DNA of 64,000 bases, taken from the NCBI RefSeq assembly GCF_000003815.2, contig NC_049981.1:4438437-4502436 (forward strand), written 5' to 3'. The notes under the pieces are model-generated. The model ran no database searches, was not told the DNA's origin, and was given only the letters and a program-made list of their open reading frames with translations. This document shows positions 1-64,000 of the stretch, in pieces (position 1 is the first letter of the stretch; the number at the start of each line of letters is the position of its first letter). The DNA comes from Branchiostoma floridae (lineage: Eukaryota; Chordata; Leptocardii; Amphioxiformes; Branchiostomatidae). The translations under genes and the position numbers were made by a program.

Positions 1-700
1 GGCAGGGGTCCGGGGGCCGCCGAAGGCCCTCGGCGGGGTCCAGGGGCAGCGCCCCGGTGGGGGGACCCAGGGGGGCCAAGCCCCCCTTGAAGCTCTTGCA
101 TTTTAGGCTATTGAGAAGGCTTATTTTATCACTTTTTAGGGCCATATCTACGATCATCGTAGCAGTCACTTAACTTTTCTTCAGCAGTTTGACGTAACAA
201 TATTTCGGATAAAAGCTTCAAAGACAACTAAAAACTCATAAACAACAAACTTTACTCAGCTCAACAGTACTTGATAAATATTGTCCGAGTTGCCATCCGA
301 AGTTGAAGTGCTTACTAAGTTAGAGCGCTAGTAACGTTATCTTCGCAGCGTTGTTAGCCACCGTGCGACTTATGTAATGTTGACGGTTTGATATCCCTGC
401 GTCGCCGCCTCGCCGTCAGACGATATTCCCACGGACATGTTCCAAGAAAAATACCGGGCAAAAACCGCTGTTTCGCGTCAGATTCTATTCTTAAAAACAT
501 GTGGGACTCAGTGTTACAGTCTAATAAATATTTTGTAGAAGCACCGCCGTGGGAAACAAAGTCCAAGGAATGTATTCACGAAGCATGAATTTCGCTGTAC
601 GGCACCATGACTGTTTGAAACTCTAATCAACATCCGCGTTTGATTGATAGCTGGCGGCCCTTTGACAAAGTCGGCGAAGGATCCCACTAACACTGCCGAC
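1..700. other. Intergenic, GC-rich left edge, no gene seen
   Basis: Positions 1-100 are G/C-rich with repeated GGGGTCC and GGGGCC words, like the end of an interspersed element cut by the window edge. The remainder is AT-rich. No coding exon, tRNA or recognisable motif was found on either strand. Confidence 0.4.
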
Positions 701-799
701 ACTGCCCTGGCGGTTTGTGGGCGGGGTCACTTTGCGAGGCTTGCCTGACGCCCGGGTTTTACATACAAACTTACGATGGTTTGTAACTTACGTTGCCGA

Positions 800-1270
800 G
801 CCAAAGAGCTTCAAATTTAGAACAGGAATTTTGGGAACGCGACCCGCTATTGTTCCAAAATTATGTCGGAAAGGATTGATTCTATTTCCCGCGCTGAAAT
901 AAAAATTACGCAACTACTAGTAACTGCCTGTTGGTCAACCCCGATCCCCAAATACGGGACATTCCCCGGGAACTGGCTGTTCCGGGGAGGGATCCCACCC
1001 CACTGATAACTCGCGGCAAGGCACACTCGCTACACTTTTTACATTTTTTGGCGCGAAAGCAGGGCGCCACACGCAAAATTTAGAACAGGAAATTTGGGAA
1101 CGCAACCCGTTCTTGCTCTAGAAATGTGTCAGAAAGAATTGATTGTATTTTCCTCACAGAAAAAGAAATGACGCAACTACTAGTAAGAGCCTTTGTTTAC
1201 ATCAACCACGCTCCCCAAATAAGGAGTTCCGTAACGGAATCGTGGGGCCCCGCTTATGAATATTATTTAG
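800..1270. repeat. Diverged tandem duplication, unit about 280 bp
   Basis: The segment from about 808 (AAATTTAGAACAGGAATTTT) is repeated from about 1078 (AAATTTAGAACAGGAAATTT). Both copies go on through a shared GGGAACGC, a GTCnGAAAG block and CGCAACTACTAGTAA. The copies have diverged. No coding function is apparent; the open frames here are short and overlap the repeat. Confidence 0.65.
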
Positions 1271-1399
1271 CCTTCGCTCTTCGCGCACAGGTGTGGACTC
1301 CGTGCGGGGTCACGGAAGGTCACGCCAGGAGGCCAAAAGAAAACAAGTTACCCCTCAGAAAAGTGCCAAAATTAATTATTTTAAAGTAGTTTATGTCAA

Positions 1400-1745
1400 A
1401 ACTTTTACTTGGATCATTTTACCAACTATCTAATGCCTATCTACACCAAATTTCAGGCCATTCCATTGTAAGACCAGGGTACAGGGGGACAATATATTTT
1501 ATTTTGGTCAAAACATGACCTTGAAACCTCAATAAAATCATTTTAGAGGTAGATATGAAAAAAACTGAGAAAAAAGCATCAAGGTATTGGCCCATGCTAC
1601 CGCTGTGCCAAATTTCAGGTCATTCGGTCCAGGAACGGCGGAGATGAATCACTTTGAAGATTTGACAAAAGAAAGAAGAAAGAAAGAAGAAACATTACGA
1701 ATACAATATATTTCACCATACTATGTATGGCTGAAATATAATTAC
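1400..1745. repeat. Dispersed repeat ending in a TTTCACCATAC hairpin
   Basis: The phrases CCAAATTTCAGGTCATTCGG, AATAAAATCATTTTA and the GAAAGAAAGAAA tract followed by ATTACGAATACAATATATTT recur at 44560-44860, 45745-46035 and 47030-47720. This is a dispersed, partly tandem non-coding repeat family. Its class is not recognised. Confidence 0.65.
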
Positions 1746-2134
1746 ATTAACATTTAATTTATCAATCTCTGTACCAACAAATCTACCTGATAACATAAAT
1801 ATCCTAGATTCTGCCAAACTAATTCATTCATTTTTGGGAATGAACCATTATTTTCCAACAAGGCAACCATCATTTTTACGAAGCCTCTAACGGGATCCGC
1901 GTCTCTTGGGTTCTAGAAATGGTTCAACCAGAAAAAGTAGACGCGTGGCCCAGAATTGCCGTTTCCAGATGTCGCATTGGGTTTCTGGCCACCAAACTTC
2001 TGTGGTGTGTTGTCTTACCACTTGTCTAGTTTCCACTATTTCTAGAGACATGTGAAGTCTGGCATAGGCTACTTCAGGAGTACAAAAGCAATACGAAGAC
2101 TAAAAATTGATATCGTGTGCTCAATTTACCTTAC

Positions 2135-3104
2135 CTTGCATCTTAATCATACCAAGAAGACTCCCCTTTGCAACAGTTTGGTTTTGCTCGTTGAGAATAT
2201 CGCGCAGAGACACGCTCTCCAGGTCGCGGTTCAAGTCGTTTACAGTGATGCTCAGCTGCGATATTTCCTTTACAGATACAAACAACAAAATAAAAACTTA
2301 GGTATGAAAAGACCAAAGAAAAAGAAAATTTAAAGTACGGCTAGCTGGACAGTGTTAAAGAGAACCCAGACTTCAAAGTAGTTTTTTTTATACATATGAC
2401 TGTAATTTTTTTTGGTCGGTCGCACCATGATGAAACTTCACATATTTATGTCTACTTTAAACGACTGATTTTCTGTCTACATGCTGGATCATGGGTTAGA
2501 GATACACATTTTGGTAAAAATAATTGCCGCCTCTTCAATTGATCTACGCACAGAGTGAAGCAATAAAATCCCCATTATTATGTTGTGATAGTTTTTGAGA
2601 TTTAGCAGTGCTTACCTTATTGTTGATGAAGAACATTATAAAGAATCCCATCGCGACAAGAACTACAACAGTAGCGGCAGTCATGCAGATACGGTGGGAG
2701 CGGATGAAGCTATAAAGAGCCTGGCGGACAGTTGTTGCTTCCGTATACATGTTGCCTGCAAACAAATCCATCATTAGGATTGAATTGACACAAAGACAGA
2801 ATTTTCAAGATATAAACGACAAGTACTTACAGCATCCAATTTGAAAAAGTAAGAAAAGAAAGCTACAAAGACATCGGCTACCTGCAGACGTGTGCGTTGC
2901 GCCACGATTCACTGCCTCGGCTTCTTCGTACGTGTCTGAGGTTTCTTGGTCTACCTCTCGCTTGCCTGTAGCACCTTTACCAAAGCGAGCACGCCCTCTT
3001 GAAGCGCTCAGGTGGACAGTCGGTGATTGAGGCGGCAGCCCGGTGGTTCGGCCACTGCCGGGCCCAGAGACGGGAGACCGGACCGGCTCCGCCTGCTCGT
3101 ACAT
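2135..3104 (-). pseudogene. H-type lectin receptor copy, exons 1-3 only
   Basis: Three exons of the membrane H-lectin family are readable on the minus strand: exon 1 at 2882-3104 (starts MYEQAEPV, contains TYEEAEAV), the transmembrane exon at 2616-2755, and the stalk exon at 2135-2267. They join in phases 1 and 0, with GT donors and AG acceptors, and none contains a stop. The coiled-coil and lectin exons expected within about 1 kb are absent between 2135 and the window edge. DNA resembling intron 3 ends near 1900, where unrelated repeats begin. It is therefore most likely a 3'-truncated copy. A very long third intron running past the left edge cannot be excluded. Confidence 0.75.
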
Positions 3105-3330
3105 GTTTACTGTACTGACAGACTGATACCGACGCCTGTATTAAAACAAGTATGAATATGTCCAATCTTGTGGAGCTCAATCTAAATAAGATGGGGTATG
3201 TTTGCCCTTTTATCAAAGAACGTCTTCTGTATAATGTGCTGCTGATGGAGTTTTGTTTTCAGCTGGTGGCAGACCAATTTTCAGGATGAAGGAGTTGATT
3301 AAAGAGTACTCTCATGTTTGAATGTAACCG
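3105..3330 (-). promoter_or_regulatory. Conserved H-lectin 5' flank module (minus copy)
   Basis: About 200 bp immediately upstream of the start codon match the flank of every other membrane-type copy. The conserved order reads, toward the ATG: a block around TTGATAAAAGGGCAAACATA, then AAGCTCnACAAGATTGGACA, then GCCAGTACAGTAAACATG. It probably contains the core promoter and 5' UTR. No TATA box was assigned with confidence. Its co-duplication with exon 1 is seen directly. Confidence 0.6.
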
Positions 3331-3401
3331 ATTTTATAACAAATAATAAAAAAATACATTTTCATCCACGCCTACTGATAAACTGCATGTGGCAGAAAAA
3401 T

Positions 3402-3458
3402 GAATGAATGAATGAATGAATGAATGAATGAATGAATGAATGAATGAATGAATGAATG
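3402..3458. repeat. (GAAT)n microsatellite
   Basis: About 14 near-perfect tetranucleotide units lie just upstream of the conserved 5' module of the 2.1-3.1 kb lectin copy. Similar tracts lie upstream of other lectin modules at 4209-4282 and 52449-52500. Confidence 0.95.
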
Positions 3459-3473
3459 CTGTGTAAGAAATGT

Positions 3474-4030
3474 AACAGAAACACAGGACTGTTGCCTCAG
3501 AAAAGTTTAAGTCAGGAGGAGGCATATGTATGCAGAATTTTAACAGAAACACAGGACCGTTGCCCCAGAAACGCTTACGACAGGACGAGATGTAAATACG
3601 TGTGTACAGAATTGTAACAGTAACACAGGAGTACTGTTGTCCTAGAAACGTTCATGACAAGACGAGATGTAAATATGTGTGTACAGAATTGTAACAGTAA
3701 CACAGGACCGTTGTCCCAGAAACGCTTACAACAAGACGAGGTGTAACTATGTGTAAACAGAATTGTAACAGTAACACAGGACTATTGTCCTAGAAACGTT
3801 TATGGCAAGACGAGGTGTAACTATATGTGTACAGAATTGTAACAGTAACACAGGACTGTTGTCCTAGAAACGTTTATGGCAAGACGAGGTGTAACTATAT
3901 GTGTACAGAATTGTAACAGTAACACAGGACTGTTGTCCTAGAAACGTTTATGGCAAGACGAGGTGTAACTATGTGTGTACAGAATTGTGACAGAAACGCA
4001 GGACGGTTGTTCCAGAAACTGTTCCAAAAA
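3474..4030. repeat. Minisatellite, ~74-77 bp period, about 7.5 copies
   Basis: Tandem units each contain GTAACAG(T/A)AACACAGGA, then a CTGTTGTCCTAGAAACG-like block, then AAGACGAGGTGTAACTAT and a GTGTACAGAATT joint. Central units are nearly identical and the outer ones have diverged, which is typical of unequal exchange. The array ends at the start of an orphan lectin promoter relic. Confidence 0.9.
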
Positions 4031-4061
4031 GATCCCAACAAGGATATATACTTTGAATATC

Positions 4062-4240
4062 ATGTTTACTGTACTGGAAGACAAATATTCTACAACCTGT
4101 TTTGCAATAAGCATGAAAATTCCAATATTGTAGAATTTAATCTAGATAAGAACGAGTATGTTTACCATTTTATTAAAGACCTGCTTCTGTATGATGAGAT
4201 GCTAAGGGCGGTTTGTTTTTCGAATGAATGGATGAATGAA
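4062..4240 (-). pseudogene. Orphan H-lectin 5' flank relic
   Basis: The conserved upstream module of the membrane lectins is present from about 4240 down to the start codon at about 4062. The expected exon 1 is replaced directly after the ATG by unrelated minisatellite-flanking sequence. This is a promoter-only relic. Its outer side is a (GAAT/GAAC)n tract at 4209-4282. Confidence 0.7.
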
Positions 4241-4282
4241 TGAACGAACGAACGAACGAACGAATGAATGAATGAATGAATG
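4209..4282. repeat. (GAAT)n/(GAAC)n microsatellite
   Basis: Tandem GAAT and GAAC tetranucleotides lie at the outer edge of the orphan lectin 5' flank. Confidence 0.9.
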
Positions 4283-4657
4283 ACCTTAATTGTATGTTCG
4301 TTCTTCGATGGACAAGGTACAGGTCGTTGATAGTATGACGTAGCAAAAATTTTCAGGAAAAGAAACAGCAACACACATGTTTACGGTTTACTTTATTGTA
4401 TGCAGAGGTGTTAATACTCAGCTAATAGAATGGTCAACATCTTTTAACTTCTTTGTCCATGCAACAAGTAGATGTAGGATCAGATGTTTTGATGAAGCAG
4501 TCGATCATGGTTGTATCCATAGTATGGTAAGCTTTTCCAAGGTGAACCTGTCGTACGTGTGTTAACTGGTATCAGTGAAGTGTTTTTTATAACAACCACA
4601 TCCTCATGGAGAATATATTATCGACGTCTTATATTGGAAGATTAAAAAAAGGCTACT

Positions 4658-4775
4658 TGCAGACGTGTACGCTGCGTCACGTTTTACTCTTTGGCTTCTT
4701 CATACGAGTCTGTTTTTGGTCACATTCTCTTTGCCATACAAGATACGCCCTCTTGAATCACTCATGTGGATAATT
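4658..4775 (-). pseudogene. Degenerate H-lectin exon 1 fragment
   Basis: The minus strand carries a decayed version of the 3' half of lectin exon 1. Recognisable pieces are TTCAAGAGGGCGT, a GAAGAAGCC block, AAACGTGACGCA and ACACGTCTGCA followed by an altered donor. Substitutions and small gaps break the frame. No other exon of this copy is nearby. Confidence 0.6.
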
Positions 4776-5083
4776 TCTGCAATGTTTAATTCGAAAAACA
4801 AATAATACCATCACAAACATGGAACTCAAAATTTCAGTACCCATTGATTTTTCTCACCAAGTAACACTGCCTCGATCGTCTCAAAAGTCAACTGACCCTG
4901 CCAAAGTCAATAACTGCATATTTGAAACATAGAATCGTAACAGTATTTTTTTTGGTCCACTTAACGCTATACTAGTTAGCACCCCATTTTCAGGATGAGG
5001 AAATCGTGGATAACGAAGGTGGCTGATTAGCGACATCAACATACTATCACAGGTGATCCGTACTTGGTGCAGGCGTGCTGTTT

Positions 5084-5878
5084 TTAACCCTATCCAGACC
5101 AGGGGGGGCTAAAAGTGCCTGCGCCAACTTTGACGTCGTATAACTGGCGAACGACGTGGGCTAGGACTACGAAACTTGGTGACTTTTCCTAAAATATTAT
5201 TACCAACAATTCTGCGAAAAAAATTTAGTGTGTGATTTTTTGTGTTGACATGGCAACGGGTTTCTGACAGGCATATTTCCCAAAATTTACTAATTACAGT
5301 TTGAATTATGGGATTTCATGGTTTCATTGCTGGATCAAACTTGTTTATTTATATCATTAACATCATGTGTAATTTTGAGTTCCATTTCTAATCAAATATT
5401 CATAATTTATGCTAGTTTGACGACGTAATGGGTCAAAATCCAAGATGTCGGACAATGTCATTTTCAACGATAAATACATGTAATTTTTACTCAAATACCG
5501 TCAAAATCTTTCATTTTCTTATAAAACACAATCACTTGATCATTGTTAGTCCTTTTCTATTGGGTTTAGGGGTTATTTGTGGAAAACGTCGTATCTAATA
5601 AAATTCAAGCTGGTCGATCAGAGATGGCTGACAAATGACGTCATTTTCTGACGTCATATAGACGTCAGTGTCGTCGTCATTGGCAAAAAAAGACTTGGCA
5701 GACTTAGAGGCCAATTAAATAAGCTTAATAGTCATCATTTTGTTCAATACATTTAAGTATAGCAAAAATTTCATTTTTGGACGATTTTACATCATCTCCT
5801 CCCAATTTGGTGATCGTAACCCAAGCCGTTTTGAAATTACGAAGGGGATTTGCACAAGAGCCCCCCCACCCCGGTCCC
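5084..5878. mobile_element. Non-autonomous TTAA element, piggyBac-type, one end degraded
   Basis: It begins TTAACCCTATCCAGACCAG, matching the terminal repeat of the elements at 16247 and 62909. It ends near 5878 with a C-run and GGTC but without a clear closing TTAA. The interior has the family's ACGACGT, CCAAGATG and gacgtcat words. No transposase frame is visible. Confidence 0.6.
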
Positions 5879-5997
5879 TTTGGAAACCAATCTTTAAGAT
5901 GAAGGAGTCGATCTACGAGTATTAGAATGTATCAAAGTGGACCTTTTCAAAACAGATAATGAAAAATTCATTTACACGAGAAGGAACTCAAACACGG

Positions 5998-6300
5998 AGT
6001 GCGAGTGCCTGGAGCGCTCAGGTGGACAGTAGGTGATTGAGGCGGCAGCCCGGTGGTTCGGCCACTGCGGGCCCAGAGACGGGAGACCGGACCGGTTCCG
6101 CTTGCTCGTACATCTTTACTGTACTGACAGACTGATACTGACCCATGTATTGAAATATACATGGATATTGTCAATCTTGTAGAGCTTAATCTGAATAAGA
6201 AGTAGTATGTTTGCCCTTTTATCAAAGAACGGCTTCTGTATGATGTGCTGATGACGGCATTTTGTTTTTCAGCTTGTGGCAGACCAATTTTCAAGATAAA
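5998..6300 (-). pseudogene. H-lectin exon 1 fragment with 5' flank, frameshifted
   Basis: The start codon is at 6113, followed by MYEQAEPV and SPVSG. One G is then missing in the run that encodes GPGSG in intact copies, which shifts the frame. The exon stops matching near 6020, where it fuses to a segment (TGCGAGTGCC, CTCAAACACGG) also found at 11920 and 12290. The conserved 5' flank continues to about 6300. No downstream exons belong to it. Confidence 0.75.
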
Positions 6301-6356
6301 GGAGTTGATTTAAGTACTCGTATGTATGAAAGTAAATCTTGTCAAAACAGATACTA

Positions 6357-7440
6357 AATAAAACAGAGGTTGGGGAGGCAAAAGACCTTATGTCCGTAAT
6401 GTGTATGCGGCACTGTTAACCCTCAAGCACCCGACCCTTTTTTGCGACTAGAATGACCGAGTGGGGTCCAAACGGCCCCAAAATGTTTTGTTCATAAAAT
6501 CTCAGTTCTAATTTTTATCGGTGATAATTCTGCATACATTGCTTCGTCAATGCAAGAGAAATATTTTGACATGTTAAGGTGTTGCTGTTTCCAGCTTATC
6601 ATCATAATTCATGCAAAAGATCAAAAGGACCACTTTTTGCACTAAACCTATTCTGACCAGAGAGTGGAATTTTGAGGCCTTCAGCAACTTTTATATCGTA
6701 TAACTCATGAACGGCAAGAGCTAAAGCTACGAAACTTGGTAATATATCATAAAATATTGATAGTAAAATTTTGTAGTCAATAAAAGAAGTTGATCCGTTT
6801 TTGGGGTTGCCATGGCAACGGAATTCTGACAGGCATATTTTTGCCAAAATTTGCCAATTTCGCTTTAAACAAGGTTTTCTTGGTAAACTACACTTGTTTT
6901 CTTACAACAATTAAATTCCATGAAATTCAAAATTATTTTCATGAGTCAAAATTTACAATTTATGCTAATTTCATGAAGTTATTACTAAAATCCAAGATGG
7001 CCGCCCTTATTAGCTAAATGGCGTCATAATGTCGTCATATCATATGGTAATGACACAGAAGTTTTTCTGATGATTTAACTTTACATGTTTATTATCCTGT
7101 GAAAGTTTGGTGGTCATACGATAAGTAGTTAAGGAGTTAGTTCCAAAAGTTTATTTCAAAAACTGCCCTTTTTTGATGGGGTCCGTTTGGACCCCAGAGG
7201 GACTGAACACAGACTTTCTTTATAGTTTCCACAGTATTGTCCCAATCTTCATAAAAACTTAGGAGAAGGTATAGAAGATATTGACTGACAAAGTCACGGT
7301 AGGAATTTTTCTTCAGATTAAAAATGTTCAAATGGTACTTCAAAATGTACGCCTGGGGTCCAAATGTACCCCACTCGGTTGTTTGATGGTTAATATAAGT
7401 TATTAACTTGAGTGCAGTGCTACATTGCCCTCGTCTGTCC
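6357..7440. repeat. SINE-like repeat interrupted by a TTAA element
   Basis: Bases 6357-6415 and 7394-7440 together match the inner part of the tRNA-like SINE at 36125-36371 (TATGTGGCACTG then TTAATATAAGTTA). The two halves are separated exactly at TTAA by the 6416-7393 element. Confidence 0.75.
6416..7393. mobile_element. TTAA-flanked MITE, family 2 (piggyBac-type)
   Basis: The ends are TTAACCCTCAAGCACCCGA on the left and, read inward from the right, TTAACCATCAAACAACCGA. These are imperfect terminal inverted repeats flanked by duplicated TTAA. A nearly full second copy lies at 60479-61458. The interior includes GTTGCCATGGCAAC and CCAAGATGGCCGCC, which are shared with family 1. No transposase is encoded, so it would depend on a trans-acting piggyBac-like enzyme. 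The superfamily is assigned from TTAA plus a CCC start. Confidence 0.8.
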
Positions 7441-7479
7441 GAAAGTAACTAGAAAAAATCATAATGATGGGACTCATGC

Positions 7480-7645
7480 GTACTATGTTTAATCCTGTCT
7501 ATGTTGTCCGTTTTCCCAGCATGCAAAGGGATCCGAAATGTGGCTAGCCTTATCATAGTTCCTCTTCTGTCCCCTCATCAAATACGGAGAGGACAGCTAT
7601 AATACAGATATATGGATACCAGGCTAAAATGTGGCTTATTCTGAA
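7480..7645. repeat. Dispersed fold-back repeat
   Basis: Contains GACTCATGCGTACTATG, a TGGATACCAGGCT arm and TTATTCTGA. It matches, in inverse orientation, segments at 47785-47985 and 52030-52200, and partly 10590-10680. The two TGGTATCC/GGATACCA arms make it palindromic, as in a MITE. Confidence 0.6.
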
Positions 7646-7813
7646 CAAATGAAATAGAAAGGAAAGCACGTAACAAAGATAGAAAAGAAACATTTAAATC
7701 CAATCATTCCTTTTATTTAATCTGTGATGACCGTATGTTGTTAAGGTGCATCGTGTCGACCACTACAACTCGGGCCACACGACTTAGACCAGTGCCTGTG
7801 TAGGTTATACATC

Positions 7814-8363
7814 TCATGCGCAGGCCATCCAGTGGATACTGGCACCGTACAACTTTGAATTACTCCAAGTGCCGATTCGCACAGTCAGACTTGTTGTGGA
7901 GACCGACACCACGTTGGCCCTAAAGCGGATGTTACTATTACCATCAACATCACTTTCGAAATGGTCCAGCACTGCCCAGCCCACAGTCACCACGGGGGTT
8001 GTCCGGAAGGCGCTGCTGAACGTGGCGGTCAGGTCGAGTTGGCGATCCCCGAACACAGACATGAAGGCGCCCGCTGGTGTTACCAATGTACCGTTTTCGC
8101 CTAATATGGAAAGTGTAAAATGATGTATTTAGCGTCGTGGTCAGGTCTCAGTAGTGACTGCCAGCGTCGCACATGAAAAGGCTAACGAGGCACCACGTTT
8201 ACGCAAACGAAAATGTAAATAGGTTGAACACGACTTTCACAACGGCACACGTTTTTTAGGCATAGCTACACAAAACAGCTAGCCCATGAGCAAATACACC
8301 ATCTAACACTTCTCTCTCCCTCTTTCTCTCTTAGTCTTTCTTACATCAAAGTCTTGCGCTCTA

Positions 8364-8409
<46 letters not shown>

Positions 8410-10135
8410 CCTCTCACTCTCTCTCTCTCTCCCTCTTACGTTCCAAACTTTTTTCTCTTTCTCACCTTTTTTCTCTCCGGTTCTAGATAAAAAATTGTTT
8501 ACCTCACAGACCGGTCATGCAACTTTAAATATACAATATAATTCCACTATTAAACATCGCAACTTACAGCGTTCGATGTAGTCTCGCTGTTCCATGTGCT
8601 GGATCCGCACGTCCTTGGTCGCCATCTCTGCCTGAAGCTGCTGAATCTCTGCCTGAAGCTGCTGCATCTCTGCCTGGTACTTCTGATCTTTGGCCGCCAT
8701 CTCATTTTGAAGCTGCTGCATTTCGGCTTCCATCTCTTGGTCTTTGGCAAGAAGTTGCTGCATTTTAGCCTGGGACATTTGCTCCTTGGCCCCAGTCTCC
8801 ACCTTAAGCTGTTGCATGTCGGCCTGCAGCTGCTCGAGCACACTTTGTAGGGACAGAGAAGCTGGGACGGAACAGAAGGAAGTAGAGTATTAGATAATGT
8901 ACGTGATGTGTGTTTGCATAATTTTGTTATATTATGTACCAAAGACGTTGGCCGTTCCAAAACTACAGTTTCCATATGTGGCATACTCGTAGTTTCGGAC
9001 AGCACCCAACTCCTCTGATATGCTGATGTGTTGTCTTTCTATTTGTTTAGTTTATACTAATTTCAGCGACATGTGGAGCCTGAAATAGGCTATATCAGAA
9101 TTACAACAAGTAAAATAAAGAGACAAATATATCTGTAGCTAATTTTACCTTACCTGGCATCTTTGTAGTCCCAAGAAGACTCTCCTTAGCGGTGGTTTGG
9201 TTTTGCTCGTTGTCAACATCGCGTTGATACATGTTCTCCAGATCACGTTTCAAGTCGTTCACAGTGACGGTCAGATGCGACATTTCCTTTACAAACACAA
9301 ACATCAAAATAAAAACTTCATTTCCTTTACAAACACAAACATCAAAATAAAAACTTTGATATGAAAAGAATCAAAGAAAAAAGGAAACGTTTTGTACGAC
9401 TAAGGAGACCCAGGCTTTATAGGAAATTAGTATTTTTAGGTTTTAGTTGAAGTAAGACTACTTAAAACACGTAATTTTCTGTCTACATGCAAAAAAGTAC
9501 TGCTTATTTAATGGGTCTATTACAGATGGAAACAATAAAATTCCATTATGATATCATGATAAAAAATCTTAACCTTTTGAGATTTAGCATTGTTCACCTT
9601 ATTATTGATGAAGAACATTATGAAAAGTCCAATCACGACAAGGACTGCAACAGTAGCGGCGGCCAAACAGATACGGCGGGAGCGGATGAAGCTACAAAGA
9701 GCTTGGCGGCCATTTGCTGCTCCCTTATGCATACCGTCTGCAAAAAAAACTGATAATTTATTAAGGTTACAATTATGATGAATTCAACTTAAAATCCATC
9801 ATCAACATAATGACACAAGACAGAATTTTCAAGATATATACAAAAACAGTACTTACAGCATCCTATTCGAAAAAAGAAAGAAAAGAAAGCTACAAATTAA
9901 GACATAGGCTACCTGCAGACGTGTCTGTTGCGTCACGTTTCACCGCCTCGGCTTCTTCGTACGTGTCCGAGGTTTCTTGGTCTTCTTCTCCCTTGTCTGC
10001 AGCGCCTTTGCCATAGCGAGCACGCCCTCTTGAAGCGCTCAGGTGGACAATCGGTGATTGAGGCGGCGGCCCGGTGGTTCGGCCACTGCCGGGCCCAGAG
10101 ACGGGAGACCGGACCGGCTCCGCTTGCTCATACAT
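7814..10135 (-). CDS. Membrane-anchored coiled-coil H-type lectin (358 aa)
   Basis: The exons on the minus strand are 9913-10135, 9598-9737, 9154-9286, 8568-8861 and 7814-8100, which give an open 358-codon protein. Residues 1-75 are a cytoplasmic tail with YEQAEPV at 2-8 and a later TYEEAEAV. Residues about 95-119 form the membrane helix after the basic CSFIRSRRIC; the basic N-side predicts type II topology. Residues 122-165 are a stalk, 166-263 a coiled coil rich in MQQLQAE repeats, and 265-358 an H-type lectin domain with FSSAFRTTPVVTVGW, VSTTSLTVRIGTW and a WMACA end. Family members bind sugars such as GalNAc; the ligand here is unknown. The start is the ATG shared by all copies. A minus-strand AATAAA lies near 7711. 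It is one of two complete copies. Confidence 0.88.
8331..8442. repeat. (CT)n low-complexity tract
   Basis: Long TCTC/CTTTCT tract in intron 4 of the lectin gene at 7814-10135. Similar tracts sit in the same intron of other copies (16140-16245, 34655-34680, 42060-42192), so it is ancestral to the family. Confidence 0.9.
9281..9356. repeat. 38 bp tandem duplication of a 3' splice site
   Basis: The 38 bp starting CATTTCCTTTACAAAC at 9281 repeat exactly from 9319. They include the polypyrimidine-AG acceptor and first bases of stalk exon 3 of the gene at 7814-10135. Use of the upstream acceptor would bring an early TGA in frame. Confidence 0.85.
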
Positions 10136-10340
10136 GCTAACTGTACTGCTGTACTGGCAGACAAATACTCTACAACCTGTTTTAAAATAGGCATGAATAT
10201 GTCCAATCTTGTGGAGCTTAATCTGAATAAGAAGGTGTACCTTTGCCCTTTTATCAAAGAACTGCTTCTGTATGATGTTCTGCTGATGGAATTTTGTTTT
10301 TTTGACTAGTTGCAGACCAATTCTTAGGATGAAGGAGTCA
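10136..10340 (-). promoter_or_regulatory. Conserved H-lectin 5' flank of the 7.8-10.1 kb gene
   Basis: It matches the flank module of the other copies, including TTGATAAAAGGGCAAAGGTA-like sequence and AAGCTCCACAAGATTGGACA read on the minus strand. It lies directly upstream of the ATG at 10135. Confidence 0.6.
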
Positions 10341-11409
10341 ATCTACGAGTATAAGTATGTATTAAAGCGAACCTTTTCAAAACAGATAATAAATAAATTC
10401 ATTTACGCCCACGCTTACGCCTACGCCCATTCATTTAAGAACCTTAGTTAACTTTCCGTCCTCGACAGGGCTAGGTACAGGTCGTTAATAATATGACGTA
10501 GCAAACGAAATTCGAAAATTCGAAAAAGGATCAAAACAACACACACAAAGTTACCTAAGATTTGATAATACTAGGGTATACATATTACCACGGTAATGGG
10601 TACTAGGCGCATGCGTACTTTTTCAATCCAGTCTGGAATTTCACTGTTTTCTCAGCAAGCAATGGGATCTGAAATTCGGCCTCTTCTAAACTACATTTGG
10701 ACGGACAAGAAAAGGGAAAGAAGTCAGACAGTATACAATAAGATTCAACCATTTATTTTGTATATTCAACTTTCTTCCCCAACCATATGTAATTGAAGTG
10801 CAGAGAGCGTAATTCATATCTGCGACAGGGGTTATAAACTATACATAGGGTATAAACTCTTCCGGCTTATCCAAAGCGAGTGCCGGTGTAACTTTCATAT
10901 CTCATGCACAGGCCATCCAGTGGACTTTAGCTTGGTACATCTCGGAATTATGCCAGGTGCCGATTTGCACCGTCAGAGCGGTTTTAGTGACGGAGGTCAC
11001 TCTAGCTGAGACGCGGATGTGACCAGGGTAGTGATCCACATTCGTCAAGCCCACGGTCACCACGGGAGTTGTCCGGAAGGCCCTGCTGAACGTGGCGGTC
11101 AGGTCGTGGTACCGGTTGCCATAGCCGGGTGGAAATAAAGAAGCTTTCTTTTTCTTTGGTGTTTCCAAGTTCCCACTTTCACCTAATACGAACATTTCAA
11201 ATGTGTCCGTTTGTACAACAGCACAACATATTAACCAAAATGCTTATTTGTTTTATAAGACTTGCATAACGACATACACCATGTTCAAATACAATTCAAT
11301 CTCTGCAACGGAGATTTATGGAGATTTACTTTCGGACGCTTCGAGTGATATCTATCACTCTTCTTCAGAGTCACTAGAAGGAACTGGCAGAAAAATTCAA
11401 TAGAAGTAC

Positions 11410-11515
11410 AGTCACCAAATCACCAAGTTTCGTGGTCCTAGCATCGTCGTTCGGCAGTTATACAACATCAAAATTGGCGTAGGCACTTTAAGCCCCCCAA
11501 TCTATATAGAGTTAA
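11410..11515. mobile_element. Fragment of TTAA element family 1
   Basis: Carries ACCAAGTTTCGTGGTCCTAG, CGTTCGGCAGTTATAC and GCCCCCCAA, ending near a TTAA at 11512. This is an inverted remnant of the element type seen whole at 16247-17205 and 5084-5878. Confidence 0.5.
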
Positions 11516-11835
11516 TCTTACACTCAATATTTTGCCGGGAAACATTTGAATCACTGACCGCTCATTCAACTTCATATATCAATACATTTAATAAATGTAA
11601 TTCGAAAAGAGAATCAAGCATCATCACTTACAGCGTTCGACGTAGTCTCGCTGTTCCATGTCTTCTACATGTGTCCTGTTGTCCTTGGCCGCCATCTCGG
11701 TTTGAAGTTGTTGGATCTCAGCCTGGAACATCTGTTCTTTGGCTGTCATCTCTGACTGAAGCTGTCGCATCTTAGCCTGGAACACCTGTTCTGTGGCTAT
11801 TATCTCTGCCTGAAGCTGCTGCACATCTGCCTCAT

Positions 11836-12390
11836 AGGAGTCCATCTACGAGTATCAAAGTTTTAAAGAGAACCTTTCAAAACAGACAAGAAAAAATATT
11901 ATTTACACGTGAAGGAATTCGAACACGGAGTGCGAGTGCCTGGGCCGCCTTAACTTAGTCGAGGTTTGGAAGAAACGTTTCTGGATAGCATTAAATCTTA
12001 AGCTTAAGCTCCGCTTACTCGTACATGTTTACTGTACTGGCAGACACATAGTCAACAGCCTGTATTGAAATAAGCATGGATATATTTCCTATCTTGTAAA
12101 GCTTAATCTGAATAAGAAGGAGTATATTCGTCCTTTTATCAAAACACTGGTTCTGTATGATGTGTTGCTAATGGCATTTTGTTTTTCGACTTGTTGCAGA
12201 CCAATTTTTAAGATGAAGGAGTCGATCTACGAGTATTAGTATGTATCAAAGCTTTTCAAAACAGATAATGAAAAATGCATTTACACGCGAAGGAACTCAA
12301 ACACGGAGTGCGAGTGCCTGGGCCGCCTTAACTCTGTCAAGGTTTGGACGAAACTTTTCCGGATAGCATTAAAACTTAAGCTTTTCAGAT
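11836..12390 (-). repeat. Duplicated lectin promoter modules with SINE-like joints
   Basis: Two copies of one segment (TCTACGAGTAT, CTTTTCAAAACAGA, ACACGGAGTGCGAGTGCCTGG, GGATAGCATTAAA) lie at 11840-12005 and 12220-12385. Between them is a lectin 5' flank ending in an exon 1 stub whose ATG at 12026 is followed by MYE-stop. The joint GTTCGAATTCC on the minus strand resembles a tRNA B box. The array occupies what should be the intron 2 to exon 4 region of the 10.9-12.9 kb copy. Confidence 0.7.
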
Positions 12391-13149
12391 TTGACAGTGC
12401 TCACCTTTTTATTGATGAAGAACATTATGAAGAGTCCCATCGCAACAAGGCTAAATACTACAACAGTAGCGGCCTCCATGCAGATACGGTGGGAACGGAT
12501 GAAGCTACAAAGAGTTTGACGCCCATTTGCTGCCCCCCTGTACTTGCGGTACAAAAATGATTAAAAATTAATTATTTGTTTAGGTTACGATGTTAAGTAG
12601 AAATCCATCATCAGCATAATATCACAATGACAGAATTTTAGAGATTTGAACAAAAATTATATACAACGACATACCTGCAAACGTGTACGTTGCGTCACGT
12701 TTCACCGCATCGGCTTCTTCGTACGTGTCCGAGGTTTCTTGGTCTTCTTCCTGCTTGTCTGTTGCGCCTTTACCATGGCGAGTACGCCCTCTTGAAGCGC
12801 TCAGGTGGACAGTAGGTGATTGAGGCGGCGGCCCGGTGGTTCGGCCACTGCCGGGCCCAGAGACGGGAGACCGGACCGGCTCCGCCTGCTTGTACATGTT
12901 TACTGTACTGACAGACTGATATCGACCCATGTATTGAAATAAGCATGAATATGTCCAATCTTGTGGAGCTTAATCTGAATAAGAAAGAGTATGTTTGCCC
13001 TTTTATCAAAGAACTGCTTCCGTATAATGTGCAGCTAATTACATTTTGTGTTTCGGCTAGTTGCAGACCAATTTTCGGGATAAAGAAGCTGATTTAAGAG
13101 TACTCGTATGTATCAAAGTAAATCTTTTCAAGACAGATACTAAAAGTTT

Positions 13150-13960
13150 CATTTACGTCCACGCTTATTAATATACTGCATGTGGCTTAACAAATAAAAA
13201 TGCACAACTGATACATTTTACGACAAATCTGACCGTCTGGGGTAATTTTTGACCGCATTTTGTTTTGGCTGAAGTCATATTTCTGGTGCTTCTTTTTGTA
13301 ATAACTTGGTATATACTGTCTCATAAATCCATGAATAATATTTTTAGTTTGGTGTCAGGACATAATGCTCATTATCATAATTTAAGCAGAAAATGAGGAA
13401 AACCCACATTTTGCTTTTAAATCTGCCATATTCCACTTATTTTGATTTTTATTATCAATTTCTAAACAAAGCTGTTGATGCCACAAAATGCTAAAACCAT
13501 GACCATGTTATTTTATGAGAAAAATAGTATATGTGTAAAAAATAAGGATTTTATTACTTAATTAGGCGTCATATTCTGTCACCTATAAACATACATACTA
13601 TAACTCTGGTCTATTTCCTTCGCATAGATCTTTTTGTTGGCTCATTTGTGTACATCCTGTCCATATATTGCTTCTTAACCTATTGGAAATATTTTACTTG
13701 TTTTAGCGTAGAGAATTACTTCTAATTATTATTAGCGGCCTTTCACGACAAATAAAAACATTTACAGTGCTATTTATTAAATAATGTTGCGAGATTATAA
13801 CGATGGGTCGAAACATTGGGATATAAAATCCGACAATAGTGGACTATTTCTTTAGGACGCGGATCATATGTGGTATTCCACTGTTTGCATAACGTGTACG
13901 TGGCAAGGATACCGTTACATTTTAAACAACTAGACCGGAAAGAAAACACACAGCAAAGTT
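13150..13960. other. AT-rich intergenic DNA, nothing recognised
   Basis: No exon, RNA gene or matching repeat was seen. Short identical words ACGACAAAT occur near both ends (13220 and 13745), which is not enough to define an element. Confidence 0.4.
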
Positions 13961-14093
13961 AGAAAAAGAGGCACTGCAGATTCAATCATTTCTTTTTATT
14001 TAACTTTGACAACCAAAGTAGGTAGTTAAAGTGATGTTGGAATAATATGATTTTTGCGACCATATGACAAGAGTTAGACTTTTCCGGTTTAAC

Positions 14094-14361
14094 CGTAACT
14101 TGGTATCCAGTCTACCGTGAATTGGTTAGGCTGTCTTCGGGAAGACGAAGCTCTCTGCCGCCGATGTAATATGTCGCCCCCGTTAGAGACTTTACCCTGT
14201 TGGGATCTAGATCCAATCACGGTATAAACATATTGTGGATGACCAATGAAACTCCTACCGCGTAAGATTCCTACCGGGCTTTAAAGATTACCCCGGCGGC
14301 AGAGAGGTAATCTATCCCGAAGAGAGCCTGGCATATCCACGGTAGACAGGATACCTTGTTA
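14094..14361. mobile_element. Fold-back MITE, ~268 bp
   Basis: The left end TAACTTGGTATCCAGTCTAC and the right end, read in reverse complement, TAACAAGGTATCCTGTCTAC are inverted repeats. Inverted similarity extends about 75 bp inward (CTCTCTGCCGCCG in both arms). It is inserted between the stop codon and poly(A) region of the lectin gene at 15784-19581. Confidence 0.7.
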
Positions 14362-14375
14362 GCGAAGACTTATGT

Positions 14376-15765
14376 CACCGGGGCCCGGCCGGGATGTTTT
14401 AAGAAATGATTATTAAATTGTATACATAGAAATACATGCCATGAATCTTATTTTGACACTTTGAGTATGTTTATGCCTTTTACACGATGGTCAAATTTGG
14501 CCCCAAAGTTTTCATTCGAATGTATGGTATATATAGTATCGGGTTATCGGGGCTCCCGCGCGCGAGCACCTGGGAACCTAACAGTGACTGGAACATCATC
14601 CAACAGATCATGATAATTAGAAAAGCAACCCTCGCGTTTACCTCGTCGATACCAAATGAAACCTGGCAGTGTGTACACGTCAAATCTTATCGTGTACGTG
14701 TGCTGCACAGTTTTGTCTAAATGATTTCTGAAATGTGCCTAGTCGGTTGATTTACAAAGGGTGTTTGGTGGACCAAAATTATAGATACCATATTTAGATT
14801 GCTCCTAAATTTGACTGAAAACCCAAATCTTTTATATCATATAGGTAATGATATCAAGATCAAACTCTCTGTCTTAGGGAGTTTTCAAATTCTACTTAAA
14901 ACTATTTTTACAGCCAAGATAAGGTCGAAAAATCGTCATTTTTTTTTTCAATTTTCACACTCAAAGACTAGTAATTCAAAATTGCCTCCATTCCAAAAAT
15001 CCCTAAGACACAAAGCTGGAGATATTAATTACCGACAATATAAGTCCTGAAAGAGCTGATTTGCACGCGTTTTATAAGCGATTTAAATAGCATGTTTGGC
15101 CGTATTTCGAGTCACACTGATAGGGACATGAAGTAATTGATACCGCCGTAAACAAGTGTTGTGATATTCAAGGTCACAAATAATGACGCCAGCAGCTTTG
15201 TTACATATCAAATGTTCCAAACTAAGCGGCAGCAAAACTAAGCTTGCAAGATAACGGTTTATATTTGTGAAAATGTTTGTTTTTCTTCTGACGCACGGCA
15301 CCCAGGAAAACAAGGGTGTTCTCTGCGTATTTATTGTAACAACCTGCGGGTGACCGGGGGTAACCTCCACTAGAACTCCCGTTCTGTTCGATCGCGTCAG
15401 CATTATGTTCGATCACGTGAGATCGAAGATGATCCGTGTTCTAAATTCCCACATAGAAGTCTGGAAATTTTGTGGCCAAATTTTACCGTCTTGTTATGTC
15501 ATTCTTTTCGCTCCCGAAAGCAGCCCGGCCGGGCCCCGGTTTGGAAATGTGACCTAAGCCTACGGTCCCAACCCGGGGCTTGGCCGGGTTGCTTTAGGAA
15601 ACGAAAAATATTATTAAAAAAGGCTACAAAACACAATGAATAAAAAAAAGAAAATCAGGAGCATACTTTGTGTATATTTCTTGGTAAACACTTTTATTTT
15701 TCATTTTCGCAAACATCCCGACCGGGCCCCGTTTCAAAAATGGCACCTAAGCCTAAACCAAAGCC
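14376..15765. mobile_element. Nested GGGCCCGGCCGGG terminal-repeat element
   Basis: The left end (GTCACCGGGGCCCGGCCGGG near 14376) and right end (CGACCGGGCCCCGTTTCAAA near 15719) are inverted. A further related block is at 15520-15600. A second TIR element (14483-15490) lies inside. The cluster separates the lectin stop codon at 15784 from a 3' UTR-like segment at 13970-14090. Confidence 0.55.
14483..15490. mobile_element. TIR DNA element, ~1.0 kb, copy 1
   Basis: It starts CACGATGGTCAAATTTGGCC and ends GGCCAAATTTTACCGTC, giving terminal inverted repeats of about 20 bp. The whole length aligns in inverted orientation to 38942-39935. Shared interior words include GATACCGCCGTAAACAAGTG and AACCTGGCAG/CACACCGCCAG. 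No transposase frame is visible. Confidence 0.75.
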
Positions 15766-15783
15766 AGGCGGAAAATTCACATC

Positions 15784-18700
15784 TCATGCACAGGCCATCC
15801 AGTAGACGTTGGCAGCGTAAAGCCGTGAGTCGACCCAGGTGCCGATCCGAACCGTCAGGCTTGTTGTAGAGACGGACTGCACAGTAGCCGAGACGCGGAT
15901 CTCAGTTGCAAAGTGGTCCACGTGCCTCAAGCCCACAGTCACCACGGGGGTTGTACGGAAGGCCCTGCTGAACGTGGCGGTAAGGTCGACGTGGCGATCG
16001 CCGTTCCCTGAAGTGAACGCGTGACTCGGTGTTCCCAAGTCACCGCTTTCACCTAATGTGAAAAGCCAAATATAGTGTAGGCAAACCTGATCAAATTACG
16101 CAAGCAACGGAAAACGCTTGTCTATGAGATGAAAGTCCCCCCCTCTCTTTCACTCTCTCGTTCATCCTCACTCCTTCGCGATCTCAACATTTCTCTTCCA
16201 CTCAATCGTCGTCTTTTACTTTTTCCCCTCTCTCTCTGTCACTCTCTTAACCCTATTCAGACCGGGCTTTTTTGGTCATCCCTGGACCGGGGGGGGGGGG
16301 GCTTTTGAGGCCCTCCACTTCTAAGTCCTCTAACTCTTGAACGACGTGCCGTAGGGCTACCAAATTTTCAGGACATGATATCGACATAATACCTGACGAA
16401 TATTTGACGTTTGACGTTACGTTGACGTAAGATGACGTAATTATGACGTCATCAATTTGATTATATTGGCCGGACCCATGAAAAAGGGGTATTCTCAGAA
16501 AACTTCAAGTTATACTACAAAAATGTAACAACAAGTGCAGATAACAAAATAATAATGTTTATTACGACTTGCGTTGCCAATAGCAACATCGATGACGTCA
16601 TAATGACGTCATAAAATGACGTCATGCACATCTAACTTACGAGTTAGGATCCGCCATATTATATGCACCACCTTGAATTTTTAAAACTACTTTTTTTGCA
16701 ACAAATAATCACAAAGGGCAATGGAAATAGACTAAATTCATTCATTTAGATGGTTTTTGATGAAAAAATACCAGGTAGTTAGAAATTTTAAGGGATAATT
16801 AGCTTGTTATTCTTGGTCTGGCCATACGGTCCACCATCTTGGATTTTGGGCTGATGACGTCATCAAATTAGCATAATTTATGCGTATATAATTATGAAAG
16901 ATATGCTAAATAATATCTGATTTTATTTTTGTAACAATATAGCAGTAATATAGCAAATAAATGTGAAAAATACATTGTTAGAACAAAAAATAGTGATTTT
17001 TGGCAAAACTGCCTGTCAACAAACGGTTGCCATGGCAACACGAAAAAATGGAATATTTGTCAAACTTCGTAAAATTGTTGCCAACAATATTTTAGGAAAA
17101 CCCATTAAATTTGGGTGCTTTAAGGAAAGGGGTTTTGGGGTTTTAGACCATAAAGTTATGGGGGGGCTTAAAAAGCCCCCCCCCCCCCCGGTCTGATAGG
17201 GTTAAGGTGGTATCTCACTGCACTTGGGGTACTGGTGCGGCAATAACGGGGCTCGGCGATAATTCGACGAATTTCAGAGATAAAGAATGATTTTTTTTAC
17301 GTTTTGTGTATTTTGTTGTCTTTTAAGTAATATGCAATATGTAAATTATAAAAAAATGGTGAAAATAACACAACAGTGCCGCAGTTAACAAACCCCGCAG
17401 TGCCACATTGTTGCCCCGAGTGCAGTGAGATACCACCTTAACTTTATCTTTTTGTCTAGCTCTCTCTCAGTCCCTTTTACTGTCTCTCTTCATCTCTCGC
17501 TCTCTCTCCCTCTCTCTATTTCTCTCTCTCTCCCTCTCACATAAACACTCTCACAAATACACACACACACAACTTTTTTGCCCCATCGCTCTACATGGCA
17601 ACTATTTCTAAATACTATATTTCTAAATATTGTACTACTTAGTACTTACAGCGTTCAACGTAGTCTCGCTGTTCCAGGTCCTGTATCCTCTGGTCTTTAG
17701 CCGCCATCTCGGTCTGAAGCTGTTGTATGTTGGCCAGAGTCAGTTGGTCTTTGGCTTCCATTTCAGCCTGCAGTTGTGCGAGCACACTTTGCAGAGACAG
17801 GAAATCTGGAACGGAACAAAACGGGACGTAAAAATGCAGTTATATATTACCTCAATAGGCTTGGATGCACATACAGTGTCGATGAAGTTTAGACATCCAG
17901 ATAAAACGATAAGGCAAACAGCAGTTACGTACCAAGCAACTGGATATGATTTTGGAAGTTATGATTTTCCACGACCATATACATGTATATTGAATTATCA
18001 TATAGCCAGGCGCCGCGGACCAATCAGAAGGCCCCGTTCCACGTTGGTTATGACGCCATAACACTTAGATTCCGGGCAGGCCGTTGTGTATCCTCCTTCT
18101 GATTGGTCAGAATGAATCGACACCGGCACCGGTGTCGATTTGCGTCGACACCCGCACCAGTGTCGATGCAAATCGACACCGGTGCTGGTGTCGATTCATT
18201 CTGACCAACCAGACTGAGCGGTACACACAAGATATGCAGGGTTTGGCCAATCAAAAGGAGCGAAAGTAAAAAAGTACAGACTGCAAGGAGGGAATATCTC
18301 CTTCTGTTAACATTGATAATGAGTTTTGTTGTTCTAAAAAGACGAAAGACGTGCAATGTTTTGAATATTTTCTGTGGAAATTTTGGTTTCAAAATGCAAT
18401 CTGTAAACAAATGTATGTACCAANNNNNNNNNNNNNNNNNNNNNNNNNNNNNNNNNNNNNNNNNNNNNNNNNNNNNNNNNNNNNNNNNNNNNNNNNNNNN
18501 NNNNNNNNNNNNNNNNNNNNNNNNNNNNNNNNNNNNNNNNNNNNNNNNNNNNNNNNNNNNNNNNNNNNNNNNNNNNNNNNNNNNNNNNNNNNNNNNNNNN
18601 NNNNNNNNNNNNNNNNNNNNNNNNNNNNNNNNNNNNNNNNNNNNNNNNNNNNNNNNNNNNNNNNNNNNNNNNNNNNNNNNNNNNNNNNNNNNNNNNNNNN

Positions 18701-19581
18701 NNNNNNNNNNNNNNNNNNNNNNNNNNNNNNNNNNNNNNNNNNNNNNNNNNNNNNNNNNNNNNNNNNNNNNNNNNNNNNNNNNNNNNNNNNNNNNNNNNNN
18801 NNNNNNNNNNNNNNNNNNNNNNNNNNNNNNNNNNNNNNNNNNNNNNNNNNNNNNNNNNNNNNNNNNNNNNNNNNNNNNNNNNNNNNNNNNNNNNNNNNNN
18901 NNNNNNNNNNNNNNNNNNNNNNNNNNNNNNNNNNNNNNNNNNNNNNNNNNNNNNNNNNNNNNNNNNNNNNNNNNNNNNNNNNNNNNNNNNNNNNNNNNNN
19001 NNNNNNNNNNNNNNNNNNNNNNNNNNNNNNNNNNNNNNNNNNNNNNNNNNNNNNNNNNNNNNNNNNNNNNNNNNNNNNNNNNNNNNNNNNNNNNNNNNNN
19101 NNNNNNNNNNNNNNNNNNNNNNNNNNNNNNNNNNNNNNNNNNNNNNNNNNNNNNNNNNNNNNNNNNNNNNNNNNNNNNNNNNNNNNNNNNNNNNNNNNNN
19201 NNNNNNNNNNNNNNNNNNNNNNNNNNNNNNNNNNNNNNNNNNNNNNNNNNNNNNNNNNNNNNNGTTGGAGCGCCTCAAACGTGTAAGACAATACAACCGG
19301 ACCAGGCTAGGTCTAGCGTCTAAGAACTAAAATAGGTCTAAAAACTGTCTTCAGTAACACACTTAAGTAATACATGGATCTTGAGGACACGTACCCGCCA
19401 TGCTTGGTCCAGCGACATTGTTGTTCCCAGACTGCACGAGCTGTGAAGCATCGTTACTGACGGACAGCCCTCCGTCGATGCCATTACGAGAGGCTCGCCG
19501 AACATCACTAGAGTCAAGGGACTCTGATGCTCCACCAACAACACTGAAAGCAACGATAGTGAGTAGAATAACAGAGAACAT
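15784..19581 (-). CDS. Secreted coiled-coil H-type lectin (203 aa)
   Basis: The exons on the minus strand are 19395-19581, 17650-17805 and 15784-16052. All joints are phase 1, and 612 bases give 203 codons plus a stop. Exon 1 starts MFSVILLTIVAFSVVGGA, a good signal peptide, then a Ser/Asn-rich linker with QLVQSG. Residues 63-114 are a short coiled coil ending in the RDYVERC seen in the membrane forms. Residues 116-203 are the H-type lectin domain (FSRAFRTTPVVTVGL, VSTTSLTVRIGTW, WMACA). A start at 19677 is possible but would bury the signal. Intron 1 contains the 840-base N gap, so an extra exon cannot be excluded. Intron 2 holds two TTAA elements. It probably encodes a soluble agglutinin. 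Confidence 0.78.
16247..17205. mobile_element. TTAA-flanked MITE, family 1 (piggyBac-type)
   Basis: It begins TTAACCCTATTCAGACCGG and ends CCGGTCTGATAGGGTTAA, so it has terminal inverted repeats inside a TTAA duplication. Long G and C runs lie just inside the ends. The interior has five TGACGTCA palindromes and GTTGCCATGGCAAC. It closely matches 62909-63872. It lies in intron 2 of the secreted lectin gene and encodes no transposase. Confidence 0.85.
17202..17441. mobile_element. Short TTAA MITE (AAGGTGGTATCTCACTGCAC)
   Basis: Left end TTAAGGTGGTATCTCACTGC; right end GCAGTGAGATACCACCTTAA. These are near-perfect terminal inverted repeats. It shares the TTAA at 17202-17205 with the preceding element. 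Related copies are at 20040-20252 and 35114-35364, all with the interior phrase CTTTATCTCTGAAATTCGT or its complement. Confidence 0.85.
18098..18213. repeat. Perfect-type hairpin built of TCGACACCGG dyads
   Basis: Arms 18098-18143 and 18168-18213 (46 bp each) are inverted repeats starting TCTGATTGGTCAGAATGAAT. Inside, three smaller dyads (TCGACACCGGCACCGGTGTC type) follow one another. It lies in intron 1 of the secreted lectin gene, just before the N gap. Confidence 0.85.
18424..19263. other. Assembly gap (840 N)
   Basis: Run of N within intron 1 of the secreted lectin at 15784-19581. Any frame across it is meaningless. Confidence 1.
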
Positions 19582-19793
19582 GATGTCGCCAATCCAGCTG
19601 GTTAGATTAACGCTGCTGTACACATGTAAGGTCGTATTTAAACTATGATCTGTCATTATTGACTTAGCCGATGACATTCTGTCAAAACGTAAATATGCAA
19701 GAAAATCTAAATATGTCTTTTAACATTTGATCTACATGCTCCTATTCGTTCATTCTGATTACCACGTTACCATTGGCTGTACCGATAATTTTG

Positions 19794-19977
19794 ATTGACA
19801 GTCATGGCCGGTCTGTTTGTATACTAGGTTACAAGGTTATCTCTTCTTGAACAAGCCGTCCCTGTGTATACGCGCGTGCCGGAATTGGGACCTGCCTGTT
19901 TTTGTCGGTACTTCTGACAAAGTATGATAACCCCTTATTACTTGGTCTTTGTGAAAAAGTACAAACAAACCAGCTGT
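19794..19977 (-). promoter_or_regulatory. 5' flank module shared with the FReD gene, copy 1
   Basis: About 185 bp that recur at 22987-23173 in the same orientation. Shared words are GACAGTCATG, GTCTGTTTGTATACTAGGTT, TATCTCTTCTTGAACAAG, CGTGCCGGAATTGGG and AAAGTATGATAACCCCTTAT. This copy is about 210 bp upstream of the secreted lectin start at 19581. It probably holds promoter or 5' UTR sequence; that function is inferred from position. Confidence 0.6.
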
Positions 19978-20039
19978 CTTTACAGCCAAACGTCTAATAG
20001 CTTCTTTGTTCTCTTTGTGCTTTGCCAGCAATACTCTTG

Positions 20040-20252
20040 ATACACTTGGGGCACTGGTGCAGCACTTTGGGGTTTATTCACTTATTACATTTTTGCAATT
20101 TTTATTAATTTAGATATAGCGTAATACGTAAAAGTTATGACTTAGAAGACAACAAAATACGCAAAATGGTTCTTTATCTTTGAAATTCGTTGAGTCATCT
20201 ACGAACACCGCAGTGCCGCACCGGTGCCCCAAGTGCAGTGAGAGTCAACTTT
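20040..20252. mobile_element. Short MITE related to 17202-17441, ends eroded
   Basis: It contains CACTTGGGGCACTGGTGC at the left and GGTGCCCCAAGTGCAGTGAG at the right as inverted arms, with the family interior. The TTAA flanks are not intact. Confidence 0.7.
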
Positions 20253-20255
20253 ATA

Positions 20256-21135
20256 GGTTTGGATCCTCAGGTTAGTTGTTATTGTGTGGTAACAAACTTG
20301 ACAGTTTATGTGAAAAAAAATGTTATTTCAAAGTGTCAGTGGCTACGTCGATTTGTTTCATATACATGAACGCTAACGTTGTTGCTAACATTTCCCTTAC
20401 AGACAAGAACATATCTGTCAGAAATGTTTCCAAGATCGTTAAAAGCACGCTCATGCACAGACATTCAAAATGATAATTTTATTGACAACTGATCGAAATA
20501 CAGCGTTTCATTTAAATGGGCATTGAAGACAGTAATACGGTATATCGTATGCTTAGGTAAAACTGCATACATGACTACAAAAAAATTACCCTAGGTACAA
20601 TTAGTAGCAAGCTTAGCCTTTTGTTAGGATATGTTGTCAATAAAACGATTATTTTTGGTATTGCTGATAGGATATGTTTATACTTGTAACCCAAGAAGTG
20701 TTAGCATTTTTTAATTCGCTGCTGCTGGATACAGATATCATTGGGTACTTGCACATATAGTCAGCTAATAAAATTTCCCTGTATGTTTGCAATGTGTCAT
20801 TGATCTAATATGGCAATGATGATGATGATGTCATCAAAGCTATGAAATGTAAATGCCACCTCAAACAAGTACTCGGAGATACATTACAAGTCTGTATTAA
20901 AATTTCTATGATTATGGCTGTTAGGAGACGAGATTTGATGAAAAAAAAAAAGAATTCAGCAATAGCCGAGGTTTTACAACCTATACATATTTAAAAATTA
21001 CATAGCCTGCAGATTGAAAGCCAGTTCTTCTATTCCATTTCATTTCAGCTGCGTGTTATTTGCCTTGCATTCTACAGTAACTGTTAAAGGATTACACAAA
21101 CGACAAATGAGCCGGCCAGGCAGGTTCGTAATTTG
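20256..21135. other. Intergenic, nothing recognised
   Basis: AT-rich sequence downstream of the FReD stop codon. It holds a (GAT)n run near 20815. Several AATAAA words occur on the minus strand and could serve as poly(A) signals for the FReD gene. No gene was seen. Confidence 0.4.
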
Positions 21136-21139
21136 TAAT

Positions 21140-22849
21140 TCACGGCTGAAAGTCAGTAGGACGGATCATCATTTTGGATCTTTTAAGATTCTTCCAATCG
21201 GAGCCTCCAAATGGGTTCCAGTCTATACCATAGCCACTGTACACGGTGCGATCAGATGGGCGCAGGTACGGGCCATTAAGGGCAGAATTACCACACCTGT
21301 TAAACCACCACCCGCCGGAGGCTGCAGCGTCACTAGAACAGGACCCAGAATACGCGTCATGGTCCTGATCCCTAGTACTGAAGCCCATGCCATTTAGGTG
21401 AGCACCAGATGACGGGTACGACAAGGCAAACCCATCCCCAGCCGTTCCACTGTACCCACCCGCATTCAGACGATAGAAGATAGAGGCCTCCCCCACCGAG
21501 AATGAGGAGTACTTCGCGTACTTCACCACCCCTCCCAGTCCTCTAACTCTACATATAGTTCGTAAGCGTTGTGAGACGTCAGGCGGTACATACTCTCCAA
21601 CCCTAACCAGTACTCCCCATTGGCCGAACCAAACCCGTACTTATAATCATTATATGGTCTGTCAAAATGGAGGGTACCGTCAAACCTCCTCTGTATGACC
21701 GTCCACCCTCCCCCATCTGTGGTCTGATCACAGTACACAGAAATAGGACTGTCTATACCCAAAGGTTTTATGTCGTGTACACCACTTGTTGCAACACTAA
21801 ACATTGCAAAAGCTGTGTGAATCTGAGAACAGTCAATAAAGTAGTTTGTTCGACCAAACATTCGTAGAGCCAGGGAAGCCAGGAGAGACGAAGGTTGATG
21901 CCCTTCCTCAGGATCCATTCTGTTTTCGTAGTTTGCTAGTTTCCCTCCTTCCGGAAACAGGAGCAAATCTATAAAAAAAGAAGTGACAAATTAGACGAAA
22001 TATTATTCATCCTTATAAAATAAAAAATATGTGTATAGTAAAGGATTATCATTTAATTCTGCCATACACAGAGCTGTGACGGAGGGTTCACAAACTTTAT
22101 GCAGTAGTCTGAACACCAGATATGCTTACCTATTAAAGTATTATTTATGAGGAATGTTTAATCTATGCATTTCAAATGTCATCTCTGTGTTATGTTTAAA
22201 AAAGTCATAGTGAAGAAAATGCTTCATAAAGTCAAAGATATTTTAGAACTTACCGCAGCTTTGCACGTCACGTTTCTTCAGCATGTCAGCCACATCCTCA
22301 CAAACTGTCTTCAGCTTCGTAACTTCTCCGGTTTCCGCTACTTCAACTACAATAGAACACAATGCAAGCTACATTTACAAACTGTTGTCAGCATAGATTG
22401 TTTGATATCGTCATGGAAGGAATTTATTGTCACAAAACTAGCAAAAAAATTATTACTAAAATCTGAATTGGTATAGTACCGAAATTTTCAGATGTACGGC
22501 CATGAATACATGTTTTTTAAGCCATAATCTATATATGTGGCCTACACTGCTGCTATATAAGTTTCAAGCCATACCACATTTGAAGCAGAGTCATGTTTTA
22601 ACTTAGACGGTCACTGTAGAAGACAAGATTGCATGCGTCTATTGTAAGCCACATGGAACCACTTCAGTTCCATATGGTTTACTTTTTTTCAGAATCCAAA
22701 CAAAATTATATTGCCTACCCACCAGTCCTGATACACTCCTCCCACAGCCTGCACAGAGACGGGCTAAACTGGTCAGTACGAGCTTCCTCTGTCCCAACGG
22801 ACCCATTAAGAAGAACTGCGGTCAACACAAACAGACGGTAGAACCACAT
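21140..22849 (-). CDS. Fibrinogen-related domain (FReD) lectin, one-base frameshift
   Basis: The exons are 22723-22849, 22254-22337 and 21140-21968, all phase 1. Exon 1 encodes a signal peptide (MWFYRLFVLTAVLLNGSVG) and a Cys-containing linker. Exon 2 is a short helical segment with two Cys. Exon 3 is a fibrinogen C-terminal domain of about 220 residues, with DCSQIHTAF, VYCDQTTDGGGWTVIQRR, YWLGLESM, the calcium-site region STRDQDHDAYSGSC, GGWWFNRC and MMIRP near the end. At about 21526 the frame slips: between DWEG and VKYAKYSSF one base is missing, and exon 3 has 827 coding bases where 828 are needed. It may be a sequencing error or a young pseudogene. The family includes ficolins and other secreted pattern-recognition lectins. 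A TATATAAATA-like element lies near 22925. Confidence 0.85.
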
Positions 22850-22915
22850 CTTGTACAGCCGATGTCCTCTGTAGGTATGAGGTACTATCGGCTCTCCAGA
22901 CGGTAAAGTTCGCAC

Positions 22916-23173
22916 GCCACAGGTATATAAATAGTCGTTAACCAGATGGTATTTCGTCGTACGTTACCTTGGAGACAGAAAAAAATGATTGACAGTCATG
23001 ATCGGTCTGTTTGTATACTAGGTTACAGGGTTATCTCTTCTTGAACAAGTCGTCCCTGTATACATACGCGTGCCGGAATTGGGCCTGCCTGTTTTTGTTG
23101 CTTCTTCTGACAAAGTATGATAACCCCTTATTACTTGGTCTTTGGGATAAAAGCACGACAAACCAGCTGTCAT
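22916..23173 (-). promoter_or_regulatory. FReD gene 5' flank with shared module, copy 2
   Basis: Bases 22987-23173 duplicate the module at 19794-19977. Between it and the ATG at 22849 is a minus-strand TATTTATATACC (about 22920-22931), a TATA-box candidate 70-80 bp from the start codon. Confidence 0.55.
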
Positions 23174-23179
23174 TTATTC

Positions 23180-24100
23180 TGATATACAGTCAAATTTGCG
23201 ATAGCTATGTATACACCTTTCTCATGCAGCGACCATGATGGATTGAAGACGTGGTCAATGAGGCAAACAGACAAAACGTATCTCTAAAATCACCTCCTAT
23301 TTGGTTTTCCCCCAATTCATACAGATTTTCACAATGTAAGATCAAATAATAAATATTTTAACTAGTGTTATGTACCAAAAAATGTAGACTGATCCCATAG
23401 TCCCTTGAGATGCAAAAGAAAAACGTGTTAATTCTCTTTTTCATATGTACCTAATTTGGCTAATTGGTTACTTTTACTGAATACAATTTAAACTTGGATG
23501 TAACAATTGTATTTATTCGTTAAAAAAATAGTATGAACTCTGTAATGTTCGTTTCTTTCTTATTTTGTACAATAATGGATTATAAGAGTTCTATAAAACA
23601 CATATGCATTCCATAACGACCTTAGAAATTCCGTACAGTAATCTTGAAATCAAAGAAAGTCTATTACATGTATTAGGGCATCACTACTACAGTCTGCCGT
23701 ACGGATCAAAACTGCCTCCTAGCAGTTCATGACATTATTGCAGAAGAAATCACTTATTGCTGCAAGAATAGTATACATCGCTAGGAGGCATCAATGACAC
23801 GTGGCGAGTGTCCGCATGTCCTATCAACTATTTTAAAGCTTATATTTCGAGTTTACAGACTTGTCCAGGCATGATATATCAAACTATATAAGTAAAATAT
23901 AACAAACATGCTCGGGTAACTGTCATAATGTAATGTTACATTGTGAAAACAAGTACTCACTATGTATAGGGCAGACTAATTACTTTTGGTAAGACGTCTG
24001 GATGCTAACTGTATTAGATATTGATGAAGTATTTATCAAATATTGACATAATCCGATGCGATTAAGAAAAGATGCAGTGTATTTGTAGGCGTAGGCGCAA
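23180..24100. other. Intergenic, nothing recognised
   Basis: AT-rich spacer between the divergent FReD and 24.3 kb lectin loci. No exon, RNA gene or clear repeat was found. Confidence 0.4.
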
Positions 24101-24324
24101 ATGAAATTGTATGACTTCTTTTGAAATCCTTTACTTTTCTTACATAAGTACTGTTAGATTCTGAAAATCAGTCCGTCACTGGCCAGAAAGCAAAACTCCT
24201 TTAGAAACACGACATACCAAATCAGTTCTTTGATAAAAGGGCAACTATACTCATCTAAATGATTAGCCATATTCATGATTAATTTACAGTTTTATGCTGT
24301 AATTTGTCTGCCAGTACAGTAAAC

Positions 24325-25115
24325 ATGTACGAGCAGGCGGAGCCGGTCCGGTCTCCCGTCTCTGGGCCCGGCCGTGGCCGAACCACCGGGCCGCCGCCTC
24401 AATCGCCTATTGTCCACCTGGGCGCTTCAAGAGGGCGTGCTCGCTATGGCAAAGGCGCTACAGACAAACAAGAACAAGACCAAAAAGTCTCAGACACGTA
24501 CGAAGAAGCCAAGGCGGCGAAACGCCATGCAACGAATACGCGTACGCCTGCAGGTAGCTGACTGACGGCCTTCTTTTTATATTTTACCCGGTATTTTCCA
24601 AATACTTGATATTGCAAATACTGGTCTCGCTGTTTTCATGTGTCTTTAATCATTATGCCATTGATGTTGATGATAAATTCCAAGGAAACCTTATGTATTT
24701 CATGAAAACTTGAAACATAAGCAAAACAAACTGTTCCTACAGACCGAACGTATGAGGGAGCAACAAGTCGTCGCCAAGCTCTTTGTAGCTTCATTCGTTC
24801 CAGGGCCCACCGTATCTGTATTGCCGCCGCTACTGTCGAAATCCTTGTCACGATGGGACTCTTCATAATGTTCTTCATCAACAATAAGGTAAACAATGTT
24901 AAATCTCAAAAGCTTAGCTTTTTTTCTAATTCTGTGGTTAACATTTACCAATAAACGGTCCTTTCTTTATATATATATACATACGAACTTATTCTGATTA
25001 TTGTATTTGTATAGGAATTATAGCAACTGACCGCCACTATTAACGACTTGAAACGTCATCTGGAGAACATGTCTAAACTCGATGTTGACAACGAGCAAAA
25101 CCAAACTGCTGAAAA
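24325..25115 (+). pseudogene. Truncated H-type lectin receptor copy
   Basis: Exon 1 is at 24325-24553 (MYEQAEPV, open), the transmembrane exon at 24743-24888, and the stalk exon starts at 25015. The third codon of the stalk exon is TAG (25021-25023). The stalk then breaks off near 25115, where a fragment of a TTAA element takes over. No coiled-coil or lectin exon follows; the next coding DNA is the thioesterase. The transmembrane segment also carries an unusual Glu (TVEILVTMG), and the tail motif has drifted to TYEEAKAA. Loss of function is therefore clear. Confidence 0.85.
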
Positions 25116-25238
25116 TTCTCTGAAAATTTGGTGTCCATACGAGAATGCGTTTTAGAATTACAGGTGTCAGAAGGGGCGGCCTCAACCCCCCCCCCCCCGT
25201 CCAGGATGACCAAAAAAGCCCGGTCTGAATAGGGTTAA
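25116..25238. mobile_element. Terminal fragment of TTAA element family 1
   Basis: C-run, then GTCCAGGATGACCAAAAAAG and CCGGTCTGAATAGGGTTAA: the right end of the family seen whole at 16247. It truncates the adjacent lectin pseudogene. Confidence 0.75.
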
Positions 25239-25925
25239 CAAGTGATCAATTATCTATAAGTTATAAATGTAGCCAACTATCTACTTTAGTCAGATATTGT
25301 CATCTTTGTATGAGGATTTAGATATTTGAACCTCAAGAAAAAGTTAATTTTCAGCGGTAAGATTAATATCGCAATTGTCATCTTTGATTTTGAATTCACA
25401 TATCGTTAGTCTCAAAAAGTGGTGTTCAATAGTTTTTTTAGTTTGTACAGTACATGTACTGGTACACAGATGCTTAAGTCTGTACCTGTACCTAAATGAT
25501 TTTAAAGGTACGTTACAGGCGCGGGTATCTAGGTGCACAGCCCTATCCACGGCGTATGAAAACAACTTTGTTTTGCGTGGAAATGTCTTCGATTATAAAC
25601 AAGTCCCACAACCACTTGACTTGTCAGCCATGTTTGTCCAAATGGGAACTTTTTGATAGGCTACCAAAAATTAGAGGACTTCTTGTGGCTTGCTATTGCG
25701 TTGTATACCGATGGTGGAAAGGTGGAAAAAAGTAACGTGACAAATTGCAAATTTCAATCTGAATGGAGATTTTTTTATACAGAATATTAACAGCCGACTA
25801 AAACAGTGTCTCAGATTACGCTTAAACACCCCTGTAACAAAATGGGTAACACCTGAATATACAGCTGAAATAACTCTAAATGAACACATCACACGGTCTA
25901 TTTTGACCTCTGTGTTCCAAGGAAG

Positions 25926-28332
25926 ATGGCGCGTCAAGTAAACTCTCAGGTAAGGACTTACTGGTGCTGAGTTTTCCACTTACTTGAATTGACTTTTATT
26001 TTGGGCGCATTTTTGGACGAAGTTTTAACAACAATATGCTCACAAAAATGCTATGCTTAGAAATCCAGTAAGGTGTCTGAAATCAATATTTGATAACTTC
26101 CTGGATCAACTGTTACGTATAGTTTTCATTTTATACACCTGTGGTTAATAGAACGAAGTTTGATAGAAACACAAAACGATAGAAAATGCTCGGGTTTGTA
26201 TCTAAATGGACAAGATATATTGACTTGAATGACCAGTCAGACATGTACGCAGTGTATACATTTCGCCATATGGTATACATACATGTATAGTACGTAAACC
26301 AAAACGGTTTTCAGAAGGTTATAGTTACAGAAGACATTTACAGCGTTTTTATGTTGAGACGTTAAGTTGACTTTTCTACTTTTAGTAGCAAATCCTACGT
26401 ATGGAAAGGAATATATCATGTATGTCACACGTATTTGTAAGTCTCGTGACGATCACCAGATGTGTGGGTGTCGTGGGAATATTCAAATTAGATACGTCCT
26501 ATATTGTACATGTACATACTATATTGAAGACGAGACGCCAACATTGATGATATATTGTTTGCAACACCAAAGAAACAACTTACAGGTTACTCGGCAAGAG
26601 TGCAACAAAAGGACATTATGCAACAGTCCACATTTGACTTTGACAGTACTTGCGTGCCAACTGTCACTGATCTAACCTTATCTGAATACGTAGTACAGTG
26701 ATACTTTCTACCATGGTGTTATACAATATGTGGTATGTAGAAATGAATGAATGCGTGTGTCTTTGTAAGGATTTGTGTGTCTTAATCGTACATCAAATAC
26801 CTCAAAGATTTGAGTTCACGGTGAAATGGCCACCGCGGAAACTCCGAACATAAAACTACCGCGAAAGTTTCTGCATTTACAGTATAGACTGATTAGGATT
26901 GTTACGCGCTTTTTTTGAAACTCCCAATTCGGGACCTTGCCTTCGCATTACTGATAAAGCTAGATTTTGTCAAGCTTACAATGAGTCCTATCATTATTTA
27001 AAGTACAGAATTAAGTCGTTAAAAACTCCTTGCTGATTAGCGAACGGCTGTTACTAATACTTTAGTCTCGAGAAAGTTTTAGAATGTGTGTGTCTGTGTG
27101 TGTGTTGTCTGTGTTTTTTTCTCTATATGTTTTTGGACAGACGAGGACGATGTGGCACTGCACTCAAGTTTTGTAACTTATATTAACAATGCCACATACA
27201 CGGTACAGACAGAAGGAAAGTCGTGTAAAGTGCCTTTCCCAAGGGCACAACGTCCGGGGCACGGTGGGAATCGAAATCAGGACCCATAGATCCCGAACGC
27301 ACTACCAGTTACGCCACGCCCGACGCCACGCTGTCTGTGTTGTGTGTGTGTCTGTGTGTTATGTATGTGTGTTGTGTGTGTTGTGTGTGTGTGTGTGTTG
27401 TGCGTGTGTCTTGTGTGTGTGTTGTGTGTGTGTTATGTGTGTTGTGTGTGTGTGTGTTGTGTGTGTGTTGTGTGTGTGTTATGTGTGTTGTGTGTGTGTG
27501 TGTTGTGTGTGTGTTGTGTGTGTGTTATGTGTGTGTTTTGTGTGTTGTGTGTGTGTGTGAGTGTGTGTGAGAGAGTGTGTGTGAGTGTGTGTGTTTTGTA
27601 TGTGTGCTGTGTGTGTGTTTGACAATATATGGCCCCAAGACAGTAATTGTGTGATGAACTCAACTAAAGGATTGCAACATGCAACGCTACATGATCCTCT
27701 GGTTATTTTGGAGTTTCTTGTTTCAATTTTACGTTTTCGTTATTCATTAACGTGTATTTGTTATGCATAAAAACTTATATTCTTAACCTTCCATCTTTCA
27801 GAGAAACCAAGAGGAAGCGGTCATTGACCTAGCCTGGCCAAACGAGGCGTGGTCGGACGTTACCAAAGAGATTTTCCACCAGTTGAATGCTGGGACGGAA
27901 AATGGCGACTGGACGCGTCATCCGGGATATCTCCGGACAGGAGAAAGGCGTCTGTACTGTAGGAATATTTCGGAACAGGGAAAAGGGTTCGAGTACGCCA
28001 TTTTTATCAATAAAAGGGAGCAGCGAGCGACATGTGTGTGTCAGTTCGGGCCATACTTGGAAGGACCGCCGAGGTACGTTTAACTTAGTAGCATTTCTTT
28101 TAAGTCAAACCTGGTTTTGCGGTCCCCTCCATTTCCACAGTTAACCCCACTCTGCTGCTGAATCCAAGTTTGACTGAAACACTCAAAGTCTATCTTCTAT
28201 TACCTGATTGGTCTTTTTTGTTGTCTTTTTCTTGAAAGAAGAAACAAGTAGATATTGGAAAAAATTGAATACATTTGAGTTCAATTAAATACAACTGAAA
28301 TATTTTGACAAATACCCATGCAGAAACACATA

Positions 28333-28382
<50 letters not shown>

Positions 28383-29581
28383 GTAGACCTATACCGGACA
28401 CACGGACACATACACACACTCACATACATATGGCATACACACATGCACAGACACCAACATCCCTACCTTAAAAAAAAACTTTCTTGAAATTATTGCATGC
28501 AACCTCAGGTAGACATCCTAACTATCCAATCCTGCTTTTCCACAGCCATGTGCATGGGGGCGCTGTTGCTACAATGCTTGACACAGTGATGGGTACCTGT
28601 GCATATAACGTTCTGGAAGGTTTTCACTTGACAGCAAATCTCAACATTAACTACAAAAAGTGCGTACCTTAATCTCTGTCGTGAGTAGTTTTATGTACAT
28701 TATGTGGTGCTATAGAAATGGTTACACCTCTCTATTCACCGTATGGCATTCCTTGTTCTACGCATGATTTGGTTCAATCATCTGCTAGATTCAGTGTAAT
28801 GTTCGTAGCATTATTTGAAGGAAGACTTCTTGGGAGACGCAACCATTAGAATTTCTCCCAGTAATACATGTAATCCAATGGGAGAGTTGAGGAAACAAAT
28901 ATGCAATTATCTCAAGAATAAAAAGTTCGAGCCATACAAACTTACCCTCAAATGATAGCCTTCTATGCCCTGTCTCATCAAATTCATTTGCAAGAATTTC
29001 TATACATGTACGGCTAGTCTTTTGATACACCCCCTAATTAGGGCTCTTTGATTCGCCCGTTTGGTTCCAAACAGCTATCTGACGACGATACCACTATTTC
29101 AGGGGGTTGCGTAAACCCCTTCGATGGAGAAAGGTCATTTTGCACCACTAATTCAACAAGTATATGGTCTTTCCTACCGCTGTCACTTTACAAAATGTAC
29201 AGATTTCACATAAAATCCCACCGAAAAAGGCTTTTAATGGTTTAAAGCCTTGTTTTTATTTGAATTTTTGTAGCTCCCTGTCTTCTATCATGCTGTTCAA
29301 AGAGCCAATAGCAAAGACAGAACTACTGAGCCTTTAGAGCCTAGACTTCGATAAGTTATTCTGTTCTCTATTCTTTCAGGCCTGTTCGCTTAGGATCTAC
29401 CGCCATTTTTCTCGCCAAGGTGGACAAACAGGAAAACCGGAAGGCTTACCTCTCTGCCTACGTCACTTCCGCTGACGGGAGCACCACACTCTGCGATGCC
29501 ACGTCACTTTTTGTCCAACTCTCACAAGAGCAGATGGAGAAAGCCAAGAAGTACCTACCTCAAGATTCTCACAATGATTAA
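25926..29581 (+). CDS. THEM4/THEM5-like acyl-CoA thioesterase (203 aa)
   Basis: The proposed exons are 25926-25949, 27802-28073, 28546-28659 and 29380-29581 (phases 0, 2, 2; 612 bases). The last three are strongly supported by length, splice sites and family match. The first is only 24 nt (ATG to CAG, then GTAAGG) and is tentative. The product is a single hotdog-fold thioesterase. SHVHGGAVATMLDTVMG carries the HGG and Asp of the THEM4/PaaI-type active site, followed by LTANLNINYKKP and the closing strand SAYVTSADGSTTLCDATSLF. Such enzymes hydrolyse long-chain acyl-CoAs. No clear mitochondrial presequence is seen, unlike vertebrate THEM4. Intron 1 contains a minus-strand SINE and a (TG)n tract. 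The gene is unrelated to the surrounding lectins. Confidence 0.82.
27128..27330 (-). repeat. tRNA-like SINE, minus strand
   Basis: Read on the minus strand it has a tRNA-like head, with TGGCGTAACTGGTAG near box A and GATTTCGATTCCCACCGTG at box B. This is followed by TGCCCTTGGGAAAGGCACTT and a 3' part that matches the 36125-36371 copy. It lies in intron 1 of the thioesterase gene. Confidence 0.8.
27336..27625. repeat. (TG)n compound microsatellite
   Basis: Roughly 290 bp of TG repeats with regular TTG and TATG interruptions; an internal ~48 bp unit is repeated. It yields spurious Cys-Val frames on the plus strand. Confidence 0.95.
28333..28381. repeat. (CA)n microsatellite
   Basis: About 24 CA units in intron 2 of the thioesterase gene. 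Confidence 0.95.
28790..29265. repeat. Dispersed repeat, uninterrupted copy
   Basis: It matches 62590-62908 plus 63873-63890: CCAATGGGAGAGTTGAGGAA, TCAAATGATAGCC, CAAGAATTTCT, ACGGCTAGTCTTTTGATAC and TTTTAATGGTTTAAAGCCTT. It lies in intron 3 of the thioesterase gene. It gives the empty-site view of a TTAA insertion at 62909. Confidence 0.75.
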
Positions 29582-29639
29582 GTCGTAAAGGCTGAAATGG
29601 CAGTTGTATAAGGAGACATAATACATTATAGGCTGCTTG

Positions 29640-32560
29640 CTGTCACATGACGTATGTACTGTCCGCCATGTTGGATGCTTAAACCCGGAAGTTGGCCGAT
29701 AAACTGGATTTCAATCGTATGATGTAATTAGTTACATACACTGTGATTTCATGGTTATTACATAATACATATACGAATCTATAGATTTAATACTTCTATG
29801 AACGCTACAATGTCAGAGACAAATTACTTAATGATAATTCCCTTCGTCAGTGCTGTTTTGATGTCAGGGGGTCGTTTGTCAGCCTGATAACTAGGGAACG
29901 CAAGGATGGATGGTTTTGATGTTTGGTATGTGGGTAGGATTAGACATGACGAAGGAATGGCAGGAATTGCGTTACGGCAGGGCGCTCTAGCGGCGTGTTA
30001 TGGTACTGCAGCAGAACTTCCGGTTTTGCTATTTTTTGTTTGGGACTTGTTTGGGTGATGATTTGTAAGTGGTAGGTAGCTGTGTAAAAGCATAGTAAGG
30101 TGTGTAAGTTTTGGCCACCTAGGGGTTTCGCAGGGGCGGTGAAATTAATTCTTGTTTTAGGTTTTGAGAAAGAATAATGCTAGAAGGGGTTGATGGATGT
30201 TAATGACTGTAGGTATGCAGACAGCTTACATAACAATGTACATAATTGTATACTTGTTTTGCAAATTAGGTGGTAATTGGCATGATACAATAGGTATGTG
30301 TAGAAACGTTATATAGGGCTTGTCTGTGAACAGTCCAGCTCCTTCACGCCAACACAGATTGATCTAATATTTGGTATGTGGGTAGCTCTTGAGAAGGAGA
30401 AGAAACGTACGAGGCGTTTTTTCGTCTAGTGGCTTCTGACGGTTTTGCAGGGGATGATTGTACGTGGAAAATACGTTTTACAGTGGCCCTGAGTGGGTAT
30501 TTCGCAATCGTGCTATAGTTAGGTGGTATTACGTCATGCTGCTACCAGCGCTTACCCCGTCCTCACAGGAAGTGACCCCAAAGGTCATAGTTGCGCAATA
30601 GAGGACAGCACGACTTATATATACCAGACGATTACAAGACAATGGTACTATAGTGACAGTACATTATACATGATGGGGTGTAAATGTTTCCTATAAGATT
30701 TGATAATCTGTAGATTAAGGGCAATGAATCAGGGCAATGATGATATTGTTTACAGGGGTCTATATTATACGTTTTAAAAGGGTTGTACATGTAACAGTTA
30801 CTACCGGCACAATACATTGTTGAACAAAGCAGGGTTTGTTTTTCACAGTAGCTTGTAGTAATTGATGAGATTGTTTATAGGGATTGTACATTAGACATAC
30901 AGGATGCAAAATGTAGTGGACTGCATTGTGAAACAAAGAATGCTACATCATCATTGTTGCAAGCAACAAGTCGGCAATAATGATCTGTAAAGGGGGCTGT
31001 ACAAAGAAAAACTATAATTTATAATATCACTTTGTAGAAACGTCCATGCAATGTATCAAGTCGTCAATATTGACAATATTGATCCGTCAACCCGTCCCTT
31101 ATTACCATCTAAAGGGATGATTCGATTGCGTACGCGCGGAAAACTTGCTGTCAATTCCGGGCATTTTTATCAATCGGACATACTAGTACACAACTCAGTT
31201 AGGCTAATATTTCTCTCTTTGTTAGTTAGAGTCCATTCCAAGTCATCGTGCGGATGTTTGTTGTCATTGTTTAGAATTGATTTTAAAGTTTTGTAATTAT
31301 ATGTCTAGAATCGACATTTGATACTTCAGAAATATTTGTAACATTATTTCAATTTTATAAATATTTCCCCGGTCCTGTAAAACTTTGGAAATATTCATGG
31401 TGTGGAATTATATACTTCTAATGGTTTCTAAATAATGATAACAGCATTCTACCATTATTTACCATTTTCTACCATTTTTTGTAACATTTTGTAAATGGGT
31501 CAGTGGGCTGGGAAGATAGCAATTCACACATCCTTGCAAAGTATGGTTGGGTGTCAATGCAACAATGACCCACCACAAAGGATCCACCAGTGCCCAGGAG
31601 TGAAATCTAAAAATATATATATATGCATTCCAAATACCATGACAATCTGTCAACGCAAACTATTCCACTTCAAAGGGATGATACAGCTACATAGGCGCGA
31701 AAAAAGTTGTAGAATTCCGAGAATTTTTGTCAATCGAACGTATCATTTTCTGTAAGGCTAGCCCCTGAGATGTCTATAACAAACACTCTCCAACCACCAC
31801 ACCCTAGCCCATTTCACGAAGGTTGAGTTCTACGAACGCTTGTTTATTATGTGTTAATCGGTATACTAGTATTATGGATTTAAGAATAATTAAGGCATTT
31901 TAAAATTTGATTTTTAGCATGAATTAATATTCTATTAAGTAGAACTTCTCAGGACCTGAACACTGCATTGTTGTATTGTATGTCAGTATTAAGTTAACGC
32001 CTGTACTAAAGTTTACTCACGTTATGTCAAATGCTTATTTTTGTTCTATAAACTTTTATCGTACTGCCCATTGCCAAACCCATATCTTTACCTACGTGAC
32101 GAACCATAATGTGAGTTACGGCCAATGACCATGACAATGAAGTTTATTGCTATTCATGCCCCCCCCCCCCTGGGGCTAAATGATAGCCTTCTATGCCCAG
32201 TAGGTTGCATACAAAGAGACTGATAGGTAATAATAAGCTGTTCTATGTTTTACTTATGCCTATATTTCTACATGCTTCTCCCCTCTTCTTAAAACATGCG
32301 AAGATGAACTCACAGAGTTCTTCTATTAAATCGTAGTTAGCTGATGACATTAGATATTTGAAAAAAGTCATTCCTTTGTTAGTTTTGTATATTTAGGATT
32401 GGCAAGTGTTGTCTAAACAAAGGTATTGCGTATATCTTTGTACATTGAACATGCTAGAAGAAAGTGCACTTCATTTTCTAAATAACAACTACACAGACCT
32501 TTTCGGGGACAGAAATATCTCAGGAATACTTTCTTTACTTCAACATGTGATTGATAAGCC
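29640..32560. other. Intergenic, nothing coding recognised
   Basis: Sequence downstream of the thioesterase. Two diverged copies of a ~95 bp block (AAAGGGATGATNCNNNTNCG and a following TTTTNTCAATCG) lie at 31085-31180 and 31650-31745. A C-run near 32161 is followed by a short piece of the 28790 repeat. No exon was supported. Confidence 0.45.
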
Positions 32561-32562
32561 TA

Positions 32563-32680
32563 AAGGTGCACTCTCACTGCACTTGCGCCAAGCTTGCGTC
32601 ACCGAGGGGTTCGTTCACTGCGTTGCTGTTTTATTATTTTCTCGTTTTTTTTTTCATAATTTATTCGAACCGTAATCATA
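32563..32680. mobile_element. Left part of short MITE, cut by gap
   Basis: GGTGCACTCTCACTGCACTT then CGCCAAGCTTGCGTCACCG matches the left end of the 35114-35364 element. The rest falls in the N gap starting at 32681. Confidence 0.65.
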
Positions 32681-33003
32681 NNNNNNNNNNNNNNNNNNNN
32701 NNNNNNNNNNNNNNNNNNNNNNNNNNNNNNNNNNNNNNNNNNNNNNNNNNNNNNNNNNNNNNNNNNNNNNNNNNNNNNNNNNNNNNNNNNNNNNNNNNNN
32801 NNNNNNNNNNNNNNNNNNNNNNNNNNNNNNNNNNNNNNNNNNNNNNNNNNNNNNNNNNNNNNNNNNNNNNNNNNNNNNNNNNNNNNNNNNNNNNNNNNNN
32901 NNNNNNNNNNNNNNNNNNNNNNNNNNNNNNNNNNNNNNNNNNNNNNNNNNNNNNNNNNNNNNNNNNNNNNNNNNNNNNNNNNNNNNNNNNNNNNNNNNNN
33001 NNN
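32681..33003. other. Assembly gap (323 N)
   Basis: Run of N. Confidence 1.
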
Positions 33004-33164
33004 CCCCCATAATGTGTTCTGCAACTAGGTGGAGTATTTTCAACTAAGTGGAGTCGTGTGAAAATGCTTTCCCCAAGAGCTCAGCATGGGAAGGGGGTCT
33101 CCCATAAATACTTTGTTCTGCGACCTTATACTTACACCTAGGTGGAATCGTGTGAAAATGGTTT

Positions 33165-33265
33165 CCCCAAGCGCTCAGCATGGGTGGCATGTCACAGGAC
33201 TCAAACCTAGGACCTATGAGTTCTGGGCCAGATAACCTTAACTTTAAGCCAACACGGCGCTACAA
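33165..33265 (-). repeat. tRNA-like SINE head, minus strand
   Basis: The minus strand shows GGTCCTAGGTTTGAGTCCTG, a box B match, about 40 bp after a CGCCGTGTTGGCTTAAAG head. The segment is short; no full tRNA cloverleaf is evident. Confidence 0.5.
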
Positions 33266-33319
33266 GGAAGAATATCAGAGCAACATCTTTTTTTTTCACT
33301 GGGGCCCCCCAAAAAAAAC

Positions 33320-33819
33320 ATACCTGCCGTCTTGAAATCCTGAGGCGTCAATAATAGGATCTCGACCCGAACCGACGGTCAGGGTTCTTCTCGCAACCAG
33401 CCGCCCTTCCTTGTTGTATTTCAAAAACACGTCATGTCTATGCCTATAGCTGCTTTGTATAAACTGCCTACAAACTTAACAAGCCTTCTGTCAGAAAGCG
33501 ATCCGCAACCGATTATGTTCAGATTATCCCCGGAGTTCAGTAGACATTCGCTAATCTGCTCCCCCTTGAAGACTTGGACTCACCCGTCGTCCGCTCGGTC
33601 GATGACGTCGAGCTGGTCTGAAGCGGTGACGAAACAAAACGGTTCTAAAAACTGTCCCGCTGGTCCAAAAACTGTCCCATGACGTGGACGTTCTAGAAGG
33701 CGTGCCCCCCCCCCCCCCCCCCGGCCAGGAAATGCCAAAAAAGCACAGTCTTCGCACGGCAACGGTTTATTTACCAAAGGAAACTGACCACATCCCAAAA
33801 TAAACCGGACAGGTTTCAA
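33320..33819 (-). pseudogene. Degenerate beta-propeller (NHL-like) exon remnant
   Basis: On the minus strand, FVTASDQLDVIDRADDG is followed after a TGA by VQVFKGEQISECLLNSG. In another frame, VFLKYNKEGRLVARRTL and PIIDASGFQDG run into a GTATGT donor near 33322. The pattern of short strands with VIDRADDG-VQVF resembles NHL propeller blades of amphioxus-type TRIM/NHL genes. A stop and at least one frame change make it a relic. The assignment is a guess from pattern, not a firm family call. Confidence 0.3.
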
Positions 33820-34279
33820 CGACAGGTGAACAAATTAGTGAAATTACCCGCATAGCCGGCTTTGTGTGATCTATCAGCATAAAGTATAGGAGTTCTTCGG
33901 GCATAAAGATACAAAACTCTCGCATGATTTCTCTTTACTACTTGTTGGTATATCGCAAACATGGGTAAGGGTACTACCAATCTTTTTTTTCTATTTGCTT
34001 TTGGACAAACGAGAACAATATAGTAATGCCCTCAAAAATAAATAGTTATGAACAGAGCTACAGTTTACTTACATGAACAACCAAAGACTTACAACAATAG
34101 GACGAAAAGGGGAAACACACAACAAATATCGGAAAGTCGCAGTTAGACTCAGCCGTTTATTTTGATTAAAATTCCTTCGATAAACCATGTTTTGTTAAAG
34201 TTATCAGCGTAATTCATCTCTGCAACCACTACAATTTAGATCACGACACGGCTAAACCAAAGCAGGTAACTTTAACATC

Positions 34280-35947
34280 TCATGCACAGGCCATCCAGTG
34301 GGCATAGGCATTGTACAACTGTGAACTGGCCCAGGTGCCGATTCGCACGGTTAGTCCTGTTGTAGAGACGGACACGACGCTAGCTGTGACGCGGGTCTCA
34401 CCAGCATAATGATCCAGTTGCGTCAAGCCCACAGTCACCACGGGGGTTGTCCGGAAGGCCCTGCTGAACGAGGCGGTCATGTCACGGTGGCGAGCGCCAG
34501 CACCATACGTTAAGACGCCGTTCGGTATTGTCAAGTCACCACTTTCACCTAATAAGATACCGTCAGAGTTGTTCAACCCCAGTTTTACAACAGCGCAGCA
34601 TTTCAATGATATTCACGAAAGAGTCCAGTCAATGAGAAAAAAAAATCATGTAACTCTCTCTCTCTCTCTCTCTCTCTCCATCTTTCACTCTTTCTCTTTC
34701 GCTCTCTCCCGCTCTTAGTGGAAAATCTTTCACTAACCGACTACTCATTCAACTCTAAATCTTGATACATGTACTCATGTAAGTTTAAAACTGAAACAAA
34801 CATCACCACTTACAGCGTTCGATGTAGTCTCGCTGTTCCAGGTCCTGGATCCTCTGGTCCTTTCTCGCCATCTCGGTATGAAGTTGTTGTATCTCTGCCT
34901 GGTACATCTGGTCTTTGGCCGTCGTGTCATGTTGAAGCTGCTGCATTTCGGCTTGCATCGCTTGGTCGTCTGCCTGAAGGTGCTGTATTTCAGACAGGAA
35001 CATTTGCTCCTTGGTCCCCACCTCTGTCTGAAGGTGTAGCATCTCGGCCTGCAGCTGTTCGAGCACACTCTGCATGGACTGAGAATCTGGAACAGCAGAA
35101 AGGGTGTTTTAACTTAAGGTGCGGTCCCACCGCACTTGTGTCAAGCTTGCGTCACTGCGGGTTCGTTCACTGCGTCACTGTTTTGGTATTTCCTCCGATT
35201 TTTTATCATTTAGATATTGCGTAATACCTAAAAGTCTGACTTAGAAGACGACAAAATACACGAAAAGAAAGAAAATCCGTTCTTTATCTCTGAAATTCGT
35301 TGAGTTCCTTTCGAACCCCGCAGTGACGTAAGCTTGACACAAGTGCGATGGGAGCGCACCTTAAGATAGATAATGTATGTTAGCACAATTCTATTAGATT
35401 ATCGTTTTCTAAAGAGGGGGTTTGAGTGGTGCTTAAGCCTAAGCTATTGTTATTTTTTTGGCAGTGGGTATTTCACCGTAATCTTTATCGACACAGCGAC
35501 TTTCATAATGTCATCAGCATCCTTACATAGTATTACATGAAACAAGCGGATATATGAAACTATCAACATGGTGAGCTTAACATATGGTTTACACTAGTAG
35601 TAAGGTATAAATATCAGATAAGGCTCGCAATGCAATGAAATATGTTAATTCTGAATCAAAATCTAAGAAAGATGAAAGTCCTTATACTGCCCATATTGCT
35701 AGGCGAGATGTTGAAGATACTTGCCAGCCACTAGTAAATCAGCCGCTTCGCTTGGATTGGCAACATGGCCGCTCCCAGACTCTACGAGCTGCGTATCTAC
35801 AATCTCAGCGGTCTGCAGGGCTCCTTGCAGTTGTTGCTGAGCACTACGAGATGCTGGCGGAACAACACCAGAGTCAAGGTCCCGGGGCGTTGATGCTTCA
35901 CTGGCAGCGTTACAAGAAGCAGCGATGAGGAAAACCACAAAGAGCAT
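34280..35947 (-). CDS. Secreted coiled-coil H-type lectin (254 aa)
   Basis: The exons on the minus strand are 35725-35947, 34814-35086 and 34280-34548; 765 bases, phase 1 joints. Exon 1 starts MLFVVFLIAASCNAASEA (signal peptide), followed by a linker with a helical AQQQLQGALQTAE stretch and QLVESG, similar to the linker of the 15784-19581 gene. Residues 76-165 form a long coiled coil (QLQAEM and AKDQMYQAE repeats) ending RDYIERC. Residues 167-254 are the H-type lectin domain (FSRAFRTTPVVTVGL, WMACA). The first intron appears to use a GC donor (G/GCAAGT) at 35724. The alternative GT at nearby positions breaks the phase. Intron 1 carries a TTAA MITE. A minus-strand AATAAA lies near 34157. The product is likely a soluble oligomeric agglutinin. 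Confidence 0.8.
34655..34680. repeat. (CT)n tract
   Basis: Pure CT repeat in the last intron of the secreted lectin, at the same position as the tracts in the other family members. Confidence 0.9.
35114..35364. mobile_element. Short TTAA MITE, intact
   Basis: TTAAGGTGCGGTCCCACCGC at the left and GATGGGAGCGCACCTTAA at the right. The inverted arms extend about 45 bp through AAGCTTGCGTCACTG. The interior matches 20040-20252. Inserted in intron 1 of the secreted lectin. Confidence 0.85.
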
Positions 35948-36124
35948 GGCGACGGCTGTTGGACTGAACGTGTCTATGACTAAAATGCTGACAAGCCAAG
36001 AATTTACTCCCATGCGCACACAATGTGTAATTATTTGCAAAGTAAGCCAGAGTGTTAACTCTTGGAGGGACCACCCCACATTGCCTGAGAAAACAAATAC
36101 GTTAAATCAGCTGTGACGTCCTGT

Positions 36125-36371
36125 GTGGCGTAACTGTTAGAGAGCGTTCGGCTTGGAATATAGAGGTCCTGAGTTCGATTCCTACCGTGACCCCCAAGTC
36201 GTGCCCTTGGGAAAAGCACTTTACACGACCTTCAAATTTGGCACCTGACTTCGGTCGGGGAGGTGAAAGATACTACATTCTGTCTGTACTGTGTATGTGG
36301 CACTGTTAATATAAGTTACTAAATTTAGCACAGGACCTCATTGTCCTCGACTGTCCAAAAAGCAAATAGCT
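36125..36371 (+). repeat. tRNA-derived SINE, fullest copy
   Basis: The head GTGGCGTAACTGTTAGAGAG (box A-like) and GAGTTCGATTCC (box B) are correctly spaced. A body with GTGCCCTTGGGAAAAGCAC and a 3' part GTATGTGGCACTGTTAATAT follow. Other copies lie at 27128-27330 and 48008-48130, and an interrupted one at 6357-7440. Confidence 0.8.
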
Positions 36372-36374
36372 ATT

Positions 36375-36890
36375 CAAGAAAATCAGCACTTTTTCGAAAT
36401 GCGTTTAACGCCTAAGATGCTTTTATGTAGAAAGCCAACGACCGTAGTCGTAGAAGCGAAACAACTTCGATAGTAAAATTGGCACCCATGCCTTTAAATG
36501 TTTATTAACTTGTCAAATAATACCACACTGGTGCCACTTGGCTTGGTGCACTTTTTAAATACAGACATAAAAGACTGGTTAACTGTGATACGATGTTTTG
36601 CTGCTTTAACTCTTGTTAAAAAGAGTCATACTTGGCCATCTAGCCGTCTTGTTTATACCAATCTTGTTTTCTTCGCAGTCTCGTATTTAATTTTCAGTCT
36701 GCAAAATATTTCATATATAAAAGTTACTTGCCGTGGGCTAAGATGGTGTGTTTTGGCATGAAAAAGAAAACACAGAGTGAGGCCCTGATACCAGTTAACA
36801 CCAGTGTTGATGTTCACTTTTGAAAGTCTTTCGTCGATACGGATACAACTTGAAACTTTTTTTTTCATCTTCACACTTGGTCTGGTGCAT
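36375..36890. other. Intergenic, nothing recognised
   Basis: Unique-looking AT-rich DNA between the SINE and the LINE tail. No supported exon. Confidence 0.4.
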
Positions 36891-36892
36891 GT

Positions 36893-38190
36893 ATTTATTT
36901 ATTTATTTATTTCTGTTTTATTTAGATAGGGTGGACAACTCAGTACTATGCGTTCTGCTTTTCAGTTGTGCCCTGTACACAAAATAGCATAACAAGAAAT
37001 AAGATAAACAATGAACAAATCAAAGTAACAATATATACATAAACATAAATCAAAATCATAACTCATTAATCGAAGTTAGTGCCGGGTCAGGAGGTCAGGG
37101 GTCAGCAGTGATTACCGTTTCTTAGCAGTTTCTTGAACGACAGTGCAGAACTGGCCACTTTAACCGTTGGCGGCAACTCGTTCCATGAAAATGCACCCCT
37201 GTATTCGAATTTTCTACGGCCAGATTCAAGTCTGACTTTCGGTAGTTGTAGTGATAGGTTTGAATTAAGCCTTGTTGCGTATGTGTGACATGTTCTGTTA
37301 AATATTTGTAAGTATTCTGGTAACTGCCGATGGATTGACTTGAAGACGGTTTGCAGGAGGTGCATTTTCCTACGAGATGCCAGAGATTTCCAACCTAATG
37401 TAGACAGATGGTCATTATCTACATGTGATCTACGTGACAGACCGAGCACAAGCCGTGCTGCACGGTTTTGGAGTTTCTGGAGATTGTCAGAGAGAGATTT
37501 TCCGCAGTTGCCCCATACAGTATCACAATAATCAATCTTAGGAAGAATCATACAGTTAAACAGCATGGAAAGTGTCTTAGGTGGTAAAATGGGTACTAAA
37601 CGTCTTAACACTCCCAACCTAGAGGATACTGCATTGCATAGTTTGTTCATGTGTATACTCCATGTTAGACAGGAATCGAACCAAACACCTAGATATTTAA
37701 AACATGCAACAACTTCCAAAGATGTACCAGAAAGGGTAAGATTTAGTTCTTCTGTTTCTAGCCGCAGCCTTCTTGCAGTGCCAAAAAGCATTGACTTGCA
37801 TTTACGGACATTGAGAGTTAGCCTGTTTGCATCCAACCACTTCTCAATATTGCAGAGATCACCATTTAACGCTCTGTTTATATCAGCGACAGACTTTGAT
37901 GCGTAAAACAGTGCTGTGTCATCAGCATAGAGTACTATTTAACCATGGCTTATGTAGTTTGGCATGTCGTTTATGTACAATATAAACAATAGCGGTCCGA
38001 GAACAGACCCTTGCGGAACTCCCACAGATATCTCCAGAAGATCGCTATTCACCCCATTTATAACTGTCGTCTGTGTGCGCTTTGACAGGTAAGAGTGGAA
38101 CCATGTCAAGGCCATGCCCTGTATACCATTAAACCTCAACTTCTGCAGCAGGATCTCATGACAAACATGCACTGTATGAATAAGCTTGTT
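36893..38190 (-). mobile_element. 5'-truncated LINE with reverse transcriptase (CR1/L2-like)
   Basis: The minus-strand reading frame runs from about 38190 to 37102. It begins in the middle of the RT domain (HEILLQKLRFNGIQG), then SVGVPQGSVLGPLLF, the catalytic YADD at 37918-37929, the thumb region, and a C-terminal NRAARLVLG and WNELPPTVK segment. One in-frame TAA (37939-37941) lies four codons before YADD. The endonuclease and N-terminal RT are absent. The 3' UTR ends in (AAAT)n at 36893-36911, typical of elements with short-repeat tails. It inserted just beyond the 5' flank of the 38.5 kb lectin copy. The clade is inferred from general resemblance. Confidence 0.85.
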
Positions 38191-38205
38191 ATACAGTATG
38201 AGAAA

Positions 38206-38476
38206 AAAGTTTTTTTCATGTTCACATTTCAAAACGTTTACTTTGATATATTTGAGTATTCTTGGATTAAGAAGTCCTTCATTCTGAAAATTGGTCTGCC
38301 CCCTGCAAAAACAAAACAAAAACTAAACGACATTCGCGACACATCATGCCGTGTCAGTTCTTTTAAAAGGGCAAACATACTCCTTCTGCATAAGACTAAG
38401 CTCTACAAGATTAGCCATGCCCATGTTCATTTTACAATTCCAGGTTGTAGATCATTTGTCTGCCAGTACAGTAAAC
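38206..38476 (+). promoter_or_regulatory. Conserved H-lectin 5' flank of the 38.5 kb copy
   Basis: Contains AAAATTGGTCTGCC, AAAAGGGCAAACATACTCCT, AAGCTCTACAAGATT and CCAGTACAGTAAACATG in the same order as the other copies. Confidence 0.6.
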
Positions 38477-38941
38477 ATGTACGAGCAGGCGGAGTCGGTC
38501 CGGTCTCCCGTCTCTGGGCGCGGCAGTGGCCGAACCACCGGGCCGCCGCCTCAATCACCTACTGTCCACCTGAGCGCTTCAAGAGGGCGTGCTCTCTATG
38601 GCAAAGCCGCTACAGACAAGCGAGAAGAAGACCAAGAAACCTCGGACACGTACGAAGAAGCCGAGGCGGTGCAACGTGACGCAACGTACGCAGGTAGCCG
38701 ATATCTGTGTAGCTTTATTTTTTTCAAATAGGATGCATATGCTGCAAATAGTGTTTGCATTCTTGTTTCGACAATTCTGTCGTTATGTCATTTTGCTGCT
38801 GACGGATTTCACCTTAACTGTATTGTAATTCTAACAAGTTAATTCTTTTCTGCAGACCGCATGTATAAGGGAGCAGTGAGTGTCCGCCAAGCTCTTTGTA
38901 GCTTCATCCGTTCCCACCGTATCTGCATTGCCGCCGCTGTT

Positions 38942-39935
38942 CACGATGGTAAAATTTGGCCCAAAAATTTCCAGACTTCCATGTGGGGATTTAGAACACG
39001 AATCATGTTCCATCGAACAGAACGCTGGCGTGATCGAAGAGAACGGGCGTTCTATTTGGGGTCATCCGAGGTCACCCGCAGGTTGTTACAGTAAACACGC
39101 AGAAAACACCCTCATTTTCCCGGGTGCCGTGCGTCAGAAGAAAAACAAACATTTTCACAAATATAAACTGTTATTTGGCAAGCTGACTTTTGCTGCCGCT
39201 TAGTTTGAAACATGTGACATGTAAGAAAGCTGCTGGCGTCATTATTGGTGACCTTGAATGTTACAACACTTGTTTACGGCGGTATCAATTACTGTATGTC
39301 ACTATATATCAGTGCGACTCGACATAGGACCAAACATGGTATTAAAATTGCTTACAAAACGCGTACAAATCAACTCTATCAGGACTTATATTGTCGACAA
39401 CTAATATCTCCAGCTTTGTGTCTTAGGGATTTTTGGAACATGGAGGCAATTTTGAATTACGAGTCTTTGAGTATGAAAACTTGAAAAAAATACGATTTTT
39501 CGACCTTATATTGGCTGTAAAAATAGTTTTAAGTAGAAGTTGAAAAATCCCTAAGACACAAAGTTTGATCTTAATATCATTACCTATATGAAATGAAAGA
39601 TTGGGATTTTCAGTCAGATTTAGGACCAATCTAAATATGGTATTTGTTTTTTGGCCAACCGAACACCCTTTCTAAATCAACCAACTATGCACATTTCAGA
39701 AGACATTGTGACAAAACTGTGTAGCACACGTACACGGTAAGACTTGACGTGTACACACCGCCAGTTTTCATTTGATATCGACGTGGCACGTGCGAGAGGT
39801 TGCTTTTCAAACTATTACGATATTTTAGAAGATGTTTCAGTCACCGTCAGCCCTCCGCGGGGACCGCGCGGGAGCCCCGGTAACCCGATACTTTGCGTTC
39901 GAATGGAAACTTTTCGGCCAAATTTGACCATCGTC
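38942..39935. mobile_element. TIR DNA element inside a lectin transmembrane exon, copy 2
   Basis: Starts CACGATGGTAAAATTTGGCC, ends GGCCAAATTTGACCATCGTC. It is the inverted counterpart of 14483-15490. The host reads GCCGCCGCTGTT before it and GTTGTGGTAGTCC after it. The intact 54.6 kb exon reads GCCGCCGCTGTTGTGGTAG, so GTT is a probable 3 bp target duplication. Confidence 0.85.
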
Positions 39936-40669
39936 GTTGTGGTAGTCCTTGTCACTATAGGACTCTTCATAATGTTGTTCATCAACAATAAGGTAAGAAC
40001 TGCTACGTTTTTATCACAATGTCATAATGGGGATTTTTATTGTTTCAATCTGGGCGTAGGCCAATTAAAGAATCAACATTTAGAACTTATAGACAAAAAA
40101 ATCACGCGTTTAAAGTAGAGATAAATTCGTGTGTTTATAAATTCGTAAGTTCATCGTGGTGCGACCTTAAAAACAAAACTTACATTCATATGTATAAGAT
40201 AATGCTTTTCTATAAGTCTGGGTCTTTTCAGCCGTACAAAACGTGTCCTTTTTTTCTTTCGTCCTTTCATATCTAAGTTTTTATTTTGATGTTTGTATAA
40301 AGGAAATATCGCATCTTACCACCACTGTTAACAACTTGAAACGTCATCTGGAGAACATGTCCCAACGCGATGTTGACAACGAGCAGAATCAGACTGCTGT
40401 AATGGAGAGTACTCTTGAAATGAGTAACATACCAGGTATTAGCTACAGTTATCTTTTTTTTCTCTTTATTTTAGTTTTTGTACTGAGTCTTCTGAATCAG
40501 GCTTGAAGTGTAGTCCGAATTAGTGTTAACTAGCGAAATAGACAGACGACACATTTGTAGACTAGATAATTTCGGTGACGCCCAAAATTATGCCACATAA
40601 TAGTTTGGTGAGCTATCCGTCTATTTGATCACTATCTAGTACTTCTAGCTACACTTAGAGCCAGTTAGA

Positions 40670-40696
40670 AATAAATAAATAAATAAATAAATAAAT
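40670..40696. repeat. (AAAT)n microsatellite
   Basis: Pure AAAT units in intron 3 of the broken lectin copy. Confidence 0.95.
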
Positions 40697-40997
40697 AGAG
40701 GGTACTACTAAATATGGATTGTTCTTCAGGTTAGTAGAATATAGGATATTTACGTCATCATATTAACAGACTCAAGTATAATTGTTGGTACAGAAATATG
40801 ATTATGAAGAACATTAATGTAATTTTCTGACGAGATTGTAATTAGTATTTGGCGTGTTTTTTTCTATTCTTTCAGCATTATGAATTATATCATTTGACAG
40901 CATGTACATGTATGAGCCACTCGTAAACTTAAATGATGGCAACTTTACATGTTAATGCTGTCATATACCTCTTAGCTACTCCATCTAAATTCATTTG

Positions 40998-41318
40998 TTT
41001 GTATGTATGTATGTAATGTATGTCTTTACCTATGTAGGTTTTTATGTATGTATGTATGTATTTCATGTATGTGTGTATGCTTGTTTCGATATTTGTATGT
41101 TTATATGTATACATGTATATAATGTAATGTATGTGTGTATGTTTGTATGTACGTATGCATGTATGCAATGTAGGCATGCATGTATGTACATGTATGTATG
41201 TTTGTATGTATGTATGTTTATATTTATTTATGTATGTATGCATGCATGTAATGTGTGCATGTGTTTTTGTAGGAATGTGTATTTGTATGTATGTATGTAT
41301 GTATGTACGTACGTATTA
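40998..41318. repeat. (TATG)n degenerate microsatellite
   Basis: About 320 bp of TGTATGTATG with scattered variants, in intron 3. It accounts for the Tyr-Met-Cys-Val frames seen here. Confidence 0.95.
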
Positions 41319-42059
41319 ATGTAAAAGACCCTACGAAAGTCGCTTTGCTGTCAATAAAAATCACGACATTAACGAAAAACAGTCGTTTAGGCTTAAAAAC
41401 AACCTGTCGCTCTCTTTATAAAACGCCGTGCTTCTGATAATGATTATACAAACGACATTATCTAACACTATACTTTCGGCTGTTTGATCTTTTCAGCTTC
41501 TTTGCTTCCACAAAGTGTGCTCGATCTAATGCAGACCGAGATGCAGCAGCTTTAACCAGAGATGGGGGCCAGGGAACAAACGTCCCAGGCTAAAATGCAG
41601 CAACTTCAGGCAGACAACCAAGCGATGAAAGCGGAAATGCAACAACTTCAAAATGAGATGGTGGCCAAAGACCAGAGGATCCAAGACCTGGAACAACGAG
41701 ACTACATCGAACGCTGTAAGCGGCGATGATTGTTTCACCGTTCAAGTTACATTGTATTGTATTGTAAACAGGCGTCACTTTAATTTTGGAAAAACACTCC
41801 AAAATGCTTTAGCTGATCAAATTTTTATTATTCTTATTGGGTACATACAAAAGTGTAATGAATATGCGGAAAGCACCAATGGGTCCCTTGGGACTAGTCC
41901 AATTATACTATGATTATATATAATTTTGTGGTATCATACATAATTATACATAACACATTTTACCATTATACATAATTATATATAACCCGTAAAGTTGAGT
42001 GAGCGGTCTGTAAGTGAGACATTTCCCACCAAGAGTATAGGAGATACATATAGTCGAGA

Positions 42060-42192
42060 AGGGAAACAAGATGGGTAAGAGAGGGTGAGAGGGATAGAAA
42101 GAGAGGGGGGAGAGAGAGAAAAACATAGACAATATAAGGAAGAGCACCCAGGAGAGAAGGATTTAGAGTGAGAGAGAGAGAGAGAGAGAGAA
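42060..42192. repeat. (GA)n tract
   Basis: Purine-rich GAGAGA sequence in the last intron, complement of the CT tracts found in the minus-strand family members. Confidence 0.85.
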
Positions 42193-42474
42193 TGGTTTAT
42201 TTGTTTCACAGCCAACTTGCGGCTCGAAAGCCGATTTATCAGGCTTATTTACATTGTGTACCGCTACCTTATTGCTACTCATAAGAAAATTGTAACATAA
42301 ACAATACAAATAAGACGCGTAGCATGAATATCATAATGGAGAAATATTGTAGATACGAGTTCAATGGCTAAAAGGCACATTGAAATAGGGTTAAAACTAT
42401 ACATATTAAAAGTCTGATCATGCTAAAACTTATTGACTTGTCCTACAGCATTAGCTATTAAAGATGACGTATCT

Positions 42475-43106
42475 ATAGTGAAAAGTTTAAACTTTGTTCC
42501 AACACAAGGGAAGAAACTCACCATAAATTTTCGGCCGAACACTCCGACCTTCATCAGATGAATGATTCGCTGCTAATCCGGAAGTCGTCGGATGACGTCA
42601 GGTAGCAGCGAATCATAAATGGCGGGAAGGCGAAACCTGCCACCGTCACGGTTCAATGAGGGTTGATGTGCCCTGATGTAGATAGCCTCCTTGACGCCCC
42701 TCACGAACCAGTCCTGTTCGGAATCCAAGATGCGAACTTGGTCCAGAGATACGGAGTGGCCCGGAAATTCGACGTGTATATGCTGAGACACTTCTGAAGA
42801 TGTTGAACTGCGACGTTTATGTTCCATGAAACGGGTTCTTAATGATCGTGCCGTTTCCCCGATGTAGGACTCGGTGCACGGACCTCTGAGGTTCTGTCCC
42901 GTACAACGAATATGGTAAACCACGCCGCACTGTGACGGTGGCAGGTTTCGCCTTCCCGCCATTTATGATTCGCTGCTACCTGACGTCATCCGACGACTTC
43001 CGGATTAGCAGCGAATCATTCATCTGATGAAGGTCGGAGTGTTCGGCCGAAAATTTATGGTGAGTGTCTTCCCTTGTGTTGGAACAAAGTTTAAACTTTT
43101 CACTAT
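42475..43106 (-). mobile_element. Penelope-like element fragment, GIY-YIG domain between 175 bp inverted arms
   Basis: The minus frame 42573-42962 encodes a GIY-YIG endonuclease-type segment: CGVVYHIRC, then SYIGETARSLRTRFMEHKR, SQHIHVEFPGHS, then a conserved KEAIYIRAHQPSLNRDGG and a LLPDV tail. This is the C-terminal domain of Penelope-like retroelements. The RT part is missing. The left arm (42475-42649) and right arm (42932-43106) are near-perfect inverted repeats; the first codons of the frame come from the right arm. Each arm carries CTGATGA followed by a short stem and GAAA, resembling a hammerhead core. It lies in the last intron of the 38.5 kb lectin copy. Confidence 0.85.
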
Positions 43107-43604
43107 GGAATTTACCAACACAGATGAGCTTTCATTCGGATATAAGATGACGTATTTAGATGATGTATTTCGTCATAGACTAGTCTTTCCCATTGTGAAC
43201 CTATCATCGCAATATTGTATCGCTGTGAAACATAACACATTTAAAATGTTCGCTTTGGTGAAAGTTGTGTAATTCTGATCATTACACTCAACATGTACTT
43301 TTAAACTTTCCAAATTAGGTCAAAGCGGTGTCTTTGAAACACCATTTGATGCCTTCACGTCCAAATCCAGGGATCGCCACATCGAACTGAAAACCACGTT
43401 CAGCAGGGCGTTCCGGACAACCCCCGTGGTGACTGTGGGCTTGGCAACGCTGGATCATTTGAATGATGGTGATGTTAACATCCGCGTCGCATCTAGCGTG
43501 GTCTACGTCTCCACAACAAGTCTGACGGTGCGAATCGGCACCTGGAATTATTCAAAGTTGTACAGTGCCAAAGTCTACTGGATGGCTTGTGCTTGAGAGA
43601 GATA

Positions 43605-44110
43605 GCTTTATTGCACAACAATTGTACGGGGTACAAAGTATGGCATCTACATAACTACAGTTCTATAACGCTTATCTAACTAAATACAGAAGTTGTAGTA
43701 TGGAATAAGTTTCTTACAATCATTGGAGGATTTTACAATCATTGGAGTGAGATGTAATACGTGCACTCACTTTGGTTCAATTCTTGTGACCTGAGTTGTA
43801 GAATGTGGTCGCGGAGTGGAATAATTCTTTGACTGTGACATAAGGTCAACAAAGTCTGATTAAAAGAAATAATTGGATTTCAGTGTGTGTTATTTCTTAC
43901 TTATATTATGTGCTTTCCTTTCTAGTCCAGTTGTTTGTTTGTTTGTTTGTTGTTTACTTTATCTGGATCTCCTTTAGTAATACTAAATGTAGTATCACTA
44001 TTTGTCCTGGAGTCCTACAATTCATAAGCAATAAATACTTAACATAAGCAACAAATCTTGTACAATAAGTAAACAGAAAACTAATAAAATCAACCAAGGT
44101 ACTTACTATA
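43605..44110 (-). mobile_element. Two probable LINE 3' tails
   Basis: 43608-43760 (TTTATTGCACAACAATTGTA, GGGTACAAAGTATGG) and 43928-44110 ((GTTT)n then a segment with ATCTGGATCTCCTTTAG and repeated ATAAGCAA) look like 5'-truncated minus-strand LINE 3' ends with simple-repeat tails. No RT frame remains, so the class is tentative. Confidence 0.45.
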
Positions 44111-44208
44111 GAGTAAAGGTGGGAGATCAGAGGTCAAATTAAAATGTTGGAAGCCATAACTTAGGTTTCGTATGCAGAAGGTGAATAAAGATAATGATTA
44201 ATGAAACA

Positions 44209-44350
44209 CTAGAAAGGCCGGTATTTGCTTAGGAGCAAATTCAGCTATTTTTACTCCGCTCCTCCTTGCGAAAATGGACTGTTCCAAAATTGAATTTGAA
44301 AAAAAAAAAAGATCCAGTTTGAGAATGACTCGGAATTACGGTTCTTTCAT
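44209..44350. repeat. ACTAGAAAGGCCG repeat, copy 1
   Basis: Begins ACTAGAAAGGCCGGTATTTG and matches 46049-46180 in its first ~60 bp (TTTGCTTNNGAGCAAAT fold-back). Confidence 0.55.
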
Positions 44351-44559
44351 ACTAGTACTGTACAGTAAGCACACTTTTATTTCTTGATTACAACACGCAA
44401 ACAGTATGCTAGTGATTCACACATTAACAAAGAAGACACCGTTGTTCTTCAAGAATGAAAGTCGGGGTAAACTCAAAAGGCCGGCTACAAGCTCTATCGG
44501 CGAAATCTCAAAGGGCAGCTAATCAGACAGACTGACAGAAGCAGGTCGGTGCCGGGAAA

Positions 44560-44860
44560 AACACCCCAAAGCCGACCGCGGAGAATGGTACCCAGGCTAA
44601 TGATATCGGGGTCCTTTTAGTAAATATCTCATGCACTATCATACCAAATTTCGGGTCCATTGGGCTTAATACCTGGGCACAGGAGGCACAATTATACAGT
44701 TCGGTCAGAACACCACCTAAAACATCCATAAAATCATTTTAAAGGTATCTATGAAAAAAACAGAAAAAGTCGGGTCTGGGTATTGGCCCACTCTACCTTT
44801 GTGCCAAACTTCAGGTCATTCGATGCAGGAATGATGGTGTTTCTGTCATAATTTCATAAT
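44560..44860. repeat. Dispersed repeat of the 1400-1745 family
   Basis: Shares CCAAATTTCGGGTCCATTGG-like and CATAAAATCATTTTAAAGGT phrases, and GGTATTGGCCCACTCTACCT with the other copies. Confidence 0.65.
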
Positions 44861-45076
44861 GTATGTGGGAACACTTCTTGCACTTGACTTTGCTATCCTC
44901 TGCTTGGTGTCTGTTGGTGCCACTTGTGGCCGGTTGACTATTGTACCCTCTGACAGGCCAGAGTTTCAGCACCCGGCCAGTAATAAATTTAGCACTGTCA
45001 AATTGACACCTTCTATCAAGGCACAATCCCATGTGTCTGCACAACTGGTGGTGTATCCTCTTCATCCAGTAGAAAA

Positions 45077-45236
45077 TAGTTTCCAATAAGCAGACCCATC
45101 GGTGCCTTAGAGATAATATAAAAGCTGGCAAAGGAGCATAGCCGGCCAAATGGAGATAGCCGGCCAAAGGGCTACACTAAGTCCCTTGCCAGCTTTGATA
45201 CTATTTCTAAGGCACCGTAGGGTCTGCTTGGAGACT
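45077..45236. repeat. Inverted repeat with paired AGCCGGCCAAA core
   Basis: The left arm (AAGCAGACCC, GGTGCCTTAGA, AAAAGCTGGCAAAGG) and the right arm (CCTTGCCAGCTTTGATA, CTAAGGCACC, GGGTCTGCTT) are imperfect inverted repeats about 50 bp each. Two direct AGCCGGCCAAA words occupy the loop. MITE-like. Confidence 0.7.
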
Positions 45237-45744
45237 AGTAGAAAATAGAATACAATACAATGATTAGTATTTCCTTTGTGTAGTTTCAGGTACCACTCAC
45301 CGCGCCATTCTGCACGCCCTGCTGTATCGCTAAACCCGACACTCTAAACTTGCGTTAAGTAAACGTACAAAAACTACACAATAACGACGACAAGCTACCC
45401 AAATTTGTTACTGTGTTTGTGCATTGTAGCCAATTTAAGTTAAACAGTACGATTTTTTACTTACTTTTAACAAATTTCTTCCCCGACGACATGCTCTCCT
45501 GGTATGGTTAAGCTGCTAATTTGAAAGACACTTCCTCATTTGCTGTACCCAATCAGGTCATCGCTTCCGCTAAGTGCCGCGCGTATTGGTGACGCGGTAA
45601 TTACATTTAGGCACAACTCACAGCTGCACCACATTACGTCACTCGCGGGACGTGACCATATATGGTGACACGCGCGAAACTCGTGAAACGCATGAAAATA
45701 AACGTAGATACCCCGCCAAACCGGCTTATAAATCATTATGAAGT

Positions 45745-46035
45745 GATTTTGGGCCAAAAATGATAGCTTGGTTCTTTTAATAACGATCTCCCGCAGTATC
45801 ATACCAAATTTCAGGTCATTTGGACTGAGTACCTGGGCACGGGAGGCAAGAATATATAGTCATGGTCAGAAATGGACCTAAAAACATCCATAAAATCATT
45901 TTAAAGGTATCTATCAAAAAAAGGAGAAAATAGCATCTGGGTATTGGCCCACTCTACCTTTGTGCCAAATTTCAGGTCATTCGGTGCAGGAACGACGGAG
46001 ATGAATCACTTTAACGATCGCGACAGGAGAAAGAA
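45745..46035. repeat. Dispersed repeat of the 1400-1745 family
   Basis: TACCAAATTTCAGGTCATTT, AAAATCATTTTAAAGGTATC and GGTATTGGCCCACTCTACCT match the copies at 1400 and 44560. Confidence 0.65.
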
Positions 46036-46189
46036 AGAAACAGTATGAAAACTAGAAAGGCCGACATTTGCTTGAGAGCAAATACAGCATATTTCAGCCA
46101 TCTCCCTCCCCATGCAACAATAGGCAATTTCAAAATCACCCATTTGAAAAATCACTTTTACTAATGACGGTTTAACCCAAAAATGAGTC

Positions 46190-46850
46190 TTACAAAATTC
46201 CCCCGTTCAAGAATGGACTCCAGTGCACCCTATGTGAATTTGCACAATAGACCAGTCCAGAAATACTCCCACTGAAACCTTGGCCTTTTGAATAAGAAAC
46301 CAAATCCAAAATTGAATTTAGCAAAAAAGGTCCCAGTGCATAAAAAGGTATAATAGACCAGTCTAAAAACACTTCCACTAAAATTGAATTTTGAATCATC
46401 ACCCGTTCAAAACTGAATTTGAAAAAATCCCCCTTCCGTGTGCAAAAAATGGACTCTTCCATGTAAAGTAGAGCAGTCCAAAAATACATCCGCTAAAATA
46501 GGACTTTGACATAATCACTGAAGTCCAAAAAATGGATTTAAAAAAAAAGCCCCCTCTATGCAAGAATGGACTCTTCCAGAACACCCATGTAAAATTGCAA
46601 ATTAGACCAGTCCAAAAATAACCCTACTGAAAGACTTTGACAAACTAGAAGTCACCAAAGTCCAAAATATGAATTTTGAAAAATCCCCCTCCGTGCGAGA
46701 ATAGACTCTTCCAGCACACATTCTGTAAAATTGCAAAATAGACCTGTCCAAAAATGCATCCACTGAAAGACTTCACCAGTCCAATGATGAATTTAAAAAA
46801 AAATGAACCCCTCCGTGTAAGAATGGACTCTTCCAGATAACACCGGGCTC
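46190..46850. repeat. Degenerate tandem repeat, ~130 bp period, about five copies
   Basis: Each unit carries a CCCCCTCCGTGNNAGAATGG-type block, then GACTCTTCCAG, AAATTGCAAAATAGACC, GTCCAAAAATACATCC and a GTCCAAAATNGAATTT end. On the minus strand it opens Phe-rich frames that are artefacts. Confidence 0.8.
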
Positions 46851-47029
46851 GCTGATTGGCTGCCACCCCCCCTCTTTAGGATATAGATTCAGGCTAAGTG
46901 ATTGGTTACCTATCTAATTAGATTAAATAGACATATATGCCAGTAGGTGCAATCTGCAGCTGGGGGTCAACGACCTTAAGGTCATTGACCCCTCTGGCTA
47001 TTGGAAAATGACAAAAAAATCCCCAAATA

Positions 47030-47720
47030 TATCATTTTGACGTAGTCTATGACAAAAATTATACATGTGTCATTTGAATAAATATCTAGTGCACCCTTTT
47101 ACCAAAATTTAGGTCATTTGGTTTTAAAACCAGAGCACAAGAGCCAAAAGTGTACTTTTTGGTCATAAAATGGCCAAATAATCGCAAAATTGAGCATTTT
47201 ATTGTACCGTATGCCTCAAGTGTTATTGAATCCATGTGCGCATATGTCTAGGGCACTCCTATGCTAAATTTCAGGTTATCCGGTTCTAAAACCAAGGTAC
47301 AGGAGCCAAAAGTGTCCTTTTTTGGTAAAAAAATGACCAAAAAATCGCAAAAATAAGTATTTCGTTATACTGTACACCAAAACTGATATTGAATCTATAT
47401 GGGGGACTTATCAAGGCACATCTGTACCAAATTTCAGCTCATTCGGTTATAATACCAGGGTACAAGGGGCCCAAATATACAGTTTTGGTCTTAAGATGAC
47501 CAAAAAACCTTAATAAAATCATTTAAGAGACAGATATGGAAAAAATGAAAAAAACGTCCGAGGGTATTGGCCCAATCTACCCTTGTGCCAAATTTCAAGT
47601 CATTCGGTTGAGGAACAAGGGAGATACCGTGTTCTGAAGATTTGACAGGAGAAAGAAAGAAAGAAAGAAAGAAACATTACGAATACAATATATTTCACCA
47701 TACCTATGGTATGGCTGAAA
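47030..47720. repeat. Dispersed repeat of the 1400-1745 family, tandem form
   Basis: Three successive diverged blocks, each with a CCAAATTTCAGGTCATTCGG-like line and a CCAAAAAATCGCAAAA-type line. It ends in (GAAA)n, ATTACGAATACAATATATTT and a CCATACCTATGGTATGG hairpin. Confidence 0.7.
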
Positions 47721-47784
47721 TATAACAATATTTTTACTCCCGACCGTACCTACGGTACGCGGAGTAAAAATAATTAATTGATCA

Positions 47785-47985
47785 GAATAAGCCGCACTCC
47801 AGCCTGGTATCCAGCTGTATTATAGCTCCTGAGCCTCTTCTGTACTCTCCGTATTTGATAAGTGGTCACAAGAGGAACTATAATGATAAGACTGGATACC
47901 AGGCTAGCCACATTCCGTATCCCCTTGCATGTTGGGAATACGGACAACATAGACCGGATTGAACATGGTACGCATGAGTCCCATG
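47785..47985. repeat. Dispersed fold-back repeat
   Basis: Arms AGCCTGGTATCCAGCTGTAT and GACTGGATACCAGGCTAGCC. Matches 7480-7645 and 52030-52200. Confidence 0.65.
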
Positions 47986-48007
47986 GTGATTTTATTTCTA
48001 TTTGCTT

Positions 48008-48130
48008 TTTGACAGACGAGGACAATGTAGCACTGCACTGGAGCTTGTAACTTTAACAGTGCCACATACACTGGACAGACAAAAAAATGTAGGTAGTCTT
48101 TTTTTTGCCTCCCCAACCTCTGTTTTATCT
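48008..48130 (-). repeat. SINE 3' part
   Basis: GACAGACGAGGACAATGTAG, AACAGTGCCACATACACTG and GCCTCCCCAACCTCTGTTTT are the complement of the SINE body seen at 36125 and 6357. Confidence 0.65.
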
Positions 48131-48164
48131 AACATTTGTTTCGAAAAGTTTTCCTTTAATACTT

Positions 48165-48375
48165 ACGAGTGCTTGAATAAACTCATTTATCCTAAAAATT
48201 GGTCTGCAACCAGCCGAAAAACAAAGTGTGATCAGCAGCACATCATACAGAAGTCGTTCTTTGATAAAAGGGCAAACATACTCCTTCTTATTCAGATTAA
48301 TAAGCTCTACTAGATTGACCATATTCATGCTTATTTAAATACAGAGATCGGTATTAGTCTGCCAGTACAGTAAAC
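48165..48375 (+). promoter_or_regulatory. Conserved H-lectin 5' flank of the 48.4 kb gene
   Basis: Carries AAAAATTGGTCTGCAACCAG, TTGATAAAAGGGCAAACATA, AAGCTCTACTAGATTGACCA and GCCAGTACAGTAAACATG. An in-frame TAG seven codons before the ATG supports MYEQ as the true start. Confidence 0.65.
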
Positions 48376-50746
48376 ATGTACGAGCAGGCGGAGCCGGTCC
48401 GGTCTCCCGTCTCTGGGCCCGGCAGTGGCCGAACCACCGGGCCGCCGCCTCAATCACCTACTGTCCACCTGAGCGCTTCAAAAGGGCGTGCTCGCTATGG
48501 GAAAGGTGCTGCAGACAAGCGAGAAGAAGACCAAGAAACCTCGGACACGTACGAAGAAGCCGAGGCGGTGAAACGTGACACAACTTACACGTCTGCAGGT
48601 AAGCAATATTGTTGTAGCCGTATTTTCTTTTTTTTAAGTAGGATTCTGTAAATACTGTTTATATCTCGAAAATTCTGTTTTTGTCTTATTATGTTGATGA
48701 TGGATTTTAAGTTGAATTCATCCTAATTGTAACTTTATCAAATTATAATTTTTTTGCTGCAGGCCGTATGTATATGGGAGCAAGTGTCCACCAAGCGCTT
48801 TGTAGCTTCATCCGTTCCCACCGTATCTGCTTGGCCGCCGTTACTGTAACAGTTGTAGTCTTTAGCCTTGTTGCGATGGGACTCTTCATAATGTTCTTCA
48901 TCAATAATAAGGTGAACAATCTAAATCTCAAAAGTTTATTATCATGATATCGTAATCTGTACTAGACCCGTTAAATAAGCAGCACTTTTTGTTACCGAAA
49001 TGTGTATATGTCTAACATACAACCCAGCATGTAGACAGAAAATTTCGTGTTTTGAGAGGTCTTACTTTAACTAAAACCGTAAGAAGTTTCATTGTGGTGT
49101 GACCGATCTAACAAAAGTTACATTCATATGTATAATATACTACTTTCCTATAAGCCCTGGTCTTCTTGATTATTCGTACAAAACGTTTCATTTTGTTCTT
49201 TGGTTTCATTCATATCTAAGTTTCTATTTTTATGTTTGTGTTTGTAAAGGAAAAATCGGAGCTGACCGTCACTGTTAACAACTTGAAACTTGATCTGGAG
49301 AACATGTCTCAACGCGATGTTGACAACGAGCAAAACCAAACTGCTGCAACGGAGAGTTTTCTTGGGACGAGTAAGATGCCAGGTAGGGTACAATGAGCTT
49401 CATATATAGTTTTCTCTCTTCATTTTACTTTTTTGTAATTATGCCACATATAGAAACTATAGTTTGGTGCGTTATCTTTTTATTTGACCTCTTTCTACTA
49501 CTTCCAGCGACACGTTTAGCCTGTTAGTGACTTTTTTCTGAATAGTGGTTCTGTGAGACCTGTGTTGGTCCTTTTCCTAAAAATACATTTATCAGGTTGG
49601 TAGAATATGGGATATTTACGTCACTATGTTAACAGGTAGATTTGTTGATACAGAGATATGATAAATGGATTTTTTTGCGAGATTGTTATCATCATAGCAT
49701 TTTTTCTTGTTTTAGAACTATGATTTCTATTATTTAAGTACATGTATATCGTCAACTACAATATATGTTAACTCAGCATGCTGATGCTGCCATATACCTA
49801 TTAGCTACTCCATTTGTATCTACATGTTTGTATGCTTGTATTTATTGATCGAAAAGACCATACGAAAGTCTTTGTGCTTTCTTTTTACGTCAATTAGGAC
49901 TACAGTGGAATTCACTCTGCATCAAAAATAAATTGCGTCTTGGCTCAAACAACCACTAAGTCGCTCTCATTATGAAATGGATGATCTAATAAAGTTATGC
50001 AAACACACATTTTCTACATTATCTGACACTGTCCTTTCATCTGCTCGGTCCCAGCTTCTCTGTCCGTACAAAGTCTCCTCGAGCAGCTTCAGTCCGACAT
50101 GCAACAGCTTCAGGTGGAGACTAAAGCCAAAGAACAGAGGTTCCAGGCTGAAATACAACAACTTCAGGCCGAGACGGGGACCAAGGAGCACATGTTCCAG
50201 TCTGAAATACAACAACTTCACACCGAGATGGCAGCAAAGGATCAAATGATCCATGACTTGCAACAGAGAAGCTACGTCGAACGCTGTAAGCGGTTATTGT
50301 ATTGTATTGTATTGTATTGTATTGTATTGTATTGTTTTGTATTGTTTTGCAAGTTACATTGTATTGTATTGTATTGTATTGGTATTTTTAAAACAATTTT
50401 GGAGAGGGGGTTCTGGCCACTACGTTAAATACAGCATTTTACACTTTCCATATTAGGCGAAAGCGGTTTTTCTGAAACACCACGTGACGCCTTTACGTCA
50501 GGACATGGCGATCGCCACCGCGACCTGACCACTACGTTCAGCAGGGCCTTTCGGACAACACCCGTGGTGACTGTGGGCTTGACGACATTGGACCATTTGG
50601 ATGACGAAAATAAAGATGGCGATGGTAACATCCGGGTCACAGCAGGCGTGTTATCTGTCTCCACAACAAGCCTGAAGGTGCGAATCGGCACATGGAATAG
50701 TTCACAGCTGTTCCGTGCCACAGCCCACTGGATGGCTTGTGCATGA
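48376..50746 (+). CDS. Membrane-anchored coiled-coil H-type lectin (341 aa)
   Basis: The exons are 48376-48598, 48763-48911, 49250-49382, 50055-50285 and 50457-50746 (1026 bases, phases 1-0-1-1, all GT-AG, no internal stop). Residues 1-75 are a Pro/Gly-rich cytoplasmic tail with YEQAEPV at 2-8 and TYEEAEAV about 60 residues on. Residues 88-97 (CSFIRSHRIC) are basic, and 97-121 form the membrane helix. Residues 125-168 are the stalk, 169-245 the coiled coil (EIQQLQAE and EIQQLHTE repeats), and 246 a Cys encoded across the last intron. Residues 247-341 are the H-type lectin domain (FSRAFRTTPVVTVGL, STTSLKVRIGTW, WMACA). Predicted type II surface lectin, probably oligomeric. It is the clearest intact plus-strand copy and a good reference for the family. 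Confidence 0.9.
50298..50382. repeat. (ATTGT)n pentanucleotide repeat
   Basis: Tandem ATTGT units in two blocks in the last intron of the 48.4 kb lectin. A shorter ATTGTATTGT stretch is at the same place (about 41753) in the 38.5 kb copy. Confidence 0.9.
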
Positions 50747-50829
50747 GATGTATAACTTACACAGGCAATGGTTTACGTCTTGTGGCCTGAGTAGTGGTGG
50801 CGAAGATGAATTACTTTGAACCATAACCA

Positions 50830-51811
50830 NNNNNNNNNNNNNNNNNNNNNNNNNNNNNNNNNNNNNNNNNNNNNNNNNNNNNNNNNNNNNNNNNNNNNNN
50901 NNNNNNNNNNNNNNNNNNNNNNNNNNNNNNNNNNNNNNNNNNNNNNNNNNNNNNNNNNNNNNNNNNNNNNNNNNNNNNNNNNNNNNNNNNNNNNNNNNNN
51001 NNNNNNNNNNNNNNNNNNNNNNNNNNNNNNNNNNNNNNNNNNNNNNNNNNNNNNNNNNNNNNNNNNNNNNNNNNNNNNNNNNNNNNNNNNNNNNNNNNNN
51101 NNNNNNNNNNNNNNNNNNNNNNNNNNNNNNNNNNNNNNNNNNNNNNNNNNNNNNNNNNNNNNNNNNNNNNNNNNNNNNNNNNNNNNNNNNNNNNNNNNNN
51201 NNNNNNNNNNNNNNNNNNNNNNNNNNNNNNNNNNNNNNNNNNNNNNNNNNNNNNNNNNNNNNNNNNNNNNNNNNNNNNNNNNNNNNNNNNNNNNNNNNNN
51301 NNNNNNNNNNNNNNNNNNNNNNNNNNNNNNNNNNNNNNNNNNNNNNNNNNNNNNNNNNNNNNNNNNNNNNNNNNNNNNNNNNNNNNNNNNNNNNNNNNNN
51401 NNNNNNNNNNNNNNNNNNNNNNNNNNNNNNNNNNNNNNNNNNNNNNNNNNNNNNNNNNNNNNNNNNNNNNNNNNNNNNNNNNNNNNNNNNNNNNNNNNNN
51501 NNNNNNNNNNNNNNNNNNNNNNNNNNNNNNNNNNNNNNNNNNNNNNNNNNNNNNNNNNNNNNNNNNNNNNNNNNNNNNNNNNNNNNNNNNNNNNNNNNNN
51601 NNNNNNNNNNNNNNNNNNNNNNNNNNNNNNNNNNNNNNNNNNNNNNNNNNNNNNNNNNNNNNNNNNNNNNNNNNNNNNNNNNNNNNNNNNNNNNNNNNNN
51701 NNNNNNNNNNNNNNNNNNNNNNNNNNNNNNNNNNNNNNNNNNNNNNNNNNNNNNNNNNNNNNNNNNNNNNNNNNNNNNNNNNNNNNNNNNNNNNNNNNNN
51801 NNNNNNNNNNN
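50830..51811. other. Assembly gap (982 N)
   Basis: Run of N directly downstream of the 48.4 kb lectin gene, hiding its poly(A) region. Confidence 1.
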
Positions 51812-52029
51812 CTTTTTTATTTACTTTAGTGTTCACCACAAAACAAGGCTCATGGAGCAACTCAAGCGCTTTGGGTTACAATACTGTATTGTAAAGAAAT
51901 ATGTCTGTTAAACCGTGACTTAAACAGTTTCAGATTGTACCCCATGGGGAAACAAGTCCGTTGTAACTTATTACATAGGGATGTAGTTCTTAGTGTAGAC
52001 GATATAGTTGTATTTCCTATTTTTTCAGA

Positions 52030-52200
52030 ATAAGCCACACTCCAGCCTGGTATCCAGCTGTATTATAGCTCCCGAGTCTTTTCTGTCCTTTCCGTATTTG
52101 AGCCTAGCCACATTCCAGATCCCTCTTCATGCTGTGAAAAAAAGACAACATAGACCAGAGTGAACACGGTACGCATGCGTCGCATACGTGTTACCATAGC
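52030..52200. repeat. Dispersed fold-back repeat
   Basis: AGAATAAGCCACACTCCAGC, CCTGGTATCCAGCTGTATTA and GACAACATAGACCAGAGTGA match 47785-47985. The central arm is shortened. Confidence 0.6.
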
Positions 52201-52448
52201 AATATTTTGATACTCAACCCAATTGCTTATCTTTGAATGTCTTATTCAGCATATGATATTCCAGTATTGCGCAACTACCGAAAAAACAAAACAAATTCGA
52301 CTCTGGTCTAAGTGACAAATGTGCAGTTATTGGCATCTTGGAAAATAAAATCGGTTTGTACCCTTAAAATTTTTTGTAAAATTAATGTTTGTTACATCAG
52401 ACAATAAATGATATGTACTGTCGAGGCTCGAATGTACAACTTTAAAAG

Positions 52449-52500
52449 TCATTCATTCATTCATTCATTCATCCATTCATTCATTCATTCATTCATTCAT
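52449..52500. repeat. (CATT)n microsatellite
   Basis: About 13 units upstream of the truncated lectin exon 1 at 52773, the same relative place as the GAAT tracts of the minus-strand copies. Confidence 0.95.
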
Positions 52501-52539
52501 AGGCTTGGACGTAAGTATATATTTTTGTTCATTATCTGT

Positions 52540-52860
52540 TTTGAAGAGGATGGCTTTGATACTAGTACTCGTAAATCAACTCCTTCATCATGAAAATTGG
52601 TCTGCAACCAGCCAAAAAAGAAAACGTAATTAACAGCACATCAAACAAAACCAGTTCTTTGATAAAAGGGCAAACATACTCATTCTTATTCAGACTAAGC
52701 TCTACAATATTGGACATATTCATGCCTATTTCAAAACAGGTTGTAGATTATTTGTCTGTCAGTACAGTAAACATGTACGAGCAGGCGGAGCCGGTCCGGT
52801 CTCCCGTCTCTGGGCCTGGCAGTGGCCGAACCACCGGGCCGCCGCCTACATCACCTGGAC
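52540..52860 (+). pseudogene. Orphan H-lectin 5' flank with truncated exon 1
   Basis: The full upstream module leads to the ATG at 52773 and an open MYEQAEPV start through GRTTGPPP. The match ends abruptly near 52855 and a stop follows. No other exon of this copy lies before the next complete promoter at about 54000. Confidence 0.8.
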
Positions 52861-52869
52861 TAAGATGTG

Positions 52870-53990
52870 AAAAAAATTTGACCATTCTATTAGCAGCATA
52901 ATAATACATTTGTAACATGCATTGGCATAATACCGGCAGTAAGACTTATACAAGCAGATCAAAAATAATGGAATTTAAAGAGATCTACACATGCAACAAT
53001 AGTTATTTCTGAGGTATGCACACTTCAGACATCTAGGTGTCCAATACATCATTTATAAAGCTTCGATAACAATGCATTCGAAGACAACAAGGCCAAAAGT
53101 TTTCAGTATCTTTTTCGGGACAGGCAGCTCGTCGTGGAACGAACACACTGTCACATTCATTGCCAGATTTGTAGATCATAATTACACGGCACAAGACGAA
53201 CATGATTCAACAGCAATCTTGAATTTCTGTTGGTGACCTACCACTCGTGTAAAAGTGTGAAGAACCGTTGCATTATCGCCCGGATCTACGGCTGAATGGG
53301 CAAAATTGAACGTACGCCGACATTTTCCCGCCATTTTTATTACTACGCTAGCAGTAAGGTGTTACGTCATGGTGGTTGTGACGGACAAAAGTTAAATGAA
53401 AATTCTTGACAGTATACGTCCGTTTTCTCATGACATTTTGTATGCTCATGCAGGTTTATGTTTTATGCAATTACTAACAGAAAAGGAAGAAACATCAGAG
53501 GACGTATAAATGTACATAGCGGCAGTAATTGTGCCGTGTTTCTTCCTGCCGGTATTTTTTACCCCCTCCGAACCACGCGCCCGTTCGCCGTGTAATTCCG
53601 CGGCGTGTTACAATTACAATATTACGCTTTTAGCAGGACAAGAGTGGCAGAAAAGTTACACAGAGGAAGTGGCAAGGGTAAGCTATAACGTACAGCAACA
53701 TGTAACTGGAGAAAATGATGCGTTGACAATTTGTCAAAATCAGTATGGCTAGAGAAATCGTCGTAAACGTGCCGGTATTATGATAATAGATGTTATAAAG
53801 AAAACGTGTATTGCTCTAATTTCCTGTAAACTGTTACATCAGAATATAAAAGATCTGTACTTAGCCTGTCCAGGCTCGCATGTACAATTTTAAAGGTCTT
53901 TCATTAATTGATTAATTACTACTCCCATTTGCTCTGCCACATGCAGTCTATACAGTAGGCTTGGAAGAAAATGATTTTCTTTCTTTACTT
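52870..53990. other. Intergenic, no supported gene
   Basis: AT-rich spacer between two lectin promoters. An 80-codon frame at 53510-53752 starts with a hydrophobic stretch (PCFFLPVFF) but has no recognisable domain or splice partner. Confidence 0.4.
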
Positions 53991-53999
53991 GTTTTGAAA

Positions 54000-54231
54000 A
54001 GGTTTACTTTGATACATACTAGTATTCGTAGATCAACTCCTTCATCCTAAAAGTCGGTCTGCAACCAGCCGAAAAACAAAATGCCATTAGCAGCACATCA
54101 TACTAAAGCAGTTCTTTGATAAAATGTCAAACATACTCCTTCTTTCTTAGATTAAAGTCGACAAGATTGTACATATTCATGCTTATCTTAAAACATATGT
54201 TGTAAAGTATTTGTCTGCCAGTACAGTAAAC
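54000..54231 (+). promoter_or_regulatory. Conserved H-lectin 5' flank of the 54.2 kb gene
   Basis: Contains TCGTAGATCAACTCCTTCAT, GTCTGCAACCAGCCGAAAAA, a diverged TTGATAAAATGTCAAACATA and GCCAGTACAGTAAACATG. Confidence 0.65.
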
Positions 54232-57200
54232 ATGTACGAGCAGGCGGAGCCGGTCCGGTCTCCCGTCTCTGGGCCCGGCAGTGGTCGAACCACCGGGCCG
54301 CCGCCTCAATCACCGACTGTCCACCTGAGCGCTTCAAGAGGGCGTGCTCGCTATGGAAAAGGTGCTACAGACAAGGGGGAAGAAGACCAAGAAACCTCAA
54401 GCACGTACGAAGAAGCCGAGGAGGTGAAACGTGACACAACTTACACGTCTGCAGGTAGCCGAAGTCTTTGTAGTTTTATATTATTTTCTTTTTTAAACAG
54501 GATGCTGCAAACACTGTTTTCGTTCATATCTCAAAAACTCTGACATTATGCTGATGATGGATTTCAAGTTAACATTATAACCTAAACAAATTAATCATTT
54601 TTTTTTAATATTTCTTTTTTCAGACCACATGTGTAAGGGAGGAGCAACCGGCTGCCAAGCATTCTGTAGCTTCATCCGTTTCCACCGTATCTGCATGGCC
54701 GCCGCTGTTGTGGTAGTCCTTATCGCAATGGGACTCTTTATAATGTTCTTCATTAATAATAAGGTGAGCACTGCTAAATCTCAACAACTTCATTTTTTAA
54801 TGCTCTACAGAAAATATTTTACCCTTTGGTTTGCTGTTTCTAAACATTTCCTTTCACTGTTGTCTTTTTATATCTTAGTTTTAATTTTTATTTTGCTGTT
54901 TGTATTATAGGAAATATCTCAGCTGACCGTCACTATTAATGACTTGAAACTTGATCTGGAGAACTTGTCTCAACGCGATATTTACAACGAGCGAAACCAA
55001 ACTGCTGCAATGGATGGGATGAGCAAGAAACCAGGTAAGATAAAATGAGCACACTATTATCATTTTTCTGTTCATTTTACTTTATACTTATGAAATATTA
55101 GAAACTAGCAAAAACGGCCCCCATCTATGCTACATATTGAAAAGTAATGTAGCTCAGTGCCGGCTAACTTCTTTGGTGTGTCACCTGTATATTTTGCCAC
55201 TTGTCAATAATTCCATCTACACCTTAAGATGCTACCCCTGAACGAGGACTGTCGACTGTCTTCTTGAATCTTAAATGGTCCATATCTGAAAATAATTTCA
55301 TCAGTTTTGTAGAATATGGGATATAGAAGAATTTTTTTACACAACTAGTATGTAATTACTTTGCTTACTTTTCAATGTCTCCCAGACACCTTCTCAGAGC
55401 TTCAATTTGGAGTTATGCTTTTTGCCGTTATATGTGAGCAATGTATCAGGGGGGGGGGGCGGTCAAACTATGCCACTTTTGAGATTGTGCCTCCGTATCC
55501 GTCAGTATTCGAGGAAACTTGGATCCGAGACTTATACGACGCCGGAATCGGTCGGATTTGAGGTGTATCGTCTTATTCAAGCAATGACCATGAATTCCTA
55601 GGGATTCGCGTGAAAATGTTTCTTGTACGATTTCGAATTCGTTGAAATTTTCAGGATTCAATGACAGTGTTCTTTATATACACTGTACAGGTTTTTTTTT
55701 TGGGGGGGGGGGACTCAGTGACTTTTGATTTCTTTAGGTATTAGGGGAATTCTCCGATTTAGCCAATAAAATCAATTACTGACGTCATAATTACGTCAAA
55801 TTACGTCGTAACGATATCAAAATCTCAGATATCATTAAACTTAATGAGCACATCACTCCCTGCAAATCTGGTGATCGTACAGCCGTTTTGAAATTACGAT
55901 GGGGGGGGGGGGAGAAAATGAAAATTTACTTGCTGTGCACGTGGCTATAGTTTATGTTAAATAAACGACACTTTTTTTGTTTTGCTATAGTACTCCTTTC
56001 CATGGAGGATGTGATCGAACAGCTTCTCCAACAGCAGGCTATGATTCAGCAGCTGCAGATCGAGATGGCGGCCAAAGACCAGAAGACCAAGGTTCTAGAG
56101 CAGAACGCCCAAGCTTTCCGTCAGGAAATCAAAGCTCTCCAACAGCGATCAATCTACCGCTGTGAGTAATGATATAAATGTATGTCTTGATTTGAAATAA
56201 GTGTGAAGCCAGTTCTATACTATACCTGTAGAATGTTAAATGCCAATGCCTTATAGTTCAATGCTGTCCGCTATATAGTTACTAAAGGTAGCAGTAAGTT
56301 TCGTTTGCCAACAGTATTTAAGTTGCTTTAGATAAAACATGAAAAAGTGATTAATGATGCGTAGACTGAATGGCGATTTCCCACTCACTATATGTTGGCC
56401 TACTCTCATACGCCCCAAAGTACAGTGAGCATTTAATACAACTGTCAAAATACCTCTCCCCTGTTCTGGTATACTGTAGTGTATAGAACTCTCGACATCA
56501 GCTGAGAATTAGTTTATGTCGCATTCTTTTCTTAACCCTATTCAGACCGGGCTTTCTTTTCGTAAATCCTAACTCTTGTAGCACTTTAACGAAATATCAT
56601 ATGATCACCAAATTTTAAGAGAATGATGTAGACACAAATTCTAGGAAATTTGACACCATTATGACATAATATGACGTCATTACTTTGATTGTATTGGCTG
56701 GAACCATGAAAAAGGGCATTCCCAGAAAACTTGAAACTATGCTACAAAACGTAACCGCGAGTGCATCTGACAGAGATATATTGTTTCTTACGACTTCTGT
56801 TGCCGTCGTCAAAATGACGTCAAAAACGACGTTATGCATATCCAAGATACGAGTTTGGCTCCGCCATTTTATATCCACAAACTTGAGCTACATTCTTTGC
56901 AACAAATAATCACAAATGACAATAGAAATAGACTTTAAATGTTTATTTAAACAAAACGGTTGCCATGGCAAAGGAAAATTTTTCAAACTATTTCGAATTT
57001 TTGCTCGCTAAATTTTAGAAAAACACTAAATTTGGTGGTACATGGTTGTAGCGTCCAAAGTGGCTGAAGTTAATATTTTTTTTTGGACTGTTCCTAGAAC
57101 TTTTAACTTAAAATGCATTTTATGGTCAGTATGTANNNNNNNNNNNNNNNNNNNNNNNNNNNNNNNNNNNNNNNNNNNNNNNNNNNNNNNNNNNNNNNNN

Positions 57201-57290
57201 NNNNNNNNNNNNNNNNNNNNNNNNNNNNNNNNNNNATGGGCTAATACAAGGCTGTACAGTGCCGGCGTCTACTGGATGGCCTGTGCTTAA
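54232..57290 (+). CDS. Membrane-anchored H-type lectin, lectin exon mostly in gap
   Basis: The exons are 54232-54454, 54624-54763, 54911-55034 and 55991-56161, with a last exon of which only 57236-57290 is visible (ending ANTRLYSAGVYWMACA). The first four are open and in phase. The tail has YEQAEPV and STYEEAEEV. The membrane helix follows CSFIRFHRIC. The stalk is three codons shorter than in relatives. The coiled coil is the most divergent (MEDVIEQLLQQQAMIQQLQ, ending RSIYRC). The 100 N gap (57136-57235, probably of unknown real size) hides most of the lectin domain. The intron between the coiled-coil and lectin exons contains a partial TTAA element. Probably functional, but not verifiable here. 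Confidence 0.8.
55690..55912. mobile_element. Fragment of TTAA-type element interior
   Basis: TGACGTCATAATTACGTCAA, ATCTGGTGATCGTACAGCCG and TTTTGAAATTACGA match the interior and right side of the 5084-5878 element; G-runs flank it. It lies in intron 3 of the 54.2 kb lectin. Confidence 0.5.
56532..57060. mobile_element. TTAA element family 1, right end missing
   Basis: Starts TTAACCCTATTCAGACCGG. It follows the family interior (CCAAATTTTAAGAGAATGAT, TTGTATTGGCTGGAACCATG, GTTGCCATGGCAA) and stops matching near 57060, before the gap. Confidence 0.75.
57136..57235. other. Assembly gap (100 N)
   Basis: Exactly 100 N, the usual placeholder for a gap of unknown length. It removes most of the terminal exon of the 54.2 kb lectin. 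Confidence 1.
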
Positions 57291-57459
57291 TAAGTATAAC
57301 ATCAGTTACATCAAGGCCAGAATCGTTTGACCAGAAAAATGGATGTAGCAGAACACACATTTATTAAACCATACGGAATGGCGATATTTGGTTTTAAGAG
57401 TTCAATTAAAATACATCATTGCAATCAACGTTTTTGTTTAGTCTCATTTTTTTACAAAT

Positions 57460-57665
57460 GAATGAATGGATGGATGGATGGATGAATGAATGACTGAATG
57501 AATGGATGGATGGATGGATGGATGGATGAATGAATGGATGGATGGATGGATGGGTGGATGGATGGATGAATGACTGAATGAATGGATGGATGGATGGATG
57601 GATGAATGAATGGATGGATGGATGGATGGATGAGGGTTGGATGGATGAATGAATGAATGAATGAT
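57460..57665. repeat. (GGAT)n/(GAAT)n microsatellite
   Basis: About 200 bp of interleaved GGAT and GAAT units with a higher-order ~65 bp pattern, just 3' of the lectin gene. Confidence 0.95.
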
Positions 57666-57754
57666 CTCAGTTAATGGTCAACTTGATAGTACTATTACAA
57701 AATTAACGTAACAGATTACAACTTTCACTATTGGTAATATGTAGCAGAAATGGC

Positions 57755-58036
57755 TCTACCCTATTTAGACCAGTGGGAGGGTCTTGTGAGGACTACGACA
57801 ACTTTCATATCGCATAACGTCAGAACAGCTTACGCTAAAGCCACCAAATTTGGAGTTGCATAAATTGAGTTTATAACAATTACACAAAGTTTGAAAAGTT
57901 TGTTGACAGGTATTTTGACTAAAATCGCCAATTTCTCTTCTAGCAATGTATCTTTCACGCGTTAGAACGGGCGGGCCTCTAAAGCACCCCCCCCCCATCC
58001 AGGATTGACCAAAAAGCCTGGTCTGAATAGGGTTAA
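57755..58036. mobile_element. Short TTAA family 1 derivative
   Basis: Left end ACCCTATTTAGACCAG (TTAA mutated), right end CCTGGTCTGAATAGGGTTAA. About 280 bp; a deleted version of the 950 bp elements. Confidence 0.7.
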
Positions 58037-58039
58037 TTT

Positions 58040-59150
58040 AGCAGTAGGTAAAAATACCGTTGTACACTACTGAGTAGTATACAGCACATTAAATATTAAA
58101 TATGAAGTATACTGATAATGATTTAGTGTTAGAAAAAATGATAAGTCATTTGTTGCATTGTTTGAAACTTTGAATTCCGAATTCCCCTGGATTCCGATCA
58201 ACCCTGTGACATATACATCTCGTATTACATCCCAATACTTTGACCTTTATTGTTTGGCAGAATTCGATGTTTATGCTACTTTATTACAATTGTCAAAACA
58301 TTCTACTAGCTTCTAGCAAAATGCTCTTGACTTCGTCACCTATTCATAAATCTTTGTGTACCGTACCTTTTGGTTCCTCTGCTCTATCTGCTCTATCCGC
58401 TAAGATCTTTATTTATGTATTGGAGAAGAAAGTGCCCTTGTCCTTCTGTAGTATGCTTTTTATTAAACGAGATATTGTAGAAAAAATGTTATTGTGTGCA
58501 TGTTCAAGAATCATTGACCCTTTCCAAGGGCCACGGCCATTGTATTTGTTCTGCACAACATGATGACAACGCTTGTCATTATTGACTCGGGTCTTCACCA
58601 GAAGCTAGATGATAATTTTGAAATCGCGGTTGCTGCACCTCTCAATGTTGTTTCATGTTCCAATAGGCCCTTGCATAACTTCCACACACCGGATCATATC
58701 GAAAAGTATCGTCAGGCATTCATACCTTTTCTAAACTGACCTTTTCTATGTTGCAACATCTGAATTTGCTACCTGAATTACCCTGTTATGAAAGTTGATG
58801 CGTACCTCCACAAGCGTTCACTCCAAGTATGTCAAGTTATATATAATTATGCTATCTGTGCTACATATTATACTTTATACAGTGGACGTCGTAATCTACC
58901 TGTACCGATAATTTCTTACGTGGCAACATCTGGATTTGCTACCTCAATTATGTATTTAATTAAACACCCGAATGACGTCCATTTGGACCCCTGGCGTAGA
59001 TTTGGAAGTGCCATTTGAACAACTTGATCTAATCTGCTATACCCTTCCCTACGTTATAAGACATGTACACAAACAAACTTATTTTTAGGAAATTTGTTTT
59101 CGACCAGAAATACGATAATGGCACATAGAAATACGATAATGGCACATATT
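58040..59150. other. Intergenic, nothing recognised
   Basis: Several short open frames but no domain, splice pattern or RNA gene. GACGTCCATTTGGACCCCTGG at 58974 resembles the end of a family 2 element. Confidence 0.4.
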
Positions 59151-59330
59151 AATATACGCCTGGGGTCAGTTTTGACCCCATGCGGTGGTTTGGGGGTTAA
59201 CATGTCAAAACATTTCTCTTACATTGACGAAGCAATGTGCGTACAATAATCACCGATAAGAATTGGATAGGAGATTTTATTGAACTAAATATATTTTGTG
59301 GTCCATTTTAGTTGCAAACTTATTGATAGG
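59150..59330. mobile_element. Scrambled family 2 TTAA element ends
   Basis: GCCTGGGGTCAGTTTTGACC and GTTTGGGGGTTAA form a right end. It is directly followed by an inverted left-end segment (ACATGTCAAAACATTTCTCT, ATTGACGAAGCAATG) matching 6483-6575. Confidence 0.55.
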
Positions 59331-59542
59331 TTGCCCAAAACTACGTCACTTCTTTCCGAGACGAAGAGTTGTCTAACACTTCAAAATTCATAGCATGTTC
59401 GGAACGCGAGATATGAAGTTCTGCTGCAGTACCAAGGGAAGCTGATATATGGCTAAAAAAAACTAATATTTTACAGATTTTATAACACCCCACCAACACA
59501 CTAAGTTTGAAACCAATCCATCCAGTCTTTCTTTAGTTTATT

Positions 59543-59544
<2 letters not shown>

Positions 59545-59579
<35 letters not shown>

Positions 59580-59655
59580 TACAAACACACACACATACAC
59601 AGGGAGAGAGAGAGAGAGAGAGAAAGACTTACACACACAGACACACACACTGAAT
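59545..59655. repeat. (CA)n and (GA)n microsatellites
   Basis: CA tract at 59545-59600, GA tract at 59603-59622, then a second short CA run. Confidence 0.95.
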
Positions 59656-59659
59656 ATTT

Positions 59660-60475
59660 CAATTTGTGCGTTATGTAAAGCTTTCTGCTTTAATGTATAT
59701 GTTGACCTTTATATGTAGACTACCTATCGCGACAAAACGTATTAGTGAAAGCATTGTCGACGCGTTGTGACGAATAAAAAACATGCTAAAACAGATAACT
59801 GTTGATGGCCAACTTGAAACTTAACGTAACAGTTAGATTACAACTTCCACTAACTTAAAGGGGCATTCCACTCCAGAAGGGGGTGGTGTTTTCCAATAGA
59901 TAATGTGTCAATGAATACATAATCAGACGAATTTTGTGGAATATACCTTGGGATGAATTGCGCGATGTGTGTTTTGTAAAACAATATGACACTCACTAAA
60001 CCCATGCAGACCCTACCCATGCATTCCCTATACGCATAAACACTTTGTTTATCGTGCATATTTTCGGAATAAATGAGGACCACTAAGCACACCGAGAAGG
60101 CAAAGTGCTCATATGATAGCAAAGAACACATATCAAGACGAGATTTCTTAGCAATCTTGAATTTAGTTTTGTAACCTTACCTAACAGTTTTGCATTATCA
60201 GTAATAACTAGAGTTCCACGAACACATATCTTCGCCAAATAAACAATTTTTTATGAAGATTGTTGTTTTTGAAATGTTGTTAATTTTGGGAAATAGATAT
60301 TTAATGAAATACTTTTGAAATGTGAGTTTTTGAAATTTATGTGTTTTGTTTTGGAATGCAGTGAAATTATATTTTTTGTGTATTTTTGCCTGCATTTGAA
60401 ATGTTGGCAGAGCTTTTGGTATGTCTGTGTGTGTCTGTCTGTCTGTATTTTTTTTTGCATTTTTGTGGTCAGCAT
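59660..60475. other. Intergenic, nothing recognised
   Basis: AT-rich DNA with a short (TGTC)n run near 60425. No supported exon. Confidence 0.4.
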
Positions 60476-60478
60476 GAC

Positions 60479-61458
60479 TTAACCCTCAAGCACCCGACCT
60501 TTTTTTGCGACTAAAATGACCGAGTGGGTTCCAAACGGACCCCAAAATGTTTTGTTCATAAAATCTCAGTTCCAATTCCTATCGGTGATCATTGTACATA
60601 CATTGCTTCGTCAATGTAAGAGGAATATTTCGACATGTTAAGGTGTTGCTAATTCCACCTCATTATTATAATTTATGCAAAAGATCAGAAGGACCATCTT
60701 TTTCACTAAATCTCTTCTGACTAGAGAGGGGAATTTTGAGGCCCTCAGCAACCTTTATGTCGCATAACTCATGAACGGCTTGTGCTAAAGCTACGAAACT
60801 TGGTAATATATCACAAAATGTTGTTAGCAAAAATTATTTGTCAATAACGTTAATTTATCATTATTTGGGGTTGCCATGGCAACGGAATTATGACAGGCAT
60901 ATTTTTGCCAAAATTTGCCAATTTCGATTTAAACAAGGTTTTCTTGGTAAACATTGCTTGTTTTCTTACAACATAAAATTCTATGAAATTCAATGCTATT
61001 TTCATCATTCAAAATTTATAATTTATGCTAATTTCATGACGTCATTAGTCAAAATCCAAGATGGCCGCCCTTATTAGCTTAATGACGTCATAATGTCGTC
61101 ATATTATATGGTGATGACACATAAGTTTTTATGAAAATTAAGTGTTACATGTTTTTTCTGATCTGAAAGTTTGGTGGTGATAAGATAAATAGTTAGGGAG
61201 TTAGACTCAAAAGTTTGTTTCAAAAGCTACACTTTTTTGCTGGGGTCCAATTGGACCCCAGACGGACTGATCACGGACTTTCTTTATAGCTTCCACAGTG
61301 TTGTACCAATCTGCATTAAAAATTAGCAGAAGGTATAGAAGATGTTGGCTGACAAAGTCACGGAAGGAATTTTTTCTTCAGATTAAAAATGTTCAAATGG
61401 CACTGCAAAATGTACGCCTGGGGTCCAAACGGACCCCACCCGGGTGTTTGAGAACTAA
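60479..61458. mobile_element. TTAA MITE, family 2, second copy
   Basis: Left end TTAACCCTCAAGCACCCGA is intact. The right end is mutated (GGGTGTTTGAGAACTAA). It aligns over its full length with 6416-7393, including GTTGCCATGGCAACGGAATT and CCAAGATGGCCGCC. Confidence 0.8.
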
Positions 61459-61459
61459 G

Positions 61460-62588
61460 TATCTTTGGATGGATTGTAATGATATTTGGTATGTGGTATC
61501 TTTTTACTTGGACATGGTATGGTTTTCTCGGTAGGTTGCAGGAACGTTGGATTTACATGATAGTTTTGCATATTGTTACTTTTAATAGAGATGTATATTT
61601 TAAATTGTCAATTATGCAAAGTTGGAGGTAATTAGCATGCTTATTTAGGATGATCTTGTTTCAATACAATTAATCTTATTGCCGGACGTATTTACAGGTA
61701 ACATGCTGTAGCTTGTATTTTTCAAGTGCTTACTTTTTATATTAGTGGTTAGAATAGACGTACATTTTATAAGTCTAAAGATAAGCTTAGATGTGAGTGT
61801 AAGCACTGATTGCTACAAATCGACAGACCTGCCATGATCAATAATACCTACCCTTATACCTTGCACAAACATCCCACATAGAAGGTTGACGAACAAGTTC
61901 TTCATTTTTTTCACAATGCTGCCACATTACAAACCAATTCTCGCTGTGAAACCCAAGATGCTCAACTCAACTAGGACTTTATTACTGTATTGTAGTTAAT
62001 TATCATGGAGCGATTGAGAAAATAAAATGTTATATGATTTCGATTAGCAATTGTGAAATCGATATGCAATTCTAGTTACCTTTGATCTTTTCAAAGGCTG
62101 TTATACAAGAAGTAGAATTTCTTAATAGAAACAGCTTACCCGCTCAAGTTGAAAATAACGCTCTTGTTACGCTGAAACATACTAGTTCCAACCGAATTTA
62201 AAATTTTACCATACACTCTTTATTAGTATATATCGGGTATAATTATGATAAGAAAAACACTCCTTTAATTGTTTAATAGTCATAAAAACATGAAGAATAC
62301 ATGGGAAACAAGAAGGCTTGAAATCAGTGATGGTTTTAATTGAAATTAAAGTAGTGATTGTAATGGCATTCATATGATGGGAAACTACTAAGTATTATAA
62401 CATTAAATCTCTTCTAACTGCGCTATAGTCTTGCATCGACTTGAGCATACATCTATGTACATACCATTCAGCGGAAATAAGCAATGTACAGCCGCCGCGA
62501 ATTGTACCACGTTTTGATTCGCTCATAAGCCATGACGCGGATGTGCTCATCCGAATGGTTCAGGTAATAAGGCAGACGCCACAATTAC
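61460..62588. other. Intergenic, nothing recognised
   Basis: Begins with GGATGGATTGTAATGATATT, a phrase similar to 29900-29935. Otherwise AT-rich and without supported genes. Confidence 0.4.
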
Positions 62589-62589
62589 A

Positions 62590-63895
62590 ATTTCCCCAGT
62601 AATACGTTTAATCCAATGGGAGAGTTGAGGAAACAAATATGCGATTATGCAAGAATCAAAAGTTCAAGCCATACAAACTTACTCTCAAATGATAGCCTAC
62701 TATGTCCAGCCTCATCAAATTCATTTGCAAGAATTTCTTTACGGCTAGTCTTTTGATACCACTATTTCAAGGGGGTTCGGAAACCCCCTATATGGGGAAA
62801 GGTCATTTTTTACAACTAATTCAAGAAGTATAGGGTCTTTCCTACCCCAGCCACTCCAAAAATGCCCAGATTTCACATAGGATCCCACTAAGAAAGGATT
62901 TTAATGGTTTAACCCTATTCAGACCGGGCTTTTTTGGTCATCCCTGGATCGGGGGGGGGGGGGGGGGGGGCTTTTGAGGCCCTCCACTTTGATGTCCTAT
63001 AACTCTAAAACGACGTGCCGTAGGGCCACCAAATTTTTGGACATAATGTCGACATAATATCTGACGTGTATGTGACGTTTGACGTTACGTTGACATAAGA
63101 TGACGTATTATGACGTCATTAATTTGATTATATTGGCCGGACCCATGAAAAAAGGGTATTCTCAGAAAACTTCAAGTTATGCTGCAAAAATGTAACAACA
63201 AGTGCAGATAACAGAATAATAATGTTTATTACGACTTGCGTTGCCAATAGCAACATCAATGACGTCAAAATGACGTCATAAAATGACGTCATGCACATCT
63301 AAGATACGAGTTGGGCTCCGCCATATAATATCGACGACCTTGAATTTTTAAAAATACTTTTTTTTTGAACAAATAACCACAAAGAGCAATGGAAATAGAC
63401 TAGATTCATTCATTTAGATGGTTTTTGATGAAAAAATACCAGGTGGTTACAAATTTTAAGGGATAATTAGCTTGTTATTCTTGATCTGGCCATACGGTCC
63501 GCCATCTTGGATTTTGGGCTGATGACGTCATCAAATTAGCAAAATTTATGCATATATAATTATGAAAGATATGCTAAATAATATAAGATTTTATTTATGT
63601 AACAAAATAGCAGTAATATAGCAAATAATTGTGAAAAATACATTGTTAGAACCAAAAATACTGATTTTTGGCAAAACTGCCTGTCAACAAACGGTTGTCA
63701 TGGCAACACGAAAAAATGGAAAATTTGTCAAACTTTCTAAAATTGTTGCCAACAATATTTTAGGAAAACTCACCAAATTTGGTGGCTCTAGCGTAAGCCG
63801 TTCTGGCGTTATAGGACATCAAAGTAAGCGCGGGCCTCAAAAGCCCCCCCCCCCCGGTCTGAATAGGGTTAAAGCCTTGTTTTTATTCTTCTTTA
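62590..63895. repeat. Dispersed repeat (28790 family) interrupted by a TTAA element
   Basis: 62590-62908 and 63873-63895 match the uninterrupted copy at 28790-29265. The interruption is precisely at TTAA. Confidence 0.75.
62909..63872. mobile_element. TTAA-flanked MITE, family 1, intact
   Basis: TTAACCCTATTCAGACCGG at the left and CCGGTCTGAATAGGGTTAA at the right. Five TGACGTCA palindromes lie inside. High similarity to 16247-17205 throughout. No transposase frame. Confidence 0.87.
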
Positions 63896-64000
63896 GGCAA
63901 ATATATGTTATTCTTCTATTTAAAGCGATGTGAGTAATATATACACAGTATCTGTATACGTTTTTCTCAGGAACTACGTTGAAAAATCACGCGAGATTGT

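Follow-up and report, generated by a model that had tools for sequence, protein, structure and literature searches.

The H-type lectins Helix pomatia agglutinin (HPA), Helix aspersa agglutinin, discoidin I/II and SLL-2, which include snail and slime-mould proteins, are soluble. In vertebrates, the type II C-type lectin receptors of the CLEC and NK-complex families are built from an N-terminal cytosolic Tyr tail, one transmembrane (TM) helix, a stalk and a C-terminal lectin, and their genes lie in tandem clusters. The array described here lies in a window of 64,000 nucleotides of Branchiostoma floridae DNA (the whole stretch that was analysed), and it resembles both systems in part. Its lectins share the Pfam family and the fold of the first group, but they sit behind a tail, a TM helix, a stalk and a coiled coil. 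Part order and tandem clustering are those of the vertebrate receptors, but the head is H-type and the tail motifs are unlike hemITAM or ITIM. We consider it likely that these genes encode single-pass type II receptors for glycans at the cell surface, and that they form one branch of a larger family sharing the same chassis of tail and TM exons. The preliminary description took the H-type lectins known elsewhere to be soluble, which needs amending for Toxoplasma MIC15 (TGME49_247195; another name is rhoptry discharge factor), described as a membrane protein that bears an H-type lectin domain on its outer side (PMC9218915, PMC9670195). In the cited passages of these papers it has about 2909 aa; its TM and tail are C-terminal, and it also carries a leader peptide, cysteine-rich repeats and TSP1 domains. 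The likeness, drawn from these descriptions only, is that of an H-type lectin carried by a membrane protein; MIC15 is a single parasite protein of another build, whereas the lancelet genes form an array with the order small N-tail, TM, coiled coil, lectin. Discoidin II forms trimers and HPA hexamers, as stated in the passage cited (PMC5712786), which is consistent with a trimeric stalk in the array proteins. No amphioxus membrane H-type lectin was found in the titles and abstract openings of the open-licence literature searched, nor did we find a paper there containing the string MYEQAEPV.

We surveyed the window by tblastn with five exon peptides (tail, TM, stalk, coiled coil and lectin). This gave nine multi-exon loci, A to E on the minus strand and F to I on the plus strand, and three lone tail relics. 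The preliminary description had arrived at the same total of 12, divided there into at least seven multi-exon loci and five relics. The features are as follows.

2135..3104, minus strand: gene A, exons 1-3 (tail 2882-3104, TM 2616-2755, stalk 2135-2267); tail match by tblastn at 2880-3110, minus strand
L010:5606-5971 and L010:4863-5131, left of the window: gene A, coiled coil and lectin; protein of 376 aa, intact on paper
4658..4771, minus strand: lone tail-exon relic (tblastn)
6013..6138, minus strand: lone tail-exon relic (tblastn)
7814..10135, minus strand: gene B, five exons (tail 9913-10135, TM 9598-9737, stalk 9154-9286, coiled coil 8568-8861, lectin 7814-8100); protein of 358 aa, intact on paper
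10902..12897, minus strand: gene C, four exons (tail 12675-12897, TM 12405-12529, coiled coil 11632-11845, lectin 10902-11182); no stalk exon found by tblastn in the window
15784..17805, minus strand: locus D, coiled coil 17650-17805 and lectin 15784-16052, both exons open; tblastn gave neither tail nor TM, and there is an N gap upstream at about 18.3-19.3 kb
24325..25110, plus strand: locus F, relic with tail, TM and stalk and with stop codons; no lectin exon found by tblastn in the window
34280..35086, minus strand: locus E, coiled coil 34814-35086 and lectin 34280-34548, both exons open; tblastn gave neither tail nor TM in the window
38477..43596, plus strand: locus G, broken (tail, split TM, stalk 40303-40435, coiled coil 41497-41715, lectin 43319-43596)
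48376..50746, plus strand: gene H, five exons (tail 48376-48598, TM 48763-48911, stalk 49250-49382, coiled coil 50055-50285, lectin 50457-50746); protein of 341 aa, intact on paper
52767..52856, plus strand: lone partial tail exon, query residues 1-30 (tblastn)
54232..57290, plus strand: locus I, tail, TM and stalk in frame, coiled coil at about 55996-56139

When gene models were drawn on paper, only A, B and H were intact without a special assumption. Genes H and B are the 341 and 358 aa proteins predicted earlier, and the fixed intron phases proposed with them (1,0,1,1) hold in A, B and H, as do GT-AG sites. Gene C is in frame (280 aa) only if a shifted acceptor is assumed for exon 2, which encodes the TM. 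In locus G a 1-kb repeat splits the TM exon and the coiled coil carries a stop; in locus I the TM acceptor was placed by pattern only, and most of the lectin exon lies in an N gap, its end being matched at 57237-57287. The array runs past the window at either end, over C3:4.43-4.78 Mb, and this extent, near-identical lectin copies and broken loci such as G bear out the earlier picture of an expanding and decaying cluster. A fibrinogen gene at 21.1-22.3 kb was considered as another head on the window's chassis and set aside, having no nearby same-strand tail or TM match.

All six complete lectin ORFs of the window matched Pfam H_lectin (PF09458), with E-values of 6.1e-13 to 5.6e-16 and scores of 49-59 bits against a curated cut-off of 24, and chance is ruled out by these E-values. 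The gapped lectin copy of locus I gave no PF09458 match in the profile scan, and a match to the C-type lectin domain (CTLD; PF00059) was absent from all seven lectin ORFs that were scanned. The array lectins have the six-stranded beta-sandwich fold of the discoidin/HPA type, and the chassis is all that they have in common with CTLD genes. Their H-type identity, proposed from the outset, is supported. The sugar site is a different matter. We take the GalNAc contacts of HPA to be G24, D26, N61, R63, W83 and H84. The equivalents of the Arg and the Trp were unchanged in 16 of 16 lectin copies, whereas those of D26, N61 and H84 varied (D kept in 5/16, N in 6/16, H in 5/16) and the G was kept in 13/16, so that no copy of the 16 retained the complete set. 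Because several contact equivalents vary, GalNAc binding is not to be assumed; at the level of sequence this speaks against an HPA-like specificity for GalNAc, not against membership of the H-type family.

In the protein of gene H, hydropathy peaks once, at 101-121, with a mean of 2.67 (the best window elsewhere reaches 0.78); the peak is preceded by ALCSFIRSHRICLAA and followed by NNKEK. A hydrophobic signal is absent from the N-terminus, the only TM is internal and has a positive N-flank, and the lectin is C-terminal; by the positive-inside rule this points to a type II topology. The coiled-coil region contains a heptad-like segment, with a register that proved weak in a simple test: in the best of the seven registers, 48% of a/d residues are hydrophobic. 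The TM helix of the preliminary description and, as a heptad-like segment, its coiled coil are supported. Two Tyr motifs, MY(E/K)QA.. and YEEA.. (MYEQAEPV and YEEAEAV), were conserved in all 16 aligned tails, and they do not fit the usual consensus of ITAM, ITIM, ITSM, hemITAM or YxxPhi. The ITAM, ITIM, ITSM and hemITAM consensus requires a bulky aliphatic residue at Tyr+3, where the array tails have A. A Pfam scan of one tail ORF matched no family. Dual coding of the tail exon, which came up as all three frames looked open in locus F, was rejected because 15 of 16 tails have stop codons in both of the remaining frames.

The receptor form is not special to H-type lectins, because the same tail and TM exons also precede C-type lectin and pentaxin heads across the genome. 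At least 132 further tail exons lie outside the cluster. Throughout the chassis family, to which the array belongs, tail and TM exons are homologous and their phases are 1 and 0; the stalk and TM of the outside loci are homologous to those of the H-type cluster. The heads at L029, L030, L031, L034 and L035 are CTLD, collagen plus CTLD, or collagen-like plus pentaxin; in the open models of L034 and L035, whose phases are likewise 1,0,1, the same exons for tail and TM lead into a C-type lectin and a collagen-like/pentaxin head, respectively. L033 is a candidate YWTD-headed receptor (phases fitting by eye, one of two exons above the Ldl_recept_b cut-off), and no head was identified at L032 or L036. 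Comparing the positions of 132 tails and 127 TMs from outside C3:4.24-4.77 Mb with those of the best 150 of 1565 CTLD candidates, we found a chassis within 3 kb upstream of 60 C-type lectin exons, downstream of 12 and antisense to none; 46 of the 129 pentaxin matches entered this count. Median DNA identity of the tail exon was 86% among seven outside copies and 81% when three cluster copies were included, and the TM exons of CTLD and pentaxin chassis genes split from those of the H-type cluster (99/99). Among the matches listed, a tail or TM lay upstream of 14 of the 21 cluster H-type lectin matches, and of 0 of 11 elsewhere (C12, C17, C19 and C3:3.25 Mb) among the top-150 lists; this pairing used the 21 of 150 tail and 21 of 143 TM matches that were potentially near, on contigs with lectin matches. 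These proportions suggest that the array is partly decayed, and most other H-type lectins of the genome may be soluble. On contig C217, a TM exon of the CTLD lineage lies upstream of an H-type lectin gene, with an inverted remnant of an H-type TM and tail between them.

In the receptor reading that we favour, the N-terminal tail would lie in the cytosol and one helix would cross the membrane, while the stalk and coiled coil would bundle the chains, probably as trimers, for display at the surface. The C-terminal H-type lectin would bind a glycan, the two tail Tyr motifs might serve signalling or uptake, and the receptors may recognise microbes. Since other heads elsewhere follow the same tail and TM exons, bounded by phase 1, and a stalk exon of matching phase, exon shuffling most likely brought the H-type head onto the chassis, and amplification followed. 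A broader proposal, to which we give slightly less than even chances, is that of a mix-and-match receptor system, in which C-type, H-type, pentaxin and perhaps YWTD heads are grafted at phase-1 junctions onto a conserved tail/anchor/stalk cassette. Head exchange would then still be active (compare the mosaic arrangement on C217), and either exon-wide conversion or constraint on silent sites would preserve the likeness of tail exons on different chromosomes, so that all heads would speak to one signalling route. If the array proteins do act as membrane receptors, a chordate has made a receptor family out of lectins known chiefly as soluble agglutinins, on the same chassis as the genome's C-type lectin and pentaxin receptors. 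One signalling chassis would thus recruit unrelated sugar-binding heads via exon shuffling, in parallel to the vertebrate NK-type lectin receptors, and each head would be expected to act through one common partner of the conserved tail.

The receptors could instead serve cell adhesion, gamete recognition or allorecognition and not immunity, which we regard as unlikely though deserving of serious weight. Discoidin I is an adhesion lectin, and tandem duplication, decay and head swapping are also marks of reproductive and self-recognition loci; against this, the related heads, C-type lectin and pentaxin, often take part in pattern recognition, a weak hint of immunity. The five parts of A, B and H splice in frame with canonical sites, dN/dS is below 1 for both tail (about 0.5) and TM (0.34), and a non-systematic look noticed no signal peptide exon. 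All of this argues against soluble agglutinins read mainly from coiled-coil or lectin exons, with the tail and TM as hitchhikers or alternative first exons. We hold that alternative to be rather improbable, even though the solved H-type lectins matched here are soluble, all 11 H-type matches outside C3:4.2-4.8 Mb and C217 lack a chassis among the top-150 lists, and D and E consist of coiled coil and lectin with no tail or TM found. That the cluster is mostly a graveyard, left by a recent duplication burst, inflated by the assembly and with few working genes, is quite improbable: G, F, D, E and the three tail relics are incomplete, and between the lectin exons of C, L003, L004, L005 and L007 there are 0-5 differences in 282 bases, which assembly duplicates could also show, but every exon is open in A, B and H, and a median lectin dS of 0.46 with a dN/dS of 0.47 in eight diverged copies indicates that these have long been held under constraint.

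Several results count against the receptor reading that we prefer: the lectin matches with no chassis upstream, the Tyr motifs outside any usual consensus, the incomplete HPA contact set and the weak coiled-coil register. Lectin pN/pS, too, was below 1 overall, so that no excess of amino-acid change was seen. Diversifying selection across the whole lectin was considered and not supported (dN/dS about 0.5). At nine positions of the HPA-contact loops, which we picked ourselves, variability was 1.55 bits against a mean of 0.99.

The best reading of the array is as one branch of a set of type II receptors for glycans, in which an H-type lectin head would have been joined to a widespread chassis of cytosolic tail, transmembrane (TM) and stalk exons and amplified afterwards. 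Repeated peptides were formed by clustering the stop-to-stop ORFs of the window (C3:4438437-4502436 in an assembly of 431 contigs and 513.4 Mb), and tblastn of the window with five exon peptides gave nine multi-exon loci (A-E on the minus strand, F-I on the plus strand) and three lone tail exons. Exon borders read in loci A, B and H have identical phases (1 at the tail-TM junction, 0 at TM-stalk, and 1 at both stalk-coiled coil and coiled coil-lectin), and paper-splicing gave proteins of 341 aa (H), 358 aa (B) and 376 aa (A), with GT-AG at every splice site and no stops; gene A crosses the window edge into its left continuation, L010. No stalk exon was found in C, which also lacks the acceptor AG present at the same place in its near-copy L003, and which is in frame (280 aa) only with an AG further in as acceptor. 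Locus G has a stop codon in its coiled coil (tblastn) and a TM exon interrupted by about 1 kb of a repeat whose two copies share 85% identity:

38948-39934, plus strand, copy in the TM exon of G
14484-15487, minus strand, second copy

The stalk of F contains stops and no lectin exon was found there. D and E consist of coiled coil and lectin only, and the front part of D could be hidden by an N gap near 18.3-19.3 kb; I has three open exons and a lectin largely inside an N gap.

Genome-wide there were 34 H-type lectin matches (47 scored candidates), 21 of them in C3:4.43-4.78 Mb. Each lectin was checked for a same-strand tail or TM up to 12 kb ahead of it, with no second lectin between. Among the matches listed, at least 14 of these 21 have one, as do the H-type lectins at C3:4.24 Mb and on C217, and none of the remaining 11 does. 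The lectin exon of C and those of four copies lying 300 kb from it show 0-5 differences over 282 bases, reflecting either recent duplication or assembly copies. For eight diverged lectins dN/dS was 0.47 and median dS 0.46, while dS was 0.35 among 10 TMs and only 0.11 among 11 cluster tails, a quarter of the lectin value.

The tail search of the genome (best 150 of 276 candidates scored) placed 18 matches in C3:4.24-4.77 Mb and at least 132 elsewhere over 18 contigs, C3 included; the TM search gave 143 matches. Eight chassis loci outside the cluster were opened, and no head was identified at two of them (L032, L036). The others carry, by Pfam:

L029, C-type lectin and collagen
L030, L031 and L034, C-type lectin
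L035, pentaxin
L033 (C9:25262301-25269300), chassis, long coiled coil, then Ldl_recept_b exons in compatible phase (weak matches)

The LDL-receptor class B repeats of L033 are a candidate further head type. Spliced models of L034 (374 aa) and L035 (400 aa, one GC donor) are open, with the same 1,0,1 phases as the H-type genes. Among the best 150 of 1565 candidate C-type lectin domain (CTLD) exons, for which counts are lower bounds, 60 have a listed same-strand tail or TM in the 3 kb upstream, compared with 12 for the downstream side and none antisense (65, 24 and 1 at 6 kb). For pentaxin, 46 of the 129 matches were used, and at least 2 of them have a listed tail or TM within 6 kb upstream. Conversely, the 6 kb downstream of the 132 outside tails contain a listed CTLD in at least 34 cases and a listed pentaxin in at least two; 96 tails have neither head among the matches listed.

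A tree of 16 TM exons separates the eight H-type cluster TMs from the others at 99/99 and groups the TM exon that precedes the C217 H-type lectin with the non-cluster TMs. This locus (L037, C217:283501-287100) is a probable mosaic, in its own coordinates:

1237-1386, plus strand, CTLD-lineage TM exon, upstream of the H-type exons
1409-1717, minus strand, H-type TM and tail remnant, inverted between TM exon and stalk
1902-3422, plus strand, H-type stalk, coiled coil and lectin

No same-strand tail turned up in the 3.6 kb retrieved, and this gene may therefore be a pseudogene. Outside tail exons have a median DNA identity of 86% (seven loci on seven contigs); beyond the exon, intron identity drops to 50% and then 36%, and the following intron is unalignable. 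Examples of this tail exon are that of H (window 48376-48598) and those of L029-L035. Across 16 tails, 9 of 31 fourfold sites with a conserved residue are invariant. Exon-wide conversion and silent-site constraint could both account for the tail-exon likeness.

Protein H has a single hydropathy peak at 101-121, preceded by ALCSFIRSHRICLAA and followed by NNKEK, flanks that by the positive-inside rule indicate N-in topology. A Cys adjoining the lectin (C246 in H) is present in each of the proteins modelled (A, B, C and H) and could link chains. The coiled-coil heptad test gave a moderate result only; a figure legend in PMC5712786 gives trimers for discoidin II and hexamers for Helix pomatia agglutinin, an analogy suggesting that the chains may be trimeric. 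Tyr at residue 2 and the YEEA motif are kept in all 16 aligned tails (8 cluster, 8 outside), and match none of the usual ITAM, ITIM, ITSM and YxxPhi patterns.

An immune function of the array is plausible. Membrane H-type lectins have precedent in Toxoplasma MIC15, described in passages of PMC9218915 and PMC9670195 as a large protein with an H-type lectin and a C-terminal TM. We found no report of a membrane H-type lectin of the present build in the open-licence literature searched, and an earlier description may exist. In passages of a lancelet pangenome study (PMC12373286), C-type lectin domains are enriched among the dispensable genes, and none of its four mentions of 'lectin' names an H-type lectin.

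Two other sequences lie within the array. A fibrinogen-related gene (21143-22350, minus strand), its frame broken in the assembly, matches Fibrinogen_C in two overlapping ORFs (E 1.7e-27 and 7.6e-25), with no tail or TM match next to it on its own strand. Between E and G, two ORFs at 37105-38322 (minus strand) match reverse transcriptase weakly, with scores under the Pfam cut-off, and are likely a retroelement remnant.
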